This document shows, piece after piece, positions 1 through 64,000 of a stretch of DNA of 64,000 bases. A program made the translations under genes and the position numbers. The stretch is taken from NCBI GenBank assembly GCA_963693285.1, contig OY848918.1, positions 8,249,156 to 8,313,155 on the forward strand. Direction: 5' to 3'. How positions within the stretch are numbered: position 1 is the first letter of the stretch; every line of letters starts with the position of its first letter. The notes below the pieces were generated by a model that was not told where the DNA came from, ran no database searches, and saw only the letters and a program-made list of their open reading frames with translations. Origin of the DNA: Xestospongia muta. Lineage: Eukaryota; Porifera; Demospongiae; Haplosclerida; Petrosiidae.

Positions 1-1623
1 ACTACTGTTACTAACATTACATTGACTGGAGTACTAGCTGGATATACCTACATTATAACAGTGGTACCAGTTAATATACTAGGAGATGGATACCTTAATA
101 AGACTATAGGTTATTTAAATATTATTATAAAGTGTGTTATATTTACTTCCCATACAGTTATCATTCCTAATGAGGAACCAATAATTACTAGTACTAGTAT
201 TGTAACAATATCATCTGAACATTGTAAGAGTGTTCAATATAACATACAAAATTAATTACATATTATATGTATTAGTAACACCAGTAAATGTATCTAGTCT
301 CTTTTCTACAACTGTAAGTGATACATCAATTATTAGTAAGTGTAAAACATTTATTATCATTTTTACTTAATGATGAATATAGAAACTTTGGTCCCTTTGA
401 TGTCTTTATTACAAAGTGCAACTAAAACAAGTACAATATCTTTAAACTCAACAGGTATGTCATTAAAAATTATTATAATTTAAGTATTACAATATAATGA
501 AATGTCTATATGTATACTCTATTTTTGTATAGCAGTTTCTATCTATAGCCTGTCAGGTTCATCTCCTACAAGTAATTTAATCAATCTAATATAACATTGC
601 TATTTCTATTTGACAATAGCAGTAATCACTACCACAACATCATCAACATCTGCTGGAATATATTATGTTATTGGGACTGTTGGAGGTATTATTGTTTTCA
701 TACTAATTGCTGTAGTACTATTTCTAGCTGGTTGTATAATAATTAGAAGACAAAATAAAAGTCAGGTGTTCCTATAATTACTTAATCCTTTAATACTCTC
801 AATATAGACAACAAAGCAAGTGGTAGTCCAGTAACTGTTTCTCTGAGGTCAGTTCAAATATACAAATATTCATTTTAATGATTATACTTTAGAAAAATTA
901 AAGACAATAACAGAGAAGAGGTAAGGTATTGTTACTTATATGTAGATAGTTAATACCTGCATGAGTAAATGAACATTTATTGATACAAAAATGTGATTGA
1001 TCATCATGACTCATTATTAGTTTATGTTAATCTAATTTGGAGTTACTCATCATTTCTTAAAATAATTTGGTCATTACTATAGTTATCTTCAGACCCCACC
1101 TATGATGAAGTAAACAATAAACCACAGCCTCTATCTCTACAATATGATGAGGTCCCTCCTCCAGTGCCTCCTTATTTAGCTGATAATGACCAGCCACCTC
1201 CTGAAACACTGTTACATTCTGAGGATAATCCTTCTGTACCCTTTTATAATGATGAACCTGTGATATCTCAGTATTCTGAAGTCAAGAGAGAGCATATAGC
1301 ACTTCATACAGCTGAAGGAAATTATTCTGTTTTGAAGAGAGAAGAGAGAGAAGTCAGTTAAATGTAGGTACACAATCACATGACCATATTATAATTACAG
1401 AGCAGAGAGAATAATTCTCAGTTACAACAGACTGGTCTGTATTCAACTCTAAATAATGAAGTAAGAGATAATACAGTCAACTATATCATAACAACTTATA
1501 TCATATTAGATAATCAAACCAATTGGAGCCAGAGCTGAGCCAAGAGGAGTTAGAAATATAATATATGCTGAACTAGGCAATGTCTCTAAGAATGTTGCCA
1601 TAATCTTCTTTAATTGTCACTAA
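1..1623 (+). CDS. Receptor A1, 3' part (second FN3, stalk, TM, shortened tail A)
   Basis: The window opens inside the second FN3 domain (exon 5, to 109). Exons follow at 158-223, 276-335, 383-454, 533-571, 620-760, 808-847, 893-920, 1083-1352, 1401-1460 and 1510-1623, all with matching phases by comparison with gene A2. Exon 10 (620-760) holds the transmembrane helix (YYVIGTVGGIIVFILIAVV) followed by basic residues. The tail has YDEV twice, then YSEV, YSVL, YSTL and YAEL. Odd: in exon 15 a deletion removes the segment that in sister copies carries the last motif (VIYSDI) together with its splice donor, so the frame runs into TAA at 1621. The protein therefore loses one YxxI motif and the proline-rich C terminus. 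Likely a functional type I receptor with a shortened tail; the 5' half lies outside the window. Confidence 0.75.
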
Positions 1624-1626
1624 CAG

Positions 1627-1776
1627 AGGCTCTCTACAAAAGGTATTATGATACAGGCTCAGTTAGGAGAACTGGATTTACCTCCACCACGTCCTCCTAA
1701 GCCTGGTCCCAAACCTATTTGCCATGGCAGTGGAGGCCAGTCAACAACAGTAATTCCCTCTATACATCACCTGTAA
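1627..1776 (+). pseudogene. Stranded last exon (16) of receptor A1
   Basis: The last coding exon of the tail A module is still open here: 49 codons plus TAA, preceded by CACTAACAG, with the PPPRPPKP SH3-ligand core. The donor that should join it to exon 15 was deleted in this copy, so it is probably untranslated and now lies in the 3' UTR of A1. Confidence 0.6.
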
Positions 1777-2020
1777 AATGATCATAACTCACTGCTGACT
1801 TATACAATGTTAAATATGCCACATTTTAGTTCATTTTTTAATTTTGTCATGTTTTATATATTAATAGTTTTTAGCTTTTGTCAAACTAGTATCATTTATT
1901 TATTAACTATAATATGTTAACTAGTATTTGTTTACATATGAACTTCATATGATCACTTTGTATCATTATAGCAGCTGTCAATATTAATTATTAATCGCTA
2001 GTATTCTCAATATTTGTTGT

Positions 2021-2068
<48 letters not shown>

Positions 2069-3550
2069 GCTAATGTATGTTTATTTAATATATTTACATC
2101 ATCTGATACATCCTCCTTATATTAAAGGTAAACTTATTTTATCTCATAAACAAACACACAGTACTATAGACCACATAAAGCATAGAACAATATACAAAGT
2201 AACTTGTGTACTACTTAAATTTAGTGTTAATTGACTGATGATATGAGTATGGTTAGCATATGTAAGGTAAGTGGTAATTGTCTGGGTATTTTATTTTATT
2301 ATTATTGTCATAACATAAAACTGATAATGATAAAGTTAATTATAAATAGTTTTATCTTACCACAATATATCAATGAAATATAATAACGCAACAAACATGA
2401 AACTTACAAAAATCATCAAAGCAATTAACTAAAAATGGACCAGTTATTTATAAAACAAGTTAGTTAACAGGTTTTGAACTTTTAGTCACAAAAACTAATC
2501 AGACCATCTTCCAAAATACATACACATGTACTTGTACAAATATTAATTAAAAGAAGGGTAGCTTATAGAGGCAGTGACTAGATACAGCATGCTGCTACCA
2601 CAATAGACAAAGCCCACCCCACTGAGTCACACCAATGTTACCTTCACCAGATAATGATTAAAAGATGTCTTGTTTATTTTATTTATTTATTGACTAATAT
2701 ATCTTATTTTTCTGACGTATATAGTTTAATATTTTTACTACCCCTCTCCCAGACCGACTCTCTGTAATGTAACATCTATCCAATGGACCATATTATATGC
2801 ATTAAAAGCATGACTTAGTGAATTAAATAAAGGAGGGAAATCAGAATAGTAGGTAGTTGTAATGGTGGTCTCAAAACCAGATATTCTCTTAGTGAAACTT
2901 CTGATTTCAAGACTGCTTTATTAAATTTATTAAAGTCATTTGAATTGCTAGGCATATTTATATATATTTCAGTTGTAAAGTAATCCACCAAATAATAAAT
3001 TTTATTTGAATGTTCTGGCTGTCATTGGTTATCTTCATCAGTAATATTCCAAAAAGCATAGAGAGGCAGTCAATAAATAAAACTAAAATGAATAAACAAA
3101 TAAAGATAAGAATGTACTTTAAAACACGAGGACAATATAAGGATGAATAGTTAAGCTATATACTAGTACTGGATAAAAAGTTATTATTACTTGTACTACA
3201 TAATACATAACAATATTACATACTGAGTTATATTAATGTATGAAGTATATGATATGTACTATCTATATATATTATGTAATACTTAGTTGGCAATTTATAT
3301 TGATTGTGTATGTGTTTGTATATTATGAACTCATAATGAAATAAACATTGATGATGTTGTTACATATTTCAACTAATTACTTAATTGTAAATAGTATACC
3401 TTGTACAAAGATTATTTGAACTACAATCAATACAACTTTTATTATACATGTTACATACATGGTATATAGCATATAGCATTAGGTGTTGTTCATGGAACAA
3501 TGTTAGTTTGTGATCCAACTAATCCAGGTGATATTTGATGTCTTAACAAT
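1777..3550. repeat. Intergenic part of the tandem unit, copy 1
   Basis: No gene seen. The block is highly similar to stretches after the other tail-A genes (7686-9060, 36929-38470, 42677-44220, 48230-49800, 53414-55490, 58387-60340) and after B1 (12780-14360). It starts with 3' UTR-like DNA, then a microsatellite, then a conserved stretch that includes a less AT-rich island at about 2551-2660 (GGCAGTGACTAGATACAGC). It appears to be copied along with the genes. Confidence 0.7.
2024..2065. repeat. (AT)n microsatellite
   Basis: About 21 AT dinucleotides, preceded by ATTTGTTGTGAC and followed by TTTAGCTAATGTATG. The same site in other units carries a different repeat or none. Confidence 0.95.
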
Positions 3551-3551
3551 A

Positions 3552-4075
3552 ATATGTTATAATAAAACAAGTCAGGTGTGTTGGTGTAATAGATACAAAC
3601 TCAATGACTTGTACTATTATGATATCAGGTATGTCACTAACAGTATCATATATATCTAACAATGTACTATCATTATAAGGTCCTCCAAGTGATGCTCCCA
3701 CAGGACTGGGTTTTACAGCTCTCACAAACACTTTAGTCACTTTCTATTGATCAACTCCTACTCTTCATTTTAACTGTATTGTCAATATACTGCCTTCACC
3801 CTCTCCTTTCATCCTCCTCTCTTGTACTTAAAGTCTATTATAACATATCAAGTTCACTAACTGTTAATATAACTTCTGTTACTAACATTACATTGACTGG
3901 AGTACTAGCTGGATATACCTACATTATAACAGTGGTACCAGTTAATATACTAGGAGATGGATACCCTAATAAGACTATAGGTTATTTAAATATTATTATA
4001 AAGTGTGTTATGTTTACTTCTCATACAGTTATCATTAATGATGAACCAATGATAATTAGTGTCAACATATTATAG
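3552..4075 (+). pseudogene. Receptor relic R1 (exon 2 end, exon 3 start, exon 5, short end exon)
   Basis: Fragments occur in gene order: the end of the Ig exon (about 3571-3630), the start of the first FN3 exon (about 3681-3770, with an in-frame TGA after TTCTAT), then directly the second FN3 exon (about 3801-3980), and a short terminal exon at 4029-4075 ending HDEP-like residues, MIISVNIL and TAG (here NDEPMIISVNIL). There is no signal peptide, transmembrane exon or tail. The FN3 exon 5 is nearly identical to that of the working genes. The same composite recurs upstream of other units, so it was duplicated as part of the unit. Confidence 0.75.
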
Positions 4076-4689
4076 AATATCATAAGAAGACTATTTCAAA
4101 TGATTTTTCTAGAATAAGTAAGTGCAGATTTAGTTAATATAATATTTTTAAATGAATATAGTAATTGCGTGTCCTTTCATGTTCTTGTCAACTCCAACTT
4201 TACTCTAATTTCAGGTCAGTAATATTATTATATAAATGTATCCAGCTCTTTCAACAACTGTAGCAATGTTTAATAATTTTTTCATTATATAATGTTGAAT
4301 ATGTTAAGAATCCATTAGTCCTTTGATGTTTATTACTAGACTCCACTAATTCTACATATTCACTGCTCACTCTATATATTTCATTTGTTTTAAGCAAACA
4401 TTACATTTATGACTCCATACATGCAATTATTAATTTGATTATTTCCACTTTCATAATGACAGTATTATTATAATACTATATTAGTCATTTTTTAAATTTT
4501 TTTATTAGTCAATAAAGTAAACTTTCATCTTCATATATATCAGTAGAAGAGCTCTCATCAAATTCCAACAATTGATTATAAACGCTTTCAATACAGGTAC
4601 ATCAAAGTCAAACTTGTATGTTGACAACCATTGTAGTTAACATTGAAGTCAATTTGAAGAAAAGCATAAGTATTTACAATAGTTAAGTT
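4076..4689 (+). pseudogene. Decayed stalk exons, unit copy 1
   Basis: This stretch shows weak similarity to stalk exons 7 and 8 (around 4233-4262 and 4310-4350, with CCTTTGATGT and ACTCCACTAATTC), without usable frames or splice sites. It continues R1 and recurs before the other units (for example 9100-9500, 39100-39600, 50460-50960, 60600-61100, 62390-62850). Confidence 0.5.
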
Positions 4690-4805
4690 ATAATGTAAAC
4701 TCAACCCACAAAACACACCACCTCTTTACATAAATAAGTCTAACAGGTATTATTGCCATGTATAAAACCATTGTATCATAACAATAATCTACCTATGCAG
4801 TCAAA
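4690..4805 (+). promoter_or_regulatory. Conserved upstream block of A2 (putative promoter)
   Basis: The block contains ACTCAACCCACAAAACACAC, CTTTACATAAATAAGTCTAA and a TATA-like TATAAAA at 4761. It is conserved immediately before the start codon of most copies, including ones whose coding part is broken. Promoter role is inferred from position and conservation. Confidence 0.45.
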
Positions 4806-7685
4806 ATGAAAGAGTATGGTACAATATTGATTTGTCTTCTATTACCAGTCATAAGTGAGTTAATATATAATATTTGTTAGTATGTCCTTATAGTGAACAT
4901 AGAAGCTTCAGTTACAAGTCTAGACTGTAATCATGGAGTATGTCCACAGACACAAGGAGTACTCACTTGTACAATAACAGGAAGTGTAGCAACATGGTAT
5001 TCTCCTTCATCAGATGATAGTGCCATTGCTACAGTAACTTCTGGATTAGTGAGTAATGTTGATAATATTGGGTTTACAGCTGCTCTTGTAAGCAATACTT
5101 CTGAACTAACAACTAATTTAAGTTTTACTGCCACTACTGATAAGAATGGAACACAAGTCAGGTGTGGTGATTTAATAGATACAAATTCAATGACTTGTAC
5201 TATTATGATATCAGGTATATCACTAACAGTATCATAATATATAACTAACATGCACTATCATTATAAGGTCCTCCAAGTGATACTCCTACAACACTGGGTT
5301 TTACAGCTCTCACAAACACTTCAGTCACTCTCTACTGGTCACCTCCTATTCTTAATCCTAACTGTGTAGTTAACTACACTGTTGAGATCAGGACAACCAG
5401 TGATAATATATTGATCAGTAGTCTTAATACTGGTAGTAATATCACCAGTATTAATGTATCTACTGGTCTCAATCAGTCAGTAGAGTATCAGTACAGAGTA
5501 GTAGGGTCTGATGCTGTTAATAGATTAGGACCCTATAGTCAATATACTATGTTCACTTTAGATAGTAAGAGTTAGATTATTCTAGTTCCCTTGAGGAGTG
5601 CTAGTTTTTAGTTCTGCAGGCTGTACCACTAATCACTTATAATATCACAAAGAATACAGACAACTACAAAATTATTGTAATTTGGGAGGTATGTATTTCT
5701 GTTTATAATAACTGAGTCTAGTTTTTTATTTAGTCACCTCCTCTCTCCTCTCATCCACCTCTTTTGTACTATAAAGTCTATCGCAACATATCAGGTTTAC
5801 TAACTGTCAATATAACTACTGTTACTAACATTACATTGACTGGAGTACTAGCTGGATATATCTACATTATAACAGTGGTACCAGTTAATATACTAGGAGA
5901 TGGATACTCTAATAAGACTATAGGTTATTTAAATATTATTATAAAGTATGTTATGTTTACTTCTCATACAGTTATCATTCCTGATGAGGAACCAATAATT
6001 ACTAGTACTAGTAATGTAACAAAATCATCTGAACATTGTAAGAGTGTAACATACAAAATTAATTACATATCATTTGTATTAGCAACACCAGTAAATGTAA
6101 CTAGTCTCTTTTCTACAACTTTAATTGATACATCAATTATTAGTAAGTGAAAAACATTTATTATCACTCTTACTTAATGATGAATATAGAAACTTTGGTC
6201 CCTTTGATGTCTTTATTACAAAGTGCAACTAAAACAAGTACAATATCTTTAAACTCAACAGGTATGTCCTTAGAAATTATTATAATTTAAGTATTACAAT
6301 ATAATGAAATGTTATATATATATACTCTATTTTTTGTATAGCAGTTTCTATCTATAGCCTGTCAGGTTCATCTCCTACAAGTAATTTAATGAATCTAATA
6401 TAACATTGTTATTTCTATTTGACAATAGCAGTAATCACTACCACAACATCATCAACATCTGCTGGAATATATTATGTTATTGGGACTGTTGGAGGTATTA
6501 TTGTTTTCATACTAATTGCTGTAGTACTATTTCTAGCTGGTTGTATAATGATTAGAAGACAGAATAAAAGTCAGGTGTTCCTATAATTACTTAATCCTTT
6601 AATACTCTCAATATAGGCAACAAAGCAAGTGGTAGTCCAGTAAATATTTCTCTGAGGTCAGTTCAAATATACTAATATTCATTTTAATGATTATACTTTA
6701 GCAGTATTAATGACAATAACAGAGAAGAGGTAAGGTATTGTTACTTATATGTAGATAGTTAATACCTGCATGAGTAAATGAACATTTATTGATACAAAAA
6801 TGTGATTGATCATCATGACTCATTATTAGTTTATGTCAATCTAATTTGGAGTTACTCATCATTTCTTAAAATAAATTGGTCCTTACTATAGTTATCTTCA
6901 GACCCCACTTATGCTGAAGTAAACAAGAAACCACAACCTCTATCTCTACAATATGATGAGGTCCCACCTCCAGTGCCTCCTTATTTAGCTGATAATGACC
7001 AGCCACCTCCTGAACCACTGTTCCATTCTGAGGATAATCTTTCTGTACCCTATTATAATAAGGAACTTGTGATAGCGCAGTATTTTGAAGTCAAGAATAT
7101 AGCACTTCATACAGCTGAAGGAAATTATTCTGTTTTGAAGAGAGAAGAGAGAGAAGTCAGTTAAATGTAGGTACACAATCATATGAACATATTATTATTA
7201 TTATAGAGCAGAGTGAATAACTCTCAGTTACAACAGACTGGTTTCTATTCAACTCTAAATCATGAAGTATGAAATAATACAGTCAATAATATCATAATAA
7301 CTTATATCATATTAGACAATCAAACCAATTGGAGGCAGAGCTGAGCCAAGAGGAGTTAGAAATATAATATATGCTGAACTAGGCAATGTCCCTAAGAACA
7401 GATCAATGATATCTCCTACATCTAATTTAGAGCAGTCTGTTATCTACTCTGATATCAAAACACCAACTGACCCTAATAAGGTATCTTGTGTAATACAACA
7501 ATGTTGCCATAATTTTCTTTAATTGTCACTAACAGAGGCTCTCTACAAAAGGTATTATGATACAGGCTCAGTTAGGAGAAATGGAGTTACCTCCATCACG
7601 TCCTTCTAAACCTGGTCCCAAACCTAGTTCCCATGGCAGTGGAGGCCAGTCAACAACAGTAATTCCCTCTATACATCACCTGTAA
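4806..7685 (+). CDS. Receptor A2: Ig + 2 FN3 + TM + long multi-tyrosine tail (intact)
   Basis: Sixteen exons with fully compatible phases, about 672 residues: 4806-4854, 4894-5214, 5268-5564, 5612-5688, 5734-5923, 5972-6037, 6083-6142, 6190-6261, 6342-6380, 6429-6569, 6617-6656, 6702-6729, 6892-7155, 7207-7266, 7316-7480, 7536-7685. Exon 1 is a signal peptide (MKEYGTILICLLLPVI). Exon 2 is Ig-like: five cysteines, TCTITG...WYSP and NGTQVRC as the C-W-C core. Exon 3 is FN3-1 and exons 4-5 are FN3-2, rich in N-glycosylation sites. Exons 6-9 form a Ser/Thr-rich stalk and exon 10 the membrane helix. The tail carries YAEV, YDEV, YFEV, YSVL, YSTL, YAEL and YSDI, ITIM-like where V, I or L stands at -2, and ends in a proline-rich SH3-ligand-like stretch (here PPSRPSKP). 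Inferred role: cell-surface recognition receptor signalling through SH2 and SH3 proteins. Exon boundaries are predicted, not confirmed by transcripts. Confidence 0.85.
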
Positions 7686-7929
7686 AATGATTATAACTTA
7701 CTGCTGACTTATATAATGTTAAATATGTCACTTTTTAGTTCATTGTTTAATTTTGTCATGTTTTATATATTAATAGTTTTTAGCTTTTGTCAAACTAGTA
7801 TCATTTATTTATTAACTATAATATGTTAACTAGTATTTGTTTACATATGAACTTCATATAATCACTTTATATCATTATAGCAGCTGTCAGTATTAATTAT
7901 TATTCACTAGTCTTCTCAATATTCATTGT

Positions 7930-7975
<46 letters not shown>

Positions 7976-9628
7976 GCTAATGTATGTTTATTTAATATAT
8001 TTACATCATCTGATACATCCTCCTTATATTAAAGGTAAACTTATTTTATCTCATAAACAAACACACAGTAATATAGACCACATAAAGCATAGAACAATAT
8101 ACAAAGTAACTTGTGTACTACTTAAATTTAGTGTTAATTGACTGATGATATGAGTATGGTTAGCATATGTAAGGTAAGTGGTAATTGTCTGGGTATTTTA
8201 TTTATTATTATTGTCATAACATGAAACTGATAATGATGAAGTTAATTATAAATAGTTTTATCTACCACAATATTATCAATGAAATATAATAACACAACAA
8301 ACATGAAACTTACAAAAATCATCAAAGCAATTAACTAAAAATGGACCAGTTATTTATAAAACAAGTTAGTTAACAGGTTTTGAACTTTTAGTCACAAAAA
8401 CTAATCAGACCATCTTCCAAAATACATACACATGTACTTGTACAAATATTAATTAAAAGAAGGGTAGCTTATAGAGGCAGTGACTAGATACAGCATGCTG
8501 CCACCACAATAGACAAAGCCCACCCCACTGAGTCACACCAATGTTACCTTCACCAGATAATGATAAAAAGATGTCTTGTTTATTTTATTTATTTATTGAC
8601 TAATACATCTTATTTTTCTGATGTATATAGTTTAATACTTTTACTACCCCTCTCCCAGACCAACTCTCTGTAATGTAACATCTATCCAATGGACCATATT
8701 ATATGCATTAAAAGCATGACTTAGTGAATTAAATAAAGGAGGGAAATCAGAATAGTAGGTAGTTGTAATGGTGGTCTCAAAACCAGATATTCTCCTAGTG
8801 AAACTTTTGATTTCAAGACTGCTTTATTAAATTTATTAAAGTCATTTGAGTTGCTAGGTATATTCATATATATTTCAGTTGTAAAGTAATCCACCAAATA
8901 ATAAATTTTATTTGAATGTTCTGGCTGTCATTGGTTATCTTCATCAGTAATATTCCAAAAAGCATAGAGAGGCAGTCAATAAATAAAAATAAAATGAATA
9001 AACAAATAAAGATAAGAATGTACTTTAAAACATGAAGACAATATAAGGATGAATAGTTAAGCTATATACTAGTTATCATTCATGTCATTTATCTAAGTAC
9101 AGATTTAGTTAATATATATATTTTTAAATGAATATAGTAACTATTTGTCCAACTCCAACTTTACTCTCATTTCAGTCAGTAATATTATTATATAAATGTA
9201 CCTGCTCTTTCAACAACTGTAGCATTATTTAATAATTTTTTCATTATATAATGTTGAATATGTTAAGAATCCATCAGTCATTTGATGTTTATTACTAGAC
9301 TCCACTAATTCTACATATTCACTGTTCACTCTATATATGTAATTTGTTTAAGCAATCATTACATTTATGATTTAATAAACTACATGGAATTTATAATTTG
9401 ATAATTTCTACTTTTGTAATGACCATTTTTTTAATTTTTAAATATTAGGCAGTAAAGTGAATTTTAATACAATTTCATCTTCCTTTATATATCTGTAGAA
9501 GACCTCTCGTCTAAACACATTCAATACAGGTAGATCAAAGTTAAACTTGTATGTTGACAACCATTGTAGTTAACACAGAAGTCAATTTTAAGAACAATGT
9601 AAGTATTTACAATGACTAATCTAATAGT
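7686..9628. repeat. Intergenic part of the tandem unit, copy 2
   Basis: Same block as after A1. From about 9072 it jumps into the decayed stalk region; the exon 2/3/5 relic present in other units is missing here, a deletion specific to this copy. No gene seen. Confidence 0.65.
7933..7972. repeat. (AT)n microsatellite
   Basis: About 20 AT dinucleotides at the same unit position as at 2024. Confidence 0.95.
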
Positions 9629-9750
9629 TGAGTTATAATGTAGACTCAACCCACAAAACACACTACCTCTTTACATAAATAAGTCTAACAGGTATCATTG
9701 TCATTCATAAATCCATTGTATCATGACTATAATCTATCCATCCAGTCAAA
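9629..9750 (+). promoter_or_regulatory. Conserved upstream block of B1 (putative promoter)
   Basis: Same block as before A2 (AGACTCAACCCACAAAACAC, ACATAAATAAGTCTAACAGG). A type B gene thus shares the upstream region of type A genes. Confidence 0.45.
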
Positions 9751-11891
9751 ATGAAAAAGTATGGTACAATGTTGATTTGTCTTTTATTACCAGTCATAAG
9801 TGAGTTAATATATAATATTTGTTAGATAGCCTTACAGTGAACATAGAAGCTACAGTTACAAGTCTAGACTGTAATCATGGAGTATGTCCACAGACACAAG
9901 GAGCACTCACTTGTACAATAACAGGAGGTCAAGCAGCTTGGTATTCTCCTCCATCAGATAGTACTCTCATTGCTACAGTAAGTTCTGGAGAAGTTGTTAG
10001 TAGTAACACTGAGTTAATTGCTGCTCTTGTGAGTGTTAACAATTCTGGACTAACAACTAATTTAAGTTTTATTGCCACTACTGATAAGAATGGAACACAA
10101 GTCAGGTGTAGTGATGTAATAGATACAAACTCAATGACTTGTATTATTATGATATCAGGTATGTCACTAACAGTATCATATATAACTAACATGTACTATC
10201 ATTGTAAGGTCCTCCAAGTGATCCTCCTACAGGACTGGATTTTACAGCTCTTACAAACACATCAGTCACTCTTTACTGGTCACCTCCTACTCTTCATCCT
10301 AACTGTATAGTTAACTACACTGTTGAGATCAGGACAACTAGTGATAATATATTGATCAGTAATCTAAGTACTGGTAGTAATATCACCAGTATTAATGTAT
10401 CTACTGGTCTCTCTCAGTCAGTAGACTATCAATACAGAGTAGTAGGGTCTGATGCTGTTAATAGATTAGGACCCTATAGTCAATATACTATGTTCACTTT
10501 AGATGGTAAGAGTTAGATTATTCTAGTTCCCTTGAGGAGTACTAATTTTAAGTTCTACAGGCTGTACCACTAATTACTTATAACATCACAAAGAATACAG
10601 ACAACTACTTTATTGTTGTAATTTGGGAGGTATGTATTTCTGTATAATATAACTGAGTTTAGTATATTTATTTAGTCACCTCCTCTTTTCTCTCGTCCTC
10701 CTCTCTTGTACTACAAAGTCTATCACAACATATCAGGTTCACTAACTGTTAATATAACTACTTTTACTAACATTACATTGACTGGAGTACTAGCTGGATA
10801 TACCTACATTATAACAGTGGTACCAGTTAATATACTAGGAGATGGATACCCTAATAAGACTATAGGTTATTTAAATATTATTATAAAGTGTGTTATGCTT
10901 ACTTTTCATACAGTTATCATTTCTAAACAACCAATAATCACTAGTGTTGTAATAACATCATTTAACAAAAGTAATCAATTATTTATCTTTAAGGCTAATA
11001 ATATTATTAATACTGAACATGTAGATTGTCATTATTCTCATAATGTGCTGTCCAAACTAAGATAATTATTAATTATATTTGGTGATAGTGTGTACACACA
11101 CACACATTGGGTATTTGCTTGGGTCTGAGACAAGCATTCTACAAACACTCTTCACCAATGAAAAATTACATAAGCATAATTAGACCATTCAACAAATTTT
11201 ATTAATCAACAAATCTGTATGGTTTCTGGTTCAGGCAACTTTTTATTCTACACAATGATCTGACACTTACTACTTACTTTTCCCTATTATTGTAGTCATC
11301 ATAACAAGTGCTTCATTAAATATTAGTAAGTGCATAAATATTTGTGATATTTATAGAAACTACAAGTTCATTGATGTTATTGTCAATTCCAACAACTATT
11401 ACATCTTTTTACTTAACTGGTAGGACCTTAAAACCCATTTGAATACATAATTACTTATCTATTTCACAGACACTTACTTTAGTTCTTCAGTCATTCAAAT
11501 TCCTACAGTCACTATAACTTCCACTGTTTGTACATGTCCAAGTAATTTATAGTCAAAAGTGTAAGTGTACAATTATATTTCCATTGTAGCTAATGAAAAA
11601 CAACAAACCTCATGTTTAGCAGGTAATTAAACAAATGCATTATATTACTGAATTGTTTACTTAACAGTGAGTATACCAGTTAGTATGTTCCTCTCTTCTC
11701 TATTAACTGCTGTTATTACTACACTTATTGTCTATCTCATTATGAGGAAGAGGAGCTACAATAAAGATACTCCACCCACTACTACTACCCAATTAGGTCC
11801 AATATATGATGATGTTAAGTTACCAGAGACCTCAGAACATAAAGAGATCATTGAATTACAAGGAAATACTGCTTATGGATATATTAATTAA
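9751..11891 (+). CDS. Receptor B1: Ig + 2 FN3 + TM + short tail (intact)
   Basis: Eleven exons, all phases compatible, about 470 residues: 9751-9799, 9838-10158, 10209-10505, 10553-10629, 10676-10865, 10914-10970, 11296-11325, 11357-11419, 11470-11541, 11590-11622, 11668-11891. Exons 1-5 are homologous to A2 (signal peptide MKKYGTMLICLLLPVI, Ig-like domain, FN3-1, FN3-2). The stalk differs: it has a CTCP-like cysteine pair (VCTCP) in exon 9. The last exon encodes the helix (MFLSSLLTAVITTLIVYLIM), basic KRRS-like residues and a short tail with IYDDVKLP and C-terminal AYGYIN. The second motif has Asn at +2 of the last Tyr, as Grb2-type SH2 ligands do. Tail B lacks both the ITIM series and the proline-rich end. 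Inferred: a paired receptor with the same kind of ectodomain but different signalling. Confidence 0.85.
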
Positions 11892-12857
11892 AAATATTAT
11901 GTTAACTTTATTATACATAATTACTAAAGTCGGTTAAGTTATGTGATGACAGTATGCTTAATTATAAAAAGACTCACTTAAAATCATATTGGTGTCAATA
12001 TAGATAATAGAGTTAATAATTCATTTATCTTACTTTATTATTTCTATCATTGAACTAACAAGTTCACATCAATTTATTATTTAAAGTATATTCTGTTATA
12101 TAATACACATGTAAAATATTGTAAACACAACATGTTACATTATGTGACTTAAAATTATGTGTACTAATTTCATTGTTATATACAATATGAACTTCATTAC
12201 AATCATATTAACAACTGTTACTGTTATCATTATTATCTGGTTGAAAATATTGCATTATTTTAGAACTTTTAGTTAAGGATTTTTTAATTTTTAAAAAGTT
12301 GATGTTGACACGAGCATTATCTTTTTATCAAATATAAACTATTTTATCCTGATAAATAAATACACCCATATAGCAACAATTATAATAATGATACATTAAC
12401 AAGAAACTATATCACATCATTTACGAACTATTATTATAAATATTACATGTTATCTAGACCTATATGTTGTATAAAGACTTATGTCATACAAGTTGATACT
12501 TTACACCCACACATAGAGTAATTATAACATGTAGTCTGTTAAGTTTACATCAACTATCATAACATATGTACTTCATTTCCTATTTTATTTTCCTTTATTT
12601 ATATACTAAACAATACTAGCAGATTCAATGTTCATACCAAACAATACATTGCTATAGCACACCAATACATGATTACAATAATTACAATTATAATTACAAT
12701 ATAAAACATCAAAGGGCATAGTTTACCAAGAATTTACACAAGATTTAACCAATCAAATACGACTTGGTGATATCAATCCTTTTAAGTGACACCATTTGAT
12801 ATCATTACATTATATATTAATTATTAATCACTAGTATTCTTAATATTCATTGTGACA

Positions 12858-12889
<32 letters not shown>

Positions 12890-12890
12890 C

Positions 12891-12987
<97 letters not shown>

Positions 12988-14360
12988 GCTAATGTATGTT
13001 TATTTAATATATTTACATCATCTGATGCATCATCCTTACATCAAAGGTAAACTTATTTTATCTTCATAAACAAACACACATTACTATAGACCATATAAAA
13101 CATAGAACAATATACAAAGTAACTTGTGTACTACTTCAAATTAGTGTTAATTGACTGATGATATATGTATGATTAGCAGATTAGCATATGTAATAGTGGT
13201 AAGGTAAGTGGTAACTGACTGGGTATTTTATTTTATTATTATTGTCATAACATGAAACTAATAATGATAAAGTTAATTATAAATACTTTTATCTTACCAC
13301 AATATTATCAATGAAATATAATAACACAATGAACATGAAACTTACAATAAATCATCAAAGGAATTAACTAAAAATGGACCAGTTATTTATCAAACAATAA
13401 CTTAGCTTTTTCAACTTTGAACTTTTAGTCACAAACACCATCTTCCAAAATACATACACATGTACTTGTACAAATATTAATTAAAAGAAGGGTAGCTTAT
13501 AGAGGCAGTGACTAGATACAGCCTGCTGCCACCACAATAGACAAAGCCCATCCCACTGAGTCACACCAATGTTACCTTCACCAGATAATGATAAAAAGAT
13601 GTCTTGTTTAGTTTATTTATTTATTGACTAATACATCTTATTTTTCTGATGTATATAGTTTAATACTTTTACTACCCCTCTCCCAGACCGACTCTCTGTA
13701 ATGTAACATCTATTCAATGGAGTATATTGTATGCATTAAAAGCATGACTGAGTGAATTAAATAAAGGAGGGAAATCAGAATAGTAGGTAGTTGTAATGGT
13801 GGTCTCGGAACCAGATATTCTTCAGCTGTAAACTAATCCACCAAATAAAAAAAATTATTTGAAAGTGGTGCCTGTCAATGGCTACCTTCATCGGTAATAT
13901 TATAAAAGTATAGAGAGGCAGTCAATAAATAAAACTAAAATGAATAAACAAATAAAGATAAGAATGTACTTTAAAACATGATGAGGACAATATAAGGATG
14001 AATAGTTAAGCTATGTACTAGTACTGGATAATAGATTAGTATATATACTTGTACTACATAATACATAACAATATTACATATTGTGTTATATTAGTGTATG
14101 AAGTATATGATATGTACTATCTATATATATTATGTTATACTTAGTTGGTAATTTATATTGATTGTGTATGTGTTGTATATTATGAACTTATAATGAAATA
14201 AACTTTGATGTTGTTGTTACATATTTCAACTAATTACTTCATTGTAAACAGTGTACCTTGTACAAACATTATTTGAACTATAATCAATACCACTTTTATT
14301 ATACATGTTACATATAAAGTATATGACTTATAGCATTAGGTGTTGTTCACGGAACTATGT
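11892..14360. repeat. B1 downstream region joined to the intergenic unit, copy 3
   Basis: 11892-12780 is AT-rich with no gene seen; a large part of it recurs after the chimera at 53414-53990. From about 12810 the sequence is the standard intergenic unit (microsatellite, conserved stretch including 13490-13600). No supported coding sequence. Confidence 0.6.
12858..12985. repeat. Compound (GT)n/(AT)n microsatellite
   Basis: GT runs at 12860-12889 and 12901-12922 alternate with AT runs up to 12985. Same unit position as the pure AT repeats at 2024 and 7933. The cysteine- and isoleucine-rich frame across it is an artefact of the repeat. Confidence 0.95.
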
Positions 14361-14935
14361 TGGTTTAGGATTTATAATAATTTATAATTAATCACTTATA
14401 ATATTACAAAGAATATAGTGAACTGCAGTATTGTTGGGAGTTGAAATTGTTTATAATAACTGAGTCTAGTTTAATTTGTTTAGTCACATCCTCTCTCCTC
14501 TCATCATTCTTGTACTAATTTTTAGTACTACAGGCTGTACCACTAATCACATATAATATCACAAAAAAAGTATAGACAACTACACTATTGTTGTGATTTG
14601 GGAGGTGTGTATTTCTGTTTATAATAACTGAGTCTAGTTTTTTCGTTTATTCACCTCCTCTCTCCTCTTGTCCTCCTCTCTTGTACTATAAAGTCTATCA
14701 TAACATATCAGGTTCACTAACTGTTAATATAACCACTGTTACTAACATTACAATGACTGGAGTACTAGCTGGATATACCTACATTATAACACTGGTACCA
14801 GTTAATATACTAGGAGATGGATACCCTAATAAGACTATAGGTTATTTAAATATTATTATAAAGTGTGTTATGTTTACTTCTCATACAGTTATCATTTATG
14901 ATGAACCAATGATAATTAGTGTCAACATATTATAG
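14361..14935 (+). pseudogene. Receptor relic R2 (exon 4 copies, exon 5, short end exon)
   Basis: Two partial copies of FN3-2 exon 4 (about 14395-14450 and 14523-14605) precede an intact FN3-2 exon 5 (to about 14841) and the short terminal exon with YDEPMIISVNIL and TAG. There is no signal peptide or Ig exon. Confidence 0.7.
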
Positions 14936-15177
14936 TATTATAGAATATCATTTTTAATTTTTTAATATCAGTCAGTAAAGTGAAATTATAATACAATTTC
15001 ATCTTTCTATATATATCATATATATATAAGAGCTCTCATCTAAATTCCAATAATTGATTATAAACACATTCAATATAGATAGTTAAAAGTCAAACTTGTA
15101 TGTTGACAACCATTGTAGTTAACACAGAAGTCAATTTTAAGAACAGCATAAGTATTTACAATGAGTAACCTAATAGT

Positions 15178-15299
15178 TGAGTTATAATGTAGACTCAACC
15201 CACAAAACACACCACCTCTTTACATAAATAAGTCTAACAGGTATCATTGTCATTCATAAATCCATTGTATCATAACTAAAATCTACCCATCCAGTCAAA
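15178..15299 (+). promoter_or_regulatory. Conserved upstream block of B2
   Basis: Same block as before A2 and B1, although the gene behind it is broken. Confidence 0.4.
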
Positions 15300-17339
15300 A
15301 TGAAAAAGTGTATTGCAACATTGATTTGTCTTCTATTACCAGTAATAAGTGAGTTAAATATAATATTTGTTAGTATGACCTTATAGCAAATATAGAAGAA
15401 ATAAATATAGAATATTTATTTCTTATAGTGAACATAGAAGCTTCAGTTACAAGTCTAGACTGTAATCATGGAGTGTGTCCACAGACACAAGGAGCACTCA
15501 CTTGTACAATAACAGGAAGTGTAGCAGCTTGGTATTCTCTTCGATCAGATAGTACATTGCTACAGTAAGTTCTGGACAAGTTAATAATGTTGATAATACT
15601 GGGTTTACTGCTGCTTTTGTGAGCAATACGTCTAGACTAACAACTACTTTAAGTTTTACTGTCACTACTGATAAGTATGGAACACAAGTCAGGTATAGTA
15701 ATGTAATAGATACAAACTCAATGACTTGTACTATTATGATATCAGGTATGTCACTAACAGTATCATAATATATAACTAACATGTACTATCATTATAAGAA
15801 CCTCCAAGTGATGTTCCTACAGGACTGGGTTTTACAGCTCTCACTAACACTTCAGTCACTCTCTACTGGTCACCTCCTACTCTTCATCCTAACTGTATAG
15901 TTAACTACACTGTTGAGATCATGACAACCAGTGATAATATATTGATCAGTAGTCTTAGTACTGGTAGTAATATCACCAGTATTAATGTATCTACTGTTCT
16001 CTCTCAGTCAGTAGAGTATCGGTACAGAGTAGTAGGGTCTGATATTATCAATAGATTATGACCCTATAGTCAATATACTATGTTCTCTCTGGATGGTAAG
16101 AATGAAATAGTTTTAATACCTTATCTAATATTTCATTAGTTCTACAGGCTGTACCACTAATCACTTATAATATCACAAAGAATACAGAAAACTACACTAT
16201 TATTGTGATTTGAGAGATGTGTATTTCTGTTTATAATAACTGTGTCTAGTATTTTCATTTAGTCACCTTCTCTCTCCTTTCATCCTCCTCTCTTGAACTA
16301 CACTATTATTGTCATTTGGAAGGTATATATATATTGTTGTTCATAATATTGTTACTTTAGTTTCATTTAGTCTCCTTCTCTCTCCTCTCATCCTCCTCTC
16401 TTGTACTATAAAGTCTATCACAACAAATCAGGCTCACTAACTGTTAATGTAACTACTGTTACTAACATTACATTGACTGGAGTACTAGCTGGATATACCT
16501 ACATTATAACAGTGGTACCAGTTAATATACTAGGAGATGGATACCCTAATAAGACTATAGGTTATTTAAATATTATTATAAAGTGTGTTATGTTTATTTC
16601 TCATACAGTTTACATTCCTGAAGAACCAACAATTACTAGTGTTGTAATAATGTCATTTAATGAAAGTAATCAATGTATTATTTATTAGTAAATGTACTTA
16701 CTACTTTTCCTTATTATTGTAGTCATCAAAACAAATGTTCTATTAAATTGTAGTAAGTACAAATATATAATATATGTACATAGTTTATGATATTTATAGA
16801 AACTGTAAGTTTATTGATGTCATTGTCAATTCCAGCAAGTATTACATTTTTTTACTTAACTGGAAAGTGCTATATTATAGTCAATTTTACTAAATGATTA
16901 CTTATCTGTTTCATAGACATTTACTTGAGTTCTTCACACATTCAAATTAATACAGTCATTTTAACTTCAACTGCTTGTACATGTCCAAGTAATTACTAGG
17001 CAAAAGTGTAAGTGTACAATTTTATTTTCATTATAGCTAATGAAAGACAACAAACATGTTCATCAGGTAATTTATAAAACAAACATGTTACATTAATGAA
17101 TTGTTTATTTAACAGTGAGTATACCAGTCAGTATGTTCCTCTCTTCTCTATTAACTGCTGTTATTACTACATTTATTGTATATCTCATTGTCAGGAGGAG
17201 GAGCTACAATAAAGACACTCCACCCACTACTACTACCCAATTAGGTCCAATATATGATGATGTTAAGTTACCAGAGACCTCAGAACATAAAGAGATCATT
17301 GAAATACAAGGAAATACTGCTTATGGATATATTAATTAA
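15300..17339 (+). pseudogene. Receptor B2, type B, disrupted
   Basis: Layout as in B1. The signal peptide exon (15300-15348, MKCIATL-like start with Cys-Ile-Ala-Thr) and FN3-2 exon 5 (16371-16560) are open, as is the last exon (17116-17339, helix plus IYDDV and AYGYIN). Disabling changes: a 4-bp deletion in the Ig exon after AGT (about 15554) leading to TAA at 15566; TGA replacing GGA in FN3-1 at 16059; TGA at 16211 in exon 4 with loss of its donor, followed by a partial exon 4/5 duplication; and the donor of stalk exon 8 changed from GT to GA near 16862. Intron 1 carries an insertion of about 50 bp that duplicates the acceptor region. Probably not a functional receptor, but its tail exon has been kept open. 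Confidence 0.8.
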
Positions 17340-17564
17340 GAACATGTGTTAACTTTATTATACATAATTACTAATATCAGTCAAGTTATGTGATGACAAT
17401 ACATTTAAGGTTTTTCTAAGGTAATTCTAATTAATTAATTTTATTAATAAATAATATCTTCATCACAATTTGTAAGAACGTTTTGTGTGAGTTGGTCAAA
17501 CATGGAATCTCATTGCTTTCCAAAATACCACAGTTTTCACTATTGACTATCAAAACATTTACAT
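17340..17564. other. Tail-to-tail spacer at the inversion
   Basis: AT-rich DNA between the plus-strand B2 and the minus-strand block. The orientation of the cluster switches here. No gene seen. Confidence 0.5.
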
Positions 17565-18640
17565 TTAAAAATAAACAAGCAAACAAGTAAATAATAATGT
17601 GACAACACTAGTACTAGTAATTATTGGTTCCTCATCAGGAATGATAACTGTATGGGAAGTAAACATAACACACTTTATAACAATATTTAAATAACCTATA
17701 GTCTTATTAGGGTATCCATCTCCTAGTATATTAACTGGTACCACTGTTATAATGTAGGTATATCCAGCTAGTACTCCAGTCAATGTAATGTTAGTAACAG
17801 TAGTTATATTAACAGTTAGTGAACCTGATATGTTGTGATAGACTTTGTAGTACAAGAGATGAGGACGAGAGGAGAGAGGAGGACACTAAATGAAACTAGA
17901 ATATTATCAAGTGATTATAAATATTATACCTCCAAAAAAATAAAAATATTATAATCTGTGTTGTTTGTAATAGTATAAGTGATTAGTATCAGTACAGCTT
18001 CTAGAACTAATAAAACACATTACTTAATATAGTAGTGAAACTAATTAATTCATACCTCCAAAGTGAACATAGAGTAATGACTATAGGGTCCTAATCTATT
18101 GACACCATCATACCCTACTACTCTGTACTGATACTCTACTGACTGAGTAAGACCAGTAGATACATAAATATTGGTGATATTACTACCAGTACTAAGACTA
18201 TTGATCATTATATTATCACTGGTTGAGAGAGGAGTAGACTAAATGAAAAAATAGACTCAGTTATTGTAATACATAATACATACCTCCCAAATCACAACAA
18301 TAGTGTATTTCTCTGAGTTCTTTGTGATATTATAAGTGATTAGTGGTACAGCCTGTAGAACTAAAAACTAGCACTCCTCAAGGGAACTAGAATAATCTAA
18401 ATCTTACCATCTAAAGTGAACATAGTATAATGACTATAGGGTCCAAATCCATTAATAACACCAGACCTTATTACTCTGAACTGATACTCTACTGACTGAA
18501 ATAGACCAGTAGATACATTAATACTGGTGATATTACTACCAGTACTAAGACTACTGATCAATATATTATCACTGGTTGTCCTGATCTCAACATTGTAGAC
18601 AATTATAGCATGTGATAAACTGACACACACATAATGTGCA
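17565..18640 (-). pseudogene. FN3 exon relic downstream of B3
   Basis: On the minus strand a chain of FN3 pieces follows B3: a diverged FN3-1 half (18630-18416, with VYNVEIRTTSDN and GPYSHYTMF), an exon 4, a fusion of the exon 5 start to an FN3-1 half (about 18240-18060), another exon 4 (about 18003-17935), exon 5 (about 17893-17704) and an end exon with TAA. The fused exon has lost one base before its donor (TTGGAG for TTGGATG), which breaks the frame. No signal peptide, helix or tail. A shorter copy of its first part lies at 24610-25000. Confidence 0.65.
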
Positions 18641-18815
18641 TAATTAGGTTAAATGAATCTCTCTTTAGTTTCAATATACTTACCATCCTAGGTCACTTAA
18701 ATTAATAAAATTTAATTTTCATAAAATAGTATATATAAGTTATACGTGTAACACTTAAAAATTGACACAATCATGTCTAAAAATGTCTATTTTATGATAT
18801 AAAGTATGAAATTCT

Positions 18816-20745
18816 CTAAGTAATATATCCATAAGCAGTATTTCCTTGTAATTCAATGATCTCTTTTTGTTCTGAGGTTTCTGGTAACTTAACATCATCA
18901 TATATTGGACCTAATTGGGTAGTAGTAGTGGGTGGAGTGTCTTTATTGTAGCTCCTCCTCCTCATAATGAGATAAACAATAAGTGTAGTAATAACAGCAG
19001 TTAATAGAGAAGAGAGGAACATACTGACTGGTATACTCACTGTTAAGTAAATAATTTATTAATGTAACATGTTTGTTTTATTACCTGCTAAACATGATGT
19101 TTGTTGGTTTACAATAGCTGTAATGGGCAACAGAATTATATAAACTTCAACTATTATTATAATGTACCTGGACAAGTTGAAGTAGTTACAGTTGAAGATA
19201 CAGTCACTTTCAAAGTAGAAATCATTAAAGAACTTAAATAAATTGTATCTACAATGTAAAGAAATAGATAACTGTTCAATGAGATTATATATGACATACT
19301 GCTAGTGTGAAGACATAGTAAAATAAAAAAATATAAAATATATATATATCATCGAACCTACACTTACATATTCTGGATGAATCACTTGTGATCATTACCT
19401 TTGTAGAATATGAACTATGTTCATTTATCAATGACTTTGATACTATTATAGTTTATATAAGTAATATTATTTATTTATAAATAGTCTTACCATGATATTT
19501 AGATGACGATATGACAACATTATTACTAGTAATTATTGATTCTTTAGGAATGATAACTGTATGAGAAGTAAACATAACACACTTTATAATAATATTTAAA
19601 TAACCTATAGTCTTATTAGGGTATCCATCTCCTAGTATATTAACTGGTACCACTGTTATAATGTAGATATATCCAGCTAGTACTCCACTCAATGTAATGT
19701 TAGTAACAGTAGTTATATTAGCAGTTAGTGAACCTGATATGTTGTGATAGACTTTGTAGTACAAGAGAGGAGGACGAGAAGAGAGAGGAGGAGACTAAAT
19801 GAAACTAGAGTAATATTTCAAGTAATTATGAATAATATACCTTCCAAAAAATAAAAATATTATAGCTGTCTATGTTGTTTGTAATTGCATAAGTGATTAG
19901 TGGTACAGCTTCTAGAACTAATAAAGCAGATCACTTAATATAATATTAAAACTAATTAATTCATACCATCCAAAGTGAACATAGTATATTGACTATAGGG
20001 TCCTAATCTATTGATAGTATCAGACCCTACTACTCTGTATTGATACTCTACTGACTGAAAGAGATTAGTAGATACATTAATACTGGTGATATTACTACCA
20101 GTACTAAAACTATTGATCAATATATTATCACTGGTTGTCCTGATCTCAACAGTGTAGTTAACTATACAGTTAGGATGAAGAGTAGGAGGTGACCAGTAAA
20201 GAGTGACTGAAGTGTTTGTGAGAGCTGTAAAACCCAGTCCTGTAGGAGCATCACTTGGAGAACCTTATAATGATAGTACATGCTAGTTATATATGATACT
20301 GTTAGTGACATACCTGATATCACAATAGTACAAGTCATTGAATTTGTATCTATTAAATCAGCACACCTGACTTGTGTTCCATTCTTATCAGTAGTGGCAG
20401 TAAAGCTTAAATTAGTTGTTAGTCCAGAAGTATTGCTCACAAGAGCAGCAGTAAACCCAGTATTATCAACATTACTAACTTGTCCAGAACTTACTGTAGC
20501 AATGGGATTACTATCTGATGGAGGAGAATACCAAGCTGCTACACTGCCTGTTATTGTACAAGTGAGTGCTCCTTGTGTCTGTGGACATACTCCATGATTA
20601 CATTCTAGACTTGTAACTGAAGCTTCTATATAAACTATATATAATGATATTTATAGCATTGTATACTTTGTTCATAACAGCATAAGATACACTTACCTCT
20701 GACAAGGAAGAGAAGATAAATAACTGTTGCATCATACCTCTCCAT
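18816..20745 (-). CDS. Receptor B3: Ig + 2 FN3 + TM + short tail (intact, inverted)
   Basis: Ten exons on the minus strand, phases compatible, about 470 residues: 20745-20697, 20634-20314, 20263-19967, 19917-19841, 19794-19605, 19556-19491, 19442-19368, 19248-19168, 19117-19085, 19039-18816. The signal peptide differs from the other copies (MERYDATVIYLLFLVR), as does the upstream region, which has only a short ACTCAACC match. Ig-like domain, FN3-1 and FN3-2 are as in B1, with exon 4 diverged (ITNNIDSYNIFIFW). One stalk exon is reduced to a remnant near 19295-19310; skipping it keeps the frame. The stalk has STCP. The last exon is the tail B module with IYDDVKLP and C-terminal AYGYIT, so Asn at the +2 site of the last Tyr is replaced by Thr. 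Confidence 0.8.
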
Positions 20746-21142
20746 TTTATCTGTGGGCGGTAATATACTGGGTGTTAATAGGTTGAGTTTAGTATAAGGT
20801 TCTAAATTGTATTATTAGTGTAAATATATGATTCTATAATGACAACAATGTATAATATTGATATTGTTTACTTTCATTATATGAGGTATACATAGCAACA
20901 CAAATGTTTACTATATTTATGTAAATAAATATATGTAATGTCAGTGAATTATTTAAGGAACAATTGTTTAATGAGCTGCATAGGACATTGTTAGCAATAT
21001 GTTTACAAAAAATAATTAAAATATATTATCAAACCAATAAATGTGAATACATGTATAGACGAACTGATAAGAACATGTCATTGTTTTTGCATGGTATTGC
21101 AACTAAAAATTAATCTAATTTTTACAATATTATATAAATCAC
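20746..21142. other. Upstream region of B3
   Basis: AT-rich, no gene seen. Read on the minus strand it has ACTCAACCTATTAACACC about 50 bp before the B3 start, a weak match to the conserved upstream block of the other genes. Confidence 0.35.
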
Positions 21143-21752
21143 CATTTATCATAAGTACTGGACCAAGTCCAATGATATTAACAGCTGTGATATTAATATT
21201 GTAATATTGACCAGGAGTTAGTCCAGTAATAATAACACTGGTATTAGCAGTATTAATAACTGTATTGGTCAATGGATTTGTTACAATATAATATAAAATA
21301 GGAGGACAAGATATGTCAACTAGTGTCTGTAAATAGGAATGAGATATTTAGTTAGTACTATTATCTTAAATTACTTCCCAAATTAGTTCAATATTAGTAT
21401 TTGAAATTGAAAACAAAGTGACATTTGTAAGTTGTAATAAAAGATAAGATTATATAACAAAAAGTTGCTTATTTTATCTTACCATACCAAGAAAAAAGAA
21501 AAGAACTTGATAAAGAACGTGTCATTATTAATGGCATCATAACTATATAAGGAGTTTATCCTATTTCTGTACAATATTATATTAACTTACCATTATTTAA
21601 AAGTATTGGACCAGGTGCAATGATATTAACAGTTGTGATATTAATATTGTAATATTGACCAGGAGTTAGTCCAGTAATAATAACACTGGTATTAGTAGTA
21701 TTAATAACTGTATTGGTCAATGGATTTGTCACAATATAATATAGAATTGATC
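21143..21752 (-). pseudogene. Pair of diverged FN3 half-domain exons
   Basis: Two minus-strand exons, 21752-21591 and 21326-21143, both encode the C-terminal half of an FN3 domain (YYIVTNPLTNTVIN, TSVIITGLTPGQYYNINIT). They correspond in position and 3' phase to exon 5 of the receptors but belong to a different subfamily. The 21591 exon has a GTAAGT donor. They lie downstream, in the minus direction, of the orphan tail at 22071, so they do not form a gene with it. No start, helix or partner exons seen. Confidence 0.55.
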
Positions 21753-22070
21753 CTGCTCTAACAGAATATATTTAAATGTAGGTACATGACAACATTACAC
21801 ATTTTATTAATTGGCTCTTTACTCGAGGCTAGTTGATAATGTCACAATCTAATAGTACCATTCAAATATGATAGTTTATTATATTCACTGCCTTTGGTAG
21901 ATTGCCCTCTTCCTCTTATCGACTGCCACAGCTATTTATAATAGTGATGTATGATTGAAACTTAAATATGATATATACTACAATTATTATTTTGAAAAAA
22001 GAACTTTTTAAAATAAAACAATTCTTTAGAAAATCATGCTATAGAGTACATTATATGAAATAATCAAACA

Positions 22071-22700
22071 CTAGTTATCTTTATTTATTGTTTCATAAAC
22101 TGGAGGAGTATTAAGTGATGGTTGTTGTTCCACTGTACTATATGCTACATTCTCTGTTACTTCAATTGGTGACTGATCATCTGATCCTTTAATTATACCA
22201 TAGGCTTCATTTTTTTTCTGAGAAGAACTCTTTTATCACTGGACTAGTCTCACCTCTACCCTGTTTAGCACTGGACACTAGTAGGACACACAAACATACA
22301 GTGGTAATAGTACAACTCACTACTATATAGTACCTACCTTTATATATCAAGATTACTACAATAGTTAAAATAACAATTATTATTATTAGTACTAGTAAGA
22401 TAACAATACTAATAATAATACCAGTAATAACTCCATTACTTAGTACTATGTAAATATAAGAGAAATAGTGAACAACAATTTATAGTAATATATAACATAC
22501 CACTACTGGTCTATCTGTAGGGAGACTTGTTACAGTAAGTATAACAAGTACTGAAGGTAGTAGATGCGGGTCCTATAATCAACACATTAGGCAGATGATA
22601 AAACATTGTATATAGAGGTATGTAGGGATGGTCTACATTATCCATTGACATGATTGTAGTAATAACTACAAATTATCTCACCATAATTGATCACTACTCT
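22071..22700 (-). pseudogene. Orphan transmembrane exon and third tail type (C)
   Basis: A minus-strand exon at 22445-22338 encodes a strongly hydrophobic helix (GVITGIIISIVILLVLIIII). A following exon (about 22217 down to the TAG at 22073-22071) encodes a tail with EAYGIIKG, VAYSTVEQ and PVYETINKDN; VAYSTV fits the ITIM consensus. The simplest join is one base out of frame at a run of eight A; a join using the donor after GGTAG and an acceptor after AAAAGAG restores the frame but is weak. The upstream exon (about 22533-22503) also does not match in phase. No ectodomain is present. I read this as the remains of a third receptor class. Confidence 0.5.
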
Positions 22701-23320
22701 TTTATACTATGTATTGTTTGTTTCTATAACAATATCTTTGTCAAGTAATGTTTGTAAGCATTATATTAAAAACTTGATTAATTGTTTTAGTTGTAATGTA
22801 TAAGATATATCATAAAAACTAATCAGATCATCTTCCAAAATACACACACATGTACTTGTACTAGTAGACATCTACATCTCAACAACACCCACACATAACT
22901 CAATAATTACACTATGTAGTTAGTATAGTTTACATTAACTATTATAACATTATATGATGTACTTCATTTCCTCCTATATCATATATTTACTTCATATATT
23001 ATTTATTCTTGCAAAACTGTAAATATGACTGAGAAATAAGAAGAGAGAGAGAGAAACTCAAACAATGACAGCATACAACAACAAGCATGATCTATTTAGT
23101 ATTAAATAATAGAAAGGTAGTCTGTAGAGCCAGTGACTAGCTACAACCTGCTGCTTCTACAACAGATGAGGCCTATCCTATTGAGTCAAATCAATGTTTC
23201 CTTCACCTGATAATGATATAAAGATGTGTTGTTGATTTTATTTATACATTTATTGACTATTGCATTTTATTTTTCTGATGTGTATATTTTAAAATTTGTT
23301 ACTACCCCTCCTCCCAGACT
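22701..23320. other. AT-rich spacer with a diverged copy of the unit island
   Basis: No gene seen. About 23105-23215 is a diverged copy of the island found in each intergenic unit (AGCCAGTGACTAGCTACAAC). Confidence 0.4.
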
Positions 23321-23353
23321 GTAACATGTAACATGTAACATGTAACATGTAAC
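23321..23353. repeat. (GTAACAT)n short tandem repeat
   Basis: Nearly five copies of the 7-bp unit GTAACAT. Confidence 0.9.
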
Positions 23354-23681
23354 CAGTGGACACTATGGGTATCATATGCATGACATGTCCAGTAAAACAT
23401 AGCTGAGAGGAATTGATAAAGTAAGGAATCAAAATACAAGGGTAGCTATAATAGTAATATTGGAATCAAATATTTTCCTAGTGTTTCAAGACAACTATAT
23501 TAAATGTATTGAAGTCATTTGAATGGCTGAGTATATACATATTATATATACAGGTTGTAAAGTAATTAATCAAGCAAGAAATTTTTTTTTGAAAAGAGTC
23601 ATGGAATCAAAAACATGGAAAGAAAGAAGCAATTAAATAAATAAAATAAAAATATCACATTAAAAAAATGCTTTAAAAAAT

Positions 23682-24349
23682 TATATTACATTATATCACA
23701 CTTACATCCTATTATATCGTAAATGACACAATGAGATCACAAGTAGTCACAGCATTATTAATATGGAAACAAAAAACAATTTAGTAAATAAATGAAAACA
23801 TTGAATTGAAATACACTTAGAATTTATATTACATTATATCACACTTGATTCCTATTATATTGTAAATGACACAATCAGATGACAAGTAGTCACAGCATTA
23901 TTAATATGGAAACAAAAAGCAATTTAGTAAATAAATGAAAACATTGAATTGAAATACACTTAGAATTTTTATTACATTACATAACACTTACCGACTATTA
24001 TATCGTAATGACACAATCAGATGACAAGTAGTCATGGAATCATAAACATGGAAAGAAAAAAGCAATTAAATAAATAAAATAAAAATATTGCATTGAAATA
24101 AACTTAGAATTTATATTACATTATATCACACTTAATTCCTATTATATTGTAAATGACACAATCAGATGACAAGTAGTCACAACATTTTAATATGGAAATA
24201 AAAAGCAATTTAGTAAATAAAATGAAAACATTGAATTGAAGTACACTTAGAATTTATATTGCATTATATCACACTTACAAACTATTATATTGTAAATGAC
24301 ACAATCAGATGACAGAGTAGTCATGGAATCATAAACATGGAAAGAAAAG
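23682..24349. repeat. Tandem repeat, period about 143 bp, about 4.6 copies
   Basis: Successive copies start near 23682, 23825, 23967, 24109 and 24253. Each contains CATTATATCACACTTA, ATTGTAAATGACACAATCAG, AGTAGTCA and AACATGGAAA-like segments, with a few differences. The repeat has no spacer variation pattern and no coding frame. Confidence 0.85.
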
Positions 24350-24609
24350 TTACTACTTTTATTATACATATTACATATAAAGTATAGAGCTTATAGCATT
24401 AAGTGTTGTTCACGGAACAATGTTAGTTTAGAATCCAACTCATCTAGTTTATACATGCTGTCATAACAATAATATGTTATCATAGATAATGAAACTAAAC
24501 AGTAAATAATGAATTTTCTAAAGAGAAATGATATAAACCTTAATGAAATAACCAAGGACAGCCTGTAGATATAGTTATTAGCTACAGCCTGCTGCTACTA
24601 CAATAGTCA

Positions 24610-25000
24610 CATAAAAGTTTCATTTATCTTTGTAATTGTATAAGTGATTAATGGTACAGTTTGTAGACCTAGTAAAGCACATTACTTAAGATATTTAAAA
24701 CATTTGATTCTTACCATCTAGAGTAAACTCAGTATTGACTATAGGGTCCTATTGATAATACCAGACCCTACTACTCTGTACTGATACTACTGGCTGAGAG
24801 AGACCAGTAGATACATTAATACTGGTGATATTACCACCAGTACTAAGACTACTGATCAATGAATATATTATCACTGGTTGTCCTGATCTCAACATTGTAG
24901 ACAATTATAGCATATGATAAACTGACACACACATAATGCGCATAATTAGGTTGAATGAATCTCTCTTTAGTTTCAATAAACTTACCATCCTAGGTCATTT
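24610..25000 (-). pseudogene. FN3-1 / exon 4 relic
   Basis: Minus-strand fragment of an FN3-1 C-terminal half (about 24905-24722) with small deletions and an insertion (ATGAATATATTATC), followed by a truncated exon 4 start near 24675-24640. It is a decayed copy of the relic downstream of B3, including the GTGTGTCAGTTTATCA lead-in. Confidence 0.6.
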
Positions 25001-25206
25001 AAATTAATAAAATCTAATTCTATGACATCACATGTTATGACATCATCTAAACCCTAAACCAAACCTAACTTTATTAGCTCTATGACACATAGTGATGTCA
25101 AAGAACAAGTTGTTACATCATCAGTTGAGTTACACCAAGAAGCCCCCAAAAATTGACACAATCATGTCCAAAAATGTCTATTTTATGATATAAAGTATGA
25201 AATTCC
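25001..25206. other. Spacer between minus-strand relics
   Basis: Downstream flank of the B copy that follows. A segment at about 25019-25140 (TGACATCA repeats) is absent from the matching place after B3. No gene seen. Confidence 0.4.
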
Positions 25207-26225
25207 CTAATTAATATATCGATAAGCAGTATTTTGTTTTAAATCAATGATCTCTTTCTGTTGTGAGTTTTCTGGTAACTTAACATCATCATATATTGGA
25301 CCTAATTGGGTAGTAGTAGTGGGTGGAGTGTCTTTATTGTAGCTCCTCCTTCTCATAATGAGATAGAAAATAAATGTAGTAATAACAGTAGTTAATAGAG
25401 AAGAGAGGAACATACTGACTGGTATACTCACTGTTAAGTGAATAATTCAGTAATGTAACATGTTTGTATATTACCGGCTAAACGTGAGGTTTGTTGGTTT
25501 ACATTAGCTGTGATAGAGAAGATAATTATAAAAATTTTAGTTCTATTATTACTATGTACCTGGACAAGTTGAAGTAGTTACATTTGAAGAGACAGTTACT
25601 TTTAAAGTAGAAATCATTAAAGAACTTAAATAAATTGTATCTACAATGTAAAAAATAGATAATGTTCAATGAGATTATATATGACATACTGCTAGTTGAC
25701 TGTGAAGACATAGTACTTGTTGAAGTTGATAAGGACATGAAAGGACATGTACATGTAGTCACTATATTCATTATATATATATATATATATCATTGAATCA
25801 ATACTTACATATTCTGGATGAATCACTTGTGATCATTAATGTTGTAGAATATGAATTATGTAGATTTATCAATGATTTATATAGTTTATATAAGTAATAT
25901 TACCTATTTGTAAATAGTCTTACCATGATATTTAGATGATGATATGACAACTCTAGTCTAGTTATTATTAATTCCTTATCATTAATGATAACTGTATGAG
26001 AAGTAAACATAACACATTTTATAACAATATTTAAATAACCTATAGTCTTATTGGGTATCCATCTCCTAGTATATTAACTGGTACCACTGTTATAATGTAG
26101 GTATATCCAGCTAGTACTCCAGTCAATGTAATGTTAGTAACAGTAGTTATATTAACAGTTAGTGAATATGATATGTTGTGATAGACTTTGCAGTACAAGA
26201 GAGGAGGATGAGAGGAAAGAGAACA
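25207..26225 (-). pseudogene. Truncated receptor, type B, inverted (exons 5-11 only)
   Basis: On the minus strand: FN3-2 exon 5 (26225 to about 26037) with a 1-bp deletion near its end (TACCCAATAAG for TACCCTAATAAG), an exon 6 remnant, stalk exons around 25880-25808, 25767-25693 (TTCTCP and an STSTSTMSSQSTSS run), 25645-25563 and 25515-25480, and the last exon 25430-25207. The last exon is open, with a changed helix (TTFIFYLIM), IYDDV and AYRYIN. Exons 1-4 are missing because the sequence breaks off at about 26270, where it meets the plus-strand orphan exon. The stalk exon at 25767 is the complete version of the one truncated in B3. Confidence 0.7.
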
Positions 26226-26329
26226 CTAAATGAAACTAGAATATTATCAAGTGATTGCTAATAATATTATACCTAAATATATAATTTATAAAACAAACAT
26301 GTTACATTACTGAATTGTTTATTTGACAG

Positions 26330-26553
26330 TGAGTATACCAGTCAGTATGTTCCTCTCTTCTCTATTAACTGCTGTTATTACTACAATTATTGTCTATCTC
26401 ACTATGAGAAGGAGGAGCTACAATAAAGACACTCCACCCACTACTACTACCCAATTAGGTCCAATATATGATGATGTTAAGTTACCAGAGACCTCAGAAC
26501 AGAAAGAGATCATTGAATTACAAGGAAATACTGCTTATGGATATATTAATTAA
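26330..26553 (+). pseudogene. Orphan type B last exon (TM + tail B), plus strand
   Basis: A complete copy of the tail B exon: acceptor ATTTGACAG, helix, RRRSYNK, IYDDVKLP, AYGYIN, TAA. About 40 bp upstream still resemble the preceding intron, then the sequence breaks into the inverted copy. No ectodomain exons are near on this strand, so it cannot be a gene alone. It marks an inversion breakpoint at about 26270-26285. Confidence 0.75.
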
Positions 26554-28004
26554 GAACATGTGTTAACTTATATGTAATGATGACAGTATGTTTAATGTTT
26601 TGTTATAAACAGACTAACTTAGACAAGGATCATATTATCTAAAGTATATTCTGTTATATGATACACATTTAAAAATATTGTAAATGCTACATTGTGTGAC
26701 TCAAACGTATGTGTATTAATCTTATAGATATATACAATATGAACTTCATTAATATCATATTTAACAGCTATTATATTTATCATTATTAATTGCTTTAAAA
26801 ATTGCATTATTTTAATATCTTTGGTTAATGATTGTTTGCTTTAAAACAATTAATACTGGCATAAATATCAAATATAAGCTATTATATCTTGATAAATAAA
26901 CACACCCACATAGCAACAATAATTAATAGCATTTATAATAATAATGATACAATAACAATAAACTATATTACATAATTGGCAAATCTTATTATTATAAATG
27001 TTACATGTTATCTAAACCAACATGTTGTATAAAGATTTATGTAATACAAATTTGCTACTTAAAACTAGTGCTTGTGTTTTCAATGATATAATTGTTTTCA
27101 TATATAATTCATTTTCATTTTACATTATTGTGCTATTTATATAATGTAGTATTCAGTTCTAAAAATACTTTAAGATAATGTTATGTAATTCAGATGACAA
27201 CTTGACAAGATTGATTTGATGATAATGAGATCACCAATGATTTCAAAAATACAACAAAATTACATAGCAGTAAATAAATTTAAACAAATGTATCATCAGG
27301 TTTTTATAATTTTTGTAATAATTGTTACAATTTACTTTCCCTTTTCCAAGTATTTACATACACTTATATAACCTACAAAATATAATGTGCAGTATAAACA
27401 CAAGGAAAGGTGACTTTATAATATTACTAGTAACAATATATATGTACCTGTATCTTTACAGTATCCAAAAACACCCACACACAGAGTAATTATAACATGT
27501 GATTTATTTTCCTTACTTGTTTCCATGTTTTTTTAGTATACCAAAATCATATTAAGTAGTATCATATCATTAGACATCTTACTCACAATATTATAGTGAC
27601 ACCATTGTAAATGATACTATGTATTGATTTTTAAGATTTAATTGTCAAAGCTTAAACAATATTTTATGTACATAATTAGTAACTTACTACTTTTACATTG
27701 ATCATCATCAAGATTGAGAACATTAACATTATAAGTAACATCTACATTAGGAAGTGTCAATAGGTTCCGGCTTTAGGAAGTGATTGATACATTGCCGTAT
27801 ATAGTTAATGTTTAGGCAGTGAGAATAAAATAAGTATAATTTTCTAAATATTTTATGTATACTTCATTGATTAGTACTACATGCTGTACCGCTAATCAAT
27901 TATAATATCACAAAGAATATAGAGATCTACACTATTGTTGTGATTTGGGAGGTGTACATTATTTATTTAGTAATATACATGTTACTAAATAGACATTATA
28001 CTAA
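26554..28004. other. Long spacer, no gene seen
   Basis: AT-rich DNA partly similar to 11930-12560 and 28860-29930, the downstream flank of type B last exons. Near 27872-27955 there is a decayed FN3-2 exon 4 (TGCTGTACCGCTAATCA). Nothing else supported. Confidence 0.5.
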
Positions 28005-28097
28005 TATATAAACTCAATCCACAAAGACACCACCTCCATTAATAAGTCTATTCATTATATTACAATATAATAAGTTAATGACCCATTTAGACTACCA
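28005..28097 (+). promoter_or_regulatory. Diverged upstream block of the 28098 gene
   Basis: It has AAACTCAATCCACAAAGACACC and AATAAGTCTA, a diverged form of the block before A2. Confidence 0.35.
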
Positions 28098-28809
28098 ATG
28101 CAGTGTGCTGTAACATATTTGATTTCTCTTCTCTTACTTATCATAAGTGAGTTAATATATATAATAACACAATCTAAAATTTCATAGTAAAGATAGAAGC
28201 TTCAGTTACAAGTCTAGATTGCAATCATGGAGTATGTCCACAATCACGAGGAGTGGTCACTTGTACAATAAATGGCAGTAAAGCATCTTGGCATTTTCAC
28301 AAACATCGCATTGCTATGGTAAGTCCTGTAGAAGTTATCTATTATACTGCTCCTAATATTGGATTTATTGCTGCTTTTGTGAGTATTAACAATTCTGGAC
28401 TAACTACTAATTTACGTTTTACTGCCACTACTGATAAGAATGAAACACAAGTCAGGTGTGTTGATGCCTCAGTAATAAATAAAAGATTCGATGACTTGTA
28501 CTATTATGATATCAGGTATGTCACTAACAGTATCATATATAACTAACATGTACTATCATTATAAGGCCCTCCAAATGATGCTCCTACAGAACTGGGTTTT
28601 ACAGTATGTTCCTCTCTTATCTATTAACTGCTGTTATTACTACACTTATTGTCTATTTCATTATGAGAAGGAGGAGCTACAATAAAGACACTCCACCCAC
28701 TATTACTACCCAATTAGGTCCAATATATGATGTTAAGTTACCAGAGACCTCAGAACAGAAAGAGATCATTGAATTACAAGGAAATACTGCTTATGGATAT
28801 ATTAATTAA
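28098..28809 (+). pseudogene. Deletion product: signal peptide + Ig exon fused to tail B exon
   Basis: The signal peptide exon is 28098-28146 (MQCAVTYLISLLLLII), followed by an Ig-like exon from 28188 that is diverged from all others (SKASWHFHKHRIAM). Near its end 7 extra bases (28470-28495) shift the frame. About 40 bp into the FN3-1 exon the sequence jumps at about 28602 straight into the middle of the tail B exon, removing the rest of the ectodomain, the stalk and the start of the helix exon; the joined frames do not match. The tail frame itself (IYDVKLP, one Asp lost, and AYGYIN) remains open. Probably non-functional, but it preserves the most diverged Ig exon in the window. Confidence 0.7.
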
Positions 28810-29969
28810 AAACATATGTTAACTTTATTATACATAATTACTAAACTCAGTCAAGTTATGTGATGACAAGATGTTTAATGTTTTTTTATAAAGAGTGAAA
28901 ATATTTACTTAGAAAAGTTATTATTAAGTTATTACTTATTGGCAACAAAATAGATAATAAAGTGAATAATTTATTTATATCACTCCATTATTTTTAATAG
29001 TGTTACTACATTGATCCTATAGTTGAACTAACAAGTTCACATCCATTCAACATCTTTAGTCTATTCAGTTAAATGTAAAATTTCATAAAAGGAAGAAGTT
29101 ACATTTGTTTGAGAAAAGTACATGTATTAATTTCACTATTAAGACAAGTCGCTGATATAATTTATTTATAAAATATTACTAGTTATATGGAATATGAACT
29201 TTATATGATCACTCTATATCATTAGCAGCTGTTATAGTTATCATATTATCTAGTAGAAATTATATTTTTTCCTTTTAAATTAATGATTGTTTATTTTAAA
29301 AAATTGATGTTGACAAGAGTATCATCCTTTTATCAAATATAAGCTATTATATTTTGTTAAATAAACACACCAACATAACAACAATCATCAATAGCATTTC
29401 TAACAATGGTACAATAACAATAAACTATATTACATAATTTACAAACCTTATTATAAATATTTCATGTTATCTGGGCCTCCGTGTTATATAAAGACTTATG
29501 TAATACAAGTTACTACTTAAAGCTAGTACTTTTATTTTCAATGTGATTGTGTTATTTACATAATGTAGTAATTAACCCTCACCATAACTTGTGGTGAGTG
29601 TTACAGTATTTGCTTTGTTACAGCTGTGATTGACTGTAGTATTTAGTTCTAAAAATATTATTGTGATTATGTAAATTATTGAAAAAGGTAATGTTGATTG
29701 TCCTTAGTTTAATGATAATGAGATCACCAATCATGTAAAAAAATACAACAAAATAATATAACAAAGAAATCTAAACAAATGGTTAACTTGTCACCTTTTA
29801 ATTTTTGCAATTCATTTTCACTTTTCCAAGTATGTACATGTATATGTATATAGTACTCAACAACACCCACACACAGAACAATTATAATACATGGTCTGTT
29901 CAGCTTATATTAACTATCATAACATATGTACTTCATTTTCATTTTTAATTCTGTTATAAATATTTTCAG
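28810..29969. other. Spacer, no gene seen
   Basis: AT-rich flank similar to that after other type B last exons. No supported feature. Confidence 0.5.
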
Positions 29970-30560
29970 ATTCTACCCACCTATGCTGAAGTAAACAAGA
30001 AATAACAACATCTCTACAACATGATAAATTCCCTCCTCTCATACTGCCTTACTTAGCTGATAATGACCAACCATCTCCTATACCACTGTTTCATAGTAGA
30101 GATGAACCACCTATATCATCTAATAATGGAACTTTGACAACACAGTACTCTGAAGTCAAGAAAAAGCACATGGCACCTCATTTATTACCTCATAATTTTA
30201 CAGCAGCTGATGGAGATTATTCAGTATTAAAGAGAGATGATATACCTCATGTACCACAACATAATGTGACAACTGGAGGAGACTACTTTGTCATAAAAAG
30301 GGATAATGTATCTCATGCACCACCTTTTAGTGCATCAACTGGAAGTGACTATTCTGTCTTGAAGAGAGAAAAGAGAGAGGTTAGTTAAACATAGATAGAC
30401 AATCATAGCATTCTCTTCTTTGTCGTTAACAGGGGCTCTCTTACAAGATGTGCTATGATTTAGACTCAGTGAAGAGAACTACAAATTTTCTAAACTTAGT
30501 CACAAACCATGTCCCATGGCAATGGAGGACAATCACCAACATTAACCTCCTCCACACATC
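29970..30560 (+). pseudogene. Diverged tail A relic T1 with repeated YSVLKR motif
   Basis: It starts at TTTTCAG with a copy of tail exon 13 (PTYAEVNKK, then TAA and a 4-bp frame loss near 30002). Beyond that the frame is open to 30388 and contains QYSEVK and three related segments, GDYSVLKRDD, GDYFVIKRDN and SDYSVLKRE, spaced about 26 and 24 residues; ordinary copies have a single YSVLKRE. It ends in EREVS and TAA as other exon 13 copies do when read into the intron. Exons 14-15 are absent; a decayed exon 16 lies at about 30423-30570. It represents an older tail lineage. Confidence 0.6.
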
Positions 30561-30985
30561 ATCTGTAAAATGATAACAGTATGTTTTTAACTCACTGCTA
30601 ACTTGTATAATGTTAAATGTGTCACTTTTTAGTTCATTATGTAATTGTGTCATGTTTTATTATAAGTCATTGAGTTATTTAGTGTTCATTATAAGACTAG
30701 TTATTAATTTATCAATATGAGCTCCATATAATCACCTTGTATCATTATAGCACCTGTCAAATTATTATCATTCATTATCAAGTATGATACAATAACATAA
30801 CTACATGTACCAATATATGTACTATAGACCACATGACAATGTACAAGTACATTTACTTGTATATAACCACATAGAATACAGATCAATACATTGAGTATAT
30901 TTTATGTTCACTAATTTCATATTACTGAAGACAATATCAAAATGATCTCTCAACTTACATTCTTATTAGTCCTAGTATTAGCAAC
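30561..30985. repeat. Direct repeat, first copy
   Basis: About 30640-30960 matches 33520-33850 (GTCATTGAGTTATTTAGTGT, ATCAATATGAGCTCCATATA). With the tail relics in front of both, this is a direct duplication with a spacing of about 2.9 kb. No gene seen. Confidence 0.6.
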
Positions 30986-30989
30986 ATTA

Positions 30990-31140
30990 CTAATATGAGA
31001 AGTAAACATAACACACTTTATAATAATATTTAAATAACCTATAGTCTTATTAAGATATCCATCTCCTAGTATATTAACTGGTACCACTGTTATAATGTAG
31101 GTATATCCAGCTAATACTCTAGTCAATACTGGTCATTTAG
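30990..31140 (-). pseudogene. FN3-2 exon 5 fragment, inverted
   Basis: The minus strand reads the second half of exon 5 (GVLAGYTYIITVVPVNILGD equivalent with small changes, for example LAGYTYIITVVP) and its downstream 48-bp segment. No partner exons. Confidence 0.7.
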
Positions 31141-31251
31141 TAAATATAATATGTCATCATAGTTAACCTAATGAAGCTCAATCAACAGGTCAATGTTTTT
31201 ACAATGACATATCTCTAATTGTATTATAATTGCTAATGAAACCCACACCAA

Positions 31252-31650
31252 GTGTACACATATCATAGGAAATATAGACTAGCCGTCTTTAAATGTAAAC
31301 ACAAGTCTAGTGAACATGTGGCTATCATGTACATGATTTGTGTAATGAATGTGGAGTACATAAATAAAGGAAATATGAGGACATATGTAATGGAATGTAA
31401 TATTGTATTAATTGTACTTTATTTATTATCAGTGACAATAGTAATCTGTTAATACTAAGGACAATAATGATATTATTGGCAGTAGTATAGTATTATAGCG
31501 TATTATATATTATTAGTATAGTAGTATAGTATTAAAAACAGTATTATAGTATTATAATGTATTATATGGTATATAGTAATATTTATTACAACAGTATATT
31601 ATACTCTATTTAGTATGAACAGCTGTTAAGTTATCATCTAAACTTGATAA
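31252..31650. repeat. Large inverted repeat, left arm
   Basis: Reverse-complement matches to 33860-34135 include GAACAGCTGTTAAGTTATCA, AATGATATTATTGGCAGTA and TGTACACATATCATAGGAAA (with some mismatches). The left arm is longer because of extra TATTATAG-type low-complexity sequence at 31500-31580. Confidence 0.75.
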
Positions 31651-31770
31651 AGATCAGAACAATCAGTGATAATATATACTACATCAGTTAATTAATCTTA
31701 CAATGAAAGTGCAACAAATTAAAAGTACTCATTAAAGACATATGATAAATCTTGTATGTTATAGATCACA

Positions 31771-31885
31771 TTGTATTTGTTAGTGACCAGTGTTTACTCT
31801 TATACTCTTCATCCTAACTGTATAGTTAACTACACTGTTGAGATCAGGACAACCAATGATAATATATCTGTCTCAATGATCTATG
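31771..31885 (+). pseudogene. FN3-1 fragment
   Basis: A short piece of exon 3 (LHPNCIVNYTVEIRTTNDN) in an open frame, with no splice sites or partners. Confidence 0.6.
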
Positions 31886-32477
31886 TGGAGCAGCTAGTTG
31901 TCCCAATCATCCCAATAGTGTTTGTGTATCCAGTTCATGTGGTCAATGTTCACCTCATTACTACAACAGTTCTGGTGTATTTACTTGTAGCAAATAGACT
32001 TCATATCTGATGAAGCAAAATTATGTTTTGTTCTAAGTTCTGTCATATGAGAGGACTTCTTCCAATATCCACTGTTAGGAATATATATACATTATGAAGT
32101 CTTAACTAATATCTAGTGATAGTAGTTGAATAACTTGATATCTAGTATCTATTATAGTTCATAATTACACTGAATTGTTATATAACCAAATTATATTGTT
32201 ATTATGTAATACGTCCTTAATGCTATGACTTATACAACAACATACTTGTTAACTTATTAGTAGAGAAAGAAGCTGTTTGTTATAAGGTCATCTAGTGATG
32301 ATAATAATGGCACTTTAAAAACAATTGTAAGATGATTTTTTACAATTATAATATTATTTCAAGATCAACAGACCAATATAGTAATTAAATAAAACATGTC
32401 AAAATGAAATTATTAATGATGTATCTTTTAATTCATGTTTCTTTATCTAGTAACTTATATATCTGATTTAATTGGAT
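31886..32477. other. Spacer, no gene seen
   Basis: AT-rich sequence inside the inverted repeat. No supported feature. Confidence 0.45.
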
Positions 32478-32545
32478 GGCAGTAGTAGTAGTAGTGGGTG
32501 GAGTGTCTTTATTGTAGCTCCTCCTCCTCATAATGATATAGTTGA
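32478..32545 (-). pseudogene. Fragment of the tail B exon, inverted
   Basis: The minus strand matches the RRRSYNKDTPPTTTT part of the tail B exon only. Confidence 0.65.
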
Positions 32546-32849
32546 TAATAACATTAGTTAGTCTTCCCTTACATAATTATACTAATGTTAGTCATATACA
32601 GTATCATGTTACAATAACTATAGTTATACATAGTAACTGATGATAAAATAAACATGTCAATTCCACTTTTATTTAAAAATAATACTTTTTATGCAGGAAA
32701 AATAACTAACTTCATTTTAAAGGCCAGACACAATAAAATTGAGGTAGATTTATTACTTACTTACAGTAGAATTCTATTTGAAAATAAATTAATCAGATTA
32801 GAACTAAATTGAGAGTATAATAAAATTCATCATTTCTGGTTATCTCAAT
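32546..32849. other. Spacer, no gene seen
   Basis: AT-rich; nothing recognised. Confidence 0.4.
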
Positions 32850-33450
32850 TTCAGTTATCAAACCTGAAATACACAAAAAGCCATAACTTCTACAATATGA
32901 TGAAGTTCCTCCTCCTATACCAACTTATTCAGCTGATAATCACAAGCCATCTCCTATACCATTGTTCCATGGTGGAGATGAACCACATGTACCCCCTTAT
33001 AATTGACAATTGACAGCTCAGTACTCCGAAGTCAAAAGAGCATACATGACACCTCATGTAATGTCTCATATAAGTACAGCACTGGAGGAGATCATTTAAT
33101 ATTAAAAAGAAAGATGGAGATATAATATATGATGAATTAGGCAATGTTCCTAAGAACATACCAATGGTACTTCCTACATCAAATTTAGAACAGTCTGTTA
33201 TTTACTCTGATATCGAGGCACTAACTGACCCTAATAAAGTATCACATGTCATAATGCATCAATGTTGCTATAGTTAAAAATCTTTTCTTTGTCACTAACA
33301 GAGGCTCTGTACAAGAGGTACTATGATACAGGCTTAGTTAGAAGAACCATGACCTCCACCACCTCCTATTAAACCTGGTGACACACCAGGTTCCCTTGGC
33401 AATAGAGGATAATCAACAGAAGTAACCTCTTCCATGCATTACATATGAAA
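32850..33450 (+). pseudogene. Diverged tail A relic T2
   Basis: Fragments of tail exons 13 (QYDEVPPPIPTYSADN, QYSEVK), 15 (IIYDELGNVPKN, VIYSDIEA) and 16 (about 33301-33450) in order, with frame breaks, for example TGACAATTGACAG at 33005. It is related to T1 and followed by the second copy of the direct repeat. Not functional. Confidence 0.6.
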
Positions 33451-33859
33451 TAAAAACAGTATTTTTATAACTCACTGGTGACTTTTATAATGGTAAGTGT
33501 GTCACTTCTTAGTTCATTATTTTATTGTGTCATGTTTTATTATAGGTCATTGAGTTATTTAGTGTTCATTATAAGACTAGTTATTAATTTATCAATATGA
33601 GCTCCATATAATCATCTTGTATCATTATAGCAGCTGTTAATATATTATCACTCATTATCAAATATGATACAATAACTTAATTACATGTACCAATATATGT
33701 ACTATAGAACAATTCACAATATACATGTACATGTACATGTACAAAACCACATAGAATACAGATTAATACATTAAGTATGTTCACTAATTTTATATTACTG
33801 AAGACAATATCAAAACGAGCTATCAACTTACATTCATATTAATCACATAATGGTGTATA
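33451..33859. repeat. Direct repeat, second copy
   Basis: 33520-33850 matches 30640-30960. It contains (ACATGT)n-like sequence at 33722-33741. No gene seen. Confidence 0.6.
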
Positions 33860-34135
33860 TGAAGTTTAGATGATAACTTGACAGCTGTTCATACTGAGTA
33901 GAGTATGATATACTGTTGTAGTATATATTACTATATACCAGTATATAATACAATATAATACTATAGTACTGCCAATAATATCATTGATAATTAACTTAGT
34001 ACATACACTCATTACGGCTAGCCTCATATTACTATTTCCTCATATACCTATACATATAATGTACATGACAGTCACATGCTCCATTAAGCATATGTTTACA
34101 TTTAGAGATAGCTTATCTCATTTCCGATAACATGT
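33860..34135. repeat. Large inverted repeat, right arm
   Basis: Reverse complement of 31252-31650 with moderate divergence and length differences. It ends about 130 bp before the start codon of A3. Confidence 0.75.
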
Positions 34136-34261
34136 GTACACTACATGTGTGTAGGTACATTAGCAATTATAATACAATTGGGAGTATTATAAAAACTAAA
34201 ATAATACACTCTTATATACATACCTCCTTTAACTCAACCCACAATTATACAACTCTTCAAG

Positions 34262-36928
34262 ATGGAGAAATACATGTTCACTTCAACATTGATTTGTATT
34301 TACATTATTGTTGTAGGTAAGTGGGTTGATCTTATAATTATGAAATAAAATATACTAAGATTTACTTCAAGTAACACAGAAGCTTCAGTTACAAGTCTAG
34401 ACTGTAATCATGGAGTATGTCCACAGACACAAGGAGCACTCACTTGTACAATAACAAACAGCGTAGCAGCTTGGTATTCTCCTCCATCAGATAGTACTCC
34501 CATTGCTACAGCAACAATCTCTGGACAAGTTAGTAATGTTGATAATACTGGTTTTAATGCTGCTCTTGTAAGCAATACTTTTGGACTAACAACTAATTTA
34601 AGTTTTACTGCCACTACTGATAAGAATTGAACACAAGTCAAGTGTGTTGATGTAATAGATACAAATTCAAGTACTTGTAATATTATGATATCAGATATGT
34701 CACTAACAGTATCATATATAACTAACATGTACTATCATTATAAGGTCCTCCAAGTGATGCTCCTACAGGACTGGGATTTACAGCTATCTCAAACACTTCA
34801 GTTACTCTTTACTGGTCACCTCCTACTCTTCATCCTAACTGTATAGTTAACTACATTGTTGAGATCAGGACAACCAGTGATAATATATTGATCAGTAGTC
34901 TTAGTACTGGTAGTAATATCACCAGTATTAATGTATCTACTGGTCTCTCTCAGTCAGTAGAGTATAAGTACAGAATAGTAGGGTCTGATACTGTTAATAG
35001 ATTAGGACCCTATAGTCAATATACTATGTTCACTTTGGATGGTAAGGGTTAGATTATTCTAGTTCTCATGAGGAGTGCTAATTTTTAGTTATACAGGCTG
35101 TACCACTAATCACTTATAATATCACAAAGAATACAGAGAACTACACTATTGTTATAATTTGGGAGGTATGTATTTCTGTTTATAATAACTGAGTTTAGTT
35201 TTTTATTTAGTCACGTCCAGTTATCTAAACAACCAATAATTACTAGTACTAGTATTGTAACAATATCATTTGAACATTGTAAGAGTGTAACATGCAAAAT
35301 TAATTACATATCCTTTGTATTAATAACACCAGTAAATGTACCTAGTCTCTTTTCTACAACTGTAAGTGATACACCAATTATTAGTAAGTGCAAAACATTT
35401 ATTATCACTCAGCTTAATGATGAATATAGAAACTTTGGTCCCTTTGATGTCTTTATTACAAAGTGTAACTAAAACAAGCACAATATCTTTAAACTCAACA
35501 GGTATGTCCTCAGAAATTATATAATTTAAGTATTACAATATAATGAAATGTCTATATATATATACTCTATTTTTGTATAGCAGTTTCTATCTATAGCCTG
35601 TCAGGTTCATCTCCTACAAGTAATTTAATCAATCTAATATAACATTGATATTTCTATTTTGACAATAGCAGTAATCACTACCACAACATCATCATCAACA
35701 TCTGCTGGAATATATTATGTTATTGGGACTGTTGGAGGTATTATTGTTTTCATACTAATTGGTGTAGTACTAGTTCTAACTGGTTGTATAATAATTAGAA
35801 GACAAAATAAAAGTCAGATGTTACTATAATTACTTAATCAATTAATACTCTCAATATAGACAACAAACCAAATGGTAGTCCAGTAACTGTTTCTCTGAGG
35901 TCAGTTTAAATATACTAATATTCATCTTAATGATTATACTTTAGAAGTATTAAAGACAATAACAGAGAAGGGGTATGATGTTATTACTTATATGTACATA
36001 GTTAATACCTGCATAAGTAAATGAACATTTATTGATACAAAAATGTGATTGATCATCATGACTCATTATTAGTTTATGTCAATCTAATTTGGAGTTACTC
36101 ATCATTTCTTAAAATAATTTGGTCATTACTATAGTTATCTTCAGACCCCACCTATGATGAAGTAAACAAGAAACCACAACCTCTATCTCTACAATATGAT
36201 GAGGTCCCACCTCCAGTGCCTCCTTATTTAGCTGATAATGACCAGCCACCTCCTGAACCACTGTTCCATTGTGAGGATAATCTTTCTGTACCCCATTATA
36301 ATGAAGAACCTGTGATAGCTCAGTATTCTGAAGTTAAGAGAGAGCATATAGCACTTCATACAGCTGAAGGAAATTATTCTGTTTTGAAGAGAGAAGAGAG
36401 AGAAGTCAGTTAAATGTAGGTACACAATCACATGACCATATTATTATAGAGCAGAGATAATAACTCTCAGTTACAACAGACTGGTTTGTATTCAACTCTA
36501 AATAATGAAGTAAGAAATAATACAGACAACTATATCATAATAACTTATATCATATTAGATAAACAAACCAGGTGGAGCTAGAGCTGAGCCAAGAGGAGCT
36601 GGAGGTATAATATATGCTGATCTAGGCAATGTCTCTAAGAACAGACCAATGGCACCTCCTACATCAAATTTAGAACATTCTGTTATCTACTGTGATATCA
36701 AAGCACCAACTGACCCTAATAAGGTATCTTGTGTGATATAACAATGTTATCATGGTTTTATTTAATTGTCACTAACAGAGGCTCTCTACAAAAGGTGTTA
36801 TGATACAGGCTCAGTTAGGAGAAATGGAGTTACCTCCACCACGTCCTCCTAAACCTGGTCTCAAACCTAGTTCCCATGGCAGTGGAGGCCAGTCAACAAC
36901 AGTAATTCCTTCTATACATCACCTGTAA
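34262..36928 (+). pseudogene. Receptor A3: broken ectodomain, fully open tail A
   Basis: The signal peptide exon is distinct (34262-34316, MEKYMFTSTLICIYIIVV). The Ig exon starts at 34380 using an acceptor 9 bp further in than usual. Defects: TGA replaces GGA at 34628 in the NGTQVRC region; the Ig exon donor is mutated (CAGATATG); exon 5 is deleted, so FN3-1 (34745-35041) and exon 4 (35089-35165) are followed directly by a damaged exon 6; and the acceptor of exon 7 is AA instead of AG. From exon 10 on all is intact: helix 35669-35812, then 35860-35899, 35945-35972, 36135-36404, 36450-36509, 36559-36723 and 36779-36928, with seven YxxV/L/I motifs (YCDI last) and the proline-rich end (PPPRPPKP). 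Probably a recent pseudogene or a tail donor for exchange. Confidence 0.8.
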
Positions 36929-38470
36929 ATAATCATAACTCACTGCTGACTTTATATGTCACTTTTTTAGTTCATTATTTAATTTTGTCATGTTTTATAT
37001 ATCAATAGTTTTAGCTTTGGTCAAACTAGTATCATTTATTTATGAACTATAGTATGTCAACTAGTATTTGTTTACATATGAACTTCATACGATCACTTTA
37101 TATCATTATAGTAGCTGTCAGCATTAATTATTAATCACTAGTATTCTTAATATTTATTGTGACATATATATATATATATATATTTAGCTAATGTGTGTTT
37201 ATTTAATATATTTACATCATCTGATACATCATCTTTTTATCAAAGGTAAACTTATTTTATCTCATAAACAAATACATAGTACATAGACTATATAAAGAAT
37301 ACAAAGTAATTTGTGTACTACTTATATTTAGTGTTAATTGACAGATGATACATGTATGATTAGCATATACAATAGTTGAAATGTAAGTGGTAACTGACTG
37401 GGTATTTTATTTATTATTATTGTCATAACATAAAACTGATTATAAAGTTAATTAAAAATACTTTTATCTTACTACAATATTATCAATAAAATATAATAAC
37501 ACAACAAACATGAAACTTACAAAAATCATCAAAGGAATTAACTAAAAATGGACCAGTTATTTATAAAACAAGTTAGTTAACAAGTTTTGAACTTTTAGTC
37601 ACAAAAACTAATCAGACCATCTTCCAAAAAACATACACATGTACTTGTACAAATATTAATTAAAAGAAGGGTAGCTTATAGAGGCAGTGACTAGATACAG
37701 CCTGCTGCCAACACAATAGACAAAGCCCACCCCACTGAGTCACACCAATGTTACCTTCACCAGATAATGATAAAAAGATGATGATGGTCTCAAAACCAGA
37801 TATTTTTCTAGTGAAACTTCTGATTTCAAGACTGCTTTGTTAAATTTATTAAAGTCATTTGAATTGCTAGGTATATTCATATATAGTTCAGTTGTAAAGT
37901 AATCCACCAAATAAGAAATTTTATTTGAAAGCTCTGGCTGTCATTGGCTATCTTCATCCGTAATATTATAAAGGATAGAGAGACAGTCAATAAATAAAAC
38001 TAAAATGAATAAACAAATAAAGATAAGAATGTACTTTAAAACATGATGAGGACAATATAAGGATGAATAGTTAAGCTATATACTAGTACTGGATAAAAGG
38101 TTAATAGTACTTATATTATATAATACATAACAGTATCACATACTGAGTTATATTAATATATGAAGTATATGATATTTACTAACTATATATATTATGTAAT
38201 ACTTATAGTTGGCAATTTTTATTGATTGTATACGTGTTTGTATATTAAGAACTTATAATGAAATAAACATTGATGATGTTGTTACATATTTCAGCTAATT
38301 ACTTAATAGTAAACAGCATACCTTGTATAAGTATTATTTGAACTATAATTTATACTACTTTTATTATACATGTTAAATATAAAGTATATAACTTATAGCA
38401 TTAAGTGTTGTTCATAGAACAATGTTAGTTTAGGATCCAACTAATCCAGGTGATACTTGATGTCATAACA
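36929..38470. repeat. Intergenic part of the tandem unit, copy 4
   Basis: Same block as 1777-3550, with a deletion of about 200 bp at about 37781 relative to the others. (AT)n at 37164-37183 is only about 10 repeats. No gene seen. Confidence 0.65.
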
Positions 38471-39078
38471 ATAATATGTTATAATAAAACAAGTCAGGTG
38501 TGTTGATGTAATAGATACAACTTCAATGACTTGTAATATTATGATATCAGGTATGTCACTAACAGTATCATATATAACTAACATGTACTTTCATTATAAG
38601 GTACTTCAAGTGAAGTTCCTACAGGGATACTCCTATAGGGCTGGGTTTTACAGCTCTCACAAACACTTCAGTCACTCTCTACTGGTCAATTCACCCTGGA
38701 TGGCAAGAACTAGAATAAAATATTATAAGTTCTACAAGCTATTCCATTAGTTACATCCTACTCTTCATTCTAACTGTATTGTCAATATACTGTCTTCACT
38801 CTCTCTCCTTTCATCCTCCTTTCTTGTATTATAAAATTTATCACAACATATCAGGTTCATTAACTGTTAATATAACTACTGTTACTAACATTGTATTGAC
38901 TGGAGTAATAGCTGGATATACCTACATTATAACAGTGGTACCAGTTAATATACTAGGAGATGGATACCCTAATATGACTATAGGTTATTTAAATATTATT
39001 ATAAAGTGTGTTATGTTTTCTTCTCATATAGTTATCATTCATGATGAACCAATGATAATTAGTGTCAACATATTATAG
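38471..39078 (+). pseudogene. Receptor relic R3
   Basis: Ig exon end, FN3-1 start (with an internal small duplication near 38625), joined to the end of FN3-1, then FN3-2 exon 5 (about 38812-38992) and the short terminal exon HDEPMIISVNIL, TAG. Decayed stalk continues to about 39500. Confidence 0.7.
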
Positions 39079-39668
39079 TATTTTAGAATATCATAGAAAG
39101 ACTACTTCAAGTCATTTATCTAAGTACAGATTTAGTTAATATATATATTTTTAATGAATATAGTAACTATTTGTCCTTCATGTTCTTGTTTTTGTTAACT
39201 CTGTTACTCTCATTTCAGTCAGTAATATTAATATTATAAATGTATTTAGCTCTTTCAACAACTGTAGCAATATTTAATAATTTTTTAATCATATAATGTT
39301 GAGTGTGTTAAGAATCCATCAGTCCTTTGATATTTATTACTAAACTCCACTAATTCTACATATTCACTGTTCACTCTATATATGTAATTTGTTTTAAGCA
39401 ATCATTACATTTATGACCATTACATGCAATTCTTAATATGATTATTTCCACATAATGATAATATTTTTCTAGTTTTTTTTTTATTAGTCAGTAAAGTGAA
39501 ATTATAATACAGTTTCATCTTCCTATATGTATCAGTAGAAGAGCTCTCATCTAAATATATTCAATACAGGTAGATCAAAGTCAAACTTGTATGTTGACAA
39601 CCATTGTAGTTAACACAGAAGTCAATTTTAAGAACAATGTAAGTATTTACAATAAGTAACCTAACAGT

Positions 39669-39790
39669 TGAGTCATAATGTAAACTCAACCCACAAAACA
39701 TACCACCTCTTTAAATAAATAAGTCTAACCAGTATCATTGCCATATATAAATCTATTGTATCATAACTATAATCTATCCATGTAGTCAAA
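39669..39790 (+). promoter_or_regulatory. Conserved upstream block of A4 (putative promoter)
   Basis: AAACTCAACCCACAAAACAT and AAATAAATAAGTCTAACC, as before A2. Confidence 0.45.
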
Positions 39791-42676
39791 ATGAAAAAGT
39801 ATGGTACAATGTTGACTTGTCTTCTATTACCATTAATAAGTGAGTTAATATATAATATTTGTTAGTATGGCTTATTACTTTATAGTGAACATAGAAGCTT
39901 CAGTTACAAAACTAAATTGTAATCATGGAGTATGTCCACAGTCACAAGGAGCACTCACTTGTACAATAACAGGAAGTGTAGCAGCTTGGTATTCTCCTCC
40001 ATCACATAGTAGTCCTATTGCTACAGTAACAACCTCTGGACTAGTTAGTAATATTGATAGTACAGGGTTTACTGCTGCTCTTGTGAGCAATACTTCTGGA
40101 CTAACAACTAATTTAAGTTTTATTGCTACTACTGATAAGAATGGAACTCAAGTAAGGTGTGTTGATTTTATAGATAAAAACTCAATGACTTGTACTATTA
40201 TGATATCAGGTATGTCATTAACAGTATCATATATAGCAAACATGTACTATCATTATAAGGTCCTCCAAGTCATACTCCTACAGGACTGGGTTTTTCAGCT
40301 CTCACAAACACTTCAGTCATTCTCTACTGGTCACCTCCTACTCTTCATCCTAACTGTATAGCTAACTACACTGTTGAGATCACAACAACCACTGATAATA
40401 TATTAATCAGTAATCTTAGTACTGGTAGTAATATCACCAGTATTAATGTATCTACTGGTCTCTCTCAGTCAATAGAGTATCAGTACAGAGTAGTAGGGTC
40501 TGATATTATCAATAGATTAGGACCCTATAGTCAATATACTATGTTCACTCTGGATGGTAAGAGCTAGATTATTCTACTTCTCTTAAGGAGTGCTAACTTT
40601 TAGTTCTACAGGCTGTACCACTTATAACTTATAATATCACAAAGAATACAAACAACTACATTATTGTTGTGATTTGGGAGGTGTATATTATTTTTTATAA
40701 CTGAGTCTAGTTTTTTCATTTAGTCACCTCCTCTCTCCTCTCGTCCTCCTCTCTTGTACTATAAAGTCTATCACAATATATCAGGTTCACTAACTGTTAA
40801 TATAACTACTGTTACTAACATTACATTGACTGGAGTACTAGCTGGGTATACCTACATTATAACAGTGGTACCAGTTAATATACTAGGAGATGGATACCCT
40901 AATAAGACTATAGGTTATTTAAATATTATTATAAAGTCTGTTATGTTTACTTCTCATACAGTTATCATTCCTGATGAGGAACCAATAATTACTAGTACTA
41001 GTATTGTAACAATATCATCTGAACATTGTAAGAGTGTAACATACAAAATTAATTACATATTATTTGTATTAGTAACACCAGTAAATGTAACTAGTCTCTT
41101 TTCTACAATTGTAAGTGATACATCAATTATTAGTAAGTGAAAAACATTTATTATCACTTACTTAATGATGAGTATAGACACTTTGGTCCCTTTGATGTCT
41201 TTATTACAAATTGCAACTAAAACAAGTACAATATCTTTAAACTCAACAGGTACGTCCTTAGAAATTATTATAATTTAAATATTACAATATAATGAAATGT
41301 CTATATATATACTCTATTTTTGTATAGCAGTTTCTAACTATAGTCCTTCTAGTTCATCTCCTACAAGTAATTTAATTAATCTAATTAAATATTGCTATTT
41401 CTATTTGACAATAGCAGTAATCACTACCACAACATCATCAACATCTGCTGGAATATATTATGCTATTGGGACTGTTGGAGGTATTATTGTTTTCATACTA
41501 ATTGCTGTAGTACTAGTTTTAACTGGTTGTATAATGATTAGAAGACTAAATAAAAGTCAGATGTTCCTATAATTACTTATTCCATTAATACTCTCAATAT
41601 AGACAACAAAGCAAGTGGTAGTCCAGTAACCATTTCTCTGAGGTAAGCTCATATATACTAATATTCATCTTAATGATTAAACTTTAGAAACATTAAAGAC
41701 AATAACAGAGAAGAGGTATGATGTTATTACTTATATGTACATAGTTAATACCTGCATGAGTAAATAAATGAACATTTATTGATACAAAAATGTGATTGAT
41801 CATCATGACTCACTATTAGTTTATGTCAATCTAATTTGGAGTTACTCATCATTTCTTAAAATAATTTGGTCATTACTATAGTTATCTTCAGACCCCACCT
41901 ATGATGAAGTAAACAAGAAACCACAACTTTTATCTCTACAATATGATGAAGTCCCACCTCCAGTGCCTCCTTATTTAGCTGATAATGACCAGCCACCTCC
42001 TGAACCACTGTTCCATTCTGAGGATAATCCTTCTGTATCCCATTATAATGATGAACCTGTGATAGCTCAGTATTCTGAAGTCAAGAGAGAGCATATAGCA
42101 CTTCATACAGCTGAAGGAAATTATTCTGTTTTGAAGAGAGAAGAGAGAGAAGTCAGTTAAATGTAGGTACATAATCACATGACCATATTATTATAGAGCA
42201 GAGAGAATAATTCTCAGTTACAACAGACTGGTTTGTATTCAACTCTAAATAATGAAGTAAGAAATAATACAGTCAACTATATCATAATAACTTATATCAT
42301 ATTAGATAATCAAACCAATTGGAGGCAGAACTGAGCCAAGAGGAGTTAGTAATATAATATATGCTGAACTAGGCAATGTCCCTAAGAACAGACCAACGGC
42401 ACCTCCTCCATCAAATTTAGAGCAGTCTGTTATCTACTGTGATATCAAGGCACCAACTGACCCTAATAAGGTATCTTATGTCATATAACAATGTTGCCAT
42501 AATCTTCTTTAATTTGTCACTAACAGAGGCTCTCTACAAAAGGTATTATGATACAGGCTCAGTTAGGAGAAATGGAGTTACCTCCACCACATCCTCCTAA
42601 ACCTGGTCCCAAACCTGGTTTCCATGGCAGTGGAGGCCAGTCAACAACAGTAATTCCCTCTATACATCACCTGTAA
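39791..42676 (+). CDS. Receptor A4: Ig + 2 FN3 + TM + long multi-tyrosine tail (intact)
   Basis: Sixteen exons, all phases compatible, about 675 residues: 39791-39839, 39886-40209, 40260-40556, 40604-40680, 40724-40913, 40962-41027, 41073-41132, 41178-41249, 41328-41366, 41415-41555, 41603-41642, 41688-41715, 41882-42151, 42197-42256, 42306-42470, 42527-42676. Same architecture as A2. The Ig exon has one extra codon (VTTSGLV) and KLNC instead of the usual SLDC. The helix is in exon 10. The tail has YDEV, YDEV, YSEV, YSVL, YSTL, YAEL and YCDI and ends with a proline-rich segment (PPPHPPKP here). The donor of exon 10 must be A|GTCAGA, since the alternative GTGTTC of other copies is absent here. 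Inferred recognition receptor with inhibitory-type motifs. Confidence 0.85.
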
Positions 42677-42920
42677 AATGATCATAACTCACTACTGACT
42701 TATATAATGTTAAATATGCTACATTTTAGTTCATTATTTAATTTTGTCATGTTTTATATATTAATAATATTTAGTTTTTGTCAAACTAGTATCATTTGTT
42801 TATTAACTATAATATGTTAACTAGTATTTGTTTACATATGAACTTCATATGATCACTTTGTATCATTATAGCAGCTGTCAGTATTAATTATTAATTACTA
42901 GTATTCTTAATATTCATTGT

Positions 42921-42966
<46 letters not shown>

Positions 42967-44220
42967 GCTAATGTATGTTTATTTAATATATTTACATCAT
43001 CTGATGCATCATCCTTATATCAAAGGTAAACTTATTTTATCTCATAAACAAACACACAGTACTATAGACTATATAAAACATAGAACAATATATAAAGTAA
43101 CTTGTGTACTACTTAAAATTAGTGTTAATTGACTGATGATACATGCATGATTAGCATATGTAATAGTGGAAAGGTAAGTGGTAACTGACTGGGTATTTTA
43201 TTTTATTATTATTGTCATAACATGAAACTGATAATGATAAAGTTAATTATAAATACTTTTATCATACCACAATATTATCAATAAAATATAATAACACAAT
43301 GAACATGAAACTTAAAAAAATCATCAAAGGAATTAACTAAAAATGGACCAATTATTTATAAAACAAGTTAGTTAACAGGTTTTGAACTTTTAGTCACAAA
43401 ATTTAATCAGACAATCTTCCAAAATACATATACATGTACTTGTACTAGGATACATGAAACCTCAATAACACATAGTTCATTATAACATGTGGTCAATTCA
43501 GTTTATATTGACTATTATAACAGAAAATATAATACAAATACTTTCTATTTGTGCAAAAATGTAAACCCCACTGAAAAATAAGAAAAGAGAGAGTGAAAGT
43601 AAAACAATGTCAGTATGACACAATGAGCATAGTCTTTTGTGTATAGTACTAATTAAAAAGAGTGTAGCCTGTAGAGGCATTGACCTGCTATAGCCTGCTG
43701 CTACTATAATAAATGAGGTCTAACTGAGTCTCACCAATGTTTCTTTTGCTAAAAATTGTGTTTTATATATTTATTATTTAAATGAGGACAATATGATAAT
43801 GAATAGTTAAGCTATAATATACTAGTACTGGGACAAAAGGTTAATATTACTTGTATTACATAATACATAACAATATTACATACTGAGTTATATTAATGTA
43901 TGAAGTATATAATATGTACAAACTATATATATTATGTAATACTTATAGTTAACAATTTATATTGATTGTGTATGTGTTTGTATATTAAGAACTCATAATG
44001 AAATAAACATTGATGATGTTGTTACATATTTCAGTTAATTACTTAATTGTAAACAGTATACCTTGTACAAACATTATTTGAACTATAATCAATACTACTT
44101 TTATTATACATGTTATATATAAAATATATAGCTTATAGTATTAGGTGTTGTTCATGGAACAATGTTAGTTTGTGATCCAACTAATTTAGGCGATACTTGA
44201 TGTCTTAACAATAATATGTT
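42677..44220. repeat. Intergenic part of the tandem unit, copy 5
   Basis: As the other copies, but 43440-43770 differs and instead resembles 59105-59460. No gene seen. Confidence 0.65.
42924..42963. repeat. (AT)n microsatellite
   Basis: About 20 AT dinucleotides at the standard unit position. Confidence 0.95.
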
Positions 44221-44630
44221 ATAATAAGTGATGCTCCAACAAGAATACTCCTACAGGACTGTGTTTTACAGCTCTCACAAACTCTTCAGTCACTCTCTAC
44301 TGGTCACCTCCTACTCTTAATTCTAAATGTATTGTCAATATACTGTTTTTACCCTTTCCCTTCATCCTCCTCTCTTGTACTATAAAGTCTATCAAAACAT
44401 ATCAAGTTCACTAACTGTTAATATAACTACTGTTACTAACATTACATTGACTGGAGTAATAGCTGGATATACCTACATTATAACAGTGGTACCAGTTAAT
44501 ATACTAGGAGATGGATACCCTAATAAGACTATAGGTTATTTAAATATTATTATAAAGTGTCTTTATATTTACTTCTCGCACAGTCATCATTCATGAAGAA
44601 CCAATGATAATTAGTGTCAACACATTATAG
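44221..44630 (+). pseudogene. Receptor relic R4
   Basis: FN3-1 start and end fused, exon 5 (about 44360-44540) and a short terminal exon with EEPMIISVNTL-like residues and TAG. An extra base in the 48-bp segment between exon 5 and the terminal exon (GTCTTTATATTTAC) shifts the read-through frame, unlike in the other relics. Confidence 0.7.
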
Positions 44631-45232
44631 TATTATAGAATATCATAGAAAGACTACTTCAAGTCATTTATCTAGAATATGTAAGTACAGATTTAGCTAG
44701 TATATATATTTTAAAATGAATATAATAACTATTTGTCCGTCATGTTCTTGTTAACTCTGTTACTCTCATTTCAGTGAGTAATATTAATATATAAATGTAT
44801 CTAGCTCTTTTGACAACTGTAGCAATATTTAATAATTTTTTCATCAAATAATGTTGAATGTGTTAAAATCCATCAGTCCTTTGATGTTTATCACTAGACT
44901 CCACTAATTCTACATATTCACTGTTCACTCTATATATGTAATTTGTTCAAGCAATCATTACATTTATGACCCCATAAACTACATTCAATTCTTAATATGA
45001 TAATTTCTACTTTCATAATGACAGTATTTTTTTAATTTTTAAAAATTAGGCAGTAAAGTGAAATTTTAATACAATTTCATCTTCCTATATATATCAGTAG
45101 AAGACCTCTTGTCTAAACACATTCAATACAGGTAGATCAAAGTCAAACTTGTATGTTGACAACCATTGTAGTTAACACAGAAGTCAATTTGAAGAACAGC
45201 ATAAGTATTTACAATAAGTAATCTAATGGTTG
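44631..45232 (+). pseudogene. Decayed stalk exons, unit copy 5
   Basis: Degenerate copies of stalk exons 7 and 8 without usable frames, continuing R4. Confidence 0.45.
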
Positions 45233-45349
45233 AGTTATAATGTAGACTCAACCCACAAAAACCACCACTTTACATAAATAAGTCTAACAGGTATCATTTT
45301 CATTCATAAATCCATTGTATCATGACTATAATCTACTCATCCAGTCAAA
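45233..45349 (+). promoter_or_regulatory. Conserved upstream block of A5 (putative promoter)
   Basis: AGACTCAACCCACAAAAACC and TTTACATAAATAAGTCTAAC, as before A2. Confidence 0.45.
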
Positions 45350-48229
45350 ATGAAAAAGTATGGTACAATATTGATTTGTCTTCTATTACCAGTAATAAGT
45401 GAGTTAAAATATAATATTTGTTAGTATGGCTTTATAGTGAACATAGAAGCTTCAGTTACAAGTCTAGACTGTAATCATGGAGTATGTCCACAGACACAAG
45501 GAGCAGTCAATTGTACAATAACAGGCAGTGTAGCAACTTGGTACTCTCCTTCATCAGATGATCCTCCCATTGCTATAGTAAGTTCTGGAAAAGTTACTAA
45601 TGTTGCTAATATTGGATTTACTGCTGCTCTTGTGAGCAATAATTCTGGACTAACAACTGATTTAAGTTTTACTGCCACTACTGATAAGAATGGAACACAA
45701 GTCAAGTGTGTTGATGTAATAGATACAAACTCAATGACTTGTACTATTATGATATCAGGTATGTCATTAACAGTATCATATATAACTAACATGTACTATC
45801 ATTATAAGGTCCTCCAAATGATGTTCCTACAGGTCTGGGTTTTACAGCTCTCACAAACACTTCAGTCACTCTCTACTGGTCACCTCCTACTCTTCATCCT
45901 AACTGTATAGTTAACTACACTGTTGAGATCATGACAACCAGTGATAATCTATTAATCAGTAGTCTTAGTACTGGTAGTAATATCACCAGTATTAATGTAT
46001 CTACTGGTCTCTCTCAGACAGTAGAGTATCAATACAGAGTAGTAGGGTCTGATGTTGTTAAAAGACTAGGACCCTATAGTCAATATATTATGTTCGCTTT
46101 GGATGGTAAGAGTTAGATTATTATAGTTCTCATAAGGAGTGCTAATTTTAAGTTTTACAGGCTGTACCACTAATTACTTATAATATCACAAAGAATACAG
46201 ACAACTACACAATTGTTGTAATTTGGGAGGTAGGTGTTTCGGTTTACAATAACTGAGTTTAGTATTTTCATTTAGTCACCTCCTCTCTCCTCTCGTCCTC
46301 CTCTCTTGTACTATAAAGTCTATCACAACATATCAGGTTTACTAACTGTTAATATAACTACTGTTACTAACATTACATTGACTGGAGTACTAGTTGGATA
46401 TACCTACATTATAACAGTGGTACCAGTTAATATATTAGGAGATGGATACTCTAACAAGACTATAGGTTATTTAAATATTAATATAAAGTGTGTTATATTT
46501 ATTTCTCATACAGTTGTCATTCCTGATAAAGAACCAATTATTACTAGTATTAGTATTGTAACATTATCATCTGAACATTGTAAGAGTGTAACATACAAAA
46601 TTAATTACATATTATTTGTATTAGTAACACCAGTAAATGTAACTAGTCTCTTTTCTACAACTGTAATTGATACATCAATTATTAGTAAGTGAAAAACATT
46701 TATTATCACTTTTACTTAATGATGAATATAGAAACTTCGGTCCCTTTGATGTCTTTATTACAAAGTGCAACTAAAACAAGTACAATATCTTTAAACTCAA
46801 CAGGTATGTCCTTAGAAATTATTATAATTTAAGTATTACAATATAATGAAATGTCTATATATATACTCTATTTTTTGTATAGCAGTTTCTATCTATAGCC
46901 TGTCAAGTTCATCTCCTACAAGTAATTTAATTAATCTAATATAACATTGCTATTTCTATTTGACAATAGCAGTAATCACTACAACAATGTCATCATCATT
47001 ATATGCTGGAATATATTCTACTATTGGAACTGTTGGAGGTATTATTGTTTTTATACTAATTGCTGTAGGACTAGTTCTAACTGGTTGTATAATGATTAGA
47101 AGACTAAATAAAAGTCAGATGGTTCTGTAATTACTTAGTCCATTAATACTCTCAATATAGGTAACAAAGCAAGTGGTACTCCAGTAACTGTTTCTCTGAG
47201 GTCAGTTCAAATATACTAACATTCATTTTAATGATTATACTTTAGAAACATTAAAGACAATAACAGAGAAGAGGTATGATGTTATTACTTATATGTACAT
47301 AGTTAATACCTGCATAAGTAAATAAATATTTATTGATACAAAAATATGATTGATCATCATGACTCATTATTAGTTTATATCAATCTAATTTGGAATTACT
47401 CATCATTTCTTAAAATAATTTGGTCATTACTATAGTTATCTTCAGACCCCACCTATGATGAAGTAAACAAGAAACCACAACTTTTATCTCTACAATATGA
47501 TGAAGTCCCTCCTCCAGTGCCTCCTTATTTAGCTGATAATGACCAGCCACCTCCTGAACCACTGTTCCATTGTGAGGATAATCCTTCTGTACCCCATTAT
47601 AATGAGGAACCTGCAATAGCTCAGTATTCTGAAGTCAAGAGAGAGCATATAGCACTTCATACAGCTGAAGGAAATTATTCTGTTTTGAAGAGAGAAGAGA
47701 GAGAAGTCAGTTAAATGTAGGTACACAATCACATGACCATATTATTATAGAGCAGAGAGAATAACTCTCAGTTACAACAGACTGGTTTGTATTCAACTCT
47801 AAATAATGAAGTAAGAGATAATACAGTCAACTATATCATAATAACTTGCATCATATTAGATAAACAAACCAATTGGAGCTAGAGCTGAGCCTAAAGGAGT
47901 TAGAAATATAATATATGCTGAACTAGGCAATGTTCCTAAGAACAGACCATTGGCACCTCTTCCATCAAATTTAGAGCAGTCTGTTATCTACTCTGATATC
48001 AAAGCACCAACTGACCCTAATAAGGTATCTTGTGTGATATAACAATGTTCCCATAATCTTCTTTAATTGTCACTAACAGAGGCTCTCTACAAAAGGTATT
48101 ATGATACTGGCTCAGTTAGGAGAAATGGAGTTACCTCCACCACGTCCTCCTAAACCTGGTCCCAAACCTGGTTTCCATGGCTGTGGAGGTCAGTCAACAA
48201 CAGTAATTCCCTCTATACATCACCTGTAA
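45350..48229 (+). CDS. Receptor A5: Ig + 2 FN3 + TM + long multi-tyrosine tail (intact)
   Basis: Sixteen exons, phases compatible, about 675 residues: 45350-45398, 45438-45758, 45809-46105, 46153-46229, 46276-46465, 46514-46579, 46625-46684, 46732-46803, 46883-46921, 46970-47113, 47161-47200, 47246-47273, 47436-47705, 47751-47810, 47860-48024, 48080-48229. Architecture as A2. Ig exon variants cluster in one stretch (SPSSDDPPIAIVSSGKVTN). Exon 10 has one extra codon and a changed lead into the helix (SSSLYAGIYSTIG). The tail has YDEV, YDEV, YSEV, YSVL, YSTL, YAEL and YSDI, then PPPRPPKP. Context and inferred role as for A4, from which it is one unit (about 5.56 kb) away. Confidence 0.85.
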
Positions 48230-49809
48230 AATGATTATAACTCACTGCTGACTTATATAATGTTAAATATGCCACTTTTTTAGTTCATTATTTTATTTTA
48301 TCATGTTTTAAATGTCAATAGTTTTTAGCTATTGTTAAACTAGTATCATTTATTTATTAACTATAATATGTTAACTAGTATTTGTTTACATATGAACTTC
48401 ATATGATCACTTTGTATCATTATAGCAGCTGTCAGTATTAATTATTATTCACTAGTATTCTCAATATTCATTGTGATTTCAGCTAATGTATGTTTGTTTA
48501 ATATATTTACATCATCTGATATATCCTCCTTATATCAAAGGTAAATTTATTTTATCTCATAAACAAACACACAGTACTATAGACCATATAAAGCATAGAA
48601 CAGTATACAAAGTAACTTGTGTACTACTTAAAATTAGTCTCAATTAACTCATGATACATGTATATTAGCATATACAATAGTGGAAAGGTAAACGGTAACT
48701 GTCTGGGTATTTCATTTATTATTATTGTCATGACATGAAACTGATAATGATAAAGTTAATTATAAATAGTTTTATCTTACTACAATATTATCAATGAAAT
48801 ATAATAACACAATAAACATGAAACTTACAGAAAAGTGAATTTAAAAAAGTACGTTAACAGGTTTTGAACCTTTAGTCACAAAAAATCTAATATATAATAC
48901 ACACACATGTACTTGTTCTAGTATACATCAGATCTAAACAACACCTACACATAGTTCATTATAACATGTGATCAGTTCAGTTTACATTGACTATTATAAC
49001 AAAAAAAATAACTCATAGTATATAAACTAAGCCAATGTATATATAATTACATATGTTATACGTACATACATACATACATACATACATATATCTAGATAAG
49101 TCTATAAGTACATTAGACTGGTTACAATTAATATGACATATTTCATATTTTAAACATTTGCTATACTCTATGTTTGTGAAGAACTAAGGGTATTGTTATT
49201 CTATTGAAAGATAAGATGTCATAATTCATGATAGTCTCATGTTCTATTGGACACATGTTGTACTGATAGTCTTGCTGTAACACATGCTAGGTACTAGCAT
49301 TAGTTATTATAATACAATTAAGGAAATGTATCTGTAATAATAGTAAGCTGCTTCCTTGTTTGACAACATCTGTTTACTAAAAGACCAGTATATACATTTA
49401 TATTACATATAGATAATACATAACAATCTGTATGATATGTATAGTGTCTATAGGTATTGATGTAGTACAAAATCGGTATATACATGTATATGATATGTAT
49501 TGTATCTATTATATGTGCTATATAGTACTAATTGATAATTTATATTAACATGTATGTGTTGTATATTATAAATTGATAATGAAATAAACATTGGTAATGT
49601 TGTTACATATTTCAACTAATTACTTATTGTAAACAGTACAAAGATTACTTGAAGTATAATCAATACCACTTTTATTATACATGTTATATATATAGCTTAT
49701 AGTATTAGGTGTTGTTCATGGAACAATGTTAGTTTGTGATCCAACTAATCCAGGCAATACTTGATGTCTTAACAATAATATATTGTAATGGAAAACAAAT
49801 CAATAATCA
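48230..49809. repeat. Intergenic part of the tandem unit, copy 6
   Basis: The microsatellite is absent here (TTGTGATTTCAGCTAATG at about 48473). The island at the 2551-type position is replaced by unrelated AT-rich sequence (48880-49560) that includes a (CATA)n run. No gene seen. Confidence 0.6.
49062..49088. repeat. (TACA)n short tandem repeat
   Basis: About six TACA units. Confidence 0.9.
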
Positions 49810-50454
49810 TGGACTAAAAATAATTACTGCCACTACTGATAAGAATGGAACACAAGTCAGGTGTGTTCATGTAATAGATACAAACTCAATGACCTGTGTA
49901 CTATTATGATATCAGGTATGTCACTAACAGTATCATATATAACTAACATGTACTATCATTATAAGGTCTCCCAATCGATGTTCCTACAGGACTGGGTTTT
50001 ACAGCCTCTCACAAACACTTAGTCAATATACTGTCTTCACACTGGATGGCAAGAACTAAAATAAACTATTTTAAGTTCTACAAGTTATTCCACTAATCAC
50101 TTATAATATTACAAAGAATACAGTGAACTGCACTATTGTTGGGAGTTGGGATTGTTTTTACAATAGCTGAGTCTACATTTCATTTAGTTGCCTCCTTTCT
50201 TGTACTATAGAGTCTATCACAACATATCAAGTTCACTAACTGTTAATATAACTACTGTTACTAACATTACATTGACTGGAGTACTAGCTGGATATACCTA
50301 CATTATAACAGTGGTATCAGTTAATATACTAGGAGATGGATACCCTAATAAGACTATAGGTTATTTAAATATTATTATAAAGTGTGTTATGTTTACTTCT
50401 TATACAGTTATCATTCATGATGAACCAATGATAATTAGTGTCAACATATTATAG
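49810..50454 (+). pseudogene. Receptor relic R5
   Basis: Ig exon end (ATTDKNGTQVRC, with a 2-bp insertion at ACCTGTGTAC), FN3-1 start and end fused, exon 4 remnant, exon 5 (about 50188-50372) and terminal exon HDEPMIISVNIL with TAG. Decayed stalk follows. Confidence 0.7.
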
Positions 50455-51057
50455 AATATCATAGAAAGACTATTTCAAGTGATTTATCTAGAATAAGTAA
50501 GTGCAAATTTAGTTAATATATATTTTTAAATGAATATAGTAATTGTGTGTCCTTTCATGTTCTTGTCAACTCCAACTTTACTCTAATTTCAAGTCAGTAA
50601 TATTAATATATAAATGTACCTAGCTCTTTCAACAACTGTAGCAATTTTTAATAATTTTTTCATCATATAATGTTGAATATGTTAAGAATCCATCAGTCCT
50701 TTGATGTTTATTACTAGACTCCACTAATTCTACATATTCACTGTTCACTCTATATATGTAATTTTTTTAAGCAATCATTACATTTATGACTCCATAAACT
50801 ACATGCAATTCTTAATAGGATTATTTCCACTTTCATAATGACAATATTTTTCTAATTTTTAAATATTATGCAGTAAAGTGAAATTATAATACATTTTCAT
50901 GTTCCTATATATATCAGTAGAAGAGCTCTCGTCTAAACACATTCAATACAGGTATATCAAAGTCAAACTTGTATGTTGACAACCATTGTAGTTAACACAG
51001 AATTCAATTTTAAGAACAATGTAAGTATATAAATATTTACAATGAGTAATCTAATAG
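50455..51057 (+). pseudogene. Decayed stalk exons, unit copy 6
   Basis: Degenerate copies of stalk exons 7 and 8, no usable frames. Confidence 0.45.
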
Positions 51058-51193
51058 TTGAGTTATAATGTAGACTCAACCCACAAAACACACCACCTCT
51101 TTACACCACCTCTTTAAATAAATAAGTCTAAAAGGTATCTTTGCCATGTATAAAACAATTGTACCATAACTATAATTTATCCATGTAGTCAAA
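51058..51193 (+). promoter_or_regulatory. Conserved upstream block of the 51194 gene
   Basis: AGACTCAACCCACAAAACAC, with an internal duplication of CACCACCTCTTTA, then AAATAAATAAGTCTAA. Confidence 0.45.
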
Positions 51194-53413
51194 ATGAAAA
51201 AGTATGGTACAATGTTGATTTGTCTTCTATTACCAGTCATAGGTGAGTTAATATATAATATTTGTCCGTATGACTTTATAGTGAACATAGAAGCTACAGT
51301 TACAAGACTAGACTGTAATCATGGAGTATGTCCACAGACACAAGGAGCACTCACTTGTACAATAACAGGAAGTCTAGCAACTTGGTATTCTCCTCCATCA
51401 GATAGTACTCTCGTTGCTACAGTAAGTTCTGGACTAGTTAGTAATGTTGATAATACTGGGTTTACTGCTGCTCTTGTGAGCAATATTTCTGGACTAACAA
51501 CTAATTTAAGTTTTACTGCTACTACTGATAAGAATGGAACACAAGTCAGGTGTAGTGATGTAATAGATCAAAGTTCAATGACTTGTACTATTATGATATC
51601 AGGTATGTCACTAACAGTATCATATATAACTAATTATATAACATGTACTACATTATAAGGTCCTCCAAGTGATGCTCCTACAACACTGGGTTTTACAGCT
51701 CTCACAAACACTTCAGTCATTCTCTACTGGTCACCTCCTACTCTTCATCCTAACTGTATAGTTAACTACACTGTTGAGATCACAACAACCAGTGATAATA
51801 TATTGATCTATAGTCTTAGTACTGGTAGTAATATCACCAGTATTAATGTATCTACTGGTCTCAATCAGTCAGTACAGTATCAATACAGAGTAGTAGGGTC
51901 TGATGGTATTAATAGATTAGGACCCTATAGTCAATATACTATGTTCACTTTAGATGGTAAGAGTTGGATTATTCTAGTTTCCTTGAGGAGTGCTAATTTT
52001 TAGTTCTACAGGCTGTACCACTAATTACTTATAATATCACAAAGAATACAGAGAACTACACTATTGTTATAATTTGGGAGGTATGTATTTCTGTTTATAA
52101 TAACTGAGTCTAGTTTTTTATTTAGTCTCCTCCACTCTCCACCCATCCTCCTCTCTTGTACTATAAAGTCTATCATAACATATCAGGTTCACTACCTGTT
52201 AATATAACTACTGTTACTAACATTACACTGACTGAAGTATTAGCTGGATATACCTACATTATAACTGTGGTACCAGTTAATATACTAGGAGATGGATACC
52301 CTAATAAGACTATAGGTTATTTAAATAATATTATAAAGTATGTTATATTTACTTCTCATTCAGTTATCATTCATTCATAATGAACCAATGATAATTAGTG
52401 TCAACATATTATAGAATATCATAGAAAGACTATTTCAAGTAATTTATCTAGAATAAGTAAGTACAGATTTAGTTAAGATATATTTTTAAATGAATATAGT
52501 AATTGTGTGTCCTTTCATGTTCTCATCAACTCCAACTTTACTCTCATTTCAGTCAGTAATATTAATATATAAATGTACCTAGCTCTTTCAAAAACTGTAG
52601 CAAATATTTAATACTTTTTTCAATATATAATGTTGAATATGTTAAGAATCCATCAGTCCTTTGATGTTTATGACTAGACTCCACTAATTCAAAATATTCA
52701 CTGTTCACTCTATATATGTAATTTGTTTTAAGCAATCATTACATTTATGACTCCATACATGCAATTATTAATTTGATTATTTCCACTTTAGTCAGTAAAG
52801 TAAAAATACAATACAGTTCTGAAGGAAATTATTCTGTTTTGAAGAGAGAAGAGAGAGAAGTCAGTTAAATGTAGGTACATAATCATATGAACATATTATT
52901 ATAGAGCAGAGAGAATAATTCTCAGTTACAACAGACTGGTTTGTATTCAACTCTTAATAATGAAGTAAGATATAATACAGTCAATTATATTATAACAACT
53001 TATATCATATTAGACAATCAAACCAATTGGAGGCAGAGCTGAGCCAAGAGGAGTTAGAAATATAATATATGCTGAACTAGGCAATGTCCCTAAGAACAGA
53101 CCAATGGTACCTCAACAAAAGACAACAAACCTCATGTTTATCAGGTAATTAAACATATGCGTTATATTACTGAATTGTTTACTTAACAGTGAGTATACCA
53201 GTCAGTATGTTCTTTTCTTCTCTATTAACTGCTGTTATCACTACACTTATTGTCTATCTCATTATGAGAAGGAGGAGCTACAATAAAGACACTCCACCCA
53301 CTACTACTACCCAATTAGGTCCAATATATGATGATGTTAAGTTACCTGAGACCTCAGAACATAAAGAGATCATTGAATTACAAGGAAATACTGCTGATGG
53401 ATATATTAATTAA
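51194..53413 (+). CDS. Chimeric receptor: intact ectodomain, A-tail remnants, type B TM exon
   Basis: The signal peptide (51194-51242), Ig (51282-51602), FN3-1 (51660-51956) and FN3-2 (52004-52080, 52126-52315) exons are intact. Spliced onward in the usual way, the next exon reads HS and stops at 52378, which would give a protein with no helix. Further down lie the end of tail A exon 13 (52816-52859), exon 14 (about 52905-52964) and part of exon 15 (about 53018-53108), joined within a few bases to the end of type B stalk exon 10 and then a complete tail B exon (53190-53413; AYGYIN-like end with ADGYIN, so one tyrosine is lost). Skipping from exon 5 (phase 1) to 53190 (phase 1) would restore Ig-FN3-FN3-TM-tail B in frame. 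Either a chimera able to make secreted and membrane forms or a recombinant pseudogene. Confidence 0.6.
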
Positions 53414-55499
53414 AAATATTGTTAATTTTATTATACATAATTACTAAAGTCGGTTAAGTTATGTGATGACAGTATGCTTAATTATAAAAAGACTCACTTA
53501 GAATTATATTAGTGTCAAAATAGATAATAGAGTTAATAATTCATTTATCTTACTTTATTATTTCTATCATTGAACTAACAAGTTCTATTATTTAAAGTAT
53601 ATTCTGTTATATGATACACATGTAAAATATTGTAAACACAACATGTTACATTATGTGACTTAAAACTATGTGTACTAATTTCATTGTTATATACAATATG
53701 AACTTCATTACAATCATATTAACAACTGTTACTGTTATCATTATTATCTGGTTGAAAATATTGCATTATTTTAATACTTTTAGTTAAGGATTGTTTACTT
53801 TTTAAAAAGTGGATGTTGACACGAGCAACTAATACATGCAAATAATTGCAATATAAAACATCAAAGGGCATAGTTTACCAAGAATTTACACAAGACTTAA
53901 CCAGTCAAATATGACTTGGTGATATCAATCCTTTTAAATGACACCATTTGATATTATATATTAATTATTAATCACTAGTATTCTCAATATTCATTGTGAC
54001 ATGTGTGTGTGTGTGTGTGTGTATTTAGCTAATGTATGTTTATTTAATATATTTACATTATCTGATACATCATCCTTATATCAAAGGTAAACTTATTTTA
54101 TCTCATAAACAAACACACAGTACTATGGACTATATAAAACATAGAACAATATACAAAGTAACTTGTGTACTACTTAAAATTAGTGTCAATTAACTCATGA
54201 TAGCATATGTAATAGTTGAAAGGTAATTGGTAACAGACTGGGTATTTTATTTATTATTATTGTCATAACATGAAACTGATAATGATAAAGTTAATTATAA
54301 ATAGTTTTATCTTACCACAATATATTCAATGAAATATAATAACACAACAAACATGAAATTAAAAAAAAATCATCAAAGGAATTAACTAAAAATGGACCAA
54401 TTATTTATAAAACAAACGAGTTAACAAGTTTTGAACTTTTAGTCACAAAAACTAATCAGACCATCTTCCAAAATACATACACATTTACTTGTACAAATAT
54501 TAATTAAAAGAAGGGTAGCTTATAGAGGCAGTGACTAGATACAGCCTGCTGCCACCACAATAGACAAAGCCCACCCCACTGAGTCACACCAATGTTACCT
54601 TCACCAGATAATGATAAAAAGATTTCTTGTTTATTTTATTTATTTATTGACTAATACATCTTATTTTTCTGATGTATATAGTTTAATACTTTTACTACCC
54701 CTCTCCCAGACCGACTCTCCGTAATGTAACATCTATCCAATGGGCCATATTGTATGCATTAAAAGCATGACTGAGTGAATTAAATAAAGGAGGGAAATCA
54801 GAATAGTAGGTAGTTGTAATAGTGGTCTCTGAACCAGATATTCTCCTAGTGAAACTTCTGATTTCAAGGCTGCTTTATTAAATTTATTAAAGTCATTTGA
54901 ATTGCTAGGTATATTCATATATATTTCAGTTGTAAAGTAATCCACCAAATAAGAAATTTTATTTGAAAGTTCTGGCTGTCAATGGCTATCTTCATCAGTA
55001 ATATTACAAAAAGCATAGAGAGATAGTCAATAAATAAACCTAAAATGAATAAACAACTAAAGGTAAGAATGTACTTTTAAACATGAGGACAATATAAGGA
55101 TGAATAGTTAAGCTATGTATTAGTATTGGACAAAAGTTAATATTACTCGTACTACATAATACATAACAATATTATATACTGAGTTATATTAGTGTATGAA
55201 GTATATAACATGCACTATCTATATATATTATGTAATACTTAGTTGGCAATTTATATTGATTGTGTATGTGTTTGTATATTATGAACTCATAATGAAATAA
55301 ACATTGATGATGTTGTTACATATTTCAACTAATTACTTAATTGTAAACAGTATACCTTCTACAAACATTATTTGAACTACAATCAATACCACTTTTATTA
55401 TACATGTTACATACATGGTATATAACATATAGCATTAGGTGTTGTTCATGGAACAATGTTAGTTTGTGATCCAACCTATCCAGGCGATACTTGATGTCT
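53414..55499. repeat. B-type flank joined to intergenic unit, copy 7
   Basis: 53414-53830 resembles the flank of B1 (11892-12310), then a deletion joins to the equivalent of 12685 onward and the intergenic unit. (TG)n at 54002-54022 replaces the AT repeat. No gene seen. Confidence 0.6.
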
Positions 55500-55760
55500 T
55501 AACAATAATATGTTATAATAAAACAAGTCAGATGTGTTGATGTAATAGATACAACTTCAATGACTTGTACTATTATGATATCAGGTATGTCACTAACAGT
55601 ATCATATATAACTAACAATGTACTATCATTATAAGGTCCTTCAAGTGATACTCTTACAGGACTGTGTTTTACAGCTCTCACAAACACTTCAGTCACTCTC
55701 TACTGGTCAATTCACCCTGGATGGCAAGAACTAGAATAAAATATTATAAGTTCTACAAGC
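55500..55760 (+). pseudogene. Receptor relic R6
   Basis: Ig exon end and FN3-1 start (PSDTLTGLCF equivalent), then the end of FN3-1 and an exon 4 start. Unlike other relics it is not followed by exon 5 directly; about 350 bp of unrelated sequence lead into the next gene. Confidence 0.65.
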
Positions 55761-56107
55761 TATTCCATTAATCATTTACAATATTACAAAGAATACAGTG
55801 AACTACAGGTACTATTAGTACATCATGTGGGAATTAATGGTAGTAACAGATTATTCATTGTTTTCACAAACTGTAAGTAAACTGAACACAATATTGTTTA
55901 CAATCAAACCTTTATTATGCATTGTTGACATTATATTGTGTAGTTCCAAGAATTCTTTATACATAGCATTGTATTTCTTATTACTAACAATGTCATTGGT
56001 ATTATACTAATTTAATATATTTATTCATTGACTTTGAAATGTGAATTTGTATTAAAAAACCAATTATTGACCAACAACACAAGCCATAAATGTAATTAAA
56101 GGAAAAG

Positions 56108-58386
56108 ATGGTTATGAATTTCAGGTCAGTAATATTAGCAATACTAATACTAGCAGATGGTAAGAAATTACTAAGAATCAAATAGTTTTAATATCTTAAG
56201 TAATATGTTTTACTAGTTCTACAAGCGGTACCACTACTGACTTATACAATTACTAACAACACAGAGGACTATACTATTTTTATTGTTTGGGAGGTATAAT
56301 ATTATTAAAAATCACTTGATATTATTCTAATTTCATTTAGTCACCTCCTCTCTCCTTTTGTCCTCCTCTCTTGTACTACAAAGTCTATCACAACATATCA
56401 GGTTCACTAACTGTTAATATAACTACTGTTACTAACATTACATTGACTGGAGTACTAGCTGGATATACCTACATTATAACAGTGGTACCAGTTAATATAC
56501 TAGGAGATAAATACCCTAATAAAAAAGACTATAAGTTATTTAAATATTATTATAAAGTATAGTTAACTACACTGTTGAGATCAGGACAACCAGTGATAAC
56601 ATATTGATCAGTAGTCTTAGTACTGGTAGTAATATCACCAGTATTAATGTATCTACTGGTCTCAATCAGTCAGTAGAGTATCAGTACAGAGTAGTAGGGT
56701 CTGATACTGTTAATAGATTAGGATCCTATAGTCAATATACTATATTCACTTTAGATGGTAAGAGTTAGATTATTCTAGTTGCCTTGAGGAGTACTAATTT
56801 TTAGTTCTACAGTCTGTACCACTAATCACTTATAATATCACAAAGAATACAGACAACTACACAATTGTTGTATTTGGGAGGTATTCGTTTCAGTTTATAA
56901 TAACTGAGTCTAGTATATTCATTTAGTCACCTCCTCTCTCCTCTCGTCCTCCTCTCTCGTACTATAAAGTCTATCACAACGTATCAGGTTCACTAACTGT
57001 TAATATAACTACTGTTACTAACATTACATTGACTGGAGTACTAGATGGATATATCTACATTATAACAGTGGTACCAGTTAATATACTAGGAGATGGATAC
57101 CTTAATAAGACTATAGGTTATTTAATTGTTATTACAAAGTGTGTTATATTTACTTCTCATACAGTTATCATTCATGATGAGGAACCAATAATTACTAGTA
57201 CTAGTATTGTAACAACATCATCTGAACATTGTAAGAGTGTAACATACAAAATTAATTACATATCATTTGTATTAGTAACACCAGTAAATGTACCTAGTCT
57301 CTTTTCTACAACTGTAAATGATACATCAATTATTAGTAAGTGTAAAACCTTTATTATCACTTACTTAATGTTGAATATAGAAACTTTGGTCCCTTTGATG
57401 TCTTTATTACAAAGTGGAACTAAAACAAGTACAATAACTTTAAACTCAACAGGTATGTCCTTAGAAATTATTATAATTTAAGTATTACAATATAATGAAA
57501 TATCTATATATATATATACTCTATTTTTTGTATGTTATCTAATTTAGAGTTACTCATCATTTCTTAAAATAACTTGGTCTTTACTATAGTTATCTTCAGA
57601 TCCCACCTATGATGAAGTAAACAAGAAACCACAACCTCTATCTCTACAATATGATGAGGTCCCACCTCCAGTGCCTCCTTATTTAGCTGATAATGAGCAG
57701 TCACCTCCTGAACTACTGTTCCATTGTGAGGATAATCTTTCTGTACCCTCTTATAATGATGAACCTGTGATAGCTCAGTATTCTGAAGTCAAAAGAGAGC
57801 ATATAGCACTTCATACATCTGAAGGAAATTATTCTGTTTTAAAGAGAGAAGAGAGAGAAGTCAGTTAAATGTAGGTACACAATTACATGACCATATTATA
57901 ATTACAGAGCAGAGAGAATAATTCTCAGTTACAACAGACTGGTTTGTATTCAACTCTAAATAATGAAGTAAGACATAATACAGTCAACTATATCATAATA
58001 ACTTGCATCATATTAGATAAACAAACTAATTAGAGCCAATGCTGAGTCAAAAGGAGCTGGAGGTATAATATATGCTGAACTAGGCAATGTCCCTAAGAAC
58101 AGACCAATGGCACCTCCTCCATCAAATTTAGAGCGGTCTGTTATCTACTCTGATATCAAAGCACCAATTGACTCTAATAAGGTATCTTATATGATATAAC
58201 AATGTTGCCATAATCTTCTTTAATTGTCACTAACAGAGGCTCTCTACAAAAGGTATTATGATACAGGCTCAGTTAGGAGAAATGGAGTTACCTCCACCAC
58301 GTCCTCCTAAACCTGGTCCCAAACCTGGTTCCCGTGGCAGTGGAGGCCAATCAACAACAATAATCTCCTCTATACATCACCTGTAA
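56108..58386 (+). pseudogene. Mosaic receptor M2: new signal peptide + FN3-2 repeats + tail A, no TM
   Basis: A signal peptide unlike all others (56108-56159, MVMNFRSVILAILILAD, phase 1) is followed directly by a diverged exon 4 (56217-56293, LLTYTITNNTEDYTIFIVW) and exon 5 (56341 onward), giving a single FN3 domain without Ig. Exon 5 has a 4-bp insertion (AATAAAAAAGAC) that shifts the frame, and its sequence runs into half of an FN3-1 exon (56563-56757), exon 4 (56805 on, 1 bp lost), exon 5 (56927-57116) and stalk exons 6-8. Exons 9-12, including the transmembrane exon, are deleted at about 57530. Tail exons 57590-57859, 57908-57967, 58017-58181 and 58237-58386 are intact with YDEV, YDEV, YSEV, YSVL, YSTL, YAEL, YSDI and PPPRPPKP. 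As it stands it cannot give a normal receptor. Confidence 0.65.
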
Positions 58387-58592
58387 AATGGTCATAACTC
58401 ACTATTGACTTTATATGTCACTTTTATATATATTAATAGGTTTTAGCTATTGTTAAACTAGTATCATTTATTTATTAACTATAATATGTTAACTAGTAGT
58501 TGTTTACATATGAACTTCATATAATCATTTTGTATCATTATAGCAGCTGTCAGTATTAATTATTAATCACTAGTATTCTCAATATTCATTGT

Positions 58593-58633
<41 letters not shown>

Positions 58634-60340
58634 TTACCTAATGTATGTTTATTTAATATATTTACATCATCTGATACATCATCCTTTTATCAAAGCTAAA
58701 CTTATTTTATCTCATAAACAAACACACAGTACTATAGACCATATAAAGCATAGAACAATATACAAAATAACTTGTGTACTATTTAAAATTAGTCTCAATA
58801 ACTGATGATACATGTATATTAGTATATGTAATAGTTGAAAGGTAAGTAGCAACTGTCTGAGTATTTTATTTATTATTATTGTCATAACATGAAACTGATA
58901 ATGATAAAGTTAATTATAAATAGTTTTATCTTACCACAATATTATCAATGAAATATAATAACACAACAAACATAAAATTTACAAAAATCATTAAAGGAAT
59001 TAACTAAAAATGGACCAATTATTTATAAAACAAGTGAGTTAACAGGTTTTGAACTTTTAGTCACAAAAAATAATCAGACAATATTCCAAAATACATACAC
59101 ATGTACTTGTACTAGGATACATGAAACCTCAATAACACATAGTTCATTATAACATGTGGTCAGTTCAGTTTATATTGATTATTATAACAGAAAATATAAT
59201 ACAAATACTTTCTATTTGTGCAAAAATGTAAATCCCACTGAGAAATAAGAAGAGAGAAAGTCATAGTAAAACAATGACAGTATGACACAATGAGCATAGT
59301 TTTTTGTGTATAGTACTAATTAAAGGAAGTGTAGCCTGTAGAGGCAGTGACCTGCTATAGCCTGCTACTACTATAATAAATGAGGTCTAACTGAGTCTCA
59401 CCAATGTTTCTTTTGCTAAAAATGTGTTTTTTATCTATTTATTATTTAAAGACTGTCACATTTTTATTTTTCTAATGTATATATTTTTATATTTATACCC
59501 ATTTTCCCCAGACTGACTGTTATATGTAAATGTAATACAAGCCCAGTGGAACATATGACTATCACATGACATGTGACATGTGTAGTAAAAGAATGACTGA
59601 GTGGATAATATTTTCATAAACATCTGATTTCAAGACTACATTACTAAATGTATTAAAGTCACTTAAGTGGCTGGGTATTTACAAATATATTAAGTTATGA
59701 AGTAATTCACCAAACAAGAAATTTTAATTTTGAAAACTGTGGCTATTAGAAGTGACCAGCTAACTTCATCTTTGTTAGTAATATTATAAAAAGCATAGAG
59801 AGACAGTCAATAAACAATAGTAAATAAAGATAAGAATGTACTTTTAAACATGAGGACAATATGATGATGAATAATTAAATACAATATACTAGTATTGGAA
59901 CAAAAGGTTAATAGTACTTGTATAACATAATATATAACAATATTACATACTGAGTTATATTAGTGTATGAAGTATATAATATGTACTAACTATATATATT
60001 ATGTAATACTTATAGTTGGCAATTTATATTGATTGTGTATGTGTTTATATATTAAGATCTTATAATAAATAAATATATTTATTATGTACATTATATTATT
60101 TAGTATATTATGAACTCATAATGAAATAAAAAATTGGTGATATTGTTACATATTTTAACTAATTACTTAATAGTAAACAGTATACCTTCTACAAACATTA
60201 TTTGAACTACAATCAATACTACTTTTATTATATATGTTACATACATGGTATATAACATATAGTATTAGGTGTTGTTCATGGAACCATGTTAGTTTGTGAT
60301 CCAACTAATCCAGGTGATATTTGATGTCTTAACAATAATA
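58387..60340. repeat. Intergenic part of the tandem unit, copy 8
   Basis: As the other copies; the microsatellite is (CA)n then (TA)n at 58594-58633. 59105-59460 matches 43440-43770. No gene seen. Confidence 0.65.
58594..58633. repeat. (CA)n(TA)n microsatellite
   Basis: About 15 CA followed by about 5 TA, at the standard unit position. Confidence 0.95.
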
Positions 60341-60344
60341 TGTT

Positions 60345-60582
60345 GTAATAAAACAAGTCAGGTGTGTTGATGTAATAGATACAACTTCAATGACTTTGAC
60401 TGGAGTACTAGCTGGATATATCTACATTATAACAGTGGTACCAGTTAATATACTAGGAGATGGATACCTTAATAAGAAAGACTATAGGTTATTTAAATAT
60501 TATTATAAAATGTGTTATGTTTACTTCTCGCGCAGTTATCATTAATGATGAACCAATGATAATTAGTGTCAACATATTATAG
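60345..60582 (+). pseudogene. Receptor relic R7
   Basis: The end of the Ig exon (TSMTLTGVLAGY join) is fused directly to the middle of FN3-2 exon 5. A 4-bp insertion (AATAAGAAAGAC) resembles the one in M2. It ends with the NDEPMIISVNIL terminal exon and TAG. Decayed stalk exons follow to about 61100. Confidence 0.65.
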
Positions 60583-61177
60583 TATTATAGAATATCATAG
60601 AAAGACTACTTCAAGTCATTTATCTAAGTACAGATTTAGTTAGTATATATACATATTTTTAAATGAATATATTAACTATTTGTCCTTCATGTTCTTGTTG
60701 ACTCTGTTACTCTAATTTCAAGTCAGTAATATTAATATATAAATGTACCTAGCTCTTTCAACAACTGTAGCAATATTTAATAATTTTTTCATGATATAAT
60801 GTTGAATATGTTAAGAATCTATCAGTCCTTTGATGTTTATTACTAGACTCCACTAATTCTACATATTCACTGTTCACTCTATATATGTAATTTGTTCAAG
60901 CAATCATTACATTTATGACTCCATAAACTACATGCAATTCTTAATTTGATAGTTTCTACTTTGTAATGACCATATTTTTTAATTTTAAAATATTAGGCAG
61001 TAAAGTAAAATTTTAATACAGTTTCATCTTCCTATATATATCAGTAGAAGAGCTCTCGTTTAAACACATTCAATACAGGTAGATCAAAGTCAAACTTGTA
61101 TGTTGACAACCATTGTAGTTAACACAGAAGTCAATTTTAAGAACAACACAAGTATTTAGAATGAGTAATCTAATAGT

Positions 61178-61299
61178 TGAGTTATAATGTAGACTCAACC
61201 CACAAAACACACCACCTATTTACATAAATAAGTCTAACAGGTATCATTGTCATTCATAAATCTATTGTATCATAACTATCATCTACTCATGCAGTCAAA
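61178..61299 (+). promoter_or_regulatory. Conserved upstream block of the 61300 copy
   Basis: AGACTCAACCCACAAAACAC and TTTACATAAATAAGTCTAAC, as before A2. Confidence 0.4.
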
Positions 61300-62386
61300 A
61301 TGAAAAGTATGGTACAATGTTGATTTGTCTTCTATTACCAGTCATAGGTGAGTTAATATATAATATTTGTCCGTATGACTTTATAGTGAACATAGAAGCT
61401 ACAGTTACAATTGCTACAGTGAGTTCTGGAGACATTGCTAATAGTAACACTGAGTTTACTGCTGCTCTTGTGAGTGTTAACAATCCTGGACTAACAACTA
61501 ATTTAAGTTTTATTGCCACTACTGATAAGAATGGAACACAAGTTAGGTGTGTTGATACAATAGATACAAACTCAATGACTTGTACTATTATGATATCAGG
61601 TATGTCACTAACAGTATCATATATAACTAACAATGTACTATCATTATAAGGTCCTCCAAGTGATGCTCCTACAGGACTGGGTTTTACAGCTCTCACAAAC
61701 ACTTCAGTCACTCTTTACTGGTCACCTCCTACTCTTAATCCTAACTGTATAGTTAACTACACTGTTGAGATCAGGACAACCAGTGTTAATATATTGATCC
61801 ATAGTCTTAGTACTGGTAATAATATCACCAGTATTAATGTATCTACTGGTCTCACTCAGTCAGTAGAGAGTATCAATACAGAGTAGTAGGGTCTGATACT
61901 GTTAATAGATTAGGACCCTATAGTCAATATACTATGTTCACTTTAGATGGTAAGAGTTAGATTATTCTAGTTCTCACGAGGAATACTAATTTTAACTACA
62001 CTTTAGTCACTTTCTACTGATCAACTACTACTCTTTATTTTAACTATAGTCAATATACTGTCTTCACCCTCTCCTCTTATCCTCCTCTCTTGTACTACAA
62101 AGTCTATCACAACATATCAAGTTCACTAACTGTTAATATAACTACTGTTACTAACATTACATTGACTGGAGTACTAGCTGGATATACCTACATTATAACA
62201 GTGGTACCAGTTAATATACTAGGAGATGGATACCCTAATAAGATTATAGGTTATTTAAATATTATTATAAAGTATGTCATGTTTACTTCTCATACAGTTA
62301 TCATTCATGATGAACCAATGATAATTCGTGTCAACATATTATATAATATCATAAAAAGACTATTTCAAGTGATTTATCTAGAATAG
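61300..62386 (+). pseudogene. Disrupted receptor with shortened Ig exon and secreted-type end
   Basis: The usual start codon at 61300 is followed by one A too few, which breaks the signal peptide; an in-frame ATG at 61317 would leave a short leader (MLICLLLPVI). The Ig exon (61387-61599) has lost 108 bp in frame, removing the segment with the first three cysteines and the core Trp. FN3-1 (from 61651) has a 2-bp insertion near 61868 (GTAGAGAGTATC), giving TAG TAG at once. Exon 4 is missing: the region switches to the FN3-1-end fusion typical of the relics, then FN3-2 exon 5 (to about 62246) and an end exon whose stop has mutated so that it runs on to TAG at 62384. A recombinant of a gene with a relic. 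Confidence 0.75.
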
Positions 62387-62941
62387 GTAAGTACAGATTT
62401 AGTTAATATATATTTTTAAATAAATATAGTAATTGCGTCTCCTTTCATGTTCTTGTCAACTCCAACCTTACTCTAATTTCAAGTCAGTAAAATTATTATA
62501 TAAATGTACCTAGCTCTTTCAACAACTGTAGCAATTTTTAATAATTTTTTCATCATATAATGTTGAATATGTTAAGAATCCATCAGTCCTTTGATGTTTA
62601 TTACTAGACTCAACTAATTCTACATATTCACTGTTCACTCTATATATGTAATTTGTTCAAGTAATCATTACATTTATGACTCCATACATGCAATTATTAA
62701 TTTGATTATTTCCACTTTCATAATGACAGTATTATTATTAATATTTTATTAGTAAAATTATAATACAATTTCATCTTCCTGTATATATCAGTAGAAGAGC
62801 TCTCATCAAATTCCAACAATTGATTATAAACACATTCAATACAGGTACATCAAAGTCAAACTTGTATGTTGACAACTATTGTAGTTAACATTGAAGTCAA
62901 TTTGAAGAACAGCATAAGTATTTACAATGAGTAACACAATA
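62387..62941 (+). pseudogene. Decayed stalk exons, unit copy 9
   Basis: Degenerate stalk exon sequence, no usable frames. Confidence 0.45.
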
Positions 62942-63063
62942 GTTGAGTTATAATGTAAACAAAACACAAAACAAACCACCTCTTTACATAAATTAGTCTA
63001 ACAGGTGTCATTGCCATTCATAAAACCATTGTATCATAACAATAATCTACCTATGCAGTCAAA
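62942..63063 (+). promoter_or_regulatory. Upstream block of the 63064 gene
   Basis: A shortened form: the ACTCAACCC element is lost (GTAAACAAAACACAAAACA) while CTTTACATAAATTAGTCTAA is kept. Confidence 0.35.
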
Positions 63064-64000
63064 ATGAAAAAGTATAGTACAATATTGATTTGTCTTCTAT
63101 TACCAGTCATAAGTGAGTTAATATATAATATTTGTTATATAGCCTTATAATGAACATAGAAGCTTCAGTTACAAGACTAGATTGTAATCATGGAGTATGT
63201 CCACAGACACAAAGAGCACTCACTTGTACAATAACAGGAAGTGCAGCAGCTTGGTATACTCCTCCATCAGATAGTAGTCCCATTGCTACAGTAAGTTCTG
63301 GACAAGTTAGTAATGTTGATAATACTGGGTTTACTGCTGCTTTTGTGAGCAATACTTCTGGACTAAAAACTAATTTAAGTTTTACTGCCACTACTGATAA
63401 GAATGGAACACAAGTCAGGTGTGCTGATTTAATAGATACAAACTCAATGACTTGTACTATTATGATATCAGGTATGTCACTAACAGTATCATATATAACT
63501 AACAATGTACTATCATTATAAGGTCCTCCAAGTGATGCTCCTACAGGACTGGGTTTTACAGCTCTCACAAACACTTCAGTCACTCTTTACTGGTCACCTC
63601 CTATTCTTAATCCTAACTGTATAGTTAACTACACTGTTGAGATTAGGACTACAAGTGATAATATATTGATCAGTAATCTTAGTACTGGTAATAATATCAC
63701 CAGTATTAATGTATCTACTGGTCTCAATCAGTCAGTAGAGTATCAATACAGAGTAGTAGGGTCTGATGCTGTTAATAGATTAGGATCCTATAGTCAATAT
63801 ACTATATTCATTTTAGATGGTAAGAGTTAGATATTCTAGTTCCCTTGAGGAGTGCTAATTTTTAGTTCTACAGGCTGTACCACTAATTACTTATAATATC
63901 ACAAAGAATACAGACAACTACACAATTGTTGTAATTTGGGAAGTATATATTTTTGTTTATAATAACTGAGTCTAGTATTTTCATTTAGTCACCTCCACTT
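63064..64000 (+). CDS. Receptor, 5' part (signal peptide, Ig, FN3-1, FN3-2 start)
   Basis: Exons 63064-63112, 63160-63471, 63523-63819, 63866-63942 and 63989 to the window edge, phases compatible. Signal peptide MKKYSTILICLLLPVI. The usual acceptor of exon 2 is mutated from AG to AA at 63149-63150, but the next AG, 9 bp in, keeps the frame and costs three residues; A3 uses the same later site. The Ig exon is otherwise complete (RLDC, VCPQTQ, TCTITG, WYTPPSD, NGTQVRCAD). FN3-1 carries NILISNLSTGNN. Whether this is a type A, type B or secreted-type gene cannot be told because the window ends in exon 5. Confidence 0.75.

What the first reader, a model, noticed from the sequence alone, without database searches (positions are those of the whole stretch)
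1..64000. Tandem cluster of Ig-FN3-FN3 receptors with ITIM-like tails, a candidate allorecognition or immune locus
Seen: at least five intact genes, two partial and about six broken ones, all with signal peptide, Ig-like exon, two FN3 domains, one helix and tyrosine tails, in one 64-kb stretch. Known: the Hydractinia Alr complex and vertebrate paired-receptor clusters combine clustered Ig-like membrane proteins with ITIM/ITAM tails. Inference: this is an analogous recognition system, probably in a sponge, possibly undescribed. The combination of variable Ig exons, near-identical FN3-2 and shared signalling tails fits a diversifying recognition locus.
Basis: partly seen in the sequence, partly recalled or inferred. 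Interest (0 to 1): 0.9.

Follow-up and report, generated by a model that had tools for sequence, protein, structure and literature searches.

The report
Giant sponge paired-receptor gene array
In what looks like the giant barrel sponge, a stretch of about 1.3 million bases on one chromosome carries over a hundred copies, many of them broken, of a cell-surface receptor gene with an antibody-like outer domain and one of two different signalling tails, a layout resembling the paired immune receptors of mammals and so a concrete candidate for how sponges tell self, neighbours or microbes apart.

Summary
The window is C2:8249156-8313155 of a 158-Mb genome whose chromosome 2, chromosome 3, total and mitochondrial lengths fit Xestospongia muta. 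Of 150 scored Ig-exon matches 148 lie on C2 7.37-8.71 Mb. In the window three 10-exon genes (519, 522, 522 aa) splice cleanly: leader, Ig, FN3, FN3, stalk, one helix, tail with six tyrosines. So there are two receptor types, A and B, with shared ectodomains; on the Ig tree the two ends are intermixed as in shuffled labels. The Ig exon is modelled as a V-type fold (moderate confidence), and its variability sits in predicted loops, though dN/dS does not differ between loops and strands. Five apparent SHP-like (SH2-SH2-phosphatase) genes are in the genome, three confirmed. Best reading: a paired-receptor-like recognition complex in a sponge. Allorecognition, the sign of each tail, expression and polymorphism are untested. 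It works like Hydractinia Alr, Botryllus FcoR and vertebrate paired receptors; membership in none is shown.

The parts
39791..42160 (+). Type-A receptor, intact, 522 aa. Exons: SP 39791-39839, Ig 39895-40209, FN3-1 40260-40556, FN3-2a 40604-40680, FN3-2b 40724-41027, stalk 41328-41366, TM 41415-41555, cyt1 41603-41642, cyt2 41688-41715, tail 41882-42160
   Evidence: All GT-AG, in frame, no stop
4806..7164 (+). Type-A receptor, intact, 519 aa
   Evidence: Exon model projected; all GT-AG, no stop
45350..47714 (+). Type-A receptor, intact, 522 aa
   Evidence: Exon model projected; all GT-AG, no stop
9751..11891 (+). Type-B receptor, intact, 483 aa: SP 9751-9799, Ig 9847-10158, FN3-1 10209-10505, FN3-2a 10553-10629, FN3-2b 10676-10970, stalk exons 11296-11325, 11357-11419, 11470-11541, 11590-11622, TM2 + short tail 11668-11891
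   Evidence: All GT-AG, in frame, no stop
18816..20745 (-). Type-B receptor on the minus strand, probably intact
   Evidence: Open through all placed exons; one donor and one acceptor not GT/AG in the projection, one stalk exon not placed
1..1361 (+). 3' part of a type-A gene (FN3-2b, TM, tail); to the left only part of FN3-1 and no Ig exon directly upstream
15300..17336 (+). Damaged type-B gene: frame break in the Ig exon, stops in FN3-1 and FN3-2a, TM2 17112-17336
34382..36413 (+). Damaged type-A gene: stop in the Ig exon, FN3-2b missing; inside a recent duplication
51194..53413 (+). Type-B-like gene: SP, Ig, FN3-1 and FN3-2a placed with GT-AG, FN3-2b end and stalk damaged, remnant of an A-type tail 52812-52865, TM2 53190-53413 with TAYGYI read as TADGYI
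56219..57868 (+). Partial type-A copy: FN3 exons and a full tail; no SP or Ig found
61302..62386 (+). Broken copy: first part of the Ig exon lost, frame break in FN3-1
63064..64000 (+). 5' part of a further copy (SP, Ig, FN3-1, FN3-2a) cut by the window end; end type unresolved
28199..28806 (+). Divergent Ig exon, a 17-aa FN3-1 stub, then a TM2 exon (28603-28806)
25210..26550 (.). Two TM2 exons with no FN3-2b within 2.5 kb upstream (25210-25434 minus, 26326-26550 plus)
29966..33057 (+). Tail copies of the longer type with stops (29966-30241 and beyond, 32866-33057)
3568..4003 (+). Relic: 3' end of Ig exon, piece of FN3-1, FN3-2b. Similar relics, not all with every piece, at 38490-39006, 44244-44557, 49829-50382, 55524-55718, 60354-60510
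21120..21747 (-). Two FN3 exons of a second, divergent Ig-FN3-FN3 subfamily (88-89% to L035:7327-7509)

Best explanation
A very large single-locus family of type I membrane receptors in a demosponge. Each has one V-type Ig domain on two FN3 domains. Closely similar ectodomains are joined to one of two ends: A, a tail of about 92-140 aa with several Y-x-x-V/L motifs and a PPPVPP stretch; or B, a short tail with YDDV and TAYGYI. Shown here: gene models, two ends, shared ectodomains, loop-centred variability, SHP-like phosphatase genes in the same genome. Inferred: the V domain binds a varied ligand on a neighbouring cell or microbe; the tyrosines become phosphorylated; A and B recruit different SH2 proteins (A most simply SHP-like phosphatases), so the cell integrates two readouts of one ligand class. 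Tandem duplication and exchange between copies renew the ligand-binding domain while most of the rest stays constrained. The most likely role is self/non-self discrimination in the wide sense (kin, other sponges, microbes).
Against: No expression, polymorphism, phosphorylation or binding data. dN/dS is the same in predicted loops (1.17) and strands (1.14), because dS too is higher in loops (0.200 against 0.091); the whole-Ig interval includes 1 (0.78-1.64), and with 20 copies of 8.23-8.43 Mb the 33-57 block is 1.57 (0.81-4.41): diversifying selection is suggestive only. Among nine intact genes Ig is 0.94 and cyt1 2.75 on 12 codons; TM1 is 1.00 (0.46-2.43), so not every part of the ends is shown to be constrained. 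Foldseek's best E is 3.4e-3, none at 1e-3; PDB is crowded with antibodies; Pfam does not call the Ig exon and the profile finds no Ig chain in PDB by sequence. B's helix has no charged residue, so it is not the usual adaptor-coupled partner. The LxYxxV motif is lost in five of six longer tails printed. Many copies are broken.
Confidence: 0.58

Rival explanations
1. A microbe-facing innate receptor family (symbiont and food-bacterium discrimination), not allorecognition: the varied loops bind microbial ligands. This is a narrower reading inside the same paired-receptor anatomy.
For: The X. muta genome paper recovers many symbiont genomes and stresses symbiosis (abstract and passages of PMC12398682). 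Nothing in the sequence separates this from allorecognition.
Against: No microbial ligand known; receptors with ITIM-type tails in other invertebrates are tied to allorecognition (PMC12065747 passages).
Confidence: 0.4
2. Ordinary adhesion molecules in a duplicating array with no variable recognition role; the variability is relaxed constraint and uneven gene conversion.
For: dN/dS equal in loops and strands, interval of the Ig exon includes 1; many broken copies; very recent duplications (12,380 bp at 99.28%).
Against: Variation concentrated in loops (0 of 88 shifts); tail tyrosines kept; two separate ends maintained over the array.
Confidence: 0.22
3. A mostly dead array with few functional genes.
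For: Relics and broken copies are frequent; eleven of 20 A-type projections failed.
Against: Nine open A models in 260 kb and five open B models; dN/dS below 1 in FN3-1, FN3-2b, tail and TM2, the last two with upper limits at about 1. At least four of the eleven failures (9751, 51194, 8244055, 8344377) are type-B genes, for which the A model was wrong, though only two of these four read open as B.
Confidence: 0.1
4. Assembly artefact: haplotypes or repeats misplaced in tandem.
For: A 12,380-bp block recurs 54,398 bp away at 99.28%.
Against: HiFi and Hi-C assembly with manual curation that removed haplotypic duplications; the stretch of uncertain contig order named for chromosome 2 is 16.1-18.9 Mb, not this one (PMC12398682 passages). 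In 260 kb only 12 or so long matches reach 97% (the 12 longest were listed).
Confidence: 0.04

Closest known systems
Hydractinia Alr family (allorecognition complex)
   Same: Clustered, duplicated IgSF membrane genes with some likely pseudogenes on one chromosome; V-set type domains; ITIM/ITAM motifs reported (passages of PMC11999971, PMC12065747, PMC11876637; the primary paper is not held)
   Different: About 40 genes there; here 150 scored Ig-exon matches, 105 of them near full length and open by hand count. Alr have V-set and I-set domains, here one V-type and two FN3. Two signalling ends here. Homophily and polymorphism unknown here; sequence relation not testable
Botryllus fester co-receptors (FcoR)
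   Same: Type I receptors of 520-610 aa with a variable-type Ig domain and tails with ITIM, hemITAM or core YxxI/L/V (passages of PMC12065747)
   Different: FcoR have sushi and C2 Ig domains; motif swapping there by alternative splicing or between alleles, here separate genes
Vertebrate paired receptors (KIR, LILR/PIR, SIRP; recalled)
   Same: Closely similar ectodomains joined to two kinds of signalling end in one cluster
   Different: No charged helix residue in either end; sign of each end unknown; FN3 instead of further Ig domains
Sponge aggregation factors
   Same: Published candidates for sponge allorecognition (cited in passages of PMC5450542 and PMC12065747; the former saw no enrichment of aggregation-factor-mediated adhesion genes after grafting)
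   Different: Extracellular proteoglycan components, not Ig-FN3 membrane receptors (recalled; passage calls the factor an extracellular proteoglycan complex)

Membership tests
Paired receptors (as a kind) | Closely similar ectodomains on two different TM/cytoplasmic ends in one cluster | tested here: met
Paired receptors (as a kind) | Activating member couples to an ITAM adaptor through a charged TM residue (recalled) | tested here: not met
   No D, E, K or R in the helix of nine A genes nor in the B helix SIPVSMFLSSLLTAVITTLIVYLIM
Paired receptors (as a kind) | One activating and one inhibitory member | not testable with these tools
   Needs biochemistry
ITIM-bearing receptors | (I/V/L/S)xYxx(I/V/L) in the cytoplasmic tail (consensus recalled) | tested here: met
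   LxYxxV in 15 of 15 aligned tails and nine of nine intact A genes; replaced in five of six longer tails
ITIM-bearing receptors | SHP-type phosphatase in the genome | tested here: met
   SH2-SH2-PTP: three ORFs confirmed by Pfam, two more by coordinates; binding not tested
ITAM-bearing receptors | YxxL/I-x6-12-YxxL/I (recalled) | tested here: not met
   Nearest is YDEV-x10-YDEV in type A, with V in place of L/I
V-type Ig domain | V-set fold with canonical cysteines and tryptophan | tested here: inconclusive
Hydractinia Alr family | Sequence homology to Alr1/Alr2 | not testable with these tools
   No Alr sequence at hand; primary paper not held
Hydractinia Alr family | Homophilic binding and polymorphism that decides fusion | not testable with these tools
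   Needs several individuals and binding assays
Hydractinia Alr family | V-set and I-set ectodomain | tested here: not met
   After the Ig exon come FN3 domains (Pfam fn3 E 1.3e-11 and 1.8e-13, two stretches each)
Demosponge origin, Xestospongia muta | mtDNA with atp9; assembly lengths of a named species | tested here: met
   atp9 by Pfam PF00137, cob and nad4 by eye, on an 18,990-bp contig; chr 2, chr 3, total and MT lengths fit. Not equal: 28 contigs here, 298 scaffolds in the paper; 158.03 against 158.52 Mb

The most novel reading that the evidence does not exclude
This is the germline-encoded self/non-self receptor locus of a sponge: a paired-receptor system built on single V-type domains whose varied loops are traded between two opposing signalling ends, so that variable-domain, dual-signal recognition through tyrosine motifs arose in Porifera too, either independently or before the split of animal phyla.
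Probability: 0.28. Interest if true: 0.95.

Novelty: new variant of a known kind. Interest (0 to 1): 0.8.

Why it matters
A 2025 review seen in passages (PMC12065747) says that there is no conservation among the candidate allorecognition proteins of sponges, cnidarians and ascidians, and that ITIM/ITAM-type motifs are found from cnidarians to mammals; sponge receptors with such tails are not mentioned in the passages seen (12 of 23 places). A named chromosomal interval in a sponge for which RNA-seq and an alternate haplotype are deposited makes the question of sponge recognition receptors directly testable.

Tried and rejected
Homologues: the 522-aa type-A protein against 5.8 billion proteins, 7996 candidates scored, none at E 1e-3; I take the collection to be mainly prokaryotic, so this says little about other sponges. 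Type B was not searched. PDB by sequence: six distinct sequences, all FN3-bearing molecules (titin, myomesin, neogenin, contactin); the Ig profile matched only short CD55 stretches at E 0.06-0.9, taken as chance. Pfam called no Ig domain in the exon. 'Tailless' copies as secreted decoys: considered, dropped when TM2 was found. Charged-helix adaptor coupling: looked for, absent. Literature: no paper describing this locus in the listings, nor in the passages of PMC5450542, PMC11999971, PMC12065747, PMC13119343, PMC11876637, PMC12909245; subscription papers and most preprints are not held. Rows dropped: the 11 of 42 genes with unresolved end and exons under the length cut were not used; two rows of the divergent subfamily stayed in the FN3-1 tree and add to its association. 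dN/dS figures are pairwise NG86 on paralogues that exchange sequence; intervals are codon bootstraps. One search prints '30' as a label, the count is 31.

Hand count of the table: 105 of 150 Ig matches run from residue 4 or earlier to 98 or later without a stop, 103 of them inside the array.

Full report
What is there. The window is G000:C2:8249156-8313155. Gene 39791-42160 has ten exons with GT-AG at every junction and reads as 522 aa: short hydrophobic leader (no signal-peptide program was run), Ig exon, FN3, FN3 split over two exons, Ser/Thr-rich stalk, one hydrophobic helix, two small cytoplasmic exons and a tail exon. Pfam gives two fn3 stretches (E 1.3e-11) and nothing for the Ig exon. 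The model projected on 20 SP-bearing places in 260 contiguous kb gave nine open genes, three in the window; eight have only GT-AG junctions, one outside the window has a TG acceptor.

A second receptor type. Genes that appeared to lack a tail carry, 528-848 bases after FN3-2b, a different exon: helix plus short tail with YDDV and TAYGYI. Seven such loci were aligned, and the gene at 9751-11891 splices into 483 aa with four Ser/Thr-rich stalk exons and GT-AG throughout. Of eight B candidates projected, five are open and three are not; of the five, only 9751 has all junctions GT-AG, one has a single GC donor, three have other mismatched or unplaced junctions. Among 42 FN3-1 exons of about 60 aa or more in 260 kb, 18 lead to the A end, 13 to B, 11 to neither within the limits set.

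Shared ectodomains. On the tree of 25 Ig exons (16 A, 9 B) the end type changes at least 8 times, against 7.5 for shuffled labels; A and B sequences are sisters on branches with support 96/95 and 90/96. FN3-1 (7 changes, 9.6 shuffled, 24-25 of 500 as low) and FN3-2b (6, 8.2, 34-44 of 500) are weakly associated with the end; most forks of those two trees are unresolved. I read this as exchange of ligand-binding exons between receptors with different ends; that step is inference.

Scale. Tail exon 98 matches of 119 candidates, Ig 150 scored of 271 candidates, FN3-1 150 of 540, TM2 150 of 224; one, two, three and two matches lie elsewhere, the rest on C2 about 7.28-8.75 Mb. By hand count 105 of the 150 Ig matches are near full length without a stop. 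I held DNA of 260 contiguous kb and of five 6-20-kb pieces, not of the whole array. A divergent Ig-FN3-FN3 gene with the TM2 exon and an A-like tail exon after it lies at 7.53 Mb (L035). Duplication is recent in places: 12,380 bp at 99.28%, 54,398 bp apart.

Tails. Six tyrosines are invariant in 15 of 15 tails, against 37 of 91 positions overall. Motifs: PTYDEV, LQYDEV (ITIM consensus), AQYSEV, GNYSVL, beside PPPVPP. Longer tails elsewhere in the array repeat GDYSVL/I and in five of six have lost the ITIM tyrosine; a third type has IIYEEL. dN/dS: tail 0.62, TM2 0.60, TM1 1.00. SH2-SH2-PTP proteins: three neighbouring ORFs on C3 of 571, 567 and 541 aa, the first with Q in place of H before the catalytic Cys; by coordinates two more on C5 and C8.

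Organism. PF00137 found atp9 on C28, an 18,990-bp contig, with a tRNA-Thr and, recognised by eye, cob before it and nad4 after it, an order I recall as demosponge-type. PMC12398682 (abstract and passages) gives Xestospongia muta 158.52 Mb, chromosome 2 22.15 Mb, chromosome 3 13.58 Mb, MT 18.99 kb; here 158.03 Mb, 22,145,118, 13,573,638 and 18,990 bp. The paper counts 298 scaffolds, the held genome 28 contigs.

How it likely works. Shown: two receptor types, a shared V-like ectodomain, kept tyrosines, SHP-like genes. Inferred: ligand binding by varied loops, phosphorylation, different SH2 partners for A and B, integration of two signals. Not known: ligand, sign of each end, cells, polymorphism.

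Compared with what is known. It works like clustered IgSF recognition systems (Hydractinia Alr, Botryllus FcoR, vertebrate paired receptors); no membership is claimed. It differs in phylum, domain order, size and the two separate ends. The library searches named under Tried and rejected gave no description of it.

Noticed in passing
C11 3.76-3.99, C12 0.97-1.34, C7 0.30-0.72, C2 9.41-9.70 Mb: Protein tyrosine phosphatase domains in large tandem clusters (199 matches, 150 of 521 candidates scored); two hits lie inside the receptor array (C2:7527362, 7620988).
   Followed up: partly
L036 (C3:11956001-11962000): Three adjacent SHP-like genes, each one open frame; one has an altered residue before the catalytic cysteine.
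   Followed up: partly
C8 6.53-6.58 Mb and C6 0.217-0.238 Mb: Clusters of SH2 domains; other domains not checked.
   Followed up: no
23681-24348: Tandem repeat of period 143, 4.7 copies.
   Followed up: no
22207-22479 (-): Strongly hydrophobic ORF near exons of the divergent FN3 subfamily; possibly another TM exon.
   Followed up: no
L035:340-993 and 1382-1648: ORFs that by eye resemble a DDE transposase and a PHD finger.
   Followed up: no
3568-4003, 38490-39006, 44244-44557, 49829-50382: A half-gene relic precedes several genes (4806, 39791, 45350, 51194) in a repeat unit of about 5.5 kb; could serve as a conversion donor, untested.
   Followed up: partly
C1:33166321-33166982, C2:14850361-14852524, C9:2997898-2998164: Few copies outside the array.
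   Followed up: no
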